Source: a bacterium
GTDB lineage: Bacteria; Orphanbacterota; Orphanbacteria; Orphanbacterales; Orphanbacteraceae
NCBI GenBank assembly: GCA_025782575.1
Contig: JALGYY010000009.1
Span: 235,906-299,905, forward strand
Length of the DNA: 64,000 nucleotides
Reading direction: 5' to 3'
Position 1 is the first letter of the stretch; each line of letters starts with the position of its first letter. The notes below the pieces were generated by a model. The model had not been told where the DNA came from. It made no database searches and was given only the letters and a program-made list of their open reading frames with translations. Shown here piece by piece: positions 1-64,000 of the stretch. The translations under genes and the position numbers were made by a program.

Positions 1-2
1 GT

Positions 3-356
3 CAACTGGAAGAGGCGGGTGCAGCCACGGTCATGCCCCTCGGCTCGCCCATCGGGACGAATCGTGGAATCCAGACGAGGGACGCCATTCTGATGATCAT
101 CGCGGAGGCTTCCGTGCCGGTTGTAGTGGATGCAGGGCTTGGAGCTCCGTCACATGCCGCCGATGCGATGGAGTTCGGCGCGGGCGCTGTTCTTGTGAAC
201 ACGGCGATCGCGACGGCAGAGGATCCGGTGGCCATGGCACGAGCATTTCGCCTGGGCACGGAGGCGGGGCGCATGGCCTATCTCGCGGGAACCGCCCGAG
301 AGAAATCGAACGCCGAAGCATCATCACCGCTGACCGGATTTTTGGGAGGCCAGTAG
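3..356 (+). CDS. thiG: Thiazole synthase ThiG, C-terminal part (5' end outside window)
   Basis: The reading frame is open from the window edge and ends at a TAG, so only the last ~117 codons are present. ThiG condenses deoxyxylulose-5-phosphate, dehydroglycine and ThiS thiocarboxylate sulfur into the thiazole phosphate of thiamine. The visible part carries the (beta/alpha)8-barrel end typical of Thi[14 protein letters not shown], the [22 protein letters not shown] stretch with the phosphate-binding GxGxPSxAA loop, then [10 protein letters not shown]. The tail with [11 protein letters not shown] matches the usual ThiG C terminus. It is followed 10 nt later by thiH, so the two are co-transcribed. 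The identification rests on strong motif recognition; the upstream active-site lysine lies outside the window. Confidence 0.95.
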
Positions 357-366
357 ACGGAATACG

Positions 367-1482
367 ATGACCGATCTTATTGAAACTCTAGATCGATTTC
401 CGGCCGATGCCATGATTGCGGAAGCGGAGAAATCGACGGAATATGACGTTCGTGCGGTTCTGGCGAAGGAATTCCGGGATGTCCGGGATCTCGCGATTCT
501 ACTGTCTCCGGCAGGAGCGGTCTTACTCGAAGAGCTTGCTGTCGCCGCCTCCCTGCTTACGACGAAACGATTCGGCCGGACGGTGCTTCTCTACGCGCCT
601 CTCTACCTGTCCAACGAATGCGTGAATATCTGTACCTATTGCGGCTTTCGGCGGGACATCGATGTGGCTCGGTCCACGCTCGCACCTGAAACGGTCGAAA
701 AAGAAGCTATATATTTAATTGATCAGGGCTTCAAGCATCTGCTGCTCGTCTCAGGAGAACATCCGAAGTGGGTCGGCCGGGATTACATGGTCAATGTTAT
801 CCGCCTGATTCGAAAGAGGGTGCCGTCGGTCTCCATCGAAATTGAGCCGCTGACAGAAGATGGCTATCGCACAATGGTGGATGCGGGAGCGGATGGTGTA
901 ACGGTTTATCAGGAAGTATACGATCGGAAGCTCTACGCGGAATATCACACCCACGGACCCAAGAAGAACTATGATGACCGTCTTGGCGCCCCGTCACGAG
1001 CCGCTCGCGCGCGGGTCCGCCGCGTCGGGATCGGATCACTGCTCGGACTTGCTCCCTGGCGGCCCGAAATCCTGAAAGTTGCGCTTCATGCGGGACATCT
1101 CATGAAAGACTACTGGCGGACCCACGTATCGATCAGCTTTCCCCGGATCCGTGAGGCGGCAAGCGGTTTTCATGCAGCGTACACCGTCTCAGACAGAGAT
1201 CTCGCACAGATGATCTGCGCACTCAGGCTCGTGCTGCCCGATGTGGGCCTCGTTCTTTCTACGCGGGAAAGTCGTGCCCTTCGGGATGGAATGGTCAGGC
1301 TCGGCATCACCCAGATGAGTGCCGGCTCGCGAACCGAACCGGGTGGATATCTCGACCCGGACGAGGCGGAAAGGCAATTCGACGTGAATGACACACGGAG
1401 CCCGGCGGAGGTCGCCGCCAGACTGCATGATCTCGGATTCGAACCGGTCTGGAAGGATTGGGAGGAAGCGCTTCATGGGTGA
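367..1482 (+). CDS. thiH: 2-iminoacetate synthase ThiH (radical SAM)
   Basis: ThiH is the radical SAM tyrosine lyase that makes dehydroglycine (2-iminoacetate) for ThiG in anaerobic-type thiazole synthesis. The 371-residue length is normal for the family. The radical SAM cluster is C85-x3-C89-x2-C92 inside NECVNICTYCGF, and IEIEPLTEDGYRTMVDAGADGVTVYQE matches the barrel interior of ThiH. The C-terminal region has SAGSRTEPGGY, also typical. ATG at 367 follows thiG by 10 nt, and the 3' end overlaps thiS by 8 nt (ATGGGTGA). Use of ThiH rather than the glycine oxidase ThiO fits a lineage with low-oxygen ancestry. Confidence 0.96.
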   Translation: MTDLIETLDRFPADAMIAEAEKSTEYDVRAVLAKEFRDVRDLAILLSPAGAVLLEELAVAASLLTTKRFGRTVLLYAPLYLSNECVNICTYCGFRRDIDVARSTLAPETVEKEAIYLIDQGFKHLLLVSGEHPKWVGRDYMVNVIRLIRKRVPSVSIEIEPLTEDGYRTMVDAGADGVTVYQEVYDRKLYAEYHTHGPKKNYDDRLGAPSRAARARVRRVGIGSLLGLAPWRPEILKVALHAGHLMKDYWRTHVSISFPRIREAASGFHAAYTVSDRDLAQMICALRLVLPDVGLVLSTRESRALRDGMVRLGITQMSAGSRTEPGGYLDPDEAERQFDVNDTRSPAEVAARLHDLGFEPVWKDWEEALHG

Positions 1483-1678
1483 GATCATCGTCAACGGGAA
1501 AACGCGCGCCTGGCCCGTGGCGGCTCCTCTTCCTCGATTGCTCGAGGAGATGGGACTGACCGTCAAATGGGTACTCGTTGAGCGGAACGGGGAACCGGTG
1601 GAACGCGTCGCAATTGGCAGCACCACAATTGAACCGGGCGATCGTCTCGAGATCGCCGCCCCCATGGCGGGGGGTTAG
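1475..1678 (+). CDS. thiS: Sulfur carrier protein ThiS
   Basis: A 67-residue ubiquitin-like protein that begins at the ATG overlapping the thiH stop and ends in MAGG, the C-terminal Gly-Gly that is adenylated by ThiF and converted to a thiocarboxylate. IIVNGK at the N terminus, VLVERNGEPV in the middle and GDRLEIAAPMAGG at the end follow the ThiS pattern closely. It is the last gene of the visible thiGHS run; thiF is not in the window. A longer frame opening at 1388 exists, but its extra N terminus reads as thiH shadow and lacks ThiS character. Confidence 0.93.
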   Translation: MGEIIVNGKTRAWPVAAPLPRLLEEMGLTVKWVLVERNGEPVERVAIGSTTIEPGDRLEIAAPMAGG

Positions 1679-1770
1679 AGAAGCACCACTTCACCCCTCC
1701 GAATTCCAGACATTGATCAACTTCGATGTGAATCGGCGATTGTTGCTGAGGACCGTTTGCCGCCGGTCTG

Positions 1771-1788
1771 ATGTAATTACCATTACAT
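1771..1788. promoter_or_regulatory. Perfect inverted repeat, possible operator
   Basis: ATGTAAT-TACC-ATTACAT gives 7-bp perfect arms around 4 nt in the 288-bp gap between thiS and the secreted protein at 1967. It is AT-rich in a GC-rich neighbourhood, which is typical of a dimeric regulator site. No clear -35/-10 pair is seen beside it. Function is inference. Confidence 0.35.
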
Positions 1789-1966
1789 TAATCGAGGGAT
1801 GTCTCGGGATGCCGATCATTAAATTGATGCCGGTGTTCCGGGAAAACGGGACGATAGACGGACGGAATCGAGGGCCGTTTTCAGGCGCTCGGTCTGTTTG
1901 TCCAATCCTCGTGCTCTCACGGACACCAGGAACGTGCATCAGGAACTGAGCAGCAGGAGGATATCG

Positions 1967-2575
1967 ATGAACAGGCTACTGTCGATTAAACTGGCGGCAT
2001 TTCTCATTCTAATCGGGACTATCCCCGCACAGGCAGTAATTCCCCCCGCATGCATTTCGGGAACAGCGACCGCGACGGCGACACCAGGCCACGCACTCGG
2101 TGACTGGATGTACTGTGTCGATGTCACGTGGGACACGGGCTCACAAGGGCTGAGCCATGCCAATGTCCTGCTCGGCCTCGATTTCTGTCCCTGTGCCTGT
2201 ACCGATTTTCCGTTCGGGGCAGAGGCGATTGCCGGAACCTCGACAGGTGAAGATGGCGACGGCGCATGCACCGTCAACTATCTGGCGGAGTTTCAGTGTG
2301 ACGATCCTTCGATATCCGGAATTGAGGGACCCCTCGTAAAATTCGAGCCCATCAACGGGCAGGATTGTGAACCCGACAAAAGCGGTACGGCTACATTCTG
2401 TTTCTATAGTGATTGGGCGCCGGTTAATGTCGGATCGCCTAATACCCAGTTGATGGTGAAATTTGCGACGAACAGTTGCAGTGGCGAATTGTCCGGGCAG
2501 ATTCCGGGCTGCGAATGCGGCACCACGACAACAGAGAATCAGTCCTGGGGTGGGGTGAAGAATCTCTTCCGGTAA
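1967..2575 (+). CDS. Small secreted cysteine-rich protein of unknown function
   Basis: I do not recognise the family. The start at 1967 is chosen because AGCAGGAGG lies just upstream and because it opens a signal peptide (MNRLLSIKLAAFLILIGTIPAQA). An upstream in-frame start at 1898 would add an unlikely leader. The mature protein (~180 residues) is rich in Cys (CPCAC, DGACTVNY, QDCEP, CECG) and has a repeated G-T-A-T-A start, consistent with an extracytoplasmic beta-sandwich stabilised by disulfides. It ends near the stop of the large minus-strand subtilase (18-bp gap, convergent). Confidence 0.75.
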   Translation: MNRLLSIKLAAFLILIGTIPAQAVIPPACISGTATATATPGHALGDWMYCVDVTWDTGSQGLSHANVLLGLDFCPCACTDFPFGAEAIAGTSTGEDGDGACTVNYLAEFQCDDPSISGIEGPLVKFEPINGQDCEPDKSGTATFCFYSDWAPVNVGSPNTQLMVKFATNSCSGELSGQIPGCECGTTTTENQSWGGVKNLFR

Positions 2576-2593
2576 TCCGACTCGAAACGGGAT

Positions 2594-5500
2594 TTACCGA
2601 ATGAGAACCATCTTGTTTACAGCGTGCTGATCGCCGGCCAGGAGTCGCGAGAAATACACTCCACTCGATACAGGCCGGCCCGACTCGTTCAATCCTCGCC
2701 AGGTCGCTGTGTGGGAGCCTGCCCCCAGCCGGCTGTCGATCAGCTGTTTTACGATTCGTCCCGAGAGTGAATAGATCGAGAGCGATGTTCTGGATTCCGC
2801 CGGCAGATCGAAGCGGATCGTCGTGACCGGGTTGAACGGGTTCGGCGCGTTCTGATAGAGCCGGAACCGAAGAGGGACGCCGCTCTCACTCACACTTGTA
2901 TAGTCGCCGCTCACGTCGACACGAAGCCCGGTCGCTTCGCCCCACACCCCCCCGCTGTCCCGTCCGCGAATCCAGATCGTATCGGCGGGCAGGTCCAGCA
3001 GAGAGACGTCAATCGTATCGATCACCTCGAGAGTCGTCGCTCCCCAGGTGCCGGTCATCGACGTTCCGGAGCCTCCCGGGGCCGGTCCGAGGGACCACTC
3101 CGCCGATTCGATCGTTCCGCCCCCTCGAAGGGAGTCGGAGAGAGTGGCACGTATGATCGCGTTGCCGGGGAGTACGGCGGGATTGGGGCTTACCGAAGCG
3201 GTACCCGCGATCATGCGGGGGCCTCGCCAGTCGTTGCCGGCGAGAGCGAGTGTGAAGTTCGCTCCACTCGAAGAGGCTCCCTTGAGTGGTGGATCGCCAT
3301 CGTCTTCCACTGTCACACGGATACGAGCGGTGGTTCCGTTCGGGACGCCTGCCAGGTTCCAAGAGTAGGGGCCTGGTCCGGCGCCGTCGGCCACCAGGTT
3401 CCACGAGGAGCCTCCGTCGCCGCTCCATTCTATTTTGCGATTACCGACAAAGTAGCCGGCGTCAGTGTCTGTAGTATCGATCCACCCTATGCTTACCGGC
3501 GAAGTCTGAACCAACTCACCCCCCGTAAACGTCGTAAGAGTGACATCGGGATGATCCCTCCCTGCGAGCCACTTCAATGTCTTGTCGAGAACTGTCCCTC
3601 GAGTCAAATCGTCTTCGCTGGAAGCGTTTAGCTGGGCCCACTCAAAGCTGCTGGTCACCCCCATGGAAGGCATTCCTCCCCAGACAGCACTATCGGGTGA
3701 TCCGGCAGGCCCGGGATCGGCCCATTTTATGGCAACTGTCGGACCGAATGTGTCTTTCCATACCGTGCTGCTCGCGCCTGAAAACGGCGCAAGCGTCACT
3801 TCATCACCCGACCCGCCGCTTCGAAACGGAGTATAGAGAATGCCACTGATACTGTAGAGGCCGCTGATCGGATCCCCGTTCATGCCGAAAGCGATGTTCC
3901 AGAATGACGGGTCGGTTGAGAACTGAACCTTGAGCCGGTCGGTCAGCCATGATTCCGAGGCGGCGGACCAGTAACCGGAACCTGGATCGCCGAGGGCCCA
4001 CGCTGCATCGTGCGAAACGAAGAGAAGCCTGCCACCACCGTCGATATACTTGCCGATCGAATCGCGAGCCGTTTCGCTCACCGGCGGGTATTGTTCCCAT
4101 CCCGCCTGCCAGATCACTACAGGATAGCTCCGCATCCCGGTCGTTCGATTGCCGACGGGCGGTATCGCTCCCGTAATTACCGTGCCGTTCCACCCGAAAC
4201 GATCGAACGCGTTCAGATAGCGATCGGTCTCCGGAAACGTCTCGTTCCCTATTACGAGCAGTACATTCGCCCTCTCCGCCGTACCAGCCCGGAACGGTTC
4301 CGCGCCGCCGTTATCGGTCGTTCGGTTCCCCTGGAGGTCGGCGGAGCTGACGGACAGATAGTAGGTCGTATCAGGAAGAAGACCGGTGAGGGGCATGCGA
4401 TGGAGAAGCACCAGATCCGGAGAAGTGACGGAATCGAGCAGAGCGGCGGGGTCGAGACCATAATGAATCGTACAGTCTGACGGCTTGTCGGTCAGCCATT
4501 CGATGACGAGGGACTGATCGCCCGCCTCTATCACATTCGGAGGCCAGAGAACGGGACCATCCAGCAGGATAGAAGCGGTGGCGCTTGTCTGTCCGGCCGG
4601 ATCCGAATCGAGGTAGCTCGCCGCGAGAGTGTCGCCATGGCTGACCGAGATCATTCCGTCCCCCGCCACCGGGGGGGAAGTGGTCGTCGGAAGCGTGCCT
4701 GACCAGATGCCGCCGGAGCCGGTGAGGAGGATGCTTTCGGGCGCCGGTTCGCTGCTCGAAGAGACGAGGACTACCGGAGAAACCACGTTGTTGCCGTCCT
4801 CCACTTGAATTCGAATTGAATCATTCCCCCCGTACGACTGGCGATCGAGCGCAAGCGAAGCGACCCCATCATCGAGCGCCCCGGTAACGACCAGGGCGAA
4901 CGGTTGAGGTCCGAATGGAATCGATGTGCCTGATATTTCAACCGTCCATAGCCCCGGAGCGGGAGAATCGATCAAGACAACTTCTTCGACATTGATCGAG
5001 TCCCGAAACCCGCCGCTGACGGAAAATCCACCGGAGAAAATATTTCCGTAATAGGTCGTTCCATTTCCCGTCACCCGTAGATCGAGATCGTTGACGAGAT
5101 GGGTGGAAGCGGATGGAGTCGAAGGATAGTCATTCCAGACGAGGGCAAGTTCGAGCGGAGTCGATCCGGAGGAGACAGTCAATTCATATATGAATGTCTC
5201 GCCTGTCAGCAAGCCGGGCGATACGTCGGCTACCGCGAGACGTGACGGATCGCCGGGAAAGTAGAGTGCTCCATCGAGATTCAGCCGTCCCCAGCCGATG
5301 TCGTTTGACGGGATCTCGGCATTCGTGACATCGTCCTGACCGGCTGCAAGCAGGACCGCTTTTACGAGTGCGGCGGACGGAGCGAGCGATGGTCCTCCGC
5401 CGAAGCTGCCGCCCGGGTATCGCCCTTCGAGAAAGTACTGGCGGACGAGAGCGGCCGAACCGGCCAGTGAAGGGGCTGACATGCTGGTGCCGTCCAGAAT

Positions 5501-6916
5501 CTGATAGGAGCCGTCCCCCGCCCCTGAAGCGGAATTGAGGCGGGCCGGGGCGCAGAGGGTCGGTTTCAGTCGGCCGTCATCTGTAGGGCCCCGGCTCGTA
5601 TTGGTGTAGAGATCACCGGCGCTGCTTCCATTCTCCGTACCGCCGGCACTGACACAGTTCTTGGCGGCCGCAGGCGAACCGACCGAACCGCTGAATCCCG
5701 AGTTGCCGTTCGAGAAGACGAGCAGAAAATCCTTGTGCTCCCAGACGAAACGATCGACCTGCTCGCAGCGGAAATCGTACGCGCCGTTCGTCGCGGCGCC
5801 CCACGAGTTCGACATGATGCGAGGAGCGCCTGCGCTGTTCCCGGCGTAAACCGCCTCGAAGAGATTGGTGAGATCGAGTGGGAGATGCACTTCGTTTGTC
5901 GTGCCCCCGCCGTCAATAAATAGAACGCGGGCTTCCGGAGCGATGCCGTCGGCGCTGCTCGCTCCCATGCCTTCATCGTTACCAGCCGCGGTGCCCACCG
6001 TATGCGTGCCATGCCAGCTTGCCCCGGCATCATCACCAAAGAGAATGGACGATGTGGAATCCGCTTTCCAGTAGCCGGTCAGTTTCCGGTGGTTCGGATA
6101 GTCGCCGAAAGCCGTAATCGGAAATGCTGGATCGTAAAACATGTCATGCGACGGCCGGACGCCGCTATCGAGGAGAGACATGAGAACGCCGTTCCCCCGA
6201 AGCCCCTGATCCCAGAGCGCACGAAGCTCAGTGACGTCGGTCTGCACAACCCATTGGCACTCGTTGTTATGGAAGAGGGCCGGCTCATGAGGCTCGATCC
6301 AACTCACCTCTTCAAGCGCGGCGATCCCCTGTGTCATTGACCGGCTGATCGATGCGCGGATCAGACCGGGGGCGGTATCGAGGATGACTCCCCCCATCGA
6401 TTCAATCACGCGACCGGGAGATTCAGATTCCGCGCCGGGAAGTAGACGAATGACCGCTTCGAAATGGCCGCCCCACTTTGCCCTTATCTGAAGGGCGGCC
6501 GATAGCTTCGTATCCGGAGTGATACGGGAGACGCCGGTCACGCCGGGTGCACGTGTGAGCTCTGACAATCCTCCCCGGCCTGCGCGGACGAAGTAGGTGT
6601 CGGGCGAGTGATAGGCGAGCGGGACGGCGCCGAGTGCCTCGATCGCGGCACGCCACTCGGGACGAATGGGACCGCGGAACTGCACGAAGCCCTGCTCTGC
6701 CGGAGCCTGATCGCCAGTAGGGATCGCCGTGATCACCACAGTTCCGTTAGAGAGCCGGATTGCTCCGCCACGATCAGGCGGCCGGTCATATCTGGTGCCG
6801 GCAAATCGAAGAAAACCGTCAGCAAAGGAGTTCCCGGCCATCAGAATTCCCACTGCAAGCAACAGGCAAATCGTCAGACAGGTGCGATGCGAAGACACAC
6901 GTCCCCCCGGGGTCAA
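2594..6916 (-). CDS. Giant secreted S8 (subtilisin-like) serine peptidase with FlgD-like C-terminal tail
   Basis: A 1440-residue extracellular protease. After a signal peptide (HRTCLTICLLLAVGILMAG) comes a ~200-residue propeptide-like region, then the S8 domain: Asp near residue 248 (LLDSGVRPSHD), His near 303 (WHGTHTVGTAAGN) and Ser near 478 (GTSMSAPSLAGSAALV). A beta-sandwich follows (proprotein-convertase-P-like, ~560-690), then a fibronectin-III-like stretch (TDKPSDCTIHYG...TTYYLSVSS), a region like a ThuA/GATase1-like fold (VLLVIGNETFPETDRYLNAF), and Ig-like segments. The last ~85 residues carry NAPNPFNPVTTIRFDLP...GRPVSSGVYFSRL, the FlgD/T9SS-type tail seen in FCB-related secreted proteins. 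The annotated start is TTG; GTG at 6898 is an alternative, so the exact N terminus is unsure. Confidence 0.9.
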   Translation of the reverse strand: MTPGGRVSSHRTCLTICLLLAVGILMAGNSFADGFLRFAGTRYDRPPDRGGAIRLSNGTVVITAIPTGDQAPAEQGFVQFRGPIRPEWRAAIEALGAVPLAYHSPDTYFVRAGRGGLSELTRAPGVTGVSRITPDTKLSAALQIRAKWGGHFEAVIRLLPGAESESPGRVIESMGGVILDTAPGLIRASISRSMTQGIAALEEVSWIEPHEPALFHNNECQWVVQTDVTELRALWDQGLRGNGVLMSLLDSGVRPSHDMFYDPAFPITAFGDYPNHRKLTGYWKADSTSSILFGDDAGASWHGTHTVGTAAGNDEGMGASSADGIAPEARVLFIDGGGTTNEVHLPLDLTNLFEAVYAGNSAGAPRIMSNSWGAATNGAYDFRCEQVDRFVWEHKDFLLVFSNGNSGFSGSVGSPAAAKNCVSAGGTENGSSAGDLYTNTSRGPTDDGRLKPTLCAPARLNSASGAGDGSYQILDGTSMSAPSLAGSAALVRQYFLEGRYPGGSFGGGPSLAPSAALVKAVLLAAGQDDVTNAEIPSNDIGWGRLNLDGALYFPGDPSRLAVADVSPGLLTGETFIYELTVSSGSTPLELALVWNDYPSTPSASTHLVNDLDLRVTGNGTTYYGNIFSGGFSVSGGFRDSINVEEVVLIDSPAPGLWTVEISGTSIPFGPQPFALVVTGALDDGVASLALDRQSYGGNDSIRIQVEDGNNVVSPVVLVSSSSEPAPESILLTGSGGIWSGTLPTTTSPPVAGDGMISVSHGDTLAASYLDSDPAGQTSATASILLDGPVLWPPNVIEAGDQSLVIEWLTDKPSDCTIHYGLDPAALLDSVTSPDLVLLHRMPLTGLLPDTTYYLSVSSADLQGNRTTDNGGAEPFRAGTAERANVLLVIGNETFPETDRYLNAFDRFGWNGTVITGAIPPVGNRTTGMRSYPVVIWQAGWEQYPPVSETARDSIGKYIDGGGRLLFVSHDAAWALGDPGSGYWSAASESWLTDRLKVQFSTDPSFWNIAFGMNGDPISGLYSISGILYTPFRSGGSGDEVTLAPFSGASSTVWKDTFGPTVAIKWADPGPAGSPDSAVWGGMPSMGVTSSFEWAQLNASSEDDLTRGTVLDKTLKWLAGRDHPDVTLTTFTGGELVQTSPVSIGWIDTTDTDAGYFVGNRKIEWSGDGGSSWNLVADGAGPGPYSWNLAGVPNGTTARIRVTVEDDGDPPLKGASSSGANFTLALAGNDWRGPRMIAGTASVSPNPAVLPGNAIIRATLSDSLRGGGTIESAEWSLGPAPGGSGTSMTGTWGATTLEVIDTIDVSLLDLPADTIWIRGRDSGGVWGEATGLRVDVSGDYTSVSESGVPLRFRLYQNAPNPFNPVTTIRFDLPAESRTSLSIYSLSGRIVKQLIDSRLGAGSHTATWRGLNESGRPVSSGVYFSRLLAGDQHAVNKMVLIR

Positions 6917-7085
6917 TCAGTCCAGAATGTCAGGATCGCGGCAAGAATCTCGATGCTATCAGTCTGAATTACGATAGGTCAACAGATGGGGAACTGTTTT
7001 TGATCGATTTGCACCGATTCTTTCATACCGCACGATCTACGGCATAGTATCGGCGCTCATGTTCCGGACTTGAGCGGGTGAGGGA

Positions 7086-9032
7086 CTACTGTCCCTTCCT
7101 GAGCCGGTCCAGAATGGACCGATCCTCGAGCGTGGTGGTGTCGCCTGTCGTCTCTCTCCCGGCGGCGATGTCACGCAACAACCGGCGCATGATCTTCCCG
7201 CTCCTCGTCTTCGGAAGGCTCTCAGTGAATCGAATTTCATCCGGCCGGGCGATCCCGCCGATCTGCTTCACCACGTGCGCTTTCAGCTCGTCGGAGAGAG
7301 CTTCATCGACTTCGATGCCTGACTCGACCGTCACGAACGCGGCGATCACTTCCCCTTTGATTTCGTCCGGTTTTCCCACAACCGCCGCCTCAGCCACTTT
7401 GGGATGGCTGACGAGAGCGCTTTCAACTTCCATTGTTCCGAGCCGGTGGCCGGAAATATTGATGACGTCATCGACGCGGCCCATGATCCAGTAATAGCCG
7501 TCCTCGTCACAGCGTGCACCGTCCCCTGTGAAGTATGAACCCTTCACCTGGCTCCAGTACTGGTTCCGATAGCGATCGTCATCGCCATAGATCGTGCGCA
7601 ACATCGAGGGCCACGGTTCGCGGAGGACAAGAAAGCCCCCCTTTCCTGGAGGAACGGCGCTTCCGTCGGGGCCGACGATTTCAGGCACAACGCCCGGCAG
7701 CGGTCTCGTTGCCGAACCGGGTTTGGTGCTCGTCGCGCCGGGAAGGGGAGAGATCATGATGGCTCCCGTTTCGGTCTGCCACCACGTGTCGACTATGGGA
7801 CAACGCTTCCCGCCGATTACGGAGTGGTACCACATCCACGCTTCCGGATTAATCGGCTCTCCCACTGTACCGAGCAATCGGAGCGAAGAAAGATCATGTC
7901 GGTCCGGCCACTGCTCGCCCCATTTGACGAACGCGCGGATGGCGGTCGGCGCGGTATAAAAAATCGTTACTTTGTATTTCTCGATAATCTGCCAGAAGCG
8001 ATCGGCTTCCGGCCAGTTGGGCGCCCCTTCGTACATCACCGTTGTGGCCCCGTTTGCAAGAATTCCGTAGACCACATAGCTGTGGCCGGTGACCCAGCCG
8101 ATGTCTGCCGTGCACCAGTATGTATCCTCTTCTTTCAAGTCGAACACCCACTTCGACGTAACGTATGTGCCCACCATGTAACCGCCGGTAGTGTGCATGA
8201 CCCCTTTCGGCTTCCCGGTAGATCCGCTCGTGTAGAGGATGTAGAGGGGGTGCTCCGAATCGAGAGGTTCGGCGGGGCAATCGGCATCCACCGCCTCCAT
8301 CAGTTCATGCCACCAGTGATCCCGCTCCGGGTGAAAAGAAACGCTTCCTCCGGTGCGTTTGTAGACGACAACATTTTCGATACAAGGACTTTTGGTGACC
8401 GCTTCGTCAACCGTCTCTTTCAGCGGGACGATTTTACCCCGGCGGTACCCCCCGTCGGCAGTGATGACGAGTTTGGCGCTGGCATCGTTGATACGGTCGG
8501 CGAGCGCTTCCGCACTGAACCCGCCGAAGACGATCGAGTGAGGTGCCCCGATACGGGCGCAGGCGAGCATGGCGATCGCCAGTTCCGGAACCAGCGGCAT
8601 GTAGATCGCTACCCGGTCCCCTTTCTCGATTCCGAGCCGCTTCAAGACATTGGCGAACCGACAGACTTCATGGTGCAACATCTGGAACGTCAGTACACGA
8701 GTGTCGCCCGGTTCCCCCTCCCAGATTATGGCCGCTTTGTTCCGCCGCCAGGACTCGAGATGGACGTCCAGACAGTTGTAGGACAGATTGGTCTTCCCTT
8801 CCACGAACCATTCGGCGTGCGGAGGATTCCATCGAAGCACTTCTGTCCATGGCTGGAACCAGTGAAGCTCACGGGCGATATTCGACCAGAATGAATCCCG
8901 GTTCTCGATACTCTCTTTGTAGAGTTTTTCATATTCCTCGATGGAGCCGATTCGGGCACGCGACTGAAATTCGGCCGGTGGTTCGAATCGTCTGGATTCT
9001 TTTAACAGTGAATCGATATCTTTCCGGGACAT
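7086..9032 (-). CDS. acs: Acetyl-CoA synthetase (acetate--CoA ligase, AMP-forming)
   Basis: Activates acetate to acetyl-CoA through acetyl-AMP in the cytoplasm. The 648-residue length is standard. The adenylate-forming P-loop [19 protein letters not shown] lies near residues 266-284, and [19 protein letters not shown], ending in the family GDGA...[20 protein letters not shown], is intact. The C-terminal catalytic, acetylatable lysine is in [11 protein letters not shown] (~612). ATG at 9032 is preceded by GGAGGAGACC. It is a monocistronic gene with a plausible promoter of its own at 9069-9097. A short inverted repeat AGGGAC-TACT-GTCCCT straddles the stop codon. Confidence 0.97.
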
Positions 9033-9068
9033 GGTCTCCTCCGTGGATATTCGATGGGTGAGAAACCG

Positions 9069-9097
9069 ATTCTGGCACGACCGGTTGGGTCCGTCAA
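9069..9097 (-). promoter_or_regulatory. Predicted sigma-70-type promoter for acs
   Basis: Read on the minus strand: TTGACG (9097-9092), a 17-nt spacer, CAGAAT (9074-9069), about 37 nt upstream of the acs start. The -35 matches 5/6 and the -10 matches 4/6 of the E. coli consensus. Eye-based prediction only. Confidence 0.4.
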
Positions 9098-9157
9098 GGT
9101 TCGGGGAGGGAAGGACTGATTGGATTGGGAGGCGATTGGTATTAACATGAGTCTCTC

Positions 9158-9970
9158 ATGTCGACCCGAATCCTCATTCTAATTCTATCGGTTGCCTCAC
9201 TTTTCCCCGTCTCAGATGCTTTTGCCCAGAACTATCCCGCATCGAGGGGAGCGGTAAACGACTTCGCGGGGGTCCTGTCGCCGGGGACTGAACAAAAGGG
9301 AGAAGCACTCGCAATAGAAGTTCACGAAAAAACGGGGGCCGCGATCGTAGCCGTAGTGGTCCGTTCGCTCGAGGAAGTGAGTATTGAGGAGTATGCGGTT
9401 GAGCTCTTCGAGCGTTGGGGGATCGGTGAACGCGGAAGGGATCGAGGTGTGCTCCTGCTCCTTTCCGTTGAAGAGCGCCGGCTACGTATCGAAGTCGGAT
9501 ATGGCCTGGAGGGGATCATCCCCGACGGCCGGGCGGGGTCGATCCGCGACAGATATGTTGTCCCCCATCTCAGGCATGACGACTGGGACGCCGGGGTGCT
9601 CGGCGGTATGGCCGCTCTCGCCCAGTTGATTCTCGACGCGAACGGCGTGGAAGGAGGAAGGCCGTCGACAACATCTGATCGCGACCCGGAATCGGCGCAA
9701 TTTCGAAAGGCCCTCTTCGGTCTCTTTCTGATACTGGTCCTTGCTGTTCTGGTCTATACGATTGCGGAACGACCGGGGAGAGGGGGCCGATACATCAGGA
9801 CCCGTCGGGGTCGGATTCGGCGGTGGGGTGGCTACGTGGGTACAGGAGGTAGTTTCGGTTCGTGGGGTGGCGGCTTCGGCGGCTTCGGTGGCGGTGGCGG
9901 AGGAAGCGGCGGCTTCAGCGGATTCGGCGGTGGAATGAGCGGCGGCGGCGGTGCGAGCGGCAGCTTCTGA
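9158..9970 (+). CDS. TPM-domain (YgcG/psb32-like) membrane protein
   Basis: A 270-residue protein with signal peptide (RILILILSVASLFPVSDAFA), then a TPM domain (residues ~30-170: VNDFAGVLSPGTEQKGEALAIEV, WGIGERGRDRGVLLLLSV, RIEVGYGLEGIIPD), one membrane helix (FGLFLILVLAVLVYTIA) and a Gly/Ser-rich tail ending GASGSF. This is the classic TPM_phosphatase architecture. TPM proteins are repeatedly found with LemA, and here lemA lies two genes downstream; the pair is thought to act at the envelope, but the biochemical role is unsettled. The gene opens a tight run with the nucleotidyltransferase (23 nt downstream). Confidence 0.9.
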   Translation: MSTRILILILSVASLFPVSDAFAQNYPASRGAVNDFAGVLSPGTEQKGEALAIEVHEKTGAAIVAVVVRSLEEVSIEEYAVELFERWGIGERGRDRGVLLLLSVEERRLRIEVGYGLEGIIPDGRAGSIRDRYVVPHLRHDDWDAGVLGGMAALAQLILDANGVEGGRPSTTSDRDPESAQFRKALFGLFLILVLAVLVYTIAERPGRGGRYIRTRRGRIRRWGGYVGTGGSFGSWGGGFGGFGGGGGGSGGFSGFGGGMSGGGGASGSF

Positions 9971-9993
9971 TCGACTATTGAAAAGGAGACAGA

Positions 9994-10734
9994 ATGACGG
10001 AACCGACTGAGCGTCGGGAAAAGGCTCTGCGCGCACTTGTTAATGGTCTTCGATCCGCATATGGCGATGAGCTGCTCTCGATTATCATTCATGGGAGTGT
10101 GGTTCGTGGGGACTACGATACCCATCGCTCTGACATCAATCTGTTTGTCGTTCTTTCCGAAGACGGGATCGGGCGACTCCGAGAGTCGATCCAAGTTGTC
10201 GGGGATGGTATGAAGAATGGGATTGCTCCCCCTGTGTTCGTTACGAAACGCTACATCGAGGGAGCGCTCGACGCATTTCCGATCGAGTTTCTCGAGATGA
10301 TGAGCGCTTATCGTGTCCTTACCGGGGAAGATCCGCTTGCGTCACTTGTCTTCGAGCGGGAATCGGTCCGGCTACAAGCCGAGCGGGAGGGGCGGAGGTT
10401 TCTGCTTCTTCTCAGGCGCGGATATCTCTCGGCCGCCGGCGACAGGGATCGACTTTCCGGCCTGATTGCCGAAAGTCTGCCCGGCTACTTCGCGCTCTTT
10501 CGCGCGATGCTCTGGCTTGTCACGGGAGACTACAAAGCCACTCGATCCGATCTGGTGAAAAGGGTGTGCGATCACTTCAATTTGAGGTACGGTCTGTTCG
10601 AAGAACTCGAGGCGGTTCGACGAGGCGGGCGGCGGCGATCGTCCGATCTCGTGGGGCTTGTCGAGAGCTTCCTTCAGGATGCTCGCCTCATCACTCATCG
10701 TTTGAATGACATGCAGAAGCAGAAACAGCAATAG
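9994..10734 (+). CDS. Nucleotidyltransferase-domain protein (MNT/HEPN-like architecture)
   Basis: A 246-residue cytoplasmic protein. Residues ~30-50 read GSVVRGDYDTHRSDINLFVVL, the Pol-beta-type nucleotidyltransferase signature GSxxRGxxxxxSDINL with the metal-binding S-D-x-N instead of the commoner SDxD. The remainder is helical and resembles the HEPN-like C-terminal half of kanamycin nucleotidyltransferase-like proteins. ATG follows AAGGAGACAGA. It sits between TPM and lemA genes with ~15-25 nt gaps, so it is probably co-expressed with them, although its substrate cannot be read from sequence. The Asn in place of the second Asp may make it catalytically weak or inactive. Confidence 0.75.
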   Translation: MTEPTERREKALRALVNGLRSAYGDELLSIIIHGSVVRGDYDTHRSDINLFVVLSEDGIGRLRESIQVVGDGMKNGIAPPVFVTKRYIEGALDAFPIEFLEMMSAYRVLTGEDPLASLVFERESVRLQAEREGRRFLLLLRRGYLSAAGDRDRLSGLIAESLPGYFALFRAMLWLVTGDYKATRSDLVKRVCDHFNLRYGLFEELEAVRRGGRRRSSDLVGLVESFLQDARLITHRLNDMQKQKQQ

Positions 10735-10749
10735 CTACGGAGGTAAGAT

Positions 10750-11343
10750 ATGTCCGGTTCGGGTAGGCACGGCGGGGTCAAAGCTGTTCTCCTGATCGTT
10801 CTTGCGGTAATTCTTATCGTGGGAATCGGCCTCTATTCCAAGGTCAAGGGGACATATAATCAGTTGGTGGGACTCGATGAAGGGGTGAAAGGCAAGTGGG
10901 CTCAGGTGGAAAATCAACTGCAACGTCGATTCGACCTGATTCCCAATCTCGTCAGCACAGTCAAAGGTTACGCCGCCCATGAAAAGGATGTGCTCACCGA
11001 GGTGACGAACGCGCGATCACGAGTGGGAGGCGCCGGGTCGGTACCTGACAAAATGGAAGCCAACAACGGTCTCTCCAGCGCCCTCGCCCGGCTACTCGTT
11101 GTGGTGGAGCGCTATCCGGACCTTAAGGCGGATCAGAACTTCCTGAAGCTGCAGGATGAACTGGCCGGTACGGAAAACAGAATCGCGGTGGAGCGAAAGA
11201 GGTACAACGACGCCGTAGTCGTTTTCAATACGAAATTGCGAAGTTTCCCGACGAACATCATCGCCGGCTTCTTCGATTTCTCTCGTGCCGATTTATTCGA
11301 AGCGCCGGGGGAGGCGAAGAGCGCGCCGAAGGTCGAGTTTTAG
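10750..11343 (+). CDS. LemA family protein
   Basis: A 197-residue membrane-anchored protein. A single N-terminal helix (AVLLIVLAVILIVGIGLY) is followed by the LemA helical bundle with the family landmark LDEGVKGKWAQVENQLQRRFDLIPNLVSTVKGYAAHE and, later, NFLKLQDELAGTENRIAVERKRYNDAV and FNTKLRSFPTNIIAGFFDF. Length and motif order are fully typical. ATG at 10750 follows GGAGGTAAGAT. The partner TPM gene is two genes upstream in the same operon, the usual genomic association. Confidence 0.95.
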   Translation: MSGSGRHGGVKAVLLIVLAVILIVGIGLYSKVKGTYNQLVGLDEGVKGKWAQVENQLQRRFDLIPNLVSTVKGYAAHEKDVLTEVTNARSRVGGAGSVPDKMEANNGLSSALARLLVVVERYPDLKADQNFLKLQDELAGTENRIAVERKRYNDAVVVFNTKLRSFPTNIIAGFFDFSRADLFEAPGEAKSAPKVEF

Positions 11344-11908
11344 ATTGGGCGGTTGGTTTGCAGGGGTGATACTCCGCATTTTCGGGTGGCGCTGGGAAGG
11401 GACGATTCCCGACGACGAGAAACTTGTCGTGATCGGTGCGCCTCACACATCCAACTGGGATTTCCTACTCATGGTTCTTTACACGAAGGTACTGGGCACC
11501 TCCCCTTCGTGGATCGGCAAACATACTCTCTTCCGCCCCCCCTTCCGTGGGTTTTTCCGCGCTCTTGGGGGCATCCCGGTCGACAGAAGCCGCAGGCAGA
11601 ATCTCGTGGAACAGGTAGTCGAAGGAATGCGCCGGCGGGATCGGGTTTTCCTGATCATCACACCTGAAGGAACACGGGGCGCCTCAGGATACTGGCGCAC
11701 CGGCTTCTATCACATCGCGCGGGAAGCGGGCGTCAGGATTCTAATGGGTTATGTGGATGGTCCGAAAAAGATGCTGGGGCTCGGCCCCGCTTTCACGCCT
11801 GGCGATGACATCGACCAGGTATTTGATGTGCTGCGCGAGTTCTATGCGGACAAGACTGGAATCAATCCCGAACTGACGGGCGAAATCCGTCGTCGACCGC
11901 CGACATAA
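11285..11908 (+). CDS. 1-acylglycerol-3-phosphate O-acyltransferase-like (PlsC/LPLAT family)
   Basis: Membrane-associated acyltransferase of the LPLAT superfamily. Motif I is the HxxxxD box in APHTSNWDF, motif III is PEGTRG in IITPEGTRGASG, and GGIPVDRSRRQ corresponds to motif II. This subgroup (~200 residues, no TM-rich N terminus) is widespread in bacteria as 'lysophospholipid acyltransferase family'. The open frame begins at 11285 inside lemA (58-nt overlap) with a very basic leader KRRGRRRARRRSS; TTG at 11345 just after the lemA stop is an alternative start, which would give LGGWFAGVILRIFGWRW as the N terminus. Family call is firm, the start is not. Confidence 0.88.
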   Translation: MPIYSKRRGRRRARRRSSFRLGGWFAGVILRIFGWRWEGTIPDDEKLVVIGAPHTSNWDFLLMVLYTKVLGTSPSWIGKHTLFRPPFRGFFRALGGIPVDRSRRQNLVEQVVEGMRRRDRVFLIITPEGTRGASGYWRTGFYHIAREAGVRILMGYVDGPKKMLGLGPAFTPGDDIDQVFDVLREFYADKTGINPELTGEIRRRPPT

Positions 11909-11974
11909 AATCCCCCCATGTGATAGAATGAAATCGTTCTGCACTCTGCCTTCCACTCATCAGAAGGGGGTTCC

Positions 11975-13423
11975 ATGCGATTCCGCTGTCTGATTCCATT
12001 TCTGGTCATCCTGTCAACCGTCTCCCTGCAATCCGCCGAAGCGACGATCCGCTGGACACCGGAAGATGCGAGGAGAGCGAAGGCTTCATCCCCCCCCACG
12101 AGGCACATACAATTGCCTCAAGCAAAGAGTGCTGCCACTCCCGAAGACTACCTCTTTGATTTCGAGCGGGCGGCCTGGTTCATTGCCTCTTTGCAGGTGT
12201 CGGATACTTTATCAGCGAACTACGGGGGCATTCGCGAGGGGGAACATCTCCCCGATATCATTCAGACAGACAATACTTCCGAGTCAATCTGGATCTTCAC
12301 ACGCTACTATGATGTATCCGGAAACGACTCGATCCTGACTCATCTCGATGCATCCTGGGACTACGTGCTCAGCCATCCGGCCTATAATGAAGAAGGCGGG
12401 GATGAAACTTACGGCGGTTATTACCGATATTACAACTGTGGCTGGGCGCTCAGGGCGGGTTTGCTTTTTGAAGAGGTGCTCGGCGACACGAGCCACCGTC
12501 CCTATGTCGATTCATGCGCCAACTACCTTTCTACCCACACCCTCTCCCGCCTGGGTCAGGTTCCGTTCCTGGACAATGTGAATCCTCCCGTTCTGGCATG
12601 GGGGGCGGGCAATCTCCGCCGGTACGGTGAGGCGCGAGGAGACAGTCTATGGTTGAAACGAGGTTGGCGGAGAGGTCAGCGCGCGAAGGGCTGGGTCGAG
12701 GGCGATCCGAGTATTCTGGGTACCGAGGAGTGGGCCATGTCGGGAGGCGCGGTCATGTGGGGCCTGCTGGAGTCGTATTTTCGTGAATTCCCCGCAGAAG
12801 AGTCGCTTTGGGTCGCCACTTACTCGTCGTTCATGGACACACTTTCTGATCCGGGCACATGGGAGAACGCGTGGCAGGGCTGGTATGCGTTCGGTGAGAA
12901 GAGACTGGAGGAGTCGACGGGCGATCCGATCTGGGGGAATCGCCATCTGGCGCTCACCGATTACCTTGTCGGGTTCGATGATACCGACCAGGACGGGGGG
13001 ATCATGGCGAACCCGGCTGAGAATGACACGATGGATCAGGGTTGGGTTACCGCCTATCTCGGTGTCATGTGTCTCGACCTCGTGATGGACGTGGCGACAG
13101 GGGTGCAGGAGGTTCGTGATGCGCCCCGGCCTCATGCAGGGATCCATATAACGAATTCGCCCAACCCGTTCAACCCGGTGACGACGATCGGATTCGATCT
13201 GGGTCGACGATCACGAGTGAAGCTGACGATTCATGACGTGTCTGGACAGCTCGTGGATGTTCTTGTTGACCGGGAACTCTCCCAGGGACGGTATCGAGGT
13301 GACCGCGGAATTCTCTGGAGGGGCGTCGATCGATCAGGCCGCCCGGTGGCGAGCGGCGCTTATTTCGTGAGACTGCAAACGGAGGTGGGTCTTTCGAGCA
13401 GGAGGATGATCCTCGTTCGTTAG
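11975..13423 (+). CDS. Secreted alpha/alpha-barrel-like protein with FlgD-like tail
   Basis: A 482-residue secreted protein. Signal peptide at 1-24 (RCLIPFLVILSTVSLQSAEA). The core (~50-390) has repeated helical Trp/Tyr-rich segments (WIFTRYYDVSGNDSILTHLDASWDYVL, YYRYYNCGWALRAGLLFEEV, WAMSGGAVMWGLLESYF), as in (alpha/alpha)6 glycan-active folds, but I cannot name a glycoside hydrolase or lyase family. The tail NSPNPFNPVTTIGFDL...GRPVASGAYFVRLQ...RRMILVR is the same sorting/anchoring domain type as in the subtilase at 2594. It converges with the sensor kinase and the two coding regions overlap by 4 nt. Confidence 0.8.
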   Translation: MRFRCLIPFLVILSTVSLQSAEATIRWTPEDARRAKASSPPTRHIQLPQAKSAATPEDYLFDFERAAWFIASLQVSDTLSANYGGIREGEHLPDIIQTDNTSESIWIFTRYYDVSGNDSILTHLDASWDYVLSHPAYNEEGGDETYGGYYRYYNCGWALRAGLLFEEVLGDTSHRPYVDSCANYLSTHTLSRLGQVPFLDNVNPPVLAWGAGNLRRYGEARGDSLWLKRGWRRGQRAKGWVEGDPSILGTEEWAMSGGAVMWGLLESYFREFPAEESLWVATYSSFMDTLSDPGTWENAWQGWYAFGEKRLEESTGDPIWGNRHLALTDYLVGFDDTDQDGGIMANPAENDTMDQGWVTAYLGVMCLDLVMDVATGVQEVRDAPRPHAGIHITNSPNPFNPVTTIGFDLGRRSRVKLTIHDVSGQLVDVLVDRELSQGRYRGDRGILWRGVDRSGRPVASGAYFVRLQTEVGLSSRRMILVR

Positions 13424-16400
13424 ACCGGATCTTTCGCTTTGATCTCAAGTGCAGTGACGGGGGGGACTCCGTCCAAATGGCGTGTAACAATCGACCGGAG
13501 TGCCTCGGCTTTGACCGGCTTGGACAGATAGTCGTCCATATCAGCTGCCATGCAGCGTTCGCGGTCTCCCTTCATGGCGTTAGCAGTCAAGGCGATGATG
13601 GGAGTTCTTGACGGACGGCCGCTCTCCAAAGCCCGGATCTTCGACGTCGCTTCGTATCCACCCATCTTCGGCATCTGTACATCCATCAGGATCAGATCGA
13701 AATGCTCTTCCTCGAACGCCCGGACCGCCTGCTGCCCGTCAGGGACGACGCGGACAGTGTGGCCCTCTCTTTCCAGGATCTTGGTGGCGACGAGCTGATT
13801 GACCGCGTTGTCTTCCGCAATGAGAATTCGATACTCTGGCGACTTGGTTTCGATCTTTGACTCAATCGCCTGGCTGATTTCAACCCCACTTGCTTCATCC
13901 TTGAAAACAGACATGATCGCATCGAACAGATCGGATTGCTTAATCGGTTTGGAGAGGGTGGACTCGATCCCTACAGATGTATACTTTTCCTTCGGAATGT
14001 GAAGGGCGGATGAGAGAAGCAGCATGTGAGGCGAGTCATCCCCGAAGGCCTCCATTACCTGCTCCGCCAGATCAAGACCATCGATTTCAGGCATCATGTA
14101 ATCGAGGAGAAGAAGATCGAAGGGCATTCCGGTCCCGATCGCCTGTGTGACCTCAATCAATGCATCGGGTGCGGATGGAACGGTCTCCACGCTGATTCCC
14201 CAGAGACCGAGCATCTCCTCGAGGATCAAACAGTTGGTCGCGTTATCATCGACCACGAGGATCTTCTTCGATTGGAGATCGGGGATACTTCTTTCCAGTT
14301 CGGCGCTCTCTACCGGCGGGGCCGAATCGAGGCGGCACGTAAAACTGAACTGCGTTCCGTGGCCCGGAGTACTCTCCACCTTGATCCGTCCGCCCATGAT
14401 CTGCACCAGACTCTGGCAGATCGTCAGTCCGAGACCTGTGCCACCGTACTTCCGTGTGGTCGAGCCGTCGGCCTGGGTGAATGACTCGAAAATTTCCCGC
14501 TGCTTCTCGTACTTGATTCCGATGCCGGTGTCGTGAACGACGAAGTTCAGCATGAGGGAGGTGGAGTCCTCCCCGACAAGGGAAACATTGACGAGAACCT
14601 CACCCTCTTCGGTGAACTTCAGAGCATTACCGACGAGATTTACGAGGATCTGGCGGAGCCTGTTGGAATCTCCCACGAGTCTGTCCGGCACTTCCGGGTC
14701 GACATGCCAGGCGAGTTCCAGCCCTTTCTCGTGTGCGATGACGCCATGAGCGCGAAGCGTTTCGCCGATCAACTCTCTCATATTGAATGGGATCGGCTCC
14801 AGTTCGAGCTTGCCCGCCTCGATCTTGGAGAAGTCGAGAATGTCGTTGATGACGGCGAGCAGGGAATCCGCAGATGACTTGAGCGTTTTCAGGTTCCCTG
14901 TCTGCTCCCTGGTGAGCTCGGTTTCCAGCGTCAGATCCGTCATGCCGATAATACCGTTCAGCGGGGTCCGGATTTCATGACTCATGTTGGCGAGGAACTC
15001 TGATTTCGACTTCGACGCCTGGAGCGCTTCGTCTCTCGCCTCCCGCAATGCCGATTCCTGCCGCTTTCTATCAGAAATATCCTGCTTGATCGCAATGTAA
15101 TGGGAGATCGCCCCCTCATGATCCTCGACGGGTGTGATCGTCATCTCCTCATGGTAGATGGTGCCGTCTTTCTTCTTGTTGAATAACTCTCCGTGCCAGA
15201 CATCACCCCGGACAATTGTCTCCCAGAGTTCACCGATAAAGGCCTGGTCGTGAACACCCGATGACACAAGGCTTAAATTCCGGCCGATGCATTCCTCATC
15301 TTCATAACCCGACAGAGTCAGGAAAGCGGAATTGGCCCAGGTGATCGTTCCCCCTTGATCCGTGATGACGATGGCGTTCGCGGCGGACTCGAGGGCTGCG
15401 CTCTGGAGCCGGAGCTGTGTGCTGCTTTGCCGGATCTGTTTCTCCAGACCGGAGATGAAGAGGAAGGAAAACACGATCAGCGCGATGGCTATGCCGGCGC
15501 CGATTGCCGTAACCGATGCAACTGCCTTATAGAGGTCGGCTGTCAGGCGCGTGGTCTCCATGAGTATCGCCTGATACCCGATCAGATCGCCTCCCCCGGT
15601 TCTCAGGGGAAAGAACCGGAGCATGTGGCTCCTGCCATCCGCTTCAATGGGAAACTCTCCGCTCGGCGGAGCAAAATCGCTTTCAGAAAGAAGGAGTGAG
15701 AATGATCGGGGAAGCGCCTCAATCGTTTGATCCACAATTACATGATCGGGAAACTGGTTCCAGCGGGGAACCTTGTGCTTGGCAAGCATGCCGTTTTCCC
15801 AGTATTCCTGAACGAGATTCTTCTTGGCGAGTAACACGATCACATCCATGCTCGTTTCGGACTTCACGATCCGGGCCAGCTGATCGATTCGTCTCGCCAA
15901 TTCCAGATAGCCGATGAGTTCCCCTTCGTAGTACCAGGGGAACACAACTCGTAAAGCGTGATAGGCATGGTACTTTCCCAGTTCAAAACCGACGGTCGGT
16001 TTCCCGGTTCGTTCGGCTTCCAACGTGCCGTGGCGATCGATCGTATCTCCATGAAGTGAGGTGCGATGAAGTCGGACGAGATTTTTGCGGTCCGGGCCGG
16101 AGAAATAGAAATGGGTGATTCCGTTATTCTCACTCAGCTTATGAAAGAAGGGTGCGGCGGCCTCGATCAGAACCTGGCGATCGCCGGCAAGAAATGCCTC
16201 CCGATACTCACTGTTTCGGGAGGTCGCGTCGAGAATGGCGAGCATGAATTCGGCAGCCCTATCGAACTCACTCTGGAGGAGAACCTGAGTAGAATAAAAT
16301 TTACGGTCGATACGCTCGTCCAGTTGGCGACTCTTGGACAGAAATGTGCCAAAACCGATGGCACCGACAAAAATGAGCATTCCTAATGCAAACGGAATGA

Positions 16401-16506
16401 GCAATTGGGACTTGATATCCAGAAGGGCAGTGATGTTACGTCTCAAGGTTCTTCCTATATCATGAGTAGAAGCGCCGGCCGGAAGGCCCGTTCTAGTGAT
16501 CGACAT
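13420..16506 (-). CDS. Hybrid sensor histidine kinase with PAS and two receiver domains
   Basis: A 1028-residue membrane-bound phosphorelay sensor. An N-terminal TM (PFALGMLIFVGAIGFGTFL) and a second near 330-355 (VTAIGAGIAIALIVFSFLFISG) flank a ~280-residue periplasmic sensor that looks like a double-Cache/CHASE-type domain (FYFSGPDRKNLVRLH). PAS follows (AIVITDQGGTITWANSAFLTLSGYEDEE) with a PAC segment, then HisKA with phospho-acceptor His near 508 (FLANMSHEIRTPLNGI), HATPase_c (NLVGNALKFTEEGEV, DTGIGI, GGTGLGLTI), REC1 (phospho-Asp near 802, LLLLDYMMPEIDG) and REC2 (near 942, LILMDVQMPKMGG). All catalytic boxes look intact. No separate response regulator lies next to it, so its output target is not visible here. 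Confidence 0.94.
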   Translation of the reverse strand: MSITRTGLPAGASTHDIGRTLRRNITALLDIKSQLLIPFALGMLIFVGAIGFGTFLSKSRQLDERIDRKFYSTQVLLQSEFDRAAEFMLAILDATSRNSEYREAFLAGDRQVLIEAAAPFFHKLSENNGITHFYFSGPDRKNLVRLHRTSLHGDTIDRHGTLEAERTGKPTVGFELGKYHAYHALRVVFPWYYEGELIGYLELARRIDQLARIVKSETSMDVIVLLAKKNLVQEYWENGMLAKHKVPRWNQFPDHVIVDQTIEALPRSFSLLLSESDFAPPSGEFPIEADGRSHMLRFFPLRTGGGDLIGYQAILMETTRLTADLYKAVASVTAIGAGIAIALIVFSFLFISGLEKQIRQSSTQLRLQSAALESAANAIVITDQGGTITWANSAFLTLSGYEDEECIGRNLSLVSSGVHDQAFIGELWETIVRGDVWHGELFNKKKDGTIYHEEMTITPVEDHEGAISHYIAIKQDISDRKRQESALREARDEALQASKSKSEFLANMSHEIRTPLNGIIGMTDLTLETELTREQTGNLKTLKSSADSLLAVINDILDFSKIEAGKLELEPIPFNMRELIGETLRAHGVIAHEKGLELAWHVDPEVPDRLVGDSNRLRQILVNLVGNALKFTEEGEVLVNVSLVGEDSTSLMLNFVVHDTGIGIKYEKQREIFESFTQADGSTTRKYGGTGLGLTICQSLVQIMGGRIKVESTPGHGTQFSFTCRLDSAPPVESAELERSIPDLQSKKILVVDDNATNCLILEEMLGLWGISVETVPSAPDALIEVTQAIGTGMPFDLLLLDYMMPEIDGLDLAEQVMEAFGDDSPHMLLLSSALHIPKEKYTSVGIESTLSKPIKQSDLFDAIMSVFKDEASGVEISQAIESKIETKSPEYRILIAEDNAVNQLVATKILEREGHTVRVVPDGQQAVRAFEEEHFDLILMDVQMPKMGGYEATSKIRALESGRPSRTPIIALTANAMKGDRERCMAADMDDYLSKPVKAEALRSIVTRHLDGVPPVTALEIKAKDPV

Positions 16507-16599
16507 TCCAACGGCTCGTCTTTACACTGATGCGAGACTAACGTCGTTTCCGGTAGTCATTTACCTGCCGGGAGCATCCTGAACCAATTGAGGGAACCG

Positions 16600-18072
16600 A
16601 TGAGAAGATCGAAGACTCCTCCGGACCAGATCGACCTGGAGAGCCTATTTCCGGCAGAAAGCAAGATTCCTCGTCAGAATCGGGTGTTTGTGAACCGAAA
16701 TCTGAGGCTTCCTTCGATCGGGGCGATCGGATTCGACCTCGATCATACGCTGGCTCACTACGACCCCATCCAGGTCGAGGAGCTGGCATTTCGTACAACC
16801 CAGAACAAGCTGGTGGAGCACCGGGGGTATCCGAAGGCTGTAGCCCAGATCCGGTATGATCCGGAGTTCGTGATTCGCGGGCTTGTGATCGATCGCGAGC
16901 AGGGCAATATCATCAAGATGAACTATCACAGCTACGTCACGCGTGCATTCCACGGAAGACGGGAGCTGGGGAAGTCGATTCTCAAGATCTATCGCCAGGA
17001 GCGCATCGATCTTTCCGCGGAGCGATACGTCTCCGTTGACACTCTCTTTCACCTCCCCGAAGTGTATCTCTATCTTTCCATAATCGACTTCCTGGAGGAG
17101 CGCGGGGAGAAGGCTGATTTTCAGAAGATTTACTCGGATGTCAGGGAAATGATCGATAAGGCTCACGCCGACGGTTCGATCAAAAGCGTGATTTGCGAGG
17201 CGCCGTCTCGATTCCTCCGGACCGATCCGGAGCTACCGATCCTGCTCGATCAATTCCGATCCTGGGGCAAGAAGATCTTTCTGCTGACGAATTCAGAGCA
17301 CTACTACGCCGACGTATTGCTCAGCCACCTGTTCCGCAGAAAACGTGATACGGGAGGGCGGCACTGGACGGAATTTTTCGATGTCGTGATCTGTGATGCC
17401 GCCAAGCCGGGATTCTTCACGAAGGGTAAGAAAGATACTCATCCGGCGGTGATTGCCGACTGCCGGATAAAGGAAGCGTGGGAAGGGGGGAACACCGAAT
17501 TCCTAGAGGAACGCCTCGGGTATTCGAGGGATCAGGTTCTCTACTTCGGCGATCATACCTACGGCGACATCCTCCTCGCCAAAAAGTCCTCGGGCTGGCG
17601 GACGGCTATGCTCGTGGAGGAACTGGACCACGAACAGCGGGTGGCGCAGTTGCTTGAACCGAAACTCCGAACAGTGAGCGGTCTATCCGAGGAGAGGGAG
17701 AGGATCGACATCGAACGTGCGGTCCTGGAGCGGGAGCATGCGAGGCTTACTGTCGCACTGGAGAGTGAGACGGAAAAACGGACGCGCAATCGAAAAACTT
17801 CTCAGTTGAAATACCTGGAGAAAGAACTTCAGAATCGGTTGGATAAAGGACAGGAATTGGGCCGCGAAATCGGGCGGCACTGGGGCGAGTCCCAGCGCGC
17901 CTACAATCGGGTCTGGGGACCGCTCTTTCGGGAGGGGAATGAAACGAGCCGATTCGGACATCAGGTGAAGGACTTCGCCTGTCTCTACACGAGCCGGGTG
18001 ACGAATTTCCTGAACTACGCCAGCGACCACTACTTCCGGTCACCCATGGATCATATGTCCCATGAACTCTAG
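16600..18072 (+). CDS. HAD-IG family 5'-nucleotidase (cytosolic IMP/GMP-specific type)
   Basis: A 490-residue HAD hydrolase of the purine 5'-nucleotidase family, which dephosphorylates purine nucleoside monophosphates. HAD motif I is D-x-D-x-T in IGFDLDHTLAHYDP near residue 45, and motif II is LLTNSEHYYADVLLSHLF; motif IV lies in YFGDHTYGDILLAKKSSGWRT. The C-terminal coiled-coil (EEREREDIERA...LEREHARL) and REGNETSRFGHQV are also typical. ATG at 16600 is chosen because GAGGGA sits 6-8 nt upstream; the TTG at 16588 would include that site in the coding region. It overlaps the next gene by 11 nt. Confidence 0.93.
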   Translation: MRRSKTPPDQIDLESLFPAESKIPRQNRVFVNRNLRLPSIGAIGFDLDHTLAHYDPIQVEELAFRTTQNKLVEHRGYPKAVAQIRYDPEFVIRGLVIDREQGNIIKMNYHSYVTRAFHGRRELGKSILKIYRQERIDLSAERYVSVDTLFHLPEVYLYLSIIDFLEERGEKADFQKIYSDVREMIDKAHADGSIKSVICEAPSRFLRTDPELPILLDQFRSWGKKIFLLTNSEHYYADVLLSHLFRRKRDTGGRHWTEFFDVVICDAAKPGFFTKGKKDTHPAVIADCRIKEAWEGGNTEFLEERLGYSRDQVLYFGDHTYGDILLAKKSSGWRTAMLVEELDHEQRVAQLLEPKLRTVSGLSEERERIDIERAVLEREHARLTVALESETEKRTRNRKTSQLKYLEKELQNRLDKGQELGREIGRHWGESQRAYNRVWGPLFREGNETSRFGHQVKDFACLYTSRVTNFLNYASDHYFRSPMDHMSHEL

Positions 18073-18805
18073 CGGTGGAAAGAGACCTCTCGAAGGTAAG
18101 ACAGCCGTCGTAACCGGCGGAGCGGTCCGGATCGGAAAAGCGATCGTGCTCGAATTGGCACGGGCGGGGGCGAGAGTGGCCGTCCACTATCATTCTTCAA
18201 AACAGGAAGCGATGCGCACGGCCCGTGAAGCGGGAGGGGGTGCGGATGTTTTTGCGGCCGATATCTCATCCGTCGAGCAGGCCGGGGGACTGATATCTCA
18301 GGTACATGAAGTGTTCGGGGGAGCGGATATCCTGGTGAACAATGCGGCGGTCTTCGGGAGAACCCCATTTCTCGAAACTACTGAAGAAGAGTGGGATCGG
18401 TTTCACTCGACCAATCTGAAGGGGCTCTTCTTTCTGACCCAGGCATTCGCTTCGAAATCTGATCAGGGCGTGGTGATCAACATCGCGGACAGTGCCGGTG
18501 AGGCGATGTGGCCAGGTTATCTGGCATACTCGACGACCAAGGCGGGCGTCATCGCCCTTACCCGGGGATTGGCGAAGAGCCTGGCGCCGGGGATTCGTGT
18601 CAACGCGATTCTTCCGGGCCCCATGCTTCCGCCGGAGGGTTCAGGAGATCTCGAGTCGATAGCGGAGGGTGTCGGCCGGACTGTCCTCAAGAGGCAGGGG
18701 AGCCCGGAAGATATTGCACGGGCGGTTCTCTATTTTGTGACTGACGGAGGATATGTAACCGGCGCGGTACTTCCCGTGGACGGGGGGCGCCACCTGACAG
18801 GATAA
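18062..18805 (+). CDS. Short-chain dehydrogenase/reductase (pteridine-reductase/FabG-like)
   Basis: A 247-residue NAD(P)H-dependent Rossmann oxidoreductase. The cofactor motif TGGAVRIGKA (residues ~17-26) is the TGxxxRIG variant frequent in pteridine reductase/FolM-like SDRs. NNAAVFGRTPF is the NNAG-type motif, and the catalytic Tyr-x3-Lys is YSTTK (155-159) with Ser in NIADSAG. The end VTGAVLPVDGGRHL is typical. It overlaps the nucleotidase by 11 nt, so translation is probably coupled. Substrate unassigned. The TAA stop lies in the A-run that forms the U-tract of the opposing small-RNA terminator. Confidence 0.9.
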   Translation: MNSSGGKRPLEGKTAVVTGGAVRIGKAIVLELARAGARVAVHYHSSKQEAMRTAREAGGGADVFAADISSVEQAGGLISQVHEVFGGADILVNNAAVFGRTPFLETTEEEWDRFHSTNLKGLFFLTQAFASKSDQGVVINIADSAGEAMWPGYLAYSTTKAGVIALTRGLAKSLAPGIRVNAILPGPMLPPEGSGDLESIAEGVGRTVLKRQGSPEDIARAVLYFVTDGGYVTGAVLPVDGGRHLTG

Positions 18806-18840
18806 AAAAACCTTCCAGGTTCCGCTAAAGCCTGGAAGGT
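18804..18840 (-). terminator. Rho-independent terminator
   Basis: Perfect 10-bp inverted repeat at 18810-18819 and 18831-18840 with seven A on the plus strand at 18804-18810, i.e. a U7 tract on the minus strand. On the plus strand no U-tract follows, so it is directional. It ends the candidate small RNA and could stop minus-strand readthrough towards the SDR gene. Confidence 0.85.
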
Positions 18841-18897
18841 CTTCGTCTCCGCTTGACTACCCTGTTTTCCTGCCTACTAACCGCAAGAAACTTACAT
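18804..18897 (-). ncRNA. Candidate small RNA with its own promoter and intrinsic terminator
   Basis: On the minus strand a strong promoter (18931-18903) is followed, about 6 nt later, by a ~94-nt stretch that ends in a textbook intrinsic terminator: 10-bp perfect stem ACCTTCCAGG/CCTGGAAGGT, 11-nt loop, then seven U. There is no credible ORF; the only start near the 5' end is AUG followed at once by UAA. I do not recognise it as tmRNA, 6S, SRP or RNase P RNA. Its 3' end reaches the stop codon of the opposing SDR gene, so it could also act as an antisense or end-protection RNA. The transcript is inferred, not seen. Confidence 0.6.
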
Positions 18898-18902
18898 GGA
18901 CC

Positions 18903-18931
18903 ACTATAGCACAAGTCCGTTCAGGTATCAA
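18903..18931 (-). promoter_or_regulatory. Sigma-70-type promoter of the candidate small RNA
   Basis: Minus strand: TTGATA (18931-18926), 17-nt spacer, TATAGT (18908-18903). Each hexamer matches 5/6 of the E. coli consensus at ideal spacing. No CDS follows in a usable position before the terminator at 18840-18804. Confidence 0.6.
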
Positions 18932-18968
18932 GCCTGTAGCCATGACGATCCTGCTAGCGCCCCTCTGC

Positions 18969-19215
18969 GCCGGGCGATTCTCCCCGTTACGTGCTCCTCC
19001 TCCCGAGGAGCCGCTGCGGGATTCCGAATGTCGTCCCTCGCCGGCTCGTTCGGCCGGCCCATTTAGTTCCGGAAGTTCCGGGGACACAATACTTAACTCC
19101 CACGCCCCGTTTAGCAGAGTTAAGTATTGTGTCCCCGGAACTAAACGGCCCCAGCCGGCCTCGTCTCGCCAATTCTCCCGGGAGGAGGAGCACGCAACAG
19201 GGAGAATCGCCCGGC
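18969..19215. repeat. Nested palindromic element, copy A (outer unit)
   Basis: Outer arms: a locus-specific stem of ~26 bp (GCCGGGCGATTCTCCC then C/T-GTT-A/G-CGTG) closes the element and continues into the shared core CTCCTCCCGAGGAGCCGCTG on the left and CCGGCCTCGTCTCGCCAATT, then CTCCCGGGAGGAGG, on the right. Arms differ at only a few positions across ~40 nt. The interior contains the second palindrome at 19075-19141. It lies between the convergent SDR gene and the TPR gene (3' end 19237). No ORF in it looks real. The stretch 18806-19236 otherwise holds only the candidate small RNA and its promoter. Confidence 0.85.
19075..19141. repeat. Inner GGGGACACAATA palindrome, copy A
   Basis: A perfect 25-bp stem: arms 19075-19099 and 19117-19141 (GTTCCGGGGACACAATACTT and onward) with a 17-nt loop. 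A second, partial copy of the head (TTTAGTTCCGG) precedes the 5' arm and pairs with CCGGAACTAAA at the 3' end. It is nearly identical to the copy at 63939-64000 and related to 41895-41983. Confidence 0.9.
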
Positions 19216-19236
19216 CCTCGCAATGCCATAGGCCGT

Positions 19237-21138
19237 TCAGTCGCGGTGCAGCTGTACGGGGTAAGGGTTCCTCCGGTTTTTTCGAGCCCGCGTGATCGCC
19301 TCCTGGATGATCGGCACCCCCGTTTTAGCTGGATCGCCATAACTCCGGTAGTTCAAATATTCCTCATAGGCGGTTATGGCGAGGTCGAGGCTGCCTCTGC
19401 TCTCGAGAGCCCGGCCGAGTGCAGCAAACGCATCGGGGAGTACCGGGGGAAAGTCGAGAAGGGACTCTCCCCGCTCCACGACTGTTTCCAGTTCCTGAAT
19501 TGCGCGGGCCGCCTGATCAGCCCCCAGATAGGCGAGCCCCAGATAGTACCGATTCCTGACGGTATCGCTGATTCTGACAGCCCGCCGCAGGGGGGGAACA
19601 GCTTCCCATCCCGACTGGATCCGAAGGAAGTAGAGACCTTCAACAAATGGAGCTCGCGCCGGGTGATGGCCGATTGCTTCTAGTTCAAGCCTTTTGGCGG
19701 AAACTGCGCCTCGATCCTCGAATCGGGCGGCTACGATGCCTTCCAGAAACGGTATGAGGCCGGGGTCCGCGCTGGCCAGAAACTGGGATTCCTCATGGAA
19801 TCGCAGGTCTGCCGCTTCATAAGCCGCCTCCCTCGGTTCGTCGGCTTCCAGCAGGGCCCAGACGAGGCGGGCTGTCAGATCGAGGACCGCCTCCTGGTTT
19901 CCGAGCCGGTGTGCCTCCTCCCGGCCCCGTTTCAGCTCGATCACCGCTTCGCCATAAAATCCCCTGGCCAGGTGAAGAGCTGCTCTCGCGGCAGCGTACT
20001 GATAGTAGGCGGTCCATCCGTGCGCGAGCCCGGATGGCGGGTGGGAGAGAAGAAGCGCGGCGTCTTCCGGAAATCCCTCACTGTAATCGATCGACGCGAG
20101 GCCGATCCGGGCGAGAGCATCACCCCCCGAAAGCTCGTCAGCACGGTGGAACTCCTCGCGGGCCATATCGAGATAGCCGGCCCGGAGAGCAAAATCGCCC
20201 AACAGACGGTGAGGCCTCGGATCGAGTGATCGAAGCCGGATGGCCGCCCGAAGCTGCTCAGCCGCCCCACGGAAATCGCCCTCTTCGGCTCTCATTCTGG
20301 CTACCTGAACGTGGGTGTCGAAGCGGAGGGGAAATTGTGACTCGAGACGGTCGATCGCCTCGGTCCTGGCCCGCGAGTTTCCCGCGATTGCAAGAATCCG
20401 CGCTTGATGGGCGGCTCTTTCGAGTGGCGCGAGCCGGAGCGAATCCGTTTCAGCGAGCAGCTTCCGGCCGCGTGCCGGGTACTCTCCGTCGGCCAGACGA
20501 TACCCGAGCTCGGCCTTCGCCCCCTCGTGGCTCCCTCTGTTCCACGCCTCTTCCAGATCCCCTAGAGAACCGGTGGCCACACCTCTGGCGAAAAGCTCCT
20601 CCGCCTGGAGATCGTAGAGAGGAAACGACCGCTCTTCACCAGCAGTCCACCCGAACCGGACGATCGCCGAATCCGCCCACGCCTGAGCCGTCTTTCCGAG
20701 TGAGTCGAGAGGGACAGGGGGGAGCAGGGCGACCCAGATCGAGTCGAACGGGGTGGCCGACCCATAGAGGTTGACGAAGACACCCTCTCGCCCGGTCTCG
20801 AGAGCCGCGACAAGAATGTAATCGAGCTGTGAGGATCGCCCTTCGCTTCGGAGGAAGCTGCCTGAACCCCCCTCCACCGCACCCTCGCCATGGCTCACGA
20901 TGACGTGAGCGAGGTTGGCTGATTTCCGATCGGGAAGAGTGACCGGCTCGAAAGGGGTTCTCCTGCAATCGAGGGCCCTCTCGAAAAGCATCCTCACTGC
21001 AGCCGGGTACGGAAAGTCCCGGGGAGGTGCGGTAAAAATCGAAACCCTTGGCGGCCGTTCGTGATTGCCCCCCCACGCCAGTGAGGCGGGGACCACCAGG
21101 CAGGAGGCGACGAGAACGTAGCAAAGAAACCTGTTCAT
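19237..21138 (-). CDS. Secreted TPR-repeat protein
   Basis: A ~633-residue exported protein. The start at 21138 is chosen because it opens a signal peptide (MNRFLCYVLVASCLVVPASLAWG); the frame continues up to 21300 without signal character. The N-terminal ~150 residues are an unassigned domain (VSIFTAPPRDFPYPAAVRML...AHVIVSHGEGAVEGG). From ~190 on it is tetratricopeptide-type helical hairpins (EEGDFRGAAEQLRAAIRLRSLDPRPHRLLGDFALRAGYLDMAREEFHRA; RNRYYLGLAYLGADQAARAIQELETVVERG; ESRGSLDLAITAYEEYLNYRS). Such proteins serve as periplasmic scaffolds; no partner is evident. It is divergent from the metal-transport operon and only ~165 bp separate the starts. Confidence 0.8.
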   Translation of the reverse strand: MNRFLCYVLVASCLVVPASLAWGGNHERPPRVSIFTAPPRDFPYPAAVRMLFERALDCRRTPFEPVTLPDRKSANLAHVIVSHGEGAVEGGSGSFLRSEGRSSQLDYILVAALETGREGVFVNLYGSATPFDSIWVALLPPVPLDSLGKTAQAWADSAIVRFGWTAGEERSFPLYDLQAEELFARGVATGSLGDLEEAWNRGSHEGAKAELGYRLADGEYPARGRKLLAETDSLRLAPLERAAHQARILAIAGNSRARTEAIDRLESQFPLRFDTHVQVARMRAEEGDFRGAAEQLRAAIRLRSLDPRPHRLLGDFALRAGYLDMAREEFHRADELSGGDALARIGLASIDYSEGFPEDAALLLSHPPSGLAHGWTAYYQYAAARAALHLARGFYGEAVIELKRGREEAHRLGNQEAVLDLTARLVWALLEADEPREAAYEAADLRFHEESQFLASADPGLIPFLEGIVAARFEDRGAVSAKRLELEAIGHHPARAPFVEGLYFLRIQSGWEAVPPLRRAVRISDTVRNRYYLGLAYLGADQAARAIQELETVVERGESLLDFPPVLPDAFAALGRALESRGSLDLAITAYEEYLNYRSYGDPAKTGVPIIQEAITRARKNRRNPYPVQLHRD

Positions 21139-21163
21139 CAGATTCTGGTCCCCATTCCCCCTC

Positions 21164-21192
21164 TTGACAGTCACCCGAGGCATTTCTACTTT
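21164..21192 (+). promoter_or_regulatory. Possible promoter of the permease/SPFH operon
   Basis: TTGACA at 21164-21169 (perfect -35), 17-nt spacer, TACTTT at 21187-21192 (weak -10), about 110 nt upstream of the permease start in the divergent intergenic region. The long leader and the poor -10 leave room for an activator, which would suit a metal-responsive operon, but no regulator gene is adjacent. Confidence 0.4.
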
Positions 21193-21302
21193 ATTAGAAG
21201 CTGACTCCGATGATAACCCCCTCCGGGGATTCGGAAAGGATCTTGTTGGACCGATACTCAGGATGAGGGGGAAACGATGAGATTCACCAAAAGGATCCAT
21301 AC

Positions 21303-23474
21303 ATGAGCGCCCTTATTGGCTTTCTTGGCGAATTCGCCCAGGAAACTCTCTCCATTCTCTACGAGAGCGGGCTGTTCATTCTATTCGGGTTCTTCCTGGC
21401 CGGCCTGTTGCAGGTCTATCTGAGAACAGATCGTCTGATCCCGTTTCTGGGAGGTCGGAACTTGAAGGCGGTGATCAATGCCGCCCTTCTCGGTGCACCG
21501 CTTCCTCTCTGTTCCTGCGGCGTTGTACCGACCGCTGTGGCGCTTCGACAGAAAGGGGCGAGCCGGGAAGCGACGATGTCGTTTCTAATTTCCACGCCCG
21601 AGACAGGTGTGGATTCCATCTCAATCACCTACGGACTACTCGGACCTTTCTTTGCCATTGTACGGCCGATCGTCGCCATCCTGACCGCTGTGGTAGCCGG
21701 CTTCCTGCACATGCTCTTCGGAGAAGATGTGAGTGCCTCGAAGGATGTCAGGAATGCCGAGAGCGCCGAGGATCAGTGTGCCGACTGCGAGATAGAACCG
21801 GGCGTCGCTCATCACGAAGCGCCGGTGCCGGCGGTGGTTCCTCATGCGACCCATGGGGACCGGCTTCGAAGCGCGATGGAGCATGGATTCATTCGACTTT
21901 TTGATGAACTGGCGTTCTGGTTTCTCTTCGGCATTCTCTTGACCGGTTTTCTAACGGCCATACTTCCCGATCAGTTCTTCTCCGATACGCTCGGCACCGG
22001 GCTTCTTTCCATGATCGTGGTGATCCTGCTCGGCGTTCCGCTCTACATGTGCGCATCGAGCTCGACTCCTGTGGCAGTCGCATTTCTCATCAAGGGCTTG
22101 AGCCCGGGTGCGGCGCTCGTCTTTCTACTTACCGGGCCGGCCACCAACGCCGCGACTCTCTCCGTAGTGGGGAAGGCGTTCGGCGGACGATTCCTGAAGA
22201 TCTATCTCGGCTCCATCGTCGGTGTTTCGCTGGCGGCTGGACTGTTTGTCAATGCAGTCTATGAGTGGAGTCCGAGCATGGCCGGAACTGTCGAAGAGGG
22301 GACGATGGGATTCCTTTTTCGAACACTCAAGGGGATCGGTCTTCTCCTCTTTCTCTTTCTCTCCTGGAAGAGTCTGCGGCGCACCGGTCTGAGGCCCGGC
22401 TTTCGAGAGCTTCGCGAAAATCTCGCCGCCGCTACCGCCCCGATCAAGCGGATTCGTCCTTCCCAGTTGTTGACAACCATGGCCGGTCGTCTGACTCTTG
22501 GCGCACTGATCGTTTCCTATCTTCTCTCCGGATTCTACTCCGTCGCCCCTGGAGAGGTGGGAATAGAGCGCCACTTCGGGCGTGTGACCAGGACGGCCAT
22601 CAATCCCGGCCTTCACTGGTGTTATCCCTGGCCTGTCGGAAAGGAAACGACCTGCTCGACCGAAGGCTTCATCAAACTGGAAATCGGATTTCGTGGCGGC
22701 GATCCGGTAGTCAGTCCCCTAGATTACTACAGACCGATTCCAAGCGAAGAACAAGGGAAGATTGATCGCATTCCGGAGGAGTCCCTCTTCCTGACGGGGG
22801 ATGAAAATCTAGTCGATGTACTTGCATCGGCGCACTACAGGGTGAATGATCCGGTACGATTCATCTTCGGGCTGGAGAATGGGGATGATGCCGTCCGTTC
22901 CGCACTCCTCTGGTCAATGGTCGACGAGTTCGTCCACCGGCCGCTGGATCTGATCTTTACGACGGATCGAATCGCGATAGAAGAGAGCGTGCGGAAAACA
23001 GCAAACGGGCTTCTGGAGCGCACGGGCACAGGCCTTACGGTCGAGGAGTTCCGGCTTCAAAGCGTACACAGCCCGATGGAAGTGCACTACGATTTTCGCG
23101 ACGTCGCCTCGTCTATCGAAGACAGGTCCCGCAAGATTTACGAAGCAAAACTTTACGGAGAGGAAGTGGTTCACAAGGCTCGCGGTGATTCGGCAAGCGT
23201 AGTGGCCGGTGCCGAAGGAGACCGGGAGACGAGACTCGCAGTCGCAAGCGGAGAGGCCGGACGCTTCCGGCTTCTGGAAATGGCGGCGAGGATCGAGCGG
23301 TCCGGCACAAAGCTTCGTCTCTATCTGGAAACCATGGAGCGAACCCTTCCACGTGTACGTAAACTCGTCCGGCCTGATCCCGGAGCGGTTGATCAATTCG
23401 AAATCTGGTTCCAGTCCGGGGATACCCCGGTGATTCCCGAACTGCTCGGCAACAAAGAGGGAGATCTCCGATGA
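21303..23474 (+). CDS. SO_0444-family Cu/Zn-efflux-type permease fused to an SPFH (HflK-like) domain
   Basis: A 723-residue fusion. Residues 1-~350 are a DUF318/SO_0444-type permease: two membrane bundles, each with the conserved core (GAPLPLCSCGVVPTAVALRQKGAS...FLISTPETGVDSI near 60-110; GVPLYMCASSSTPVAVAFLIKGLSPGAALVFLLTGPATNAATL near 243-280), separated by a hydrophilic loop with a possible metal site (CADCE near 160, HHE, H). A further helix near 395-405 (GALIVSYLLSGFYSV) leads to a C-terminal band-7/SPFH domain (APGEVGIERHFGRVTRTAINPGLHWCYPWPVGKE, then coiled coil). Free-standing permeases of this family stop before the SPFH part. The 3' end overlaps the next gene by ATGA. The family gives metal efflux as the likely role; coupling to SPFH is inference. 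Confidence 0.88.
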   Translation: MSALIGFLGEFAQETLSILYESGLFILFGFFLAGLLQVYLRTDRLIPFLGGRNLKAVINAALLGAPLPLCSCGVVPTAVALRQKGASREATMSFLISTPETGVDSISITYGLLGPFFAIVRPIVAILTAVVAGFLHMLFGEDVSASKDVRNAESAEDQCADCEIEPGVAHHEAPVPAVVPHATHGDRLRSAMEHGFIRLFDELAFWFLFGILLTGFLTAILPDQFFSDTLGTGLLSMIVVILLGVPLYMCASSSTPVAVAFLIKGLSPGAALVFLLTGPATNAATLSVVGKAFGGRFLKIYLGSIVGVSLAAGLFVNAVYEWSPSMAGTVEEGTMGFLFRTLKGIGLLLFLFLSWKSLRRTGLRPGFRELRENLAAATAPIKRIRPSQLLTTMAGRLTLGALIVSYLLSGFYSVAPGEVGIERHFGRVTRTAINPGLHWCYPWPVGKETTCSTEGFIKLEIGFRGGDPVVSPLDYYRPIPSEEQGKIDRIPEESLFLTGDENLVDVLASAHYRVNDPVRFIFGLENGDDAVRSALLWSMVDEFVHRPLDLIFTTDRIAIEESVRKTANGLLERTGTGLTVEEFRLQSVHSPMEVHYDFRDVASSIEDRSRKIYEAKLYGEEVVHKARGDSASVVAGAEGDRETRLAVASGEAGRFRLLEMAARIERSGTKLRLYLETMERTLPRVRKLVRPDPGAVDQFEIWFQSGDTPVIPELLGNKEGDLR

Positions 23475-24364
23475 GTCGGATGAAACGGTGGATCGTACCG
23501 GGGCTCGCCATTCTCGCGGTGCTCTATGTACTCTCCTGCTTTTATGTGGTGGACGTAACGGAGTATGCCGTGGTGACGCGATTCGGAAACCCTGTCGCGA
23601 TCCATACCGAACCCGGGCTCCTGTTCGACCTGCTGAAGCCGATCGAATCGATCACGCGAATCGACGCGCGCCTCCTGATACTCGATCTCGAACCGGCCGA
23701 ATTTCTGACGGAGGATAAGAAGAATGTAATCGCGAGCGGTTACGCCATGTGGCGAGTGGAGGATCCGCTCATGTATCTTCAGCGGGTTTACAGCCGGATG
23801 GGCGCCGAGTCGAGAATCAGCGACATACTCTCATCGGAAACGGGAGCCGCGCTCGGTACGGTACCCTTTTCGGCGCTGGTTTCAGCGGACACCAGCGAAA
23901 TTCGACTGGCTGAAGTCGTTCGGTCGATCCGGGACCGGAGCGCCGAGAGAATTCTACGGGACTACGGTGTCCGGCTCGAAGACTTCCGGCTGAAGAGATT
24001 CACGTTTCCCAATCAGAACAAAGAATCGGTCTTTCAGCGGATGCGTGCCGAACGACAGAGAATCGCCAAGCGATATCGATCGGAAGGGGAAGAGGAAGCG
24101 ACCAAGATCCGGGCGGAAGCGGACAGGGAGAGTGTCGAGATTCTCGCGAAGGCAACAAGGCGATCGGAGGAGCTTCGGGGTGAAGGGGAAGCGGAAGCGA
24201 CCCGGATTTACGCTGAGGCCATACGACAGGACCCCGATTTCTATCGGTTCATGCGCACCCTGGAATCCTATGAAAAGATTGTGGACGGCAAGATGACAGT
24301 TGTGATTCCGAGCGATTCCGATCTCATGAGACTCCTGATGCATGGACCGGGAGGTGCGCGGTGA
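23471..24364 (+). CDS. SPFH protein, HflC-like
   Basis: A 297-residue membrane-anchored band-7 protein. One N-terminal helix (WIVPGLAILAVLYVLSCFYVV), then the SPFH core (DVTEYAVVTRFGNPVAIHTEPGLLFDLLKPIESITRID), the HflC-type LLILDLEPAEFLTEDKKNVIASGYAMWRVEDPLMYL, and a charged coiled coil (RQRIAKRYRSEGEEEATKIRAEADRESVEILA). HflC with HflK normally encases and tunes the FtsH protease. Here the gene is locked by 4-nt overlaps between the permease-SPFH fusion and another HflK-like gene, suggesting a dedicated complex for this transporter rather than the housekeeping HflKC. Confidence 0.9.
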   Translation: MSRMKRWIVPGLAILAVLYVLSCFYVVDVTEYAVVTRFGNPVAIHTEPGLLFDLLKPIESITRIDARLLILDLEPAEFLTEDKKNVIASGYAMWRVEDPLMYLQRVYSRMGAESRISDILSSETGAALGTVPFSALVSADTSEIRLAEVVRSIRDRSAERILRDYGVRLEDFRLKRFTFPNQNKESVFQRMRAERQRIAKRYRSEGEEEATKIRAEADRESVEILAKATRRSEELRGEGEAEATRIYAEAIRQDPDFYRFMRTLESYEKIVDGKMTVVIPSDSDLMRLLMHGPGGAR

Positions 24365-25281
24365 TCAGCAGACCCGCAGAACTTCCCTGGGTGCGGATCG
24401 GCTTGATCGCCGCCCTTCTGATCTGGCTCGGTTCGGGGATCTACACGGTAGCTCGGGATGAACTTGGTGTGGTCCGGCTGTTTGGGAAACCGTGGCAGAC
24501 GAGAGTGCCGCCTGGCATGCACTTCGCCCCTCCCTGGCCGTTTGCCAGGACAGAAGTCGTTCGCACTACTTCCGCTTATCAGATGAGCGTGGGGTTCAAG
24601 ATAGCCGACTCAGTGAAAGGAAAGCCTCCCACACCGGCTGAGACTGAGTTTCTAACCGGCGACACCAATATCATTACACTCGAGATGATTCTGCAATACG
24701 TTATCGACAATCCGTCACGGCTCCTCTTCGGCATTGAGGACCCGCACTTTCTCGTGAGACGGGCGGCCGAAACGACGGCTACGGCGATTCTCGCCCACAC
24801 TCCGGTGGATGTGGCCCTTACAACCGGGCGCGCGCCATTTCTCGAGGCCGTGCGTGCCGATACACAGGAGCTGCTTCGCGATTATGGCGCCGGAATCCTT
24901 CTCGTTTCGGCTACTCTTCGGAAGATCGAGCCGCCGGCCGAGGTGATCGACGCTTTCCAGGACGTCCAGAACGCCAAGTCCGACCGTGAACGAAGCATCA
25001 ACGAAGCGATTGGATACGCGAATGAGACTCTGCCGCGATCCAGAGGAAAAGGGGAGGCCCGCGTATCCGCAGCAAGAGCAGCAAAGATCAGCCGGATCGA
25101 AATTGCCCGGGGAGACGCGAACCGGATTTCTAATATGATCACAGAGTATCATGCGGCACCGACCGGCGTGAAGAGTCGTATGTATCTTGAAGTCGCGGAA
25201 GAAGTGCTGGGTATGGCGACGATCTACGTGATCGACGGTGGTGACGGGCGGAGGCCGATGGGCCTCAAGCTGATCGAGTAA
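24361..25281 (+). CDS. SPFH protein, HflK-like
   Basis: A 306-residue band-7 protein starting at GTG that overlaps the HflC-like stop (GTGA). N-terminal helix (WVRIGLIAALLIWLGSGIYTV), then ARDELGVVRLFGKPWQTRVPPGMHFAPPWPFARTEVVRT, closely parallel to the SPFH half of the permease fusion; LTGDTNIITLEMILQYVIDNPSRLLFGIEDP is the HflK-type segment. The C-terminal coiled coil has NAKSDRERSINEAIGYANETLPRSRGKGEA, the HflK landmark. With the fusion protein this makes two HflK-like and one HflC-like chains in a single operon. Confidence 0.9.
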   Translation: MISRPAELPWVRIGLIAALLIWLGSGIYTVARDELGVVRLFGKPWQTRVPPGMHFAPPWPFARTEVVRTTSAYQMSVGFKIADSVKGKPPTPAETEFLTGDTNIITLEMILQYVIDNPSRLLFGIEDPHFLVRRAAETTATAILAHTPVDVALTTGRAPFLEAVRADTQELLRDYGAGILLVSATLRKIEPPAEVIDAFQDVQNAKSDRERSINEAIGYANETLPRSRGKGEARVSAARAAKISRIEIARGDANRISNMITEYHAAPTGVKSRMYLEVAEEVLGMATIYVIDGGDGRRPMGLKLIE

Positions 25282-25283
25282 TC

Positions 25284-26018
25284 GTGCAGACGACTTTGGG
25301 AATATCGATTTATCTGGGGCTGATCACGGGCATTTCTCTACTCGGCGGGTGGGCGCCGCTCATCAGGCCCTGGTCGAGGGAGAAGCTGACGCTACTCGTT
25401 TCGGCCGGTGCCGGCGTGCTGCTCGGAGCCTGTTTCATCCACATGCTGCCCCATATTGTCGAGGGGATCGGAGACGCCGCAGGGGTGACGATACTCGCCG
25501 GGTTTCTGGCGATTTTCGTACTCGAAAAGTTTTTTCTGGTCGATCCCTGTGAGGAGATTGACTGCCACATTCATAAATTCGGGCTTGCCGCGTTTTTAGG
25601 GATTTCGTTTCACAGTCTGATCGACGGCATTGCCGTTGGTACGAGCCTCATTCTCCCGAACCTCGCTGCTCCCGTATTCTTCGCCATTGCCGTGCATAAA
25701 ATCCCCGCGGCATTCTCTCTCTGCTCGATCCTGCTTCTCGCCGGCTATTCCCGCGGACGGGCGGCTCTCATGATTCTGGGTTTCTCGCTCACCACTCCGA
25801 TCGGGGCGATTCTCGCTTTTCTGTTTCTCCGCGGACTCGCCCCGCAATATCTTTCGATGGCGATCGGCATCAGCGCCGGCTCCTTTCTCGCGATCGCTAC
25901 ATCCGATCTCCTCCCCCAGCTCCACAAAGAAGGGGTGAATCGCTTTGCCACACTCCTCTTTCTGCTTGTCGGCGTGGGTGTGATGATGATCGCGGGGATG
26001 GTCTTTCAGACCCACTGA
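25284..26018 (+). CDS. ZIP family divalent-metal transporter
   Basis: A 244-residue polytopic membrane protein with about eight helices. The two metal-site helices are present: FHSLIDGIAVGTSL (TM4 type, His/Asp) near residue 110 and AIAVHKIPAAFSLC (TM5 type, HKIP) near 137. A short His/Cys-containing loop (DPCEEIDCHIHK) precedes TM4 and probably gathers metal. GTG start 2 nt after the HflK-like stop, with no room for its own promoter, so it is the last gene of the permease/SPFH operon. ZIPs usually import Zn, Fe or Mn to the cytosol. Pairing with an efflux-type permease suggests homeostatic control or opposite-facing roles. Confidence 0.92.
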   Translation: MQTTLGISIYLGLITGISLLGGWAPLIRPWSREKLTLLVSAGAGVLLGACFIHMLPHIVEGIGDAAGVTILAGFLAIFVLEKFFLVDPCEEIDCHIHKFGLAAFLGISFHSLIDGIAVGTSLILPNLAAPVFFAIAVHKIPAAFSLCSILLLAGYSRGRAALMILGFSLTTPIGAILAFLFLRGLAPQYLSMAIGISAGSFLAIATSDLLPQLHKEGVNRFATLLFLLVGVGVMMIAGMVFQTH

Positions 26019-26059
26019 GAAGTGATGGTGAGAAGCCCGGGCTGTAGCCGGGATTTCGA

Positions 26060-27079
26060 TCAATCGAGAGGGCGAATCCGGGGCTGGGAAAGAAAATAGA
26101 AAAGCGATTCGATCAAGTTTTCGATTTCCGCTTTGGGGTTGTGCGGATTGAACCAGTGGAACGGATTGAAGAGAACTTTCGGGTGAAGCATTTTCAGTCC
26201 CCGACGGCCGATCTCCACCAGCAGGGATCGCGTTCCGAAAACCTCGTATAGATAATCTGTCTCCGTACCCCGTGCCAGAAAGAACGGAAGAAACCGGCCA
26301 AGCTGCTTGGCTTTGTAACCGTAATTCTGTTGCCGGTCGATCATCTCCCGGCAAAGGTTCTTATACCACTCATCTTCGCGGGGCTTTTTCTTGGTACCAC
26401 CATATGGATAGAACAGCCAGCCACCAAACGAGTGAAGCGAAAGGGCGTAGTCGAATCGCGTTTCAAGCAGAAATTCGCGGTAGGCCGACGTTTCCGGTTC
26501 GCTGAACGGACGATACCCGGGATGCCAGATACTCGGCATGATCCGGTGCAGAAAATACTTGCGCGAAAAGAACGCGCTGAAATTGCGGTTGAGATCGACG
26601 CCGTTTCTGTTCAGCCTGGCAAAGTGCCTGCGCCCTTCAGCCAGGTCCTTCTCGACACGGCGATAACCGTCAGGGTTCAAGACGGGGAAGAAGTAGACCT
26701 CCCGGTTCCAGAGGTCACGGTTCTGGCGCATGGCATTGGTGAACCGTTCCAGAAGAGTGACATTCGCCTCTGCGGCGATGAACTCCTGGGCGTGGATGAC
26801 CGACGAGACGAGAAATCGGGGGGGAGGGCCGGTCTTACCACCGGTCCCGGTAACCACACGAAAACCCCAGATCGGTTCGCCCTCTCCGCTTGTCCCGATC
26901 GAGAATGCGGAGACATCCCGGGGGAACCGCTTCACGATCCGGTCGAGCCGGGTCAGAATTTCGCGGTAGGTGTGGTAGTCGCCGTGAACGGACCTGTCGA
27001 TCGATGTCGCGTACTTCTCGTCCTTCAGGACCTTATCTAAATGGCCGCGCCAGCTCGGTTTTGTGGATCGAATTGCCAT
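26060..27079 (-). CDS. M14 family zinc carboxypeptidase
   Basis: A 339-residue metallocarboxypeptidase-like protein. Zinc ligands: H-x-x-E in SVIHAQEFIAAEAN (~95-98) and His in SLHSFGG (~216). NRNGVDLNRNF holds the substrate-binding Asn-Arg, and LLVEIGRRG (~287) supplies the catalytic Glu. No signal peptide is visible, so it may be cytoplasmic or exported by another route. The start at 27079 (ATG with GGAGGG 6 nt upstream) is preferred to the in-frame TTG at 27091. It converges with the ZIP operon; the 41-bp gap contains a small hairpin (CCCGGGCT/AGCCGGG). Confidence 0.9.
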   Translation of the reverse strand: MAIRSTKPSWRGHLDKVLKDEKYATSIDRSVHGDYHTYREILTRLDRIVKRFPRDVSAFSIGTSGEGEPIWGFRVVTGTGGKTGPPPRFLVSSVIHAQEFIAAEANVTLLERFTNAMRQNRDLWNREVYFFPVLNPDGYRRVEKDLAEGRRHFARLNRNGVDLNRNFSAFFSRKYFLHRIMPSIWHPGYRPFSEPETSAYREFLLETRFDYALSLHSFGGWLFYPYGGTKKKPREDEWYKNLCREMIDRQQNYGYKAKQLGRFLPFFLARGTETDYLYEVFGTRSLLVEIGRRGLKMLHPKVLFNPFHWFNPHNPKAEIENLIESLFYFLSQPRIRPLD

Positions 27080-27261
27080 ATTTCCCTCCAATGGATGGTA
27101 AGCGAGAGTCGGTGGGGTGTAAAGGGCGCCGGTTGCTTAGTATGGGATGAACTTTCTCCCATCTGCCCGGTTCAATAGAATAGTCTGTCCGAAAGATCGA
27201 AGCGGCATGAGAACGGCTGGCCTGCTCCTGATCAGGGCGGCTGCTGAAGAAGGAGTTCCTG

Positions 27262-27813
27262 ATGAGCATACGAAATATGACCCTGGGTGCTTTGGCCTGC
27301 CTGCTGCTGGCGGCCTCACCCGCGAACGCCATACTGCATGTCAGCCTGGAGGATCCGGAAAGCAACAGCTGGGTAGTCCTCTATACCTTTTCCGAGAGCA
27401 GGGAAGGGGCCGATTCTCTCGCGATTTTCCCGTATGACTTCCCGATCGAGATCATCAAGGCGGAGGCGCTCAAAGGGGGAAGGCCGCTCAAGTACGACGA
27501 GATCAATGAAGGTAAAGAGGGTAAGCCCAAGTATTCTATCCGCTTTCCAAACCCGGTGGTGGGAGGCGAGAAATTCCGATTTCGGGTAGAAGCGAGAATG
27601 ACCGACCCGAAGTCCTTCTTTCTAGACTCCAGAAAGCTGACGTTCATTTATCAGACGGCGCACGATGTTTTCGTCAGCCTGCCGCCGAATTTTCTGCCGG
27701 TTTATACCGATGAGCCGATGGAAATTAAACAGGAGAAGGGCCGGGTCGTACTGGAGAGCCGCGGAGGGGAGCGCCGCCCGGTGATCATTTTTGCGAACAG
27801 ATGTTCTGAATAG
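27262..27813 (+). CDS. Secreted protein of unknown function
   Basis: A 183-residue protein with a clear signal peptide (RNMTLGALACLLLAASPANA) and AAGGAGTTCCTG before the ATG. The mature part looks all-beta (HVSLEDPESNSWVVLYTFSES; KYSIRFPNPVVGGEKFRFRVEARMTD; LTFIYQTAHDVFVSLPPNF), with a single Cys near the end. I do not recognise a family. It resembles accessory beta-sandwich proteins that bind at the cell surface, but this is impression only. It is convergent with the radical SAM pair (13-bp gap). Confidence 0.7.
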   Translation: MSIRNMTLGALACLLLAASPANAILHVSLEDPESNSWVVLYTFSESREGADSLAIFPYDFPIEIIKAEALKGGRPLKYDEINEGKEGKPKYSIRFPNPVVGGEKFRFRVEARMTDPKSFFLDSRKLTFIYQTAHDVFVSLPPNFLPVYTDEPMEIKQEKGRVVLESRGGERRPVIIFANRCSE

Positions 27814-27826
27814 GAATCAGCCGGTG

Positions 27827-29074
27827 TCAGCACGCCCCGCCACATCCGCAGGATCCGTCCCCGGACTGCTTGTCTGACGGGTGATTTCCGAGCGGGTCAC
27901 CTGAAATGGGTGGTGCCCCCTGGTTCGACATGACCTCTTGCTTCCCATTGGAGTCAGCGCCTCCCATGCGGCCCACCTGCCGGCGAACTTTGAGCTTCAT
28001 CCATTCCATTGCTACCCGGGGGAGCATGCTCGGTGTAAAGAGGACTGAGTTGGTAAGAAAGTTCTCGAACGTGCAGTAGCATTTCGTGTCACGGATTTCG
28101 CAGCGAACCTTTTCCGTTTTCTCCGAGAACCAGATCTTTCGGAAATCATAATCCACATCCCGGAGATTGCCGAGCGGCTCTTCCAGAATTTCGCAAGGAT
28201 AGACATCTCCCCCGGCGTAGATCACGCCTGAAAGATTGGCTGCGTAGCAGGGGAGCTGGTACTCGTTGGTGCGCACGGTCTCACTGATCACATCCTGACG
28301 GATATTTTTCATGGCGTTAATGACATCGGCGCCCGGATAGAAACGATAACCGCTGTTAGTGTCCGTCTCGGTGTCCTCCCGCAGTTCCGCTACCCACTCG
28401 AGATATTTGCCGCTTTCTACGTCGAGCGCATGGGCGGCACGTGCTCCTTTGCGGGCGATCAGGTTGTTGACGCACTTGACGCCGTAATCGTCCCGCAGAG
28501 TGCGATAGGTATCGAGGACCGTATCCTGATTGAAGCCGGACATTGTAGTCGCGATATTGGCATTGAAGCTCGGGTATTCCTTTTCCAGTTTCTGGAGTTC
28601 CCGAAAAGTCCAGATGCACTGTTCAAACAGGCCGGGTATGGCCCGCAGGCGATCATGGTCTTTGCCGATCGCATCGATCGAAACGTCGATCGCGAAATCG
28701 ACACCCGGATTCTGGTCGAGCATCTTTCTTACTTGCGCAATCACTTTGGTGGTCAGTGAGCCGTTGGTCGGTATGCCGATATTCTTCACGTTGTTGTTCT
28801 TGCAGAAAATGTGGACGATCTCGGCGATGTCGTCCCGCAGAAACGGTTCGCCCCCTGTGGGGAGCAGGAAGAGGATATCTCCCATGCTGCGGGAGGTCTT
28901 CTCGTACTCGTCAATTGTCATCTCGGTGGTGGAGGGGTGGACCCAGCCGAGTAGACAGTGCCCGCAGTGGGCATTACAGACATCAGTAATGAAAAGGATG
29001 ATGTAGTGCGGATCGACTTTCCGCTTCGAAAATATGCGGGGTGCGTATTTGGCGTAGTCAAGAAACCCGCTCAT
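27827..29074 (-). CDS. Radical SAM/SPASM protein with Cys-rich C-terminal tail
   Basis: A 415-residue radical SAM enzyme. The cluster motif is C33-x3-C37-x2-C40 (TDVCNAHCGHC); LPTGGEPFLRDD is the GGEP SAM-binding motif, and a SPASM-type auxiliary cluster region is in the C-terminal half (CYAANLSGVIYAGGDVYPCEILEEPLGNLRD and RDTKCYCTFENF). The protein ends in SCGCGGAC, an unusual cysteine knot after a long disordered linker. It overlaps the upstream B12-type radical SAM gene by 4 nt, so they form an operon. Family-level activity on a peptide or sugar-lipid is possible; no small precursor peptide gene is evident nearby. Confidence 0.88.
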   Translation of the reverse strand: MSGFLDYAKYAPRIFSKRKVDPHYIILFITDVCNAHCGHCLLGWVHPSTTEMTIDEYEKTSRSMGDILFLLPTGGEPFLRDDIAEIVHIFCKNNNVKNIGIPTNGSLTTKVIAQVRKMLDQNPGVDFAIDVSIDAIGKDHDRLRAIPGLFEQCIWTFRELQKLEKEYPSFNANIATTMSGFNQDTVLDTYRTLRDDYGVKCVNNLIARKGARAAHALDVESGKYLEWVAELREDTETDTNSGYRFYPGADVINAMKNIRQDVISETVRTNEYQLPCYAANLSGVIYAGGDVYPCEILEEPLGNLRDVDYDFRKIWFSEKTEKVRCEIRDTKCYCTFENFLTNSVLFTPSMLPRVAMEWMKLKVRRQVGRMGGADSNGKQEVMSNQGAPPISGDPLGNHPSDKQSGDGSCGCGGAC

Positions 29075-30600
29075 TCGTTTTTCCCGCCCGGGTTGCTCTC
29101 AGATTCCGTTCGGGCGGCAGATTCATCATGTTCGATGTTTGCCGGTGCCCTGTGTGATCGTTTCCGTTTTCTTGCGTTTCCGCCCATATAATCGACGAAG
29201 CTCTTTACACCGTGCATCTTGCGCTTGATGTCACCGACCCCTCGAATGGCGGATGCCATACGGACGACCTGTTTCGGCCTCAGGTAGAACTCGCGGAGTC
29301 CCGTATCGATCAGCTCGTCGATTCGCTCTTTCGGAAGTTGCGGGTAGTCGAGCACAGTCACCTGCTCATGATTCTCGTCGAGGTACTCATCCCAGTCCTT
29401 CGGGACAAGATAGCCTTCTCTCTCGGCCCAGTCATAGATCTCCGTTCCCGGATAGGCGGCCACTCCCGATATCTGGATCGTATCGAGCGGCAGGCTTTTG
29501 GCGAAATCGATCGTTGCTCTCGCCGTCTCTTCCGTCTCTCCCGGCGCACCGATCATGAAACATCCGTGGACAGTGAAATCGAGATCGGCGGCGTTCTCCG
29601 TGAATTCTTTCGCCCGGCGGAGGTTCATCCCCTTCTTGACGTTGTCGAGCGCCATCTGCGTGCCGAATTCATAGCCCACCATGAGCATGCGGCAGCCGGC
29701 CCTCTTCATGAGTTGCAGCAGATCCCGCTTGACGTCGGAACGAGCGTTCACGGACCAGCGGATTTTGTTGTCCAGCCCACGCTTCAAAATCTCCCGGCAG
29801 ACTCCCTCCACATGTTCCCGATCGGCCGTAAAAGTGTCCGTTTCGATCATCACTTCGCGAAGCGCGGGGAAGAGAGAGAGGTCGTACTCCATCTCATCCA
29901 CCACCAGTTCCGGATCGCGATAGCGGTTTTCATGGCCATACATGAGCTGAGGATCGCGGCAATATGTGCATCGGGCGAAACAGCCGCGGCCGGAAAGAAG
30001 AGTGATAAACGGGTGGAGTTTGCCGCCGTCCCGGTACCATGCCGTATCGATGAAATCCCATGCGGGAAACGGAAGTTCGTTCACGTCGATAAAAGGCCGG
30101 GGACCTGTTCGAACGGGCTGGCCGAAATCGTCCATGTAAAAGAGGCCTGGCGTGTCGGCCGGGTTATTACCCAGGAAGAGATCGCGAATCGTGTGGTCAT
30201 ACTCGCCGATCGCAATATAATCGAGCGAACCTTCGGACCTGCGAAAGGTGTCTTCAGGGACAGCAGTTACATGCTGCCCCACAAGAATTGTTTTGGAGCC
30301 GGCGATCTCTTTGGCGATCCGGCAGTAGGCGAGATCGTTCGCAATCGCAGGGGTGGAAGCATGCATGACGACCCACTCGGGCTTTTCATGTCTGAGAAGC
30401 GACTCCACGTCCCCCTGTGACCAGTTCTGGGCGGCGGCGTCAACGAAGCGAACATCGATTCCGGCCTGGCGCTGTACCCCCGTGGCCACGCAGATGTAGT
30501 CGGGATGGCGCTGTACCCTTCCACGGGATCGTGCATCCCAGCGGGCGGACCGGACGAAGTCGTCCACATAAGGCGGGTTGAGGATGAGAACCTGCGCCAC
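29071..30600 (-). CDS. B12-binding-domain radical SAM protein
   Basis: A 509-residue cobalamin-dependent radical SAM protein. Residues 1-~150 are a B12-binding-type Rossmann domain (VLILNPPYVDD...GIDVRFVDAAAQNW...VVMHASTPAIANDLAYCRIAKEI) lacking an obvious DxHxxG, so base-off binding is likely. The cluster C-x3-C-x2-C is in SGRGCFARCTYCRDPQ (~205-213), with MVGYEFGTQMALDNVKKGMN and FMIGAPGETEETARATIDFAKSL as in hopanoid/lipid-type enzymes. GTG start with CTGGAGGCGCCA upstream. It leads a two-gene operon read from the strong promoter at 30727-30699. Substrate cannot be assigned; methyl transfer to an unactivated carbon is the family's usual chemistry. Confidence 0.87.
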   Translation of the reverse strand: MAQVLILNPPYVDDFVRSARWDARSRGRVQRHPDYICVATGVQRQAGIDVRFVDAAAQNWSQGDVESLLRHEKPEWVVMHASTPAIANDLAYCRIAKEIAGSKTILVGQHVTAVPEDTFRRSEGSLDYIAIGEYDHTIRDLFLGNNPADTPGLFYMDDFGQPVRTGPRPFIDVNELPFPAWDFIDTAWYRDGGKLHPFITLLSGRGCFARCTYCRDPQLMYGHENRYRDPELVVDEMEYDLSLFPALREVMIETDTFTADREHVEGVCREILKRGLDNKIRWSVNARSDVKRDLLQLMKRAGCRMLMVGYEFGTQMALDNVKKGMNLRRAKEFTENAADLDFTVHGCFMIGAPGETEETARATIDFAKSLPLDTIQISGVAAYPGTEIYDWAEREGYLVPKDWDEYLDENHEQVTVLDYPQLPKERIDELIDTGLREFYLRPKQVVRMASAIRGVGDIKRKMHGVKSFVDYMGGNARKRKRSHRAPANIEHDESAARTESESNPGGKNE

Positions 30601-30698
30601 TGGCGCCTCCAGCGTTCAAAAAATGCCGCCCAGCAGATGAGCGGCGGGTGGTGGGCTCCGGGTTTTCGGCCTCGCAATTCATCTTGAGGACAGACTTA

Positions 30699-30727
30699 AT
30701 GATACTGAAAAACAGCCCTCCTGTCAA
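30699..30727 (-). promoter_or_regulatory. Consensus promoter of the two-gene radical SAM operon
   Basis: Minus strand: perfect TTGACA (30727-30722), 17-nt spacer, TATCAT (30704-30699, 5/6), 99 nt upstream of the B12/radical SAM start. It is divergent from the nfuA promoter 75 nt away. Confidence 0.65.
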
Positions 30728-30800
30728 TCGGGAGCAGATGACGCCGGACTCAACAATCCATTGGGATACAAGGATTTGCGGATTTTTTTAAGAACCCGCC

Positions 30801-30829
30801 TTGAGAGTGTCCCGAGTGGTCGTTATACT
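30801..30829 (+). promoter_or_regulatory. Consensus-like promoter of nfuA
   Basis: TTGAGA (30801-30806), 17-nt spacer, TATACT (30824-30829); 30 nt upstream of the ATG with AAGGAGGGG before it. Good match and position. Confidence 0.6.
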
Positions 30830-30858
30830 ATGAATAAGAGTATCCAAGGAGGGGAGTT

Positions 30859-31434
30859 ATGGTCACGCTGACAGATACCGCACGGGAGCGCATTCTCAAA
30901 GTTATGGAGATGCAGGGCAGAAAGGGGCACGGGCTCCGTGTCCGGATCGCCGGACGGTCCTCGAACGGCTATAAACATGAATTAGGATTTGTTGAGGAGG
31001 GGGGAGAGGACGAAAACGACACTGTGTCCGAAGAAGCTGGTGTCCGGCTCGTGATCGACTCCGAAAGCAGCAGCCGCCTCGAAGGAACCACGATCGATTA
31101 CGTGGAAAACCTTCAGGGCGCCGGATTCGTCTTCGATAACCCGAACAAAGTAGCTTTCACCGATCAAGTGCGGGGAGAGACGCTCCAGGAACTGTTCGAA
31201 AGCACCATCAATCCAGGGCTCGCTTCTCACGGCGGATTCGCGGAACTGCTCGACGTCAAAGACAACATCGTCTACATCCGCCTGGGGGGCGGTTGCCACG
31301 GTTGCGGTATGGCGAACGTCACGCTGAAGCAGGGGATCGAGCGAATGATCATGACCGCCCTGCCGGAAATCCAATCGGTAATTGATACGACGGACCACGC
31401 AAGCGGATCGAATCCGTACTACTCTCCTTCCTAG
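30859..31434 (+). CDS. nfuA: Fe-S biogenesis protein NfuA
   Basis: A 191-residue Fe-S carrier with the two-domain NfuA layout: a degenerate A-type (IscA-like) domain (residues 1-~95: LTDTARERILKVMEMQGRKGHGLRVRIAG) that lacks the IscA cysteines, then the NifU C-terminal domain (~105-180) with the cluster-binding C-x2-C in RLGGGCHGCGMANVTLKQGIE. Length and domain order match E. coli NfuA. It carries [4Fe-4S] clusters to target enzymes such as radical SAM proteins; the divergent neighbours are two of these. Own promoter at 30801-30829 and a terminator after the gene suggest a monocistron. Confidence 0.94.
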   Translation: MVTLTDTARERILKVMEMQGRKGHGLRVRIAGRSSNGYKHELGFVEEGGEDENDTVSEEAGVRLVIDSESSSRLEGTTIDYVENLQGAGFVFDNPNKVAFTDQVRGETLQELFESTINPGLASHGGFAELLDVKDNIVYIRLGGGCHGCGMANVTLKQGIERMIMTALPEIQSVIDTTDHASGSNPYYSPS

Positions 31435-31452
31435 CAGGCCATGAATTGAACC

Positions 31453-31473
31453 GGGGTCGCCATTGGCGGCCCC
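31453..31473 (+). terminator. Hairpin after nfuA, likely terminator
   Basis: GGGGTCGCC-ATT-GGCGGCCCC, 9-bp stem with one G-T wobble and a 3-nt loop, 19 nt after the nfuA stop. Only a short TTT follows, so the intrinsic terminator is weak on U-tract grounds. Confidence 0.5.
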
Positions 31474-31526
31474 GTGGCCGTTTCGAGCTAATTCCAGCCG
31501 AAAAATAGAAATGTCGGCGAATGCGT

Positions 31527-31556
31527 GCACAAAGTGTACAGACTTTGTGCTATAAT
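31527..31556 (+). promoter_or_regulatory. Inverted repeat abutting a perfect -10 box
   Basis: GCACAAAG (31527-31534), 8-nt spacer, CTTTGTGC (31543-31550) is a perfect 8-bp inverted repeat that ends immediately before TATAAT (31551-31556). No good -35 exists at 16-18 nt. The arrangement, an operator filling the -35 to -10 space, is typical of a promoter controlled by a dimeric regulator, with the small membrane protein downstream as the only candidate target. Confidence 0.5.
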
Positions 31557-31935
31557 GAGCTGCAGACGAGCTGGAGATTCAAGAGAGGTTCACTGGTGCG
31601 GAGGATCGTTTCTCGTCAGAGGCGATGATCAGTCTTCTGCCATACCCGGAGAAGGTTCGCTGGAGAGCGCCTATACAACCGGTGCTGCTATTTCCGCCAA
31701 GAAGCGGCGTGTGAGTCGGCGTAGGTCCTCGCTGGTCTTTTATCTGTTACTCCTGCTCGCCAACATCGGTTTCCTTCTGATCATCGGGGGGACCACTTTC
31801 CGGACCGACGTGGAGTCTCTACAAACCAGAATTCGGGGCGGATCGTCCGGGCGGGAAACGGTCCGATCGCAGTCCTCTGAGTTTCAGCAGTTCCCGCCGG
31901 GAGAAAACTGGGTTTCAGATACCGGCGGCGAGTAG
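31555..31935 (+). CDS. Small single-pass membrane protein, start uncertain
   Basis: Unrecognised. The supported core is a strongly basic segment (KKRRVSRRRSS) followed by one membrane helix (LVFYLLLLLANIGFLLIIGG) and a ~50-residue hydrophilic tail (TDVESLQTRIRGGSSGRETV...GENWVSDTGGE). An in-frame ATG lies inside the TATAAT box at 31551; GTG at 31525 is upstream of it and GTG at 31711 is just before the helix, but neither has a good ribosome site. So the frame is believable, its N terminus is not. The positive-inside rule puts the tail outside the cytoplasm. Confidence 0.45.
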   Translation: MSCRRAGDSREVHWCGGSFLVRGDDQSSAIPGEGSLESAYTTGAAISAKKRRVSRRRSSLVFYLLLLLANIGFLLIIGGTTFRTDVESLQTRIRGGSSGRETVRSQSSEFQQFPPGENWVSDTGGE

Positions 31936-31983
31936 CTGCCCGGTTATCGACAGCCTTCTCATCGAAGATTCAAATCCTCTCTA

Positions 31984-32661
31984 TTACGCTTCTTCGTATG
32001 TATAGAATTCCTCGAACGCGTCCGACGTCCAGGGCATTCGCTCCCGGAACATCGATCGAATGGCGAGGGCATAGAGCCGAATTTCATACTGCGCATGGAT
32101 GTCGCATCGTAATTTCAGAAAGTTCATGAGTGAACGGGCGTTGACCGTCCAGTAAAACTGCGTGTACATGTTCTGGGGCAGGATGATGCGGGCCAGTTCC
32201 TTCGCCGTTCCCTGTTCGAGCAATCTGTTGTATGCATCGACCGATCGTCGGCACTCGGCCCGTATGATCTCAGCAAACTCAACATGCTCCTCGCTCGGGA
32301 TATCGGCCACCATCGAACCTTGCTTGTTGACCTTTTCCCGGACGCGCTTCTTGTCAGGAACATAGAACTCGCCTTCATCGAAGGAAGTGTATCGCCCCGA
32401 GATCTCATTGAAGCTCGACCAACGATGACGGAACCACTGCCTGGCGACGAAGATGGGGCACTTGACGTGAAGCTGAAAGACGGCGTGTTCGAATGGTGTC
32501 TCATGACCATGTTTCATGAGATACCGAATCAGTTTGCGATCCTTTTCCTCGCCCTTGGAGCCGCCTCCGAACGAGACGCGGGCCGACCTCACCACGGCAA
32601 GGTCATCACCCATCAGATCAAGGAGAGCAACGAACCCCGAATCAAGAACATCATGTTTCAA
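31984..32661 (-). CDS. thyX: FAD-dependent thymidylate synthase ThyX
   Basis: Makes dTMP from dUMP using methylenetetrahydrofolate and reduced FAD. The ThyX signature RHRxxSxNxxSxRY is exact at residues 78-91 (RHRWSSFNEISGRY). SFGGGSKGEEKDRKLIRYLMKHGHETPFEHAVF and, at the end, WTVNARSLMNFLKLR are also typical; the protein has 225 residues. No thyA is seen in the window. Its 5' flank of 66 bp after the aldehyde dehydrogenase has no clear promoter, so it may be read with the genes upstream on the minus strand. Confidence 0.97.
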   Translation of the reverse strand: MKHDVLDSGFVALLDLMGDDLAVVRSARVSFGGGSKGEEKDRKLIRYLMKHGHETPFEHAVFQLHVKCPIFVARQWFRHRWSSFNEISGRYTSFDEGEFYVPDKKRVREKVNKQGSMVADIPSEEHVEFAEIIRAECRRSVDAYNRLLEQGTAKELARIILPQNMYTQFYWTVNARSLMNFLKLRCDIHAQYEIRLYALAIRSMFRERMPWTSDAFEEFYTYEEA

Positions 32662-32727
32662 TGAATCCCGTCCTCCCCGGGAGCCGGCCCGCCGACCGTA
32701 CTCCCGTTCATGCCGAGACGATGAATC

Positions 32728-34167
32728 TCAGCGCTTTCGGCGCGATCCTACATCCTGAAGATTAAGGCAGACGACCTTCGGCTCGGTCATCTCCTGCAGG
32801 GCGAACTTGAGCCCCTCCCGGCCGAGGCCGCTCCGCTTGACGCCGCCGAAGGGCATGTGATCGACGCGATAGTCTGTAGAATCATTCACCATCACGCCGC
32901 CGCAGTCCAATTCGTACACCGCATGAAAAGCGACATCGATATCCTTCGTGAATATCGCGGCCAGAAGTCCGTATGACGTGTCATTCGCCTTTTGAATGGT
33001 CTCATCGAGGTCCGTGAACGGATAGAGGATCACAACGGGTGCGAACACTTCCTCGCACGATACGCGTGCCCCCTCGGGCATATCGGTGAGCACTGTGGGC
33101 GCATAACAGGAGCCGTTCCGCTCGCCGCCGGTCAGTAGCGTAGCGCCCTCATCAACCGCGTCATTCACCCATGATTCGATTCGGATCGCCTCTTTTTCGG
33201 TGATCATCGGCCCGATATCGCTGCTCTCGTCGAGCTGAGGGCCGACCTTGATCTTCTTCGTCAGAGAGACGAACCCATCCCGAAATGGGTGAAACGCTTT
33301 TTCTTCGATGAAGATCCTCTGCACGCCGATACAGTTCTGGCCGACCGCCCAGAACGCGCCGGAGACGCATGATTCGACTGCAAGATCCATGTCGGCATCG
33401 GCCATGACGATCACGGGAGAGTTGGAACCGAGCTCCATACCGATCTTCTTGATTCCTGCCGTCCGAACGACCTGTTCCCCCGCCTCCGGCCCGCCGGTGA
33501 ACGACACCATACGCACTCTCGGATCGGAGACAAGGACATCGCCGATTTCTCCCCCGTGCCCGGTGATCACATTCAGCGCTTCAGCCGGCAGTCCGGCTTC
33601 GAGAAACGCTTCGGCCAACTTGAGTGCGGAAATAGGGGTAACAGTTGCCGGCTTCAACACGACCGCATTTCCTCCGGCGATCGCCGGGCCGAGCTTATGG
33701 GCGACCAGGTTCAACGGGTCGTTAAACGGTGTGATGGCGAGAATGACACCGATAGGGAACCGGTAGTAATAGCCGACCCGATTCTCAGAGCCGGCGGCTG
33801 CGTCGAACGAAATCGTCTCTCCCTCGATATGTCTCGCTTCATCCGCCGCCCAGGAGAGCGTATTCGCGCAGCGGCCCGCTTCTTTACGGGCCTCATGAAT
33901 CGTCTTCGACCCTTCGCTCGCGATCGTACGAGCGAACTCCTCCTGCCGGCTCTCCACGATCTCAGCCGTCTTCCTCAGAATCGATACGCGCTCATGTGTG
34001 GGCATCCGCTTCATGATCGCAAATCCCCGGACGGCGCTCTCGACAGCTGCGAGCGCATCTTCTTCATCCCCTGCGGGGACCGTATCGATCACCGAGTTAT
34101 CATATGGGTTGCAGACATCGATCTTGTTATCCCGATCCTGCCATTCCCCGCCGATCAGCATTTTCAT
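32728..34167 (-). CDS. NAD(P)-dependent aldehyde dehydrogenase (lactaldehyde/phosphonoacetaldehyde-type)
   Basis: A 479-residue ALDH-superfamily enzyme that oxidises an aldehyde to the acid. Asn in FPIGVILAITPFNDPLNL, Glu in IGMELGSNSPVIV (~247) and the nucleophile Cys in VGQNCIGVQRIFI (~281) are in place; VSFTGGPEAG is the NAD site. The GQNCIGVQR form is the one seen in lactaldehyde, phosphonoacetaldehyde and non-phosphorylating GAPDH-like groups, not in betaine or acyl-CoA types. It is 13 nt downstream of homoserine dehydrogenase, so co-transcription is likely; aspartate-semialdehyde-related chemistry is tempting but not supported by motif. Confidence 0.9.
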   Translation of the reverse strand: MKMLIGGEWQDRDNKIDVCNPYDNSVIDTVPAGDEEDALAAVESAVRGFAIMKRMPTHERVSILRKTAEIVESRQEEFARTIASEGSKTIHEARKEAGRCANTLSWAADEARHIEGETISFDAAAGSENRVGYYYRFPIGVILAITPFNDPLNLVAHKLGPAIAGGNAVVLKPATVTPISALKLAEAFLEAGLPAEALNVITGHGGEIGDVLVSDPRVRMVSFTGGPEAGEQVVRTAGIKKIGMELGSNSPVIVMADADMDLAVESCVSGAFWAVGQNCIGVQRIFIEEKAFHPFRDGFVSLTKKIKVGPQLDESSDIGPMITEKEAIRIESWVNDAVDEGATLLTGGERNGSCYAPTVLTDMPEGARVSCEEVFAPVVILYPFTDLDETIQKANDTSYGLLAAIFTKDIDVAFHAVYELDCGGVMVNDSTDYRVDHMPFGGVKRSGLGREGLKFALQEMTEPKVVCLNLQDVGSRRKR

Positions 34168-34180
34168 GATTACTTCTCCT

Positions 34181-35212
34181 TCAATTGCTGCGGGCGATAT
34201 CGAGAAGGTCCTGAAGCAGTGCGAAACCGGTTTCGACCCGGCCTGCTCCCGCTCCCACCACAGTCACCGGGCCCAGCAGGTCCGTATGGAAGGTGAGGGC
34301 ATTGGTGGCTCCCCCCACTCCGGCGAGCGGGTCAGCGAGCGGAAGGGCGATCGGTTTTACCGACGCGGCGATTCCGGTGGCGGTCTTCTCCGCCGAGCCG
34401 ATCAGCTTGTAACGGAGACCGTCTTTTGCCGCCTTCTCCAACTGGCCGATCGAGAGGCCCGTGATGCCCGTACGGTCAACATCTTTCGGACCAATGGCGG
34501 CGCCGAGAAGCAGGTTGGCCAGGATAACCACTTTACCTGCGGCATCGAAGCCTTCCACATCCGCATCAGGCACGGCTTCGGCGTACCCCAGTTCCTGCGC
34601 CTGCTTCAGTGCTATGTCGTAGTCCTTGCCGGCCTCCATCTCGGTGAGCATATAATTCGTCGTGCCGTTCAGAATGCCCTCAATCTTGCTGATCGTGCAG
34701 CCGGCCAGATTCTTCATGGCGAACGAAAGTGTCGGCGTCCCGCTCATTACGGCTCCCTCGAACAGAAACTGCACGCCATTCTTACGGGCGAGGTCCATCA
34801 TCTCCCGCGCGGCGAGAACGACCGGTCCCTTGTTCGTGGTCGTTACGTGCATGCCCTTCTCGAGCGCGGCCTTCACGTGTGAGATCGCCGGCTCTCCTGT
34901 CTCGAGGTCGGTGAAGGTCGCCTCACACATCACGTCGGCCCCGCACTCCGAGATCGTCGTCAGGGCGTCCCAGCCGTGGGAGCCTCCTTCATAGGAGTCG
35001 AGGGAGCCGCCATCTTTTACCGCCTCGAGAGCTCGTCCGATGTCGATCCCGTCAGGATCGGCGACTGATCCCTTCTGAAAGTCGGAGATGGCGACCACGC
35101 GGACTTCGACACCTTCTGTCTCCACGAGATCTTTCGATTTTGTCTGGATGATTTCGAGGAGGCCCTGGCCGACCGTTCCGAAACCGATCTGTGCGATCTT
35201 GAGCGTCTTCAT
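34181..35212 (-). CDS. hom: Homoserine dehydrogenase
   Basis: Reduces aspartate semialdehyde to homoserine, the branch step to threonine and methionine. N-terminal Rossmann motif IAQIGFGTVGQGLLEI (GxGxxG), TTNKGPVVLAAREM (ANK-type substrate loop) and the family signature FEGAVMSGTPTLSF...GILNGTTNYMLTEM...AEAVPDADVEGFDAAGK, including the catalytic Lys, are all present. The 343-residue protein lacks a C-terminal ACT domain, so feedback control by threonine is not expected by this route. A hairpin separates it from metB upstream. Confidence 0.94.
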   Translation of the reverse strand: MKTLKIAQIGFGTVGQGLLEIIQTKSKDLVETEGVEVRVVAISDFQKGSVADPDGIDIGRALEAVKDGGSLDSYEGGSHGWDALTTISECGADVMCEATFTDLETGEPAISHVKAALEKGMHVTTTNKGPVVLAAREMMDLARKNGVQFLFEGAVMSGTPTLSFAMKNLAGCTISKIEGILNGTTNYMLTEMEAGKDYDIALKQAQELGYAEAVPDADVEGFDAAGKVVILANLLLGAAIGPKDVDRTGITGLSIGQLEKAAKDGLRYKLIGSAEKTATGIAASVKPIALPLADPLAGVGGATNALTFHTDLLGPVTVVGAGAGRVETGFALLQDLLDIARSN

Positions 35213-35251
35213 GAATTCTGATCTCCCTGACCGGGGTGGGCAGGGTGGCGG

Positions 35252-35278
35252 AGGCGGAGAAGATCATGATCTCCGCCT
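35252..35278 (-). terminator. Hairpin between metB-like gene and hom
   Basis: AGGCGGAGA and TCTCCGCCT form a 9-bp perfect stem round a 9-nt loop that itself contains the palindrome GATCATGATC. It lies 45 nt after the transsulfuration gene stop on the minus strand. No U-tract follows, so it could be an attenuating or RNA-protecting hairpin as well as a terminator. Confidence 0.4.
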
Positions 35279-35322
35279 GCGGCCACCAGGTTATTAAGAA
35301 AGTAAGGCGCCCGACCGATGGG

Positions 35323-36459
35323 TCAAGCGAGTGCCTGAGTCAAATCTTCGATAATGTCGTCTTTGTGCTCAATTCCTACTGAAATGCGGACGAGACCGTC
35401 TGTCAGCCCTCGGGCAAGCCGCGCTTTTTTCGGGACAGAAGCGTGGGTCATGGTCGCCGGGTGGGTGATCATCGTCTCTACGGAGCCGAGGCTCTCGGCG
35501 AGTGAGGCGAGCTTCACACTGTTCATGAGAGACCGTCCCGCTTTCAGCCCCCCTATGAGTTCGAACGACATCATTCCGGCGAAGGCCGACATCTGACGCC
35601 GCGCGATTTCGTGCTGGGGATGGCTCGCGAGGCCCGGATAAGAGATCCGCTTCACTTTGGGGTGGCCCTCGAGGAACTCGGCGACAGCAAGCCCGTTTTC
35701 ACTGTGACGCTCCATGCGAATGGCGAGCGTCTTCAGGCCGGCAAGTGTGAGCCAGCAATCGAACGGGCTCGGCACAGCACCGATCGACTTCTGCTGAAAA
35801 CGAAGATGATCGTAGAGCTCCTTCGTTTTTACGATCGCCACACCGCCGATGATCTGGTTATGACCCGACAGGTACTTGGTGACCGAATGCATGACAATAT
35901 CCGCGCCGTAACGGAAAGGTCTAAGGAGCGCTGGCGTGGCGAACGTCGAATCGACCCCGTAGAGTACTTTGTTCTTTTTGCAGATCTTGCCGATCGCGTC
36001 GAGGTCGGTCACTTTGATGAGTGGATTCGTAGGGGTTTCGATCCATACCATTTTAGTGCTCTTCCTGATCGCGCGGGCGACTTTTGCGGGATCGGACGAA
36101 TCGACATAGGAGAATTTCAGCCCGTAGTTCACCAGAATCTGGTTGAACAGTCGCGAAACACCGCCGTAGACATCATCGGATGAGACGATGTGATCGCCCG
36201 GCTTGAAGAGCCTCAGAATAGCGTCCACCGTTGACATTCCCGAGGCAAAACAGGCGGCGTATCGGCCCCCTTCAACGGCTGCGAGAGCCGTTTCGAGTGT
36301 CGCCCGCGTCGGGTTCGACGAGCGGGTGTAGTCGAAGCCGAGATCTCGACCGACTTCGGGGAGCACATAGGTTGCGCTTTGATAGATCGGCGGTACGATC
36401 GCACCGGTCGTCGGGTCGGGGCTGATTCCGGCGCGCACGACTTTGGTTTCAAATTTCAT
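35323..36459 (-). CDS. Cys/Met metabolism PLP enzyme (cystathionine gamma-synthase/lyase family)
   Basis: A 378-residue transsulfuration enzyme. The PLP-binding lysine is in MHSVTKYLSGHNQIIGG (~195); FDYTRSSNPTRATLETALAAVEGG and FASGMSTVDAIL, with SLGSVETMITHPATMTHA near the C terminus, are all typical of the family. Sequence motifs alone do not separate gamma-synthase from gamma- or beta-lyase. The neighbouring homoserine dehydrogenase makes methionine biosynthesis (cystathionine gamma-synthase) the likelier reading. A promoter-like pair lies upstream at 36523-36496. Confidence 0.9.
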   Translation of the reverse strand: MKFETKVVRAGISPDPTTGAIVPPIYQSATYVLPEVGRDLGFDYTRSSNPTRATLETALAAVEGGRYAACFASGMSTVDAILRLFKPGDHIVSSDDVYGGVSRLFNQILVNYGLKFSYVDSSDPAKVARAIRKSTKMVWIETPTNPLIKVTDLDAIGKICKKNKVLYGVDSTFATPALLRPFRYGADIVMHSVTKYLSGHNQIIGGVAIVKTKELYDHLRFQQKSIGAVPSPFDCWLTLAGLKTLAIRMERHSENGLAVAEFLEGHPKVKRISYPGLASHPQHEIARRQMSAFAGMMSFELIGGLKAGRSLMNSVKLASLAESLGSVETMITHPATMTHASVPKKARLARGLTDGLVRISVGIEHKDDIIEDLTQALA

Positions 36460-36495
36460 AATTCTCAGCGGTCCTCATGTTCGTGAAATCGGGGG

Positions 36496-36523
36496 CTAAT
36501 ATTGACAGAAACAAGAGTATCAA
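36496..36523 (-). promoter_or_regulatory. Predicted promoter of the transsulfuration/hom/ALDH group
   Basis: Minus strand: TTGATA (36523-36518), 16-nt spacer, TATTAG (36501-36496), 37 nt from the ATG at 36459. Hexamers match 5/6 and 4/6. Confidence 0.45.
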
Positions 36524-36580
36524 AGGGGTTCAGGGAGGGCAAGGGAAGGGGAGCGAGGAGGGGAGTGACCTCCCGGCCGC

Positions 36581-37864
36581 TCAGCTTATAAGCGCTCCTT
36601 CCCCCTTTTCCAGGTCCACCCGGGTCAGCATCCAGGCACCGACGACAAAGAAGACCACCAGCGAAACAATGGCGTACCGGCTGGATCCAGCGAGCTGGGC
36701 GATGAGCGCGAAGAGGAGCGGTCCGGCAATCCCCGCGAAGCGATGACTGACAGAATAGAAACCGAACCACTGGGCGCTCCGGTCACGGGGAGTAAGTGAG
36801 GCGAAGAGCGACCGTGATAGAGCCTGGGTACCTCCCTGCACCATGCCGACCACAACGGCGAGAACCCAGAAATGCCATGCCTCAGAAAGAAAGAATCCGA
36901 AGACCGCGATCCCGCTGTAGACGGCGAGACCGAACAGGATGGCGGGGCGTGCTCCGATCCGACCGGCTATCTTGCCGAAGATCAGTGAAAAGGGAAAGCC
37001 GACAAACTGGACTACAAGAAGGGCGCCGATCAATGCGTCTCTGCCGATTCCGATTTCCGTGCCGTATATTGTCGCCATCTTGATGATCGTTCCGATTCCG
37101 TCGTTGTAGATCCAGAACGCCAATAGAAACCGGAAAGCTTCTTTGTGGCGCCGGATTTCGCGGAATGTCGCCTTAAGATCGCCGAAGGTCCGGCGGACCA
37201 GTTCTCCCGCATCTGCAACCGTGCGAGTTCCGGCGGGAGGTGGTTCGGCGACGCGCCTGGCGAGTGGAAACGTAAAGAGCGCCCACCAGATTGTGACGCT
37301 CACGAATGAGAGACGGACCCCGATCGCGGCGCTCGGAATCCCGAGTAGACTGGGGAAGAGAATCATCACCATGTTGATGGTGAGTAGAATGCCGCCACCA
37401 AGATAGCCGAGGGCGTACCCTCTGGTCGATACTCTATCGAGCTCACCCGGACGGGCGACGAAAGAAAGCAGAGAATCGTAGCAGACGAAGGAGATGACGA
37501 ACCCGAGCTGGGCAAAGCCGAAAATGATCGACGCCCGGAGCCATTGCCCTTCGCCTACGGTGACCAGCAGCCCGGTGACCGCAGCGCCGAACAGGGCCGA
37601 GCCGATCAGAAACTTCTTCCGGGCTCCCAGCGCGTCCGCCGCGGCCCCGATCAGGGGTGAGAGTATGGCTGCGACTGCCAGCGCGATTGCCGTGGTGTAA
37701 CCCCAGTAGGCTGTGGCCGTGGTCTTATCGAGGCCGCTTGCCGCTACGGTGGCGTAGAATATGGGGAGCACCGCCGCCATGATCGTCGTCGCGAACGCCG
37801 AGTTGGCCCAGTCGTACAGGCACCACGCATTCACCTGTTTCCTGTAGAGACGTTCGGCGTCCAT
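36581..37864 (-). CDS. MFS transporter, UMF1/Atg22-like
   Basis: A 427-residue protein with 12 predicted helices. The N-terminal WCLYDWANSAFATTIMAAVLPIFYA is the UMF1-family landmark (shared with yeast Atg22, an amino-acid effluxer); the central SFVCYDSLLSFVA and the MVQGGTQALSRSLFASLTP motif late in the protein are also typical. Substrate is unknown; small metabolite or amino-acid export fits its family and its place next to amino-acid genes. Divergent from hemE (101 nt between starts). Confidence 0.9.
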   Translation of the reverse strand: MDAERLYRKQVNAWCLYDWANSAFATTIMAAVLPIFYATVAASGLDKTTATAYWGYTTAIALAVAAILSPLIGAAADALGARKKFLIGSALFGAAVTGLLVTVGEGQWLRASIIFGFAQLGFVISFVCYDSLLSFVARPGELDRVSTRGYALGYLGGGILLTINMVMILFPSLLGIPSAAIGVRLSFVSVTIWWALFTFPLARRVAEPPPAGTRTVADAGELVRRTFGDLKATFREIRRHKEAFRFLLAFWIYNDGIGTIIKMATIYGTEIGIGRDALIGALLVVQFVGFPFSLIFGKIAGRIGARPAILFGLAVYSGIAVFGFFLSEAWHFWVLAVVVGMVQGGTQALSRSLFASLTPRDRSAQWFGFYSVSHRFAGIAGPLLFALIAQLAGSSRYAIVSLVVFFVVGAWMLTRVDLEKGEGALIS

Positions 37865-37965
37865 GGCAAGCCTTCCTCCGCGCCCAGTCTAGCCTATGAA
37901 CGGAGGCCTTACGAGCATCGCATCGGGGGGTGTCTCAATCGGCCAGATGTTGTAAGATTCCGAGT

Positions 37966-39003
37966 ATGGAATACCGTAACGACACGTTTCTTCGCGCCTG
38001 CAGGCGGGAGAGGGTGAAGCGAACGCCGGTCTGGATCATGCGCCAGGCTGGTCGCACCCTTCCGGAGTATCGCGTGGTGCGAAAGAAGCATGACTTCCTC
38101 ACAATTTGCCGAACCCCCGAGCTTGCCGCGACGGTGACGGTACAGCCGATCGATGCGCTCGACGTCGACGCGGCTATTCTATTCGCCGACATTCTTACAC
38201 CGGTTGAAGGGATGGGAATCGATCTCGAATTCTCGCCCGGCCCGGTGATCAGCAATCCGGTGCGTACCAGGGAAGATGTCGACTCGCTTCGTATACCCCG
38301 GCCGGAAGAATCGACCCCCTACGTCTTGGACGCGATCCGGTTGATCAACGAGAAGCTTGAAGGACGCGTGCCGCTAATCGGATTCGCCGGATCTCCTTTC
38401 ACGGTCTCAGCGTATCTGGTGGAAGGGGGGTCGTCCACGAGTTACCCCACCTGGCGCGCTCTCATGTACAGGGAGCCGAAAACGGCGGAACTTTTACTGA
38501 CCAAGCTTGCGGAGACGACAACTCGCTACCTGCGCGCACAGATCGAGGCGGGCGTCGAGGCTGTGCAACTCTTCGAAAGCTGGGCGTCGCTCATGGGGCC
38601 GGACGAGTACGATCGATTCGCCCTCCCCTATGTGAAGAGGATTTTCGCAGAGTTGCGGACTACAGGAGTCCCCCTCATATACTACGCAGGTGGGGGCGCC
38701 ACTCTTTTCCGTCAGGTCGCCGGCTGCGGCGCCGATCTCATCAGCGTCGACTGGCGGCAACCGATCGGAGAGGCGTGGCGTTCTCTCGGTGACAACGTAG
38801 GAATCCAGGGCAATCTGGACCCGTTCGCACTTTTCGGACCGAAAGAGGAGATCGAGAGCCGGGTTGCCACTATTTTGAATGATATCGACGGTCGTCCCGG
38901 ACATGTGTTCAACCTGGGCCACGGGATCTTCCCGGCAACCCCATGGGAGAACGCGGCCCATTTCGTGGAATGTGTGCATCGCCTTTCGGAGAATAGGAAG
39001 TAG
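37966..39003 (+). CDS. hemE: Uroporphyrinogen decarboxylase HemE
   Basis: Decarboxylates uroporphyrinogen III to coproporphyrinogen III. ATG at 37966 is chosen because the family begins NDxFLRACRRExVxRTPVW; a GTG at 37930 would add an implausible leader. Landmarks: WIMRQAGRTLPEYR, the ADILTPVEGMGIDLEFSPGP, GFAGSPFTVSAYLVEGG, LFESWASLMGP, VSVDWR-type SVDWRQPIGEAW, and NLGHGIFPATP. First gene of hemE-hemN-hemG. The ribosome site is weak. Confidence 0.95.
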   Translation: MEYRNDTFLRACRRERVKRTPVWIMRQAGRTLPEYRVVRKKHDFLTICRTPELAATVTVQPIDALDVDAAILFADILTPVEGMGIDLEFSPGPVISNPVRTREDVDSLRIPRPEESTPYVLDAIRLINEKLEGRVPLIGFAGSPFTVSAYLVEGGSSTSYPTWRALMYREPKTAELLLTKLAETTTRYLRAQIEAGVEAVQLFESWASLMGPDEYDRFALPYVKRIFAELRTTGVPLIYYAGGGATLFRQVAGCGADLISVDWRQPIGEAWRSLGDNVGIQGNLDPFALFGPKEEIESRVATILNDIDGRPGHVFNLGHGIFPATPWENAAHFVECVHRLSENRK

Positions 39004-39006
39004 AAG

Positions 39007-40404
39007 TTGGCTTCGCAGAAGAAAACGCCCCGTGTCAGTCTGGATCTACTGAAAAAATATGAGTGCTCGGGGCCGCGCTACACTTCCTATCCTACCGCTG
39101 TCGAGTTCAACGAAACATTCAACCATGAATCGTATGATGCGAAACTCGCCGAGGCGAATCGCGCCTCGGCCGAACCGCTCTCATTCTATGTCCATCTTCC
39201 GTTTTGCGAAGAGCGTTGCAGCTTCTGTGGGTGCCACGTAGTAATCACCAAGAAGCGTGATGTTTCACGGCGTTATATCGATTATTTGAAGCGCGAGATC
39301 GAGATGCTCGCCGATCGCCTGCCCGACCGGCGCGGGGTGGTGCAATACCACTGGGGTGGAGGGACACCTACCTATCAGAGCGTCGACGAAATCCGCGAAA
39401 TCTGGAAAGCAGTGGCGGATCGTTTCGAGATTCTGCCGGAGGCGGAGGTCGCGATCGAAGTGGATCCTCGCGTGACCACCCGCGAACAGATCGATGTACT
39501 CCGTGAACTCGGCTTCAACAGGCTGAGCCTCGGGGTGCAGGATTTCACGCCGGAAGTGCAGGCTGCGATCAATCGTAATCAGGATGAAAAGTCGACTCGC
39601 GATCTGTACAATTACGCCACGTCGGTCGGTTTTGATTCGATGAACCTCGATCTCATCTATGGGCTCCCGTTACAGACACCGAAGACTTTTGCCGATTCAC
39701 TGAAGTCCGTAATCGAACTGCGCCCCGGCCGTGTGGCCGTATACTCGTTTGCTTTCGTGCCCTGGATCAGGGGGAATCAGAAGGGATTCGACGAGAGCAC
39801 GCTCCCCTCGGCGGAGGAGAAGCTGGAGCTGTTCTATCTCGCTCTCGATTCATTCCTCGGTGCTGGTTACCGGCAGATCGGTATGGATCACTTCGCCCTT
39901 CCCGAAGACGAGCTCTCCGTAGCGATGGAGAAGCGAGCACTCCACAGAAACTTCATGGGGTATACGACAAAGCCGGCGAGTGACATGCTGGGTGTAGGCG
40001 TTTCCTCGATCGGCGACCTGGCCGGCGCGTTCGCCCAGAACGAAAAGAAGCTGAGTCGTTACTACGAAGCAATCGATTCGGGCCGCATGCCTGTCGTCCG
40101 TGGCTTCGAACTGGGAGATGACGACAAGATCCGGCGCTACGTGATCGCGAATATCATGTGCAACTTCCATCTCGACCGCCGGCTGGTCGAAGAGAAATTC
40201 GGAATCGATTTCGATCGGTATTTTGCCGTTGAGCTGGAAGAGCTTCAGATTCCCGAGAAGCACGGTTTCGTAACGATCGGGGAGGATGCGATCGAACTCA
40301 CCCAGGCAGGACGACTCTTCGTCAGGAACGTCTGCATGATTTTTGACAGCTACCTCCGAAAGGGAAACGGGGACGAAAAACCTGTGTTTTCCAAGACCAT
40401 CTGA
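39007..40404 (+). CDS. hemN: Oxygen-independent coproporphyrinogen III oxidase HemN
   Basis: Radical SAM decarboxylase converting coproporphyrinogen III to protoporphyrinogen IX without oxygen. C67-x3-C71-x2-C74-x-C76 (FCEERCSFCGC) is the HemN arrangement, including the fourth conserved Cys that separates true HemN from HemW. GGGTPTY, EVDPRVTT, SLGVQDF and the C-terminal ERELxxF-type tail region follow. The start is TTG at 39007, 3 nt after hemE, with AGGAAG upstream. 465 residues, normal length. Confidence 0.94.
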   Translation: MASQKKTPRVSLDLLKKYECSGPRYTSYPTAVEFNETFNHESYDAKLAEANRASAEPLSFYVHLPFCEERCSFCGCHVVITKKRDVSRRYIDYLKREIEMLADRLPDRRGVVQYHWGGGTPTYQSVDEIREIWKAVADRFEILPEAEVAIEVDPRVTTREQIDVLRELGFNRLSLGVQDFTPEVQAAINRNQDEKSTRDLYNYATSVGFDSMNLDLIYGLPLQTPKTFADSLKSVIELRPGRVAVYSFAFVPWIRGNQKGFDESTLPSAEEKLELFYLALDSFLGAGYRQIGMDHFALPEDELSVAMEKRALHRNFMGYTTKPASDMLGVGVSSIGDLAGAFAQNEKKLSRYYEAIDSGRMPVVRGFELGDDDKIRRYVIANIMCNFHLDRRLVEEKFGIDFDRYFAVELEELQIPEKHGFVTIGEDAIELTQAGRLFVRNVCMIFDSYLRKGNGDEKPVFSKTI

Positions 40405-40413
40405 CCGGTGAGC

Positions 40414-41823
40414 ATGAAGAGAGTCCCGCGAATCGCAGTAATAGGTGGCGGAATTGCCGGTCTCGCCGCGGCATTCCGTATCCGGGAAGAATTCGACAAG
40501 CGATCGGCGGGAATTGAGCTCGAGTTGTTCGAGGGGCGAACCACACCGGGTGGGAATATCCGGACGGAACGGGCCGACGGATACACGTGCGAGCATGGTC
40601 CGAACGGTTTTCTGGATAGCGTTCCGGCCACGCTCGATCTCATCGAGAGGCTCGGCCTCACCGACAGGTTGTTTCCCGCGACCGACGCCGCGAACAGGCG
40701 CTATCTTTATCGCCATGGCTCTCTTCACCCGCTCCCCATGAGCCCGATCGGGTTTCTCCGTTCGGGAGTCCTGTCTTTACCGGGCCGATTGCGTTGCATG
40801 GCTGAGCCGTTCCAGAAACAGGGCGCTGCTGCAAGAAACGGCGAGGATGAATCGATTTACGATTTCGCGTCTCGCCGGGTCGGACCCGAGGCTGCCTCTA
40901 TCCTGATTGATGCAATGGTTTCAGGCATCTTCGCCGCCGATGTTCGCGCCCTTTCTCTCCCGAGCGCTTTTCCCAAAATGAGGGAGATGGAAGCAAATTA
41001 TGGCACGCTCGTACGTGCAATGATGGCGAAGAAGAAAGAGGCAAGGAAGAGTGGGAGGAAGGCGGGCTCGCCCGGAGGTTTTGGAGGCACGCTTACCACG
41101 TTCCGAAGCGGTCTGGACGAGTTGACAGGCGCTCTTGCGGCATCACTCGGGGAGAGCGTTAATCTGGGTCTCGCCGGGAGGCGATTGAGCCGCCGGAATG
41201 ATGTCTGGACGCTGCAGTTCTGCGATGGGAGCAGCAGGGACTTCGACAGTGTCGTCGTCGCCTCTCCTGCATGGGAGGCCGCCCGTCTCTTCGACCAGAC
41301 TGAACCGGAGCTGGCAGGCGACCTGGCGGCGATTCCCTCCTCGCCGATCGCTGTGGTTGCACTCGGATTGAACGAAAGTGATCTGGGCCGTCCTCTTGAC
41401 GGTTTCGGATTTCTCGTCCCCCGCGGCACCGGACCCCGGATACTCGGGTCGCTATGGACGTCGAGCATCTGGCCCGGGAGGGCACCCGAAGGGCGCGCTC
41501 TGCTTCGCTGTATGATCGGAGGCGCCCATGATCCGGATGCCGTTGAGAGTTCCGATGATCAGTTGGTAGAAGCCGTTCTGCAGGATATTCGTCCCATACT
41601 GCAGCTTCGGGGTGACCCGGAGTGGCGCCGGATCTTCCGCTATTCCAGGGGAATCCCTCAGTACAATGTGGGGCACGGCGCGCGGCTCGATCGGATTGAA
41701 GGGCGCCTCTCCAACCTGCCCGGCATCTACCTGACGGGAAACTCTTATCGAGGCATCGCCATCAATGCGTGTATCGAAGAGGCGGGGCGCATCGCCTGCC
41801 GCGTCAGCGACGATCTCAACTAA
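40414..41823 (+). CDS. hemY: Protoporphyrinogen oxidase HemY/HemG family
   Basis: Flavoprotein that oxidises protoporphyrinogen IX to protoporphyrin IX with O2 or another acceptor. FAD-binding motif IAVIGGGIAGLAAAFRI at the N terminus, EHGPNGFLDSV, RFLYRHG-type YLYRHGSLHPLP, and the C-terminal LTGNSYRGIAINACIEEAGRIA are all characteristic. GTG at 40408 is an alternative start 6 nt upstream. Last gene of the heme operon, so the window shows the whole late pathway from uroporphyrinogen to protoporphyrin; it combines an anaerobic-type HemN with an oxygen-linked HemY. Palindromic element B begins 17 nt downstream. Confidence 0.92.
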   Translation: MKRVPRIAVIGGGIAGLAAAFRIREEFDKRSAGIELELFEGRTTPGGNIRTERADGYTCEHGPNGFLDSVPATLDLIERLGLTDRLFPATDAANRRYLYRHGSLHPLPMSPIGFLRSGVLSLPGRLRCMAEPFQKQGAAARNGEDESIYDFASRRVGPEAASILIDAMVSGIFAADVRALSLPSAFPKMREMEANYGTLVRAMMAKKKEARKSGRKAGSPGGFGGTLTTFRSGLDELTGALAASLGESVNLGLAGRRLSRRNDVWTLQFCDGSSRDFDSVVVASPAWEAARLFDQTEPELAGDLAAIPSSPIAVVALGLNESDLGRPLDGFGFLVPRGTGPRILGSLWTSSIWPGRAPEGRALLRCMIGGAHDPDAVESSDDQLVEAVLQDIRPILQLRGDPEWRRIFRYSRGIPQYNVGHGARLDRIEGRLSNLPGIYLTGNSYRGIAINACIEEAGRIACRVSDDLN

Positions 41824-41839
41824 CCACCCGGAACCCACT

Positions 41840-42054
41840 CCTCGAGCCCCCGAGCTATGCGGCCCTCCTCCCGGGAGCCGCTGCGAGACTCCTGAATTCT
41901 GGGGACACAATAAATTCTGGGGACACAATACGCAATTCCTGCAGAACGGAACCGAGGGAATTGCGTATTGTGTCCCCAGAATTTTGTAGGAACCCGCCGG
42001 CCTCGTCTCCCTGATTCTCCCCGGAGGAGGATCGCATAGCTCGGGGGCTCGGGG
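41840..42054. repeat. Nested palindromic element, copy B (outer unit)
   Basis: Outer stem: CCTCGAGCCCCCGAGCTATG plus CG at 41840-41861 pairs with 42033-42054 with one mismatch; this stem sequence is not shared with the other copies. It closes the conserved core: CCTCCTCCCGGGAGCCGCTG then CGAGACTCC on the left, CCGGCCTCGTCTCCCTGATT then CTCCCCGGAGGAGG on the right. It contains the inner palindrome at 41895-41983. It sits between convergent hemY and the cohesin-bearing gene. The 316-nt gap 41824-42139 holds only this and the terminator at 42075. Confidence 0.85.
41895..41983. repeat. Inner GGGGACACAATA palindrome, copy B
   Basis: A perfect 27-bp stem (41913-41939 with 41957-41983) with a 17-nt loop, preceded by an exact 18-nt tandem copy of the head (AATTCTGGGGACACAATA at 41895-41912 and 41913-41930). 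The distal stem reads CGCAATTCC/GGAATTGCG instead of CTTAACTC/GAGTTAAG in copies A and D: paired on both sides although the sequence changed. Confidence 0.9.
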
Positions 42055-42074
42055 CGAAGCCACTTGCGAATGGG

Positions 42075-42111
42075 AAAAAAGGGGGCGCCGGAGCATCAAA
42101 CCCCGGCGCCC
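42075..42111 (-). terminator. Rho-independent terminator of the metallopeptidase/cohesin operon
   Basis: GGGCGCCGG (42083-42091) and CCGGCGCCC (42103-42111) form a 9-bp GC stem with an 11-nt loop; six A at 42075-42080 give a U6 tract on the minus strand. It lies 29 nt after the stop of the gene at 42140. Confidence 0.8.
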
Positions 42112-42139
42112 GCGTGCGTGATGTCTGTAATCGACCTCC

Positions 42140-42916
42140 CTACCGGACCAGCGTCATTCTGCTTGACTGGGAGACACCGTTCGATACGAATCGAGAGAAG
42201 TAGACGCCCGACGAAACATCATTACCTGTGCCGTCTTTTCCATCCCAGGAAATCGTGTGAACGCCCGCATCGCGGGTTTCGCTCACAAGTGTCGAGACAT
42301 GGCGGCCGCTGACGGAGTAGATGTCGAGTTTGACCTCCGTTCTTTCTGCAAGCTCGAAGCGGATCGCCGTCGTCGGATTGAACGGGTTCGGTGTGTTGCC
42401 GACGAGGCGCGTCCGTACCGGGATCTTGTTCAGAGTGACCGGATTGAACTGATCGACCTGCGTATCCACTTCCCACGCCCCATCGGACGTCTGGAATGAA
42501 ACGAGCCGAATCCGGCTCCCTCCCTCATTCAGGACCCGGAACACTACCGTACCGAGAGGAGCTTCACCGGGAGAGATCGGACCGTCCGGCGTGGCGATCG
42601 TCACATCGACCACATTCTTTTCGGGTCTCAGGAACGGCCCGAAGAGCATGGGATTCGAAAAGACATCGCCCGCCTCGAACGTGACGAATTCGAGATCCCC
42701 CGAATTGAATTCGAGATCGAAGTGTACGGCGTTGATCGCGGTGAGGCCGCGGGCGCCCACCTGGATCCGGATGAGCTCATCTTTTCCGAACACCTCTCCT
42801 TGCGCTGCCGAATCGAGGCGATTCGCGAACGGTGCCGCGCTCCTGTTCGCCCCGGCACGGACATCCGGCGCGAGAAGCGCCATGGCCATTACGAGAATCA
42901 GAATTCCGTTTTTCAT
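42140..42916 (-). CDS. Secreted cohesin-like protein with FlgD-like tail
   Basis: A ~258-residue exported protein. Start at 42916 (MKNGILILVMAMALLAPDVRAG signal peptide) with AGGAG 10 nt upstream; ATG at 42925 is too near that site. Residues ~45-155 have the cohesin-type beta-sandwich pattern (ELIRIQVGARGLTAINAVHFDLEFNSGDLEFVTFEAGDVF...VDVTIATPDGPISPGEAPLGTVVFRVL). The tail NTPNPFNPTTAIRFEL...GNDVSSGVYFSRFV is the FlgD/T9SS-like sorting domain. It lies 21 nt downstream of the metallopeptidase whose C terminus is dockerin-like, which makes a direct cohesin-dockerin partnership attractive. The cohesin call is by pattern only. Confidence 0.75.
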   Translation of the reverse strand: MKNGILILVMAMALLAPDVRAGANRSAAPFANRLDSAAQGEVFGKDELIRIQVGARGLTAINAVHFDLEFNSGDLEFVTFEAGDVFSNPMLFGPFLRPEKNVVDVTIATPDGPISPGEAPLGTVVFRVLNEGGSRIRLVSFQTSDGAWEVDTQVDQFNPVTLNKIPVRTRLVGNTPNPFNPTTAIRFELAERTEVKLDIYSVSGRHVSTLVSETRDAGVHTISWDGKDGTGNDVSSGVYFSRFVSNGVSQSSRMTLVR

Positions 42917-42937
42917 CTTGTTCATTCTCCTGACCCC

Positions 42938-45900
42938 CTATGGGCACTTATGGCTGGTGATAAGGTGAGTTAAGTATTTGTTCGTATCGAAGAAATTCAC
43001 GTCTCCCGCGGCATCGTTGTTGAGGTTGCCGCACGAGCCGGTCCCCGCCATCAGCTCGGGGATGTAGAGGAAAGTATCAAAGAAGTTCAGCTCGCCGTCT
43101 CCATTGAAGTCGGGGCTCTTGATGCTCACAACGGCGCCGGAGGTGAGGGGGATACTTTGTACTTCCGCCGTGAATGTGATCGTACCGCACCCCCCGACAT
43201 TGGTAATGGTGAACGTCGCTTCTCCGCTCGCGTTCGTAGCAGCGGTTGACAACCACTGGGCCAAATCCGGCGTACCGTTGCAGAATTCGATATTGTTTCC
43301 ATTGCTGGAAACACCGGCCGCGTTGAGTACCACGTCCCCGGCGGGGATCCCGGCGACCGGTGCGCCGAGACCGTCGATAACAGTGACTGTCACTGTAAGC
43401 ACGGAATCACCGTCACCTGCCGGACAAAGCATGGCATTGTCCGTTGCCGCGATCGTAGAGGAGTCGGGGCTGATGCCGACCGGGAAAATAGCAAGCAGTT
43501 CGAAGTCGTCCATTGCGGCTTCGACGAGCGAGCCGTCCCCGAGGTCACTCGCCAGGAATCGGAACTGCATGGTACTCGTCAGATTGACCGGGCTCTCCAG
43601 TATGAACGTGAACTGATTCCAGCTGTTCGCACTGGACATGGTGTTCTCCAGATCAGTCCAACCCGTACCGTCGTTCACGGAGACCTGCCACGTGTCGGAA
43701 CCGGGCGCCGCTCCCAGATTATTGGAGTACCAGCGCCAGTATCTGACCATAGCCACGCTCGCGCCGCTCAGATCGAGCAGAGGCGAGAGAAGCGTTGTGG
43801 TTCCGCCGTCGATATCGAAGGTTCCGGCGCTCGCACCGGCTGCGAGCTGGGTCGCGTAGCAGTCGGTTCCCGGATTGGGTGTGTGATCGTCCTCCGGCTG
43901 CAACTGGCCGCCGTTGGTCGTCCCCTCGGGATCGCCCAGTTCCCATGCCCCGGTGGTCGCGTCATCGCCTGCGATGCCGGCCGTCCAGCTCTTGTCAGTC
44001 TCGAAATCATCCGAGAAGACCGTGGTGAAGTCACCAACGTAGAACGGGAGCACGGACGATGGGGCGAGAAGCGGCTCGGTCAGGCTGTTCGCGCTCATGT
44101 CTTCGGCGTAGATGTAGTACTCCACAAAGGCGCCGGCGCTCTGAGCGGGAATAAAACCACTGTAACCGTCGCCGCCGGTGGAGGCCATTCCGACCGAGCT
44201 GAAGCCGCCGCCGTCCACGCGATACTGAACCGCCAGCGCGCCTGAATTGATGCTTGCCGCGGTCGACGTGATCGTCGCCGCGATCTCAATGGCGGTCGAC
44301 TCATCAGTGTGGGCGGTCACCGGCGTATGTGAAATCGTGATCGGCGAGCTGATCGGCGGGCAGGTGAACCCGTGGTTGGTGGCGCCCACGCAGAATGAAG
44401 CGTAGTTCGGCGTGCCGTTAGTGAGGTCGCCGTCATCGTCATCGGCGACGAAGGTCCAGAAGACCTGATCCTCTTCAAGTTGGGGCAGTCCGAGACGGCG
44501 GGAGAAGTGCCAGCCGTTCGCGGCGATGCTCTCCGCCTCCGCCGGGGCGACCGTATTCTGGAGGTCCTGCCAGGAATCCCAGATGAAACCGGCGATGATC
44601 TGACCACCGGTGTGGGAGTCACTCCAATCGGCCGGATATTGCATGGTGTTATCGGAATTACGAATTCCGGAAACGCAGTTCCCCGTGAAGAACCCGAGAC
44701 CGATAATGCTCTCATTGGTCAGCAGGTTGGCGGCGATATCGCTGTTTCCCTCGTGAAGGGATGAGCGGGGCTGGCTGCTGGAGAGATAAACCTGATGGGT
44801 GACACCATGGCCATACTCGTGGTACACCACGTCACCGAGGCGGCCCGTGTTTCCGAAGCCACTCCCTTCGAGGCAGAAGTTAATGCTCCGGTCACCGAAA
44901 CTGTACCACGCATTCCCGGGGCAGAACCCGTCCGTCCTTTCGATTATGCATGGCGCCTGGTAATCCATTTCGGTGAACGTCGGGTCGAGGGTCAGAAGCC
45001 AGTCATGCTGCTTGTTGACATAGGCGAAGCAGTCTCTCTCAGCAGGGAGGGAGTTGCCGCCGGCCCAGTCGAGTGTGAGGGGCGTTCCCGGAGTGATGTT
45101 TCCGGCGAGCTGCGCATCGGTGCCCGTGAACCGGTCGATGTCAATCCACGGTCCCAGGAATTCAGCCGTGTATGTGCGCGTATCCGTGTTCCCGTAGGGA
45201 AGCGTGAAGTCGCCGTTTACATCGGTGGTGGCGGTGCCGACACCGCTGACGACGACATCCATTCCGAACATGGGATAGTCGAGAGTGAAGCCGTCACACT
45301 CCCCCTCGAACTCGGCATCACCCTGGGCGTGGCCGGTGAAATCGACCGTGCTGATCCAGTTTTCCCGCCAGAGCACTTCGCCCGTCCCGGCATCGACATG
45401 AGTAACCCAGTTGCCGAGCGGATCGGCCACATCGAGGTCGAAACGCCACGCCAGCCTGTACTCGAGTTCCATGAGCTCGCCGCTCTCCACTCGAATGGGA
45501 AGGATGACCAGCTCTCGATAGTATACGGCGTCCCTGCCGTCCAGAAAGCTTACGCCCCCCTTGGCGATCGCAAGGGCGTCTTCTTCAGAGAGTGTCGGTG
45601 TCGGATTCACATCGACGTCGGGGAAGATGTCAGCTCCTGTGACGAACAGTCGCCCCGACTCGGTGAATACAGTGTGGGCGCGGCCGTCAACGACGCGGAG
45701 ACCGTTCGCCATCTGCTCGAAGTGAACAACCCATTTCCCGGCGCCGTTCCGTACCGTGGCGACCCTCAGATCCTCGTTCCCCGCGCTGAAAAGCTCGCGA
45801 TTCTGCGCCACAAAGCTGCGTGCGGCATTCTCGGCTGCCTGATCGCTTTGAAGAGCGCCTGCATAGTTGATTCCTGAACCGTAGACACGATGGAGGGACC

Positions 45901-46150
45901 CTGTCAGTGTGTTCGTCTCATAGTGCCAGTTGCCGCCGTAACGCTGTTCCAGACCGGCCAGCGGTGTGGCTTTCAACTGGGCGGCGAATGCACCACCTTT
46001 CGCCATCCAGAGACCTTCGTTCTCGATCCATCCAGGGCGATCGACTTCAAGTCGAGCGGCCGATGAGGGATCCTCGAACGCGAACGATTGGCCTACTCCA
46101 ATGACCAGGAGAGCAAACGAGGCGACGAGGAAGCGGTGACAAGGGTGCAT
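42938..46150 (-). CDS. Secreted FTP/M36-like metallopeptidase with C-terminal dockerin-like repeat
   Basis: A ~1070-residue extracellular protease. Start at 46150 (signal peptide HRFLVASFALLVIGVGQSFA) with AAGGAG 8 nt upstream; a longer frame begins at 46216. Propeptide ~45-260 resembles FTP/PepSY (ALAIAKGGVSFL, YRLAWRFDLDVADPLGNWVTHVDAGTGEVLWREN). The peptidase zinc site is H-E-x-x-H in VVYHEYGHGVTHQ (~446-450) and downstream SLHEGNSDIAAN provides the third-ligand helix. Fibronectin-like and MAM/jelly-roll-like regions follow. The end has two dockerin-type Ca loops, DFNGDGELNFFDTFLY and NLNNDAAGDVNFFDTNKYL. Operon with the cohesin-like gene. Confidence 0.85.
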   Translation of the reverse strand: MHPCHRFLVASFALLVIGVGQSFAFEDPSSAARLEVDRPGWIENEGLWMAKGGAFAAQLKATPLAGLEQRYGGNWHYETNTLTGSLHRVYGSGINYAGALQSDQAAENAARSFVAQNRELFSAGNEDLRVATVRNGAGKWVVHFEQMANGLRVVDGRAHTVFTESGRLFVTGADIFPDVDVNPTPTLSEEDALAIAKGGVSFLDGRDAVYYRELVILPIRVESGELMELEYRLAWRFDLDVADPLGNWVTHVDAGTGEVLWRENWISTVDFTGHAQGDAEFEGECDGFTLDYPMFGMDVVVSGVGTATTDVNGDFTLPYGNTDTRTYTAEFLGPWIDIDRFTGTDAQLAGNITPGTPLTLDWAGGNSLPAERDCFAYVNKQHDWLLTLDPTFTEMDYQAPCIIERTDGFCPGNAWYSFGDRSINFCLEGSGFGNTGRLGDVVYHEYGHGVTHQVYLSSSQPRSSLHEGNSDIAANLLTNESIIGLGFFTGNCVSGIRNSDNTMQYPADWSDSHTGGQIIAGFIWDSWQDLQNTVAPAEAESIAANGWHFSRRLGLPQLEEDQVFWTFVADDDDGDLTNGTPNYASFCVGATNHGFTCPPISSPITISHTPVTAHTDESTAIEIAATITSTAASINSGALAVQYRVDGGGFSSVGMASTGGDGYSGFIPAQSAGAFVEYYIYAEDMSANSLTEPLLAPSSVLPFYVGDFTTVFSDDFETDKSWTAGIAGDDATTGAWELGDPEGTTNGGQLQPEDDHTPNPGTDCYATQLAAGASAGTFDIDGGTTTLLSPLLDLSGASVAMVRYWRWYSNNLGAAPGSDTWQVSVNDGTGWTDLENTMSSANSWNQFTFILESPVNLTSTMQFRFLASDLGDGSLVEAAMDDFELLAIFPVGISPDSSTIAATDNAMLCPAGDGDSVLTVTVTVIDGLGAPVAGIPAGDVVLNAAGVSSNGNNIEFCNGTPDLAQWLSTAATNASGEATFTITNVGGCGTITFTAEVQSIPLTSGAVVSIKSPDFNGDGELNFFDTFLYIPELMAGTGSCGNLNNDAAGDVNFFDTNKYLTHLITSHKCP

Positions 46151-46356
46151 CCTCCGAGCTCCTTTCGGTGAGTGGAGCCGGAAACAGAGCCCGGCATCCA
46201 GGACAAAGTAATACAACGATTTTCTGACTGTTCAGGTGGGGGAGCAATCCGGGGAGATACTTCAGATTGCTTGAAAAAATGTTATCATGGAAAGCGCATG
46301 CAGGTCAAGGGGTTCCACCGGATCGAGCGTGATGGCATCGGAAGGAGGAGGGGACG

Positions 46357-46845
46357 TTGTCTCACCAGGAAAACAGACGACCGTACGATGAGTGTCTGAA
46401 TGAAATCCGGGCCACCATCGACGGGGAACCGGATTGGGTGGCCAATCTGGCAAACACGGCGGCGATTCTATTCTTGAAACTGCCGTTTTCGTGGGTCGGA
46501 TTCTATCGTGTGGCGGGGGACGAGATGGTGCTCGGGCCGTTCCAGGGACCGCCCGCATGTGTCCGTGTCGGGCGGGGAAGAGGTGTCTGCGGCTCGGCCT
46601 GGGAGAACGACCGGACAGAGCGCGTTCCGGATGTTCACGCATTTTCCGGGCACATCGCCTGCGACCCGCGATCCAGGTCGGAAGTCGTTGTGCCGATCCA
46701 TGGCACGGACGGGTCGGTCTGGGGTGTTCTTGATGTGGATAGCAGGGAAATCGATGACTTTTCGGAAGCGGATGCAGAGGCTCTCGAGTCGGTCGTTCGT
46801 CTTCTCGAAGAGAAAATCGGACCTTCTCTCAGTGCATCAATCTAA
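46357..46845 (+). CDS. msrC: Free methionine-(R)-sulfoxide reductase (GAF domain)
   Basis: A 162-residue GAF-fold enzyme reducing free Met-R-sulfoxide. The three catalytic/resolving cysteines C68, C78 and C102 have the same 10 and 24 spacing as E. coli fRMsr (PPACVRVGRGRGVCGSAW...HIACDPRSRSEVVVP). SWVGFYRVAGDEMVLGPFQG and the final GVLDVDSREIDDFSEAD match the family. TTG start behind AAGGAGGAGG. It converges with the M16 gene and overlaps it by 9 nt. Confidence 0.95.
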   Translation: MSHQENRRPYDECLNEIRATIDGEPDWVANLANTAAILFLKLPFSWVGFYRVAGDEMVLGPFQGPPACVRVGRGRGVCGSAWENDRTERVPDVHAFSGHIACDPRSRSEVVVPIHGTDGSVWGVLDVDSREIDDFSEADAEALESVVRLLEEKIGPSLSASI

Positions 46846-48249
46846 CTGAATGCGCCGGACTTCATAGCCGAAGTCCTCAAGAGGTACATCGAACCGTGAC
46901 TCGTCGCCCACCACGAGAATCTGTACTGCATCGGGTCGGATATTTCGGCGCGTCGCATCAAGAATGGTAGGGGCGTCAATCGATTGGTATTTGCGAAAGA
47001 GTCCTTCATAGTAGTCAGCCGGTAACCCCAGATAGTCGAGGTGCACCATTCTCCTCACGAGAATTTCGGCGCTTTCATACTCGAACGCTTCCCGGTTCAG
47101 GAGTGAGCTTCGTGCTGTTTCAAGTTCCTCGTTCGAAACCTCTTCTTCGGCGATCCTCCTGATTTCTTCGAGAAGAAGCCCGGTCACCTGACCCGTACTT
47201 TCTCCCTTCGTAAGCGCTACCGTGCTGAATGTGCCTTCATAAAGACCGCGAGGCGAGAAGAAACTCCCTACCCAATAGGCAAGTCCCCGTTCGTGACGAA
47301 TCGCCGTAACGAGGCGGGACGTGGTGAACGATCCCCCCAGAATAAAGTTGGCCATGTTCAGACTTGCCCGATCGGGGTTGCTCTCCCGGATCGAGAGATG
47401 ACCGATCATGATGGTACTCTGCGCCGTTTCTTTCTGAGCATGGTAGATCACGATCGAGTCGTTTCGTATGGGCTCGGCGAACGGGGGATACACAACCGAT
47501 TTTCTTTCCCAGTCGCCGAAGCGCTTCTCTACGATAGCAAGCGCTCTTTCAGAAGTGATGTTTCCGGCAATACCGATCCAGAACTCGTTAGGTGCAAAGA
47601 ACCGGCGATGAAACGTTTTTAAATCAGCGGGGGACAGCGGGTCGATCGATTCGAATGTCGGATACCGGCCCTCGTTATGATCGGGTCCGTAGAGAATGCT
47701 GGATGACTCCCGCATGGCAATCCTGATCGGATCATCGTTCTGTCTTCGAATTTCTTCACCCATCTTGTTCTTTTCGATCTCGATCATTTCTCCATCAAAG
47801 CGGGGTCGGCGCAGAATATCGGCGAGAATCTCGATTGCCCGCTCCACATGATCCGAGTGGACATTCAGATAGGCACCGCCGGACTCTTCCCCAACCCAGG
47901 TCCGGAGCCGGGCGGCCATGCCGTCGAGGAGGCGATCGACCTCACGGGGTGCCAATGATTCCGTCCCGCCCGTTCTGAGCGTGCGGCCCACCAGTTCGGC
48001 CAGACCGGCGCGGGCGGGAGGTTCGTATACCGCTCCCGCCCGGAACATGATTGAAACATCGACGAGAGGAATGCGATCGTCCTCCAGGAGAAACAGGCGG
48101 ATCCCGTTGGCGAGAACATGACTTGCCGGCACCGTCTTCTCAATTTCAAGGGGAACAATCTCGATCTCCCGCCAGTCGTTTTTTGGGGTGATCGGATCGA
48201 GGGGCGCCATGAGAACAAGAGCGAGGAACGGGATAGTCTGAATTGTCAT
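46837..48249 (-). CDS. M16-family protein lacking the zinc motif (inactive partner)
   Basis: A 470-residue M16-fold protein with signal peptide-like N terminus (IQTIPFLALVLMAPL). The HxxEH box is replaced: the expected place reads ARAGLAELVGRTLRTGGTE, without His ligands, so it should not be catalytic. The M16 inner-repeat features FFAPNEFWIGIAGNI and the C-terminal half (HLSIRESNPDRASLNMANFILGGSFTTSRLVTAIRHERGLAYWV, the R/Y pair used for substrate binding) remain. It overlaps the active M16 gene by 4 nt. M16B enzymes often act as heterodimers of an active and an inactive chain. Confidence 0.9.
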   Translation of the reverse strand: MTIQTIPFLALVLMAPLDPITPKNDWREIEIVPLEIEKTVPASHVLANGIRLFLLEDDRIPLVDVSIMFRAGAVYEPPARAGLAELVGRTLRTGGTESLAPREVDRLLDGMAARLRTWVGEESGGAYLNVHSDHVERAIEILADILRRPRFDGEMIEIEKNKMGEEIRRQNDDPIRIAMRESSSILYGPDHNEGRYPTFESIDPLSPADLKTFHRRFFAPNEFWIGIAGNITSERALAIVEKRFGDWERKSVVYPPFAEPIRNDSIVIYHAQKETAQSTIMIGHLSIRESNPDRASLNMANFILGGSFTTSRLVTAIRHERGLAYWVGSFFSPRGLYEGTFSTVALTKGESTGQVTGLLLEEIRRIAEEEVSNEELETARSSLLNREAFEYESAEILVRRMVHLDYLGLPADYYEGLFRKYQSIDAPTILDATRRNIRPDAVQILVVGDESRFDVPLEDFGYEVRRIQLD

Positions 48250-49757
48250 GATCCACCCGTCTCAGGTTTGATGAGCCGGCCCACAGTTCGATTGCTCTTC
48301 CGGAAGTAGGTTGATGCAACCCGGCGGATGTCCGAAGCGGTCACTTCCCTGCACTCTAGAATCTCAGCGGTACGGGTCATCCAATTGCCGAGGGCCGCCT
48401 CGTCGTAGGCGAGATTGACGGCGCAATCCAGATTGTCAGTGAACGTTCTGACGTAGTTGGTCTCTACGTATGTTTTGGCCCGGGAAAGTTCTTCGGGATC
48501 GACCGGCTCGCGGCCGAGCCGCTCCAGTTCCGCTGCAATCGCCTGCTCCACGTCGGCCGAAGTGTGGGGCGCCTGGATTTCCGCTCCGAAGTAGATGAGA
48601 TTCGGAAAGCGTTCGCCGGGGCTGTCAACAGAAGAGCTGATCGACTTCGCGATATTCCGATCCACGACGTTTTCCTGGAGCCGACTCGACCGGCCCCGAT
48701 TCAGAATCACGTGTGTGAGAAGAAGGGCGGGGTTGTCGGGGTGGCCGACGGTCGGCTTGTGAAATCCGATCCAGACAAGGGGTTCCGCGTCGAACTCGAC
48801 TTCAATGCGGCGCTCCCCTTTTTGAGGGGGTTCCACCGTATCAACCGGATCAGGATCGGGCATCTTTTCGGCGTCGCCGAAGTAAGCTTCGATAAGAACG
48901 ACTGTGCGGGCAGGGTCGAGATCGCCCACAAGGGAGAGAATCAATCGATTGGGGGCGTAGTGGCTTTGAAAGTAATCTTCTATTTCGCTCCGGTTGATGG
49001 TCTGCAGGTCGGAATCCCAGCCGATGATCTCGACGCCGTATCGATGGGCCTGGAAAGCCGCAGCCTGGCACTCTTCAAGCAACTTCGCTCTCGCGTTATC
49101 CTCCACTGCCATTCGGCGTTCCTCACGGATGTTTTCGATCTCCGTATAGAACTCCCGCAAGACCGGCTTTTGAAGTCTTTCCGATTCGAGATAGAGCCAG
49201 AGTTCGAGGCGGTTGGAGGGGAGACCCACCATGTAGGCAGTTACGTCGCAACTGGTGAACGCATTCAATCCGCGAGCGCCGTTGGCTGTGAAGATCCGGC
49301 CGAATTCCTCGGGGTCGGAGATCAGGCGAGCCCGCTCACGCAGATCATTCCATTTCTTCTGAAGATTGACAATGAGCGTGGAATCGGTTTCAACGCCCTT
49401 CCTCTTTTCGATCTGCATCGCGACGCGCACCGATTCGATCTTTCGGAGAAGAACGCGTTCCTTTTCGAAATCAGTTGAACCGATCGTTTCCGAACCCTTG
49501 AAAAGCATGTGCTCCAGAATATGGGTGGCGCCCGACATTCCATCCCACTCGTCTACTGAACCGACACGAAACGCGGCGCAGAGGCCGAGCGTCGGAGCCC
49601 GATGGTTCTCCTGCATCAGAATCGTAAGGCCGTTCTCGAGTGTGTGGCGCCACACCGTAATGGTGGCGCCGCCGACCTCGGTCGTCTCCTTTTCGAGAGC
49701 GCAAATCGGCATTGCTCCGCAGCAAAGGAGGAAGAGGAGAGGGAGTGATCGAGTCAT
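48246..49757 (-). CDS. M16 family zinc metallopeptidase (active subunit)
   Basis: A ~503-residue exported inverzincin. Start at 49757 (signal peptide MTRSLPLLFLLCCGAMPICA) with GGGAGG upstream; the longer frame from 49883 adds an Arg-rich leader. The inverted zinc motif H79-I-L-E82-H83 is in MSGATHILEHMLFKGSE and the third Glu ligand is expected in EIENIREERRMAVEDNARA. The C-terminal half has FGAEIQAPHTSADVEQAI. A ~70-residue insertion (IESVRVAMQIEKRKGVETDSTLIVNLQKKWND) follows the active site. Works with the inactive M16 gene immediately downstream. Confidence 0.92.
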   Translation of the reverse strand: MTRSLPLLFLLCCGAMPICALEKETTEVGGATITVWRHTLENGLTILMQENHRAPTLGLCAAFRVGSVDEWDGMSGATHILEHMLFKGSETIGSTDFEKERVLLRKIESVRVAMQIEKRKGVETDSTLIVNLQKKWNDLRERARLISDPEEFGRIFTANGARGLNAFTSCDVTAYMVGLPSNRLELWLYLESERLQKPVLREFYTEIENIREERRMAVEDNARAKLLEECQAAAFQAHRYGVEIIGWDSDLQTINRSEIEDYFQSHYAPNRLILSLVGDLDPARTVVLIEAYFGDAEKMPDPDPVDTVEPPQKGERRIEVEFDAEPLVWIGFHKPTVGHPDNPALLLTHVILNRGRSSRLQENVVDRNIAKSISSSVDSPGERFPNLIYFGAEIQAPHTSADVEQAIAAELERLGREPVDPEELSRAKTYVETNYVRTFTDNLDCAVNLAYDEAALGNWMTRTAEILECREVTASDIRRVASTYFRKSNRTVGRLIKPETGGS

Positions 49758-49943
49758 CGGTTTTCGCCTCCCAGGCGCCGCCATCAAGCCGCGATCGGAG
49801 TTGCGAGGCGGGCCACGCGAGATTGGATGGAAACCGGCGGGGGGAAACCGGTTCGACTTTCTTCGCACCAGCCTGATCATCATAGCCTCACCGGCCGAAG
49901 AAAATCCCCAATAAACAGGCCGCTACCAGATGATATGCGGGAG

Positions 49944-51944
49944 CTATTTTTCGCGTGGAGGGGAGCCAGATTCCATTAACTTGAGCCGTTCAAGCTGCTC
50001 CCCGAGACGGGGATAATCGGGGTCGGTTGAGAACAGCCGTTCCCAGAAGATTCGTGCTTGATCGTAGTCGGCCAGCCGGGCGGCAATACTTCCTCCGTTG
50101 AACAGTGCTCTCTTCGAGCCCGGATGGTCGCGCAAGATCTGACCGATGTGTGATGCCGCTTCTTCCAGGCGCCCCTGGCGTGCGAGGATCAGCGCGAGAT
50201 TGAAGCGCGCTTCTTCCTGGTCAGGCTCGAGGGTCACCGCTCGCTCGAGAAGAGGGCGTGCCCGATCATCCTCACCCGATCGAATGAGGGAGGCGGCAAG
50301 GTTGTTGAGAGCCATCGGATCATCCGGAGATTCACGGACCATGTCCACTCCGAGAGTGATCGCCTCATCGAGCCGGTTCGATCGGGCCAGAAGACGGGAG
50401 AGTTGAGCTCCGACCTCATCCCGTCTCCCGCTGCCGTTCGCCAGCAAGTCACGATAGATTTCTTCAGCGCCGGCCTGGTCGCCACTCCCGGCGAGAACGC
50501 GAGCGAGACCGATCCGTGCTTCTTCGAAGTCCGGTCTGATCGTGAGGGCACGGCGAAAAGTATCGCCCGCCTCTTCGAACTTGCCGGCATGGAGATAGGA
50601 AAACCCCATCCTGCTTTCAGGTGCGGCGAAATCGAATCGGGGAAGGGGCCAGTTGCTGAAGAGGAGCAGACCTGCCAGCGCGAGGCCGGGGAACGGACCT
50701 CGCCTCATGACCGATGGGAAGCCGATTGCGCCTGCCGCGGCGAGAGGTATGAGAGCCGGTACGGCGATCAGACGATACCGTGCAGTGACGAAGAAAATAA
50801 TCGCGCTTGCCGCGGCCGTCAGTAAAATGACGCCGCACAGCCCCCCCTCTTTTCGGACCCTGGGAAGAAACAGCAAGCCGAACAGGCCGAAGGGGAACAG
50901 AATTCCGAAGAGAGGAATCGGGAGATTCAGAACAGGGGAGATCCCCTTCCAATAGTAGAGATCTTCATTGTTCGGCGCTTCATAGTCGTTTGAAAATAGA
51001 AAAAACTTGATTCCCAGTCGTTTGAGGGCGCGGGGAAAATCATCCCCTACTTCGGACCACGCCTTTCCTGACCAGTATCGGTTGATCTCGAAAGGTGTAA
51101 GGGAACGCCCCACATCGGTCTCCGCGCGCAGACGAGCGTCCCGGGCAAAGCCGGCCGGATTGGGTTCGATTCCCTTCACCGGCGACAGATATCCGCCTGC
51201 CCCGGCATGATTACCGATGTAGAAGTGAATCCCCCCATGGCCGCTGATCGGGACGGGGCCTCCCGAACGGACGCTGCTCGCAATGGTGAACGGGAGAACC
51301 AGAGCAACCGTACCGACCAGGTGGAGCAGGGCTCTTCGTTTCCCGAAGCCGGCGATGATCATCCCGATCGGGATGAGCAGCACGAGTGGAAGCGTGTCGG
51401 GCCTGTCGAGAGCCAGCACTCCCAGCAGCAATCCGGCGCCGACTGTGCCTCTCGAAGATCGCCGCGCGCCGGACGCGACGAGCACGGCGCTTACCAGGAA
51501 TGGAACGAGCGCTGCGCTCTGCAGTGTTCCCTCGTAGAGAATGAACGGAGGGAGAACCGCAGCTGCGATTCCCGCCGCCACACTTCCCTTCAAACCGGCG
51601 ATCGGCCGGGCGGCCCTCGCGATCAGCGGTGCGGCAGCCGCCCCGAGAAGAGCCTGGGCGAGCCGGACGGCAAGAAAAGCTCCGTCCCCGAACAGGAAAA
51701 AAAAGAACCCGAGCCAGTACGCGTAGAGTGGAGCCGCGTGGAGCAGTTCGGGGGGGTAGAGCTCGCCACCGGCGATCCCACGGGCGAGGGCGACATAGAG
51801 ATCGGCGTCCAGTCCTTCGTAAGGGTTCTCGAACAGGGGAAGAGGGCGCAATGCGCCGATGTGCAGGAACCGGACGCCGAGCGCGAACAGAAAAAGTAGC
51901 CAGGGCGCAGCAATCCTGAGGCGGTTGTCCACGGAGAATCCCAT
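49944..51944 (-). CDS. GT39/ArnT-like polytopic membrane protein with C-terminal TPRs
   Basis: A 666-residue protein. Residues 1-~430 comprise ~10-12 hydrophobic helices with the first-loop acidic pair (NPYEGLDADLYVALARGIAGGE) characteristic of GT-C (PMT/ArnT-type) glycosyltransferases using polyprenyl-phosphate sugars. The large loop ALKRLGIKFFLFSNDYEAPNNEDLYYWKG resembles uncharacterised GT39-like families. The C-terminal ~220 residues are TPR-type (FEEAGDTFRRALTIRPDFEEARIGLARVLAGSGDQAGAEEIY; LARSNRLDEAITLGVDMV). It probably transfers sugar to a protein or lipid at the envelope; donor and acceptor are unknown. Confidence 0.82.
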   Translation of the reverse strand: MGFSVDNRLRIAAPWLLFLFALGVRFLHIGALRPLPLFENPYEGLDADLYVALARGIAGGELYPPELLHAAPLYAYWLGFFFFLFGDGAFLAVRLAQALLGAAAAPLIARAARPIAGLKGSVAAGIAAAVLPPFILYEGTLQSAALVPFLVSAVLVASGARRSSRGTVGAGLLLGVLALDRPDTLPLVLLIPIGMIIAGFGKRRALLHLVGTVALVLPFTIASSVRSGGPVPISGHGGIHFYIGNHAGAGGYLSPVKGIEPNPAGFARDARLRAETDVGRSLTPFEINRYWSGKAWSEVGDDFPRALKRLGIKFFLFSNDYEAPNNEDLYYWKGISPVLNLPIPLFGILFPFGLFGLLFLPRVRKEGGLCGVILLTAAASAIIFFVTARYRLIAVPALIPLAAAGAIGFPSVMRRGPFPGLALAGLLLFSNWPLPRFDFAAPESRMGFSYLHAGKFEEAGDTFRRALTIRPDFEEARIGLARVLAGSGDQAGAEEIYRDLLANGSGRRDEVGAQLSRLLARSNRLDEAITLGVDMVRESPDDPMALNNLAASLIRSGEDDRARPLLERAVTLEPDQEEARFNLALILARQGRLEEAASHIGQILRDHPGSKRALFNGGSIAARLADYDQARIFWERLFSTDPDYPRLGEQLERLKLMESGSPPREK

Positions 51945-52037
51945 GGAAGCGATCTTACAGGAGCGGCGAGGAGACAGGAACGGGATCCCATCGCCTGTGT
52001 GTGATATTCTCGCTCCTAACCAAGGAGGTATCAGAAG

Positions 52038-52463
52038 ATGAAAGTCTGGCAGTCACGATCGGGTGGACATCTCTGTATCAAACTCGACAGGGGAGAGGAG
52101 GTGGCGGATTCCATCGGGGCGATCGCTCGGGAGAAGGGGATCCTGGCCGCCTCTCTGAACGGGCTGGGTGCCCTCGAGGATGTGGAGATCGCCTATTTCG
52201 ATGTCGAGAAGAAGGTCTACGAGAAGAGCAAGCTCGAGGGGAGCTGGGAATTGCTTTCCATCACGGGCAACATCACCATTCGCGACGGTGTCCCCTTTCC
52301 CCATCTCCACGTGGTGCTCAGCGATCGGGATTGCCGTGTAAGAGGAGGGCATCTCGTCAAAGGCGTGGTCAGTGTGACGGCTGAGATTTTTCTACTGCCG
52401 TTCCCCGTACCCATACATCGAGAGATGGATGATGAAATCGGGCTCGCTCTCATGAACCGCTGA
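52038..52463 (+). CDS. PPC/DUF296 domain protein
   Basis: A 141-residue stand-alone PPC (plant and prokaryote conserved) domain. Family signature: RGEEVADSIGAIAREKGILAASLNGLGAL, ISITGNITIRDGVPFPHLHVVLSDRDCRVRGGHL (the metal-binding His set HxH...H) and IFLLPFPVPIHREMD. These proteins form trimers and have been described as DNA-binding in plants (AT-hook fusions), but the bacterial role is unclear. CCAAGGAGGTATCAGAAG gives a strong ribosome site. It is alone, divergent from the GT39-like gene. Confidence 0.9.
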   Translation: MKVWQSRSGGHLCIKLDRGEEVADSIGAIAREKGILAASLNGLGALEDVEIAYFDVEKKVYEKSKLEGSWELLSITGNITIRDGVPFPHLHVVLSDRDCRVRGGHLVKGVVSVTAEIFLLPFPVPIHREMDDEIGLALMNR

Positions 52464-52692
52464 GAGCCGCCTCCGTTCCGATTGGTACACCGATTGCGAG
52501 CACATGGACGATCTCGCCCGCTTCATGGCAAGCGCGAGCGAAACAAAATGGTACGCGCTGCTCCAATCGGTTGATCCAAAACACGTTATCACTCTCCCTT
52601 TTCCCGGGCCCCATCGGCACACCTTATGCAACTCGCCTGATCCGTCGGTAGGGATACCGAGCCTTCTAAACCATCAAGGAAAGGGGAAGGGA

Positions 52693-53877
52693 ATGCATAC
52701 CAGATCATTTCTGCAGGTAGTCGTAGTGATCCTGTCGATCGCAGCGTTCATCGGTTGCTCATCGAACGACAGCCCGATGGAGGTTTCGAACGACCCGGGA
52801 CAGTCCGAGGAGCTCGACCTCGAATCGTCGTTCGGCGGGTATACAAAGACCGATGACGCGGTCGCGTTCGATGACAGCGAGCTTCTGGAGAGCGAGGATG
52901 ACGGCATCGAGGCGGAGGACATCATGGAGGATGATCCGGATGTCATCGATCTCGGTTCGCGGGAAACAACCGACATCTACTCTGTTCGTCTCGCCTGGGG
53001 CAAGCTCGAGGGGGATAGTTCCAGCACGGACTTGGTAGACTGGACCGGCTCGATTACGCTCTCTCAGGACGGCGCCATCGTGGTGGAGAGAATACTCCGG
53101 TTCGAGCGGGGCGACTACATCGTGCGGCCCCGCACGGAGCGCAAACTCGTGGAGCTCGTCTCTCACACAGGGCCCCATTGGGACGGACTGCTCTTGACGA
53201 TCTTCGATCCCCAGGATCTGCTGACAGACGAGAAAGCTTCTGTTGTTAATGAACTGACGATCAAGCTCGGCGAGTTCGAGGTGAGTTACCTTCTGACAGA
53301 TCTCGATTCGCTCGACGAAGTCATCGATGTCGATGATTTCGGTAATCAGTTTTCGATTTCAACATTCATGGTTGAAGATTTCTGTCCCCGCGGCTGGATC
53401 GCCGGTCGATGGACCCATACCGCCGCGAACCGGGGCGTTTTCCGGGGCCACTGGAGAAGCCGTTACGGTCTTTCCCATGGCTGGCTCAAAGGGCACTTCG
53501 GCGTCAATGATAACGGCCGCAAGGTTTTCTTCGGGAAGTACATCGGCCAGAACGGGGAGTTCCGCGGCCTGCTTCGCGGGCATTGGGATGTCGCCGGAGA
53601 TCGCCCGGGCGGATGGTTCGCTGGACGCTGGCACGGGCGGAACGAAATCATGGGTGCATTGCGGGGCGTCTGGTCGAGCCGGACTGACCGCGCCACCGAC
53701 ATGGACAACTCGACGGACGAGTCGACTCTGACGGACCGCGGGCATGGCGGCTTCTTCCACGGAGAGTGGAAGGCCCGCTGTAGCGACCTGCTGGACGATG
53801 ACTTCGATAGTGGGAGCGACGACATTTCGGACGACACGGAGCCGGATGAGGACGAGCCGTTGGAGGATGAAGTCTAG
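52693..53877 (+). CDS. Acidic lipoprotein with repeated G-x-W/F-x-G-x-W motifs
   Basis: A ~394-residue lipoprotein. Start at 52693 behind AAGGGGAAGG; the frame upstream to 52504 has no signal character. Lipobox FIGC follows SFLQVVVVILSIAAF. After an acidic linker (DDAVAFDDSELLESEDDGIEAEDIMEDDPDVID) comes a beta domain, then (residues ~285-410) a run of short repeats: GWIAGRW, GVFRGHW, GWLKGHF, GEFRGLLRGHW, GGWFAGRW, GALRGVW, GGFFHGEW. The C terminus is again strongly acidic (DDDFDSGSDDISDDTEPDEDEPLEDE). I cannot assign a named family; the repeats look like a beta-roll or solenoid for binding a surface polymer. Confidence 0.8.
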   Translation: MHTRSFLQVVVVILSIAAFIGCSSNDSPMEVSNDPGQSEELDLESSFGGYTKTDDAVAFDDSELLESEDDGIEAEDIMEDDPDVIDLGSRETTDIYSVRLAWGKLEGDSSSTDLVDWTGSITLSQDGAIVVERILRFERGDYIVRPRTERKLVELVSHTGPHWDGLLLTIFDPQDLLTDEKASVVNELTIKLGEFEVSYLLTDLDSLDEVIDVDDFGNQFSISTFMVEDFCPRGWIAGRWTHTAANRGVFRGHWRSRYGLSHGWLKGHFGVNDNGRKVFFGKYIGQNGEFRGLLRGHWDVAGDRPGGWFAGRWHGRNEIMGALRGVWSSRTDRATDMDNSTDESTLTDRGHGGFFHGEWKARCSDLLDDDFDSGSDDISDDTEPDEDEPLEDEV

Positions 53878-53916
53878 GACACGTCACCTCTTGATCATTC
53901 TGCATGGACCATGTGT

Positions 53917-53948
53917 GGGGGCGCCCGTCGGGCGTCCCCGCTTTCTTG
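53917..53948 (+). terminator. Rho-independent terminator after the lipoprotein gene
   Basis: GGGGGCGCCC (53917-53926), loop GTC, GGGCGTCCCC (53930-53939): 10-bp stem with one G-T wobble, followed by GCTTTCTTG. It lies 40 nt after the stop codon. Confidence 0.75.
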
Positions 53949-53989
53949 TGGAATGATCCGCCCTGTTGTCTCTTCGACAGAGGGGAGGT

Positions 53990-56611
53990 ATGGTCGGCGA
54001 AGGAGGCCTGATCGTAATCGTGCCCGTACGTACTTCCATTTCAATCGCCCATGCGATTATCCCGTTCATCCTGTTTATGGCGATGGGAGGGGGCTGTTCT
54101 TCTTCTGACGAGGCCCCTTTTGATCCCTGGCTCTTTCTCGACGGCGATCTGAGCTCTCTACCCCGCTTCACCGATTCCCGTCTCCTCTCATTCTCGAGCT
54201 ACGATCGATGGGGTCGGAACGATGACGGCTTTTCCGGTCTTACATCTGCGATCCGAATTGATGAAAACGGCGAGCATGTTCTTGCGGAAGCGAAGGGGCC
54301 TGGTTCTGTCCGGCGCATCTGGATGACCTGGCCGGGGCTGGATACCGAACTCAGAATCTATATCGACGGCAAAACTCCCCCCGCGATCGCTTATCCGCTG
54401 GATGAGTTCTTCTCGGGGTTGCGGATGCCGTTCTTGCCCCCCTGGGTCGGTTCCGCGGCTCACTACGGAGGTGTCTTCTTCTCTCAGGTTCCGATCTTAT
54501 TTACGGAGAGCGTAAAGATCACGAGCGTCGACCGCCTCCGTTTCTATCAGATTGAAGTGGAACAACTCCCGGCCGGCACGAAAGTCAAAAGCTTTACCGC
54601 TGAAGTCGATCAGCTCGATGTCGATCGAATCACGGCGGCGCAGGACCTTCTCGGTCGACTCCCGGAGCGGGCTTCTTTCGAAATCCCGTGGTCGGTTCCC
54701 CCGAGCGAGGATGATCGCGAATACGATCTTGAAGTCAAGATCCCACCGGGACCCGGGACCGATGAGACGATCTTCGAATCCAATAGCAAGGGGGAAGTGC
54801 GGGAGATCCGAATTCAGATCGAGGGAGGGGGGGACGCATTGCGTGAGACACATCTCATCGCCTGGTGGGACGGCCGGAAGGAGCCGGCCATCCATGTTCC
54901 TCTTGCTGATCTCTTCGGCAGTGCTCATGGCGAAGTCCACATGAAGTCTGCCGGGATCATCAGTTCGGAGAACATCGGAATCGTGCGGCTTCCGATGCCC
55001 TACAAAAGGGCGAAGATCGTACTCCGGAATACCGGGCCCGAAGTGGTGCATGCCCGCGCCCGGATTCTGGTCGGCCAAGTGACTGATCTCAAAAACAAAG
55101 GAAGGTTGCACGCGACCTGGAGTCAGTCACTGAGCGTAATGGGAGAATCGATTCACGTCCTTCATATAAGAGGCCGGGGTCATCTTGTCGGTACGATTCT
55201 ATCGGCCACGGCGGCGCGGACCGAGCGGTTCCTCGAGGGGGATGAGACGATTCGCGTTGATTCCGATACAGCGGTTACCATTCATGGAACGGGTACGGAG
55301 GACCAGTTCAATTCGGGGTGGTACTTCGCCCCCTCCTCAGTGGAACTCCCGTTTCATGGTGTCCCGTTTCGGGCGAGGGGAGACGCCCCCCGGATCTCCG
55401 CCTATCGTTTTCGTTTTGTCGACCGAATTCCGTTCACTCACTCACTCTCCTATGAACAGGAACATGGAGACAGTAACGATGAGCCGGGAACGGAATACTC
55501 GATCATCACACTCTGGTACGGTGAACCCGGGGCGACGTGGGGTTCTCCGCCACCACCGGTCGGCGGGACGCCGTTTCTGAATCGTCGAGTCGTCTATCCC
55601 GCGTCAACCATCATCCCTGATTCGATCGTTTCCCTGCGAGGGTCCGGTATCCCCGACGAGCGAAAAATCATCTGGCCGGATCTGGTGGAAGGGTGGGACT
55701 CTCCTGCCGGAGCGCATGGGCAACGGTCGGTCATTCCGTTCCTGCGCCGCCTGAAAAGGCCGTCCGCCTGGTACGAGTCTACTGTTCCGGTGGTGGCCCG
55801 TGGCCGATACAGGATCTCTCTCGTGCACGCCCGTTCCCCGGGATTCGGGCTTCTCGATGCCGATCTTGGTGGTGAGCGATTGTTCCAGTCACTCGATCTT
55901 CATGGAGACAGCCTTCTTCCTGTGGTCGTTTCTCAAGCGAAAGGGGTGTGGACCCTTCCCGAGGGAGATCTTCCGATCCGCATTCTCGTTCGTGAAGGAA
56001 CAAGCGGGATTCCCCCACCCGCCGTGCCGATCGGATCACCTCTCGAGAAGTGGGACAGGCCGGTCCTCGCCATCGTCGGCGGCCTCCTGCTCGACCCGAT
56101 CGGGTCACCGGTCCTCCCGTGGAGTGTGGTCGGACCCTTCCCCAACTACGCCGATCGAGGGTTCGACACTGTTTACCCGCCTGAACAGGAGCATCTGGCC
56201 GGCGGAATTCGTGATCGGGCCGGATCCTATGACGGCGGGAACGGGGACAGGGTCTCCTGGCGGGAAGTTCGAGCCGATCCCGCCGGCTTTCTCGATCTCA
56301 GAAAATCGATTACCCCCATTTCCCATCAGGTGGCCTACGGTCTGACATGGTGCTATGCGGCAGAGGATCGCCGCGTCCTCTTTTCCATGGGAGGGGATGA
56401 CGGCCTCGCCGTCTGGGTGAACGGCCGTCCCGTATGGAAGAACCATATCCATCGAGCTTTCAAAGCTGATGAAGATCGCTTTCCCGTTGACCTCCATCGA
56501 GGCTGGAATGAGATCCTGGTCAAGGTGGATCAGTTTATTGCGGGATGGGGATTTTCATTGCGAGTCAACGATCCTGATGGAGCGCTCACTTTTTCGACGA
56601 CTAAAGACTAG
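53990..56611 (+). CDS. DUF2961-domain lipoprotein
   Basis: A ~873-residue exported protein. Start at 53990 (GAGGGGAGGT directly upstream) rather than TTG 53966. The N terminus has a hydrophobic stretch ending FMAMGGGCSSS, a lipoprotein signal with Cys near residue 36. Residues ~60-500 carry the DUF2961 core (FSGLTSAIRIDENGEHVLAEAKGPGSVRRIWMTW...ELRIYIDGKTPPAIAYPLDEFFSG; HGTGTEDQFNSGWYFAP; YRFRFVDRIPFTHSLSYEQEHGD), recently linked to glycan cleavage in some members (fructofuranosidase-type). A distal jelly-roll-like module (YAAEDRRVLFSMGGDDGLAVWVNGRPVW...RGWNEILVKVDQ) ends the chain. Likely carbohydrate role, exact substrate not visible. Confidence 0.88.
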   Translation: MVGEGGLIVIVPVRTSISIAHAIIPFILFMAMGGGCSSSDEAPFDPWLFLDGDLSSLPRFTDSRLLSFSSYDRWGRNDDGFSGLTSAIRIDENGEHVLAEAKGPGSVRRIWMTWPGLDTELRIYIDGKTPPAIAYPLDEFFSGLRMPFLPPWVGSAAHYGGVFFSQVPILFTESVKITSVDRLRFYQIEVEQLPAGTKVKSFTAEVDQLDVDRITAAQDLLGRLPERASFEIPWSVPPSEDDREYDLEVKIPPGPGTDETIFESNSKGEVREIRIQIEGGGDALRETHLIAWWDGRKEPAIHVPLADLFGSAHGEVHMKSAGIISSENIGIVRLPMPYKRAKIVLRNTGPEVVHARARILVGQVTDLKNKGRLHATWSQSLSVMGESIHVLHIRGRGHLVGTILSATAARTERFLEGDETIRVDSDTAVTIHGTGTEDQFNSGWYFAPSSVELPFHGVPFRARGDAPRISAYRFRFVDRIPFTHSLSYEQEHGDSNDEPGTEYSIITLWYGEPGATWGSPPPPVGGTPFLNRRVVYPASTIIPDSIVSLRGSGIPDERKIIWPDLVEGWDSPAGAHGQRSVIPFLRRLKRPSAWYESTVPVVARGRYRISLVHARSPGFGLLDADLGGERLFQSLDLHGDSLLPVVVSQAKGVWTLPEGDLPIRILVREGTSGIPPPAVPIGSPLEKWDRPVLAIVGGLLLDPIGSPVLPWSVVGPFPNYADRGFDTVYPPEQEHLAGGIRDRAGSYDGGNGDRVSWREVRADPAGFLDLRKSITPISHQVAYGLTWCYAAEDRRVLFSMGGDDGLAVWVNGRPVWKNHIHRAFKADEDRFPVDLHRGWNEILVKVDQFIAGWGFSLRVNDPDGALTFSTTKD

Positions 56612-56639
56612 ACGGTACATCGTAATTCAATAGACCTCC

Positions 56640-56764
56640 CCCCGCCTGCTGTCCCATGTGATCCTCCTCCCGAGGAGCCGCTGCGGGACTCCTCTCGTCG
56701 CCCCGACCCGGCCTCGTCTCCCTAATTCTCCCGGGAAGAGGATCACATGGGACAGCAGGCGGGG
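56640..56764. repeat. Palindromic element, copy C (outer unit without inner insert)
   Basis: Arms 56640-56672 and 56732-56764 pair over 33 bp with one mismatch. The first 22-23 bp (CCCCGCCTGCTGTCCCATGT plus GAT) are unique to this locus; the rest is the core CCTCCTCCCGAGGAGCCGCT, then GCGGGACTCC, and on the right CCGGCCTCGTCTCCCTAATT, then CTCCCGGGAAGAGG. Unlike copies A, B and D there is no GGGGACACAATA palindrome; left and right cores are joined by ~20 nt. It fills the convergent gap between the DUF2961 gene and the debranching gene. Confidence 0.88.
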
Positions 56765-56776
56765 ACCGGGTACTAC

Positions 56777-58765
56777 TCAGTCCCGAGCCGTCATCTTCCA
56801 GGCCCGCAGAATCTCAGCTACACTCCATGCTTGAGCAGTGCATCCTCTAGGTGTAAAGGGTGCGTCGCCGTCAAAGATCTCGCTTACGCTCCCGAGGCCA
56901 TGCTCATGCAGATTGCCGATGAGAGGCATGAAGAACGAACGGGCCAGTTCGGGATCGCCGTTCACGCGGAGATGAGCGACAGCGAACGGCCCGAGCAGCC
57001 AGCCCCAGACAGTCCCCTGATGATAGGCGGCGTCCCGGGTTCTCCTGTCGCCTCCGTATCGCCCGATGTAAGCCGGATCTCTCGGTGAGAGGCTTCTGAG
57101 ACCATGAGGGGTGAGGAGATCCCTCTGGCAGACGTCGACCACGGCGCTTTGCATGTTCCCGTCAAGCGGGCTGTGGGGAAGAGATACGGCGAAGATCTGA
57201 TTCGGCCTGATCGCCGGATCGTCCCGGTCCGGTCCGTCGATCACATCGAAGAGACATCCCGAATCATTGTTCCAGTAACGCACGAATGATTCGCGTACCT
57301 CTGCCGCCGCTTCGTCGTAGGGAGCAGGAGATTCGCCGAGGGGTGCGGCGAAGTCACCCATGGTACGGAGGGCGTTGAACCAGAGAGCATTGATCTCCAC
57401 AGGCTTCCCGATTCGGGGCGTGACCACCCAATCCTCTACTTTGGCATCCATCCATGTCAGCTGAACGCCCGCTTCTCCTGAATGGAGCAATCCATCGTTC
57501 GGATCGACGTGAATGTTGTGTCTTGTCCCTCGAAAGTGGGCGTCGACAATCTCCTTCAATGTCGGCCAGAGAGAAGAGAGGAGGTCGAGATCCTCGGTTG
57601 CATCGAGATAGCTCGCGATCGCTTCGAAATACCAGAGCGTCCCGTCGACCGTGTTGTATTCAGGTTCTTCGCCTAGATCCGGGAACCGGTTCGGGATCAT
57701 CCCTTCGCTCACGTGGCGGCCGAATGTCTCGAGAACTTTTTTTGCTACGTCGCTCCTCCCCGTACAGAGCGCGATTCCGGATAGGCTGATCATCGTGTCC
57801 CGTCCCCAGTCTGAAAACCAGGGATAACCGGCGATGACCGACCGGCCGTTCGGATCGTCCGCGCCGGTTCGATCGACGATGAACTGGTCGGCGGCGAGGG
57901 CGAGTTGACCGAGCTGGGGAGCGAGGGGCGAACCGCCGATCGTCGATGCCGCGGCCCGCAGGATGTTACTGTCATGATTGCGCCGCCGTTCGAGTCCCTT
58001 TTCCCCATCTTTCGATGCGCCCGGGTCAATCGTGGCGACCAGCGTGACAGGCCGGCCGGGCTCAATCGGGATCCGAATCCTGCCCGCCTTCAGGTGATCT
58101 TCCCGTTCCCGCAGGCCGCGATACTCCTCTACACATAGAAAATAATCTGAAACGTGCTTCGAAAGCGCTTCCCAATCCCCTCCTGATGCCAGCATGCGGA
58201 CGACCGGCCCCTTTTCTTTGTGCTCCATCCGGAGACTCCCTTTGTCGACCTCCGTGTCGATACGGGGCTTTCCGGTCGTGACATCGTGATAGTCTCTCCG
58301 ATTGGCGAGCACATCGACATGAAGATCGGCAGCGGTTCCTTCGATCATCTCGTAATGGATGTAAGTGGTATTCGCTCCCTGTTCCATCCAGATTCTCTTC
58401 TCAATAATTATAGTTCCTATCTGAAACGTCCAGACAGGAATCGATTTTTCGAGCCGAAAACGGATGAGCGATTCATAGCCCCTAGGGGTGATGGACCCGT
58501 CAGTTTTCCGGTCACCGAAGAGAGGTGTTCGGATACCGCCCGTTTCGAGTGTCTCGTCGATCTTGGGAATCAGGAGAGTGCGTCCGACGGGGGGCGAGAG
58601 AGCGGCGATCAGGATGCCATGGTACCGACGTGTCAGAATGCCGGCGACAGTTCCCATGGCGAACCCTCCGATTCCATTCGTGACGAGCCACTCCAGGCGG
58701 CTCGATCGCGAAAAATCGACGCAGACTTCGGCATCAAAATCGATCAGGGGGGCATACTCATTCAT
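56777..58765 (-). CDS. Amylo-alpha-1,6-glucosidase/glycogen-debranching-enzyme-type protein
   Basis: A 662-residue cytoplasmic enzyme of the GDE family. N-terminal domain (GDE_N: EWLVTNGIGGFAMGTVAGILTRRYHGILIAALSPPVGRTLLIPKIDETLE) and the GDE_C (alpha/alpha)6 barrel, GYPWFSDWGRDTMISLSGIAL with the catalytic Asp of WGRDT, then YNTVDGTLWYFEAIASYL and LTWMDAKVEDWVVTPRIGKPVEINALWFNAL (second acidic residue), GTVWGWLLGPFAVAHLR. It hydrolyses alpha-1,6 branch points in glycogen-like polymers. No glycogen synthase or phosphorylase is in the window. Convergent with the DUF2961 gene. Confidence 0.93.
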   Translation of the reverse strand: MNEYAPLIDFDAEVCVDFSRSSRLEWLVTNGIGGFAMGTVAGILTRRYHGILIAALSPPVGRTLLIPKIDETLETGGIRTPLFGDRKTDGSITPRGYESLIRFRLEKSIPVWTFQIGTIIIEKRIWMEQGANTTYIHYEMIEGTAADLHVDVLANRRDYHDVTTGKPRIDTEVDKGSLRMEHKEKGPVVRMLASGGDWEALSKHVSDYFLCVEEYRGLREREDHLKAGRIRIPIEPGRPVTLVATIDPGASKDGEKGLERRRNHDSNILRAAASTIGGSPLAPQLGQLALAADQFIVDRTGADDPNGRSVIAGYPWFSDWGRDTMISLSGIALCTGRSDVAKKVLETFGRHVSEGMIPNRFPDLGEEPEYNTVDGTLWYFEAIASYLDATEDLDLLSSLWPTLKEIVDAHFRGTRHNIHVDPNDGLLHSGEAGVQLTWMDAKVEDWVVTPRIGKPVEINALWFNALRTMGDFAAPLGESPAPYDEAAAEVRESFVRYWNNDSGCLFDVIDGPDRDDPAIRPNQIFAVSLPHSPLDGNMQSAVVDVCQRDLLTPHGLRSLSPRDPAYIGRYGGDRRTRDAAYHQGTVWGWLLGPFAVAHLRVNGDPELARSFFMPLIGNLHEHGLGSVSEIFDGDAPFTPRGCTAQAWSVAEILRAWKMTARD

Positions 58766-58839
58766 ACGGCGGATCGTACACGAGGTGGGGCGAGGGGCAA
58801 GGCCGTTCTCCAGACGTTCGGCCCGGCCTTGCGGGGCGG

Positions 58840-59175
58840 TTACACTGGGGCTAAAATGACAGGGCTCCGGGAATCGACGCTATGGGCCGGCGAAGTTTCA
58901 GCGAGACTCTTCTCCCCGTTCACCTCTCCCATCTTGGTCGCCAGATTCTCGGCGTTGCGCGTGGCCAGCTCCTTGCGACCGGAACGTGTGGCGCAATGTG
59001 TGAGAAGGTCGTCAGTTGTCTCGATCTTGGCCCCTGAAAGTTTTTCACGGTAAGCTGGCACGATTCCCTCGATCTCGTCGATATTGTAGCTCGTATCATT
59101 CACCTGTGTTTCGAGAGCGAGCTCCGTCCCATCGGTCAATGACGAGATCCGGGCATCAAGTGAGGGGGCTCGCAC
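58840..59175 (-). CDS. Short DUF4332-like helix-hairpin-helix protein
   Basis: A 111-residue protein whose centre (YNIDEIEGIVPAYREKLSGAKIETTDDLLTHCATRSGRKELATRN) follows the DUF4332/HhH pattern (IEGIGPxYAxKLxxAGIxTTDxLLxxxATxxGRxELA). The normal sequel with KWVNxADL is missing and the C terminus is short, so this may be a half-domain or a decayed copy. GTG start at 59175 overlaps the 3' end of the upstream cysteine-cluster gene by 20 nt; other starts are possible. Role unknown, nucleic-acid or protein contact is the usual HhH use. Confidence 0.6.
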   Translation of the reverse strand: MRAPSLDARISSLTDGTELALETQVNDTSYNIDEIEGIVPAYREKLSGAKIETTDDLLTHCATRSGRKELATRNAENLATKMGEVNGEKSLAETSPAHSVDSRSPVILAPV

Positions 59176-59539
59176 CGGGGCAGAATCGAGCCAGCCCGTT
59201 CCAGGCCCGTTTGGATTTCAAGTATTCCGGCCAGAAGGGGAACTGGCGGCATTGTTCCGGCCTGGCCGGGTGCAGCGAGCAGCGAGGTTTCTGATAGAAC
59301 GGGCACGGGCTCTTTCTTGTCACCTGGATCCAGGAACCTTCGTCGCTGTCTCCATAGAGCGATCGAAACTCTGCGACGGGCATGGAAAGATGCCGCGCAG
59401 CCCGGAGTTGGTCCTCTCGCGTGAACAGGACCCAGCCGGGACGTTCGCAGCAATGGCCGCATGCTGTGCAAGAGAATTCGAGATCGTGCTCTTTGAACAA
59501 TCGAATCACTTTCCGTAAAACCGGGCCGAACAGCGCCAC
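59156..59539 (-). CDS. YkgJ-family cysteine-cluster protein
   Basis: A 127-residue protein with the family cluster C-T-A-C-G-H-C-C (FSCTACGHCCERPG) near residue 24, then SPCPFYQKPRCSLHPARPEQCRQFPFWP and FCPG, the full set of Cys that may bind an Fe-S cluster or zinc. Family members are common and functionally uncharacterised. The ATG at 59539 opens it, and it overlaps the HhH-like gene at its 3' end by 20 nt, so they are likely co-transcribed. Confidence 0.9.
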   Translation of the reverse strand: MALFGPVLRKVIRLFKEHDLEFSCTACGHCCERPGWVLFTREDQLRAARHLSMPVAEFRSLYGDSDEGSWIQVTRKSPCPFYQKPRCSLHPARPEQCRQFPFWPEYLKSKRAWNGLARFCPGASPLT

Positions 59540-59711
59540 ACAAGAGTAGTCGGCTCCCGGCCGGGGTTCAACTGGAGGATACGCCGGCTCACCTGCGAGA
59601 AATGGGAGCGTCCGGAATGCAGAGAGGTGTTACTGTGATAGGTGTCTCTGGGAGGCGCCGGAATTTTTCGGTGACCCCGGGCCGAAACAACGGACTAAGC
59701 AAGGGAGATGT

Positions 59712-60488
59712 ATGATCACCTGGACCGTACTCGGAAGCGGGACGCACTTCGCGAGCGCTACGCGCGGCTCTTCCGGTCACCTTCTCAGGAGCGGCGATAC
59801 CGAAATTCTCGTCGACTGCGGACCGGGTTCGTTTCATGGGATCGCGAAGGCGGGGTCAGCGCCCGAGAATCTACGGGCCTGTCTCATCAGTCATCTTCAC
59901 CCCGATCACGTATCCGACTTGCTGCCATTACTTTTCCGGTTGAGAAACGAGGCGAAGAGCAGCGGTGAGCGTCGGTTCCTGGTCGCCGGCCCTATGGGGA
60001 TCGCTGACTATCTGGACGATCTCGCTGATCTCCACGCTCCTTATCTGGACCACTCCGATTTCCATGTGGAGGTGGAAGAGGGCAATTCGGGGGCGCTCAA
60101 GATCGATCACCTCATAATCGACCGCGCCCCCATGGCCCATGGAGTCCCCACGGTAGCCTACGGTTTCACGGGCGAGGGGGAGGGGCGGATCGTTTACAGC
60201 GGGGATACGGGACGCTCAGCCGAACTGGTTCGATTCGCCCAGGGGGCCGAACTGCTCGTGATCGAATCGAGTTTCCCCAATGGAAAAGAAGAGCCGTTTC
60301 ATCTGACACCGGCTGAAGCGGCTCAAACAGCGGCGGACGCCCGGGTAGGCGGGGTGATCCTTGTCCATTTGAATCCGGAGTGCGACGACGGGGATCTTGT
60401 CGAGCAGTGCGGTGATTCTTTTCATGGTCTCATGATGATCGGAACCGATCTCATGACACATGAAGTGGATGGGTCGGGCCGGGAATGA
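59712..60488 (+). CDS. MBL-fold metallo-hydrolase (RNase Z-like)
   Basis: A 258-residue binuclear metallo-beta-lactamase-fold enzyme. Motif I TVLGSGTHFASATRGSSGHLL, motif II H-x-H-x-D-H in ISHLHPDHVSDLLPLLF, the distal Asp in GRIVYSGDTGRSAELVRFA, and the last His in ILVHLNPECDD. The order and the ~250-residue size resemble tRNase Z and YycJ/arylsulfatase-like relatives, but the exosite of true RNase Z is not recognised. AGGGAG precedes the ATG. Its stop overlaps the next gene by 4 nt. Confidence 0.9.
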   Translation: MITWTVLGSGTHFASATRGSSGHLLRSGDTEILVDCGPGSFHGIAKAGSAPENLRACLISHLHPDHVSDLLPLLFRLRNEAKSSGERRFLVAGPMGIADYLDDLADLHAPYLDHSDFHVEVEEGNSGALKIDHLIIDRAPMAHGVPTVAYGFTGEGEGRIVYSGDTGRSAELVRFAQGAELLVIESSFPNGKEEPFHLTPAEAAQTAADARVGGVILVHLNPECDDGDLVEQCGDSFHGLMMIGTDLMTHEVDGSGRE

Positions 60489-61477
60489 GCGCGATTCGAA
60501 TGGGCCTGATCGGCACCGGCCGTCACGGAGTTCGTTACGCCAATCATCTCTTGTCCGGGGATGTTCCCGGGGCGAAACTGGCGGCGGTCAGTCGCCGGGA
60601 TCATGAGGCCGGCCATGCCCAGGCATCGGATTGGGGGGTCGCCTATCACACTGACATTCAGTCCATGGCTACGGATGCGGGAATCGATGCTCTTCTAATA
60701 GTCTCCGGGGCGGCCCATCACCCGGAGGGGGTGTGCGCGGCACTCGCCTGTAACAAGCCCGTACTTGTGGAAAAGCCGCTGGCAGTTGATCTGGCCGGAT
60801 GTGACGTGATTCTTCAGGCCGCGGAGCGTTCGGATGCCCCTGTTATGGTGGCCCAGACGACTCGCTATGAGGGCCCCATGCTGGGCCTGTTCCATTCCCT
60901 TGACCAAATCGGCGTGATCAGGCAGGTGAACTTCCTGCTTCGATCCGAGGATCGAACCCACGGGGATGACGGTCTCTTCCAGCGCAGGCTCGATGATGGA
61001 GGGGCGGTTCTGGATTCAGGCGTCCACTACTTCGATCTCCTCCCACGCCTCGTCGGACCGATCGAAAAGGTCTGGTGCGACCGGCTCTTCATTCGCGAAA
61101 CTCCGATCGATGACGGTTACACCGCCATTCTGGTCTCCCGGTCGGGAGCGAGGGTCGTAATCTCCATGGGACGCTGGGGGAATTCCCGAAATGAGGTGAT
61201 CGAAGTGGCCGGTGACGACGGCCTGCTGCTCCTGTCACGGACACCCTCTTCCCTGGCAATCGTGAAGGGCCGGGAGAAGATAGAGGTGCCGTTTCCGGAT
61301 GTCCCCGGTACGCTGATCCCCACGCTTCTTGATTTCGAGAGGGTCTGCCGTGGCGAGACCAAACCGCCGATCACCCTGGCGGATGGCCGCGCCGCCGTCC
61401 TCCTCGCCCAGGCGTGCTGCCAGAGTGACGGTCACTGGCTGTCAGTGAAAGATGGTGAGATCAATCCAATCGATTAG
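60485..61477 (+). CDS. Gfo/Idh/MocA-family oxidoreductase
   Basis: A 330-residue NAD(P)-dependent sugar- or inositol-type dehydrogenase. Rossmann motif IRMGLIGTGRHGVRYANHLL (GxGxxG) and the diagnostic EKP in KPVLVEKPLAVDL, followed by the C-terminal alpha/beta domain with DSGVHYFDLLPRLVG (the G-x-H-x-x-D/catalytic His region). Coupled by ATGA to the MBL gene. Substrate not readable. Confidence 0.92.
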   Translation: MSAIRMGLIGTGRHGVRYANHLLSGDVPGAKLAAVSRRDHEAGHAQASDWGVAYHTDIQSMATDAGIDALLIVSGAAHHPEGVCAALACNKPVLVEKPLAVDLAGCDVILQAAERSDAPVMVAQTTRYEGPMLGLFHSLDQIGVIRQVNFLLRSEDRTHGDDGLFQRRLDDGGAVLDSGVHYFDLLPRLVGPIEKVWCDRLFIRETPIDDGYTAILVSRSGARVVISMGRWGNSRNEVIEVAGDDGLLLLSRTPSSLAIVKGREKIEVPFPDVPGTLIPTLLDFERVCRGETKPPITLADGRAAVLLAQACCQSDGHWLSVKDGEINPID

Positions 61478-61587
61478 GACCCTGTCAAAATGGCAGTTCT
61501 AATCGGGGGTTCGTTTCTCGCCGTAATTCGATTGTCATCGTAACCAATTGAAAACAAATCAGTTAAGATAGTAATGGTCTTTCGGCA

Positions 61588-61627
61588 CGTGATTTGCTCT
61601 CAAAGCCTCTGTATTTTGGAAATCACG
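61588..61627. promoter_or_regulatory. Inverted repeat in the groES leader
   Basis: CGTGATTT (61588-61595) and AAATCACG (61620-61627), 8-bp perfect arms 24 nt apart, in an AT-rich stretch 100-140 nt before groES. It is not the CIRCE element (TTAGCACTC-N9-GAGTGCTAA), which is absent. Possible regulator site or leader hairpin. Confidence 0.35.
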
Positions 61628-61667
61628 AACGATTCGATTGAATTGGCCTTAGATTTCCCACCAGTTG

Positions 61668-61685
61668 CTCGCCCCCCGGGGCGAG
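61668..61685 (+). promoter_or_regulatory. GC hairpin just upstream of groES
   Basis: CTCGCCCC-CC-GGGGCGAG, 8-bp perfect stem with a 2-nt centre, 41 nt before the groES ATG. In an otherwise AT-rich leader this may be a stable 5'-UTR stem or an operator. Confidence 0.35.
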
Positions 61686-61726
61686 ATTAGAAGAAAACCC
61701 TGATTGTGTTGAAAGGAGCAATGGGG

Positions 61727-63683
<1,957 letters not shown>

Positions 63684-63690
63684 TTCCCGC

Positions 63691-63785
63691 TGCGGCTTGA
63701 AGCCGCACGTGAACTATAGACCTGTCTTCGGGCAGGCATAGAGAGATGCGGCCCGCTCTTCGGAGCGGGCCGTTCTCGTCTATAA
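63691..63785 (+). terminator. Triple hairpin after groEL
   Basis: Three successive stems: TGCGGC-TTGAA-GCCGCA (63691-63707), CCTGTC-TTCG-GGCAGG (63721-63736) and CGGCCCGCTC-TTCG-GAGCGGGCCG (63749-63772); the last two have UUCG tetraloops, and the third is a perfect 10-bp stem followed by TTCTCGTCTAT. The array probably combines RNA 3'-end protection with termination. Confidence 0.75.
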
Positions 63786-63866
63786 CTGAAAAGTTGACCG
63801 ATGGGTAGCTATACCAGGCGGGGCCTATGTGGTTTTGGAAGGCTCCCCCCGATCGGGGCGCTCCCC

Positions 63867-64000
63867 GGGTAAGTCATTCTCCTCCCGGGAGAATTAGGGA
63901 GACGAGGCCGGATTGGGACTTATTTAGTTCCGGGGGAAGTTCCGGGGACACAATACTTAACTCCCACGCCCCGTTTGGCGGAGTTAAGTATTGTGTCCCC
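63867..64000. repeat. Nested palindromic element, copy D (reverse orientation, cut by window end)
   Basis: Starts with the right-hand core in reverse complement (TTCTCCTCCCGGGAGAATTA, then GGGAGACGAGGCCGG) at ~63878, preceded by the presumed locus-specific stem GGGTAAGTCA, and continues into the inner palindrome. The other half lies beyond the window. The region 63786-63866 has a small palindrome (CCCCGATCGGGG) and nothing else I recognise. Confidence 0.8.
63939..64000. repeat. Inner GGGGACACAATA palindrome, copy D (partial)
   Basis: 5' arm 63939-63963 (GTTCCGGGGACACAATACTT onward), 17-nt loop 63964-63980 and the first 20 nt of the 3' arm. The head is preceded by an imperfect tandem copy (TTAGTTCCGGGGGA). 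Differs from copy A only in the loop (TTTGGCG instead of TTTAGCA). Confidence 0.88.

Follow-up and report, generated by a model that had tools for sequence, protein, structure and literature searches.

Dispersed palindromic repeats with paired and often copy-specific outer stems

Mobile DNA normally has the same ends in all its copies. The window analysed here, a 64,000-nucleotide stretch (G000:C11:235906-299905) of a 4.88-Mb bacterial assembly (G000, the window genome), holds dispersed, short, non-coding repeats in which a conserved core is closed by an outer stem. The two arms of this stem pair with each other, while in many copies their sequence is private to the site. But how can the ends of a repeat family differ between copies and still pair? 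Where does the stem come from, and what holds its two arms together? The explanation that we lean towards is a MITE/REP-like mobile hairpin whose arms change together, probably through template switching plus selection for folding.

The element in the window and in its genome

A sequence-only reading of the window had placed three elements with a common core at 18969, 41840 and 56640, and re-reading of the sequence and an inverted-repeat scan bear this out. All three lie on the forward strand. Copy 1 starts with a left arm (GCCGGGCGATTCTCCCCGTTACGTGCTCCTCCTCCCG, 18969-19005), 35 of whose 37 positions pair with the right arm at 19179-19215. Between the arms lie a left core (AGGAGCCGCTGCGGGATTCC...CGGCCGGCCC, 19006-19062) common to the other copies, a nested REP-like hairpin found by the inverted-repeat scan (AGTTCCGGGGACACAATACTTAACTC and its inverse, 19074-19142, arms 19074-19099 and 19117-19142) and a right core (CCGGCCTCGTCTCGCCAATTCTCC, 19155-19178) that fits the right-core pattern with 0 mismatches; 0.00 such matches are expected by chance. 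Copy 2 is closed by a 29 bp stem with two mismatches, formed by a left arm (CGAGCCCCCGAGCTATGCGGCCCTCCTCC, 41843-41871) and a right arm (42023-42051). It holds a REP-like hairpin at 41895-41984 (main arms 41912-41939 and 41957-41984, the left one partly duplicated at 41895-41912) and a match to the right core at 41997-42020. In copy 3 the left arm (CCCCGCCTGCTGTCCCATGTGATCCTC, 56640-56666) pairs at 27 of 27 positions with the right arm (56738-56764); the left core (CTCCTCCCGAGGAGCCGCTGCGGGACTCC..., 56664-56697) and the right core (56708-56731) are present, and the nested apical hairpin (GGGGACACAATAC...) of copies 1 and 2 is absent. A fourth copy, on the reverse strand at 63850-64000, consists of the right half only, with REP-like hairpin (63944-64000), right core (63888-63911) and right arm, and it is cut by the contig end, beyond which its left half would lie.

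Thus, copies 1 to 3 have a conserved left core (CTCCTCCCGAGGAGCCGCTG and variants) and a conserved right core (CCGGCCTCGTCTCSCYRATTCTCC), and beyond the inner ~13 bp their stem sequence is site-specific. The stems had been described as perfectly paired over 22-26 bp. They are indeed paired, but over 27-37 bp, and perfectly so in copy 3 only, as copies 1 and 2 have two mismatches each. Outside the elements, inverted repeats of score 18 or more are absent from the window, and the shuffled window gives none of such strength. The elements do not look like intrinsic terminators, as no T-run follows either end of the three copies. The side hairpins suggested earlier agree with a predicted multi-branched or rod-like fold, but a strict cloverleaf is not predicted.

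Genome-wide core searches return 22 matches to the left core and 25 to the right core, that is, about 25 copies, which measure about 125-260 bp with the stem included. Two subtypes can be told apart: type A usually has the GGGGACACAATAC apical hairpin, and type B (n = 6) has another one. The sequence-only reading hinged on most copies having paired flanks. In 14 intact copies, with the register picked per copy from seven offsets and truncated or indel-bearing copies left out, pairing reaches 90.6% over the 28 bp adjoining the core and drops to 39% if each arm is combined with that of another copy. In this register, each position has 3.5 pair types on average. The closing stem is lacking in copies with a one-sided truncation (L028, L029). 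Stem length clusters at about 27-43 bp. Over the full core, most type-B copies are 81-92% identical, and their outer arms are no more similar than shuffled sequence. The claim that the stem is different at every site therefore holds for the three window copies and for many others in the genome, but not for about 9-10 type-A copies with a common longer family stem (roughly GCCTCTCTCCACRCCGGTCGACCCTCCTCCCG), so that a private stem is not a feature of each copy. The inner ~13 bp of the stem (GATCCTCCTCCCG-like) are more widely common than this longer stem.

Copies of the window family are commoner between convergent genes (10 of 24, compared with 20 of 112 intergenic regions, using simple greedy ORF calls), and some arms abut stop codons. 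L046 (G000:C20:46682-46935) lies between two convergent genes, and its arms start at their TAG stop codons; its left arm contains an 18-nt unit twice and its right arm once. An association of all copies with convergent genes was considered and, with the simple ORF caller, shrank to this modest enrichment in G000 and to none in G004. The exact right core has no match in ~85,000 species genomes, a collection to which its own genome possibly does not belong. Searched against Rfam 15, the elements of this family and of the sister family described below have no match, and only neighbouring tRNA and SRP RNA genes score above gathering thresholds.

Nested in the outer element, the apical hairpin of type A represents a repeat of its own, of a known kind (REP). 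It occurs at 43 strict sites in G000, and GGGGACACAATAC hairpins lie on both sides of a RAYT-like ORF (G000:C5:51960-52625; L117:961-1626) that scores 65.5 bits with NCBIfam REP_Tyr_transpos, below the cut-off of 80. The position of these hairpins thus puts RAYT-type REPs at the apex of many G000 copies. No paper on the REP motif of the window copies came up in the literature search. Several G000 REP hairpins (L083, L135, L019/L045, L106, L100) have part of an arm duplicated, for example AGTTCTGGGG or TTAATTCTGGGGACA, with a truncation point that differs per copy yet is symmetric between arms; L100 has three duplicated units on one side and two on the other.

A sister-genus family and its empty sites

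A scan of same-family genomes for long palindromes led to a second family, present in G003, G004 and G006. Tens of matches each come from G004 and G006 (the latter a MAG labelled Gemmatimonadetes bacterium DeMMO4_6, the former congeneric with it). Its element is predicted to be a rod-like hairpin of ~184 nt (fold z -12.6) with an outer stem of 22-25 bp, clustering at 24 bp in all three genomes. A profile search detected no homology to the window family, so the insertion behaviour of the latter is argued by analogy. No sister-family core lies near the RAYT-like genes of G003 and G004.

The flanks of 16 G006 copies were mapped onto G004 and, with two earlier cases, give at least 11 sites occupied in G006 and empty in G004, orthology here meaning correspondence between two MAGs of one genus. 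The empty sites hold no palindrome, and the occupied ones hold a complete element with both arms. It follows that in the sister family the stem travels with the element. Most of the 11 sites have TA on both sides (AA in L263), although the right-hand dinucleotide is often TT or TC, and a target duplication is read with some caution for that reason. The terminal arms are partly common between copies in G004 and G006 (AGCCTGG...GCACGCG) and differ between copies in G003, as in the window genome.

Some further features of these genomes are worth recording. Four sister copies with private stems (L196, L226, L288, L259) lie within about 10 nt of the 3' ends of RNA genes, namely SRP RNA, tRNA-Gln (twice, orthologous) and tRNA-Leu. 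A role as conserved partner of the SRP RNA was dropped, as sister genomes have no element at that place. At three places where G006 has the element (L201, L195, L238), G004 has another insert of ~215 nt (L324, L325, L318), possibly from another repeat family with the same target. Five G004 copies (L203, L206, L209, L212, L215) have their apex replaced by a nearly identical extra hairpin (CAGGGACCCGTGGCGCGCTTGGATCTTGTCG...), which parallels the REP nested in the window family, and L253 and L259 of G006 carry a similar insert. In G002, from another sister genus, a unique palindrome with a 25 bp stem and a 50-nt interior stands directly after a stop codon (L177:4483-4582).

Arms that change together

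Within a copy the two arms are more alike than between copies, with identities of 0.80 versus 0.39 in G003, 0.83 versus 0.63 in G004 and 0.88 versus 0.75 in G006 (permutation p<1/2000). In 51 sister copies of the canonical type, 75 changes are mirrored in both arms, where 16 would be expected with independent arms, and another 75 are one-sided; these counts come from related copies and not from independent events. An alignment of 34 diverse copies, in which covariation was judged by counting double changes on a named structure, shows such changes at 21 of 22 outer-stem pairs, and 95% of its cells are paired, compared with 42% or less when partners are slid. The core helices covary as well, with double changes at 28 of 39 pairs.

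Orthologous copies offer a closer view. L226 (G006) and L288 (G004), both next to the same tRNA-Gln gene, have similar cores, and 5 of 15 inner stem positions have changed in both arms. L259 and L372, by tRNA-Leu, have entirely different stems, each of them paired, and each species has both candidate right arms. This reflects either a rewriting of the left arm or the loss of different parts in the two lineages. Across 65 stems of G003, G004 and G006 that otherwise differ, an A in the left arm opposite a C in the right arm recurs at about one stem position, possibly a conserved G.U on the minus strand.

In the window genome, 13 copies have 19 arm mismatches where about 83 would be expected from the decay of their cores, a comparison that leans towards few mismatches because stem limits were set by best extension, and in which deletions inflate the core figures of L031 and L032. 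L045, L046 and L047 have nearly perfect arms despite cores 7-19% diverged. Passive decay from a perfect stem is thus excluded in several G000 copies. The coupling of the arms is incomplete, as one in two changes in young copies affects a single arm and the canonical stems of L222 and L285 contain unrepaired mismatches.

The earlier proposal that covariation keeps the stem is thus sound as a description of the pattern, in paired arms, mirrored changes and double changes; as to its cause, selection and arm copying are both candidates. Three kinds of observation support copying at the DNA level. The tandem duplications of REP hairpins L083, L135, L019 and L106 (in part L100) are mirrored in both arms. 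Next to the REP, one side of the core has become an inverted copy of the opposite side, perfectly in L018 and L002 and imperfectly in L119. In L254, a flanking dinucleotide was changed so that it mirrors the opposite side.

Origin and upkeep of the stem

What, then, makes and maintains these stems? One idea, raised already by the sequence-only reading, is that the element inserts into the loops of existing long palindromes or terminators, which would supply the private stems. The enrichment between convergent genes and the arms abutting stop codons speak for such sites. However, 400 kb sampled elsewhere in G000 contain no vacant inverted repeat of score 16 or more with a loop of up to 400 nt, a repeat scan of G000 at score 15 or more again finds no vacant long palindrome, and short terminator-like hairpins in the genome reach score 14 at most. 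The scan and the palindrome-free empty sites of the sister family contradict insertion into palindromes, and the window copies have no T-run after their arms; we consider this origin very improbable. Alternatively, the stem could be made from the target, one flank giving rise to an inverted copy of itself across the element at or soon after insertion. This would suit the type-B copies of G000, with their like cores and unrelated stems, and the mirroring of flank or core sequence across the hairpin in L018, L002 and L254. Against it, both arms arrive with the element in the sister family, the near-perfect arms on the diverged cores of L045, L046 and L047 need continuing correction and not one birth event, and stem lengths cluster, at different values in the two families. 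A making of the stem from the target is hence unlikely, although less so than insertion into palindromes. For the window's own family, the creation of palindromes, which the sequence-only reading also proposed, may still play a part.

A stronger contender, which we still regard as the lesser possibility, is selection alone, acting on a structured RNA or on single-stranded DNA recognised by its shape, so that compensatory mutation would leave the helix sequence free and the loops fixed. Invariant residues do lie mostly in internal loops across genera, double changes extend to nearly all outer pairs and most core pairs, and fold energies are far below those of shuffled sequences (z -9 to -16). 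In addition, stem mismatches on the core strand are more often A.C than G.T (48 versus 18, p 0.0003 with kinship ignored), the excess class corresponding to G.T/G.U wobbles on the minus strand; in the window family the same comparison (10 versus 4) is not significant. For both the strand bias and the invariant internal loops, selection acting on a folded strand is a better explanation than copying. Yet point compensation would hardly produce the mirrored tandem duplications or the overwritten cores, no transcript or function is known, and most G006 copies tested are young insertions absent from G004, each of which would have to be selected separately.

We therefore return to the template-switching hairpin. 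As we picture it, the element would be a non-autonomous, non-coding hairpin of MITE/REP-like kind that, when it moves, takes along the two arms of its outer stem as parts of one complete unit; the sister family shows this, and the window family probably behaves likewise. As a pattern, it is shown that the two arms of one copy change together, so that copy lineages end up each with a private stem that pairs well, and that the core, in which neither side is a copy of the opposite one, stays recognisable. The most likely source of the coupling is template switching during replication, in which, with the hairpin folded, one arm would be copied anew using the other as template; selection for the hairpin shape of one folded strand probably adds to it. 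In our judgement both are at work, copying probably having the larger part. This account has its own difficulty: type-B cores 81-92% alike with unrelated stems need either a fast, tract-wise turnover of the stem or a constrained core. More speculatively, and with considerable doubt on our side, what lets the element spread may be its folded DNA or RNA shape, and not its end sequences; any stem that pairs would then do, the loops would be recognised by a protein, and the arms could be rewritten repeatedly.

How does such an element relate to known systems? Bacterial MITEs are described as ending in TA, with terminal repeats common to the copies and with a 2-bp duplication of the target (PMC2229807). 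Like the TA-targeting MITEs RUP, NEMIS/Correia and ERIC, the elements described here are short, non-coding, dispersed and hairpin-forming, and the sister family has TA-flanked insertions at most of its 11 sites, again with a right-hand dinucleotide that is often TT or TC. Those MITEs keep a common terminal repeat and are described as A+T-rich, in contrast to the elements here, which have copy-specific paired arms and are G+C-rich; shared terminal inverted repeats, which a TA-targeting MITE of the IS630/Tc1-mariner type should have, are not found in G000 and G003 in general and occur in part in G004, G006 and the 9-10 type-A copies. REPs and REPINs with their RAYTs (PMC2817692, PMC3116915) are similarly palindromic, intergenic and of high copy number, but the outer element is longer, its stem is private and its two-sided core is conserved. 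Integron attC sites (PMC2727003) are mobile sites recognised as folded single strands, with little sequence but structural conservation, which offers an analogy of working only, as attC belongs to gene cassettes and integrases. The arms of inverted repeats are known to be homogenised by template switching in quasipalindrome correction (PMC8604942, PMC7202029), and palindromes in nematomorph mitochondria evolve in concert, for which template switching has been proposed (PMC6649704). In these cases, as here, one arm would template the other and the arms stay identical while their sequence changes; however, they concern single loci or mitochondrial genes and not the ends of a bacterial mobile family. 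The bacterial repeat reviews examined mention neither "covariation" nor "compensatory", and no bacterial repeat family whose ends are private yet paired was found among the open-access papers searched. The earlier statement that no such class has been described stands to this extent, but the element belongs broadly among MITE/REP-like palindromic repeats.

Finding and classifying mobile DNA normally relies on conserved ends, so that a family with ends that vary but keep pairing would escape sequence-based repeat finders. The sister copies can be placed in ordered states, from the empty site through the new insertion to the shared ortholog. These states are a natural record of how the arms of a bacterial hairpin are homogenised, in which template switching can be tested against structural selection.
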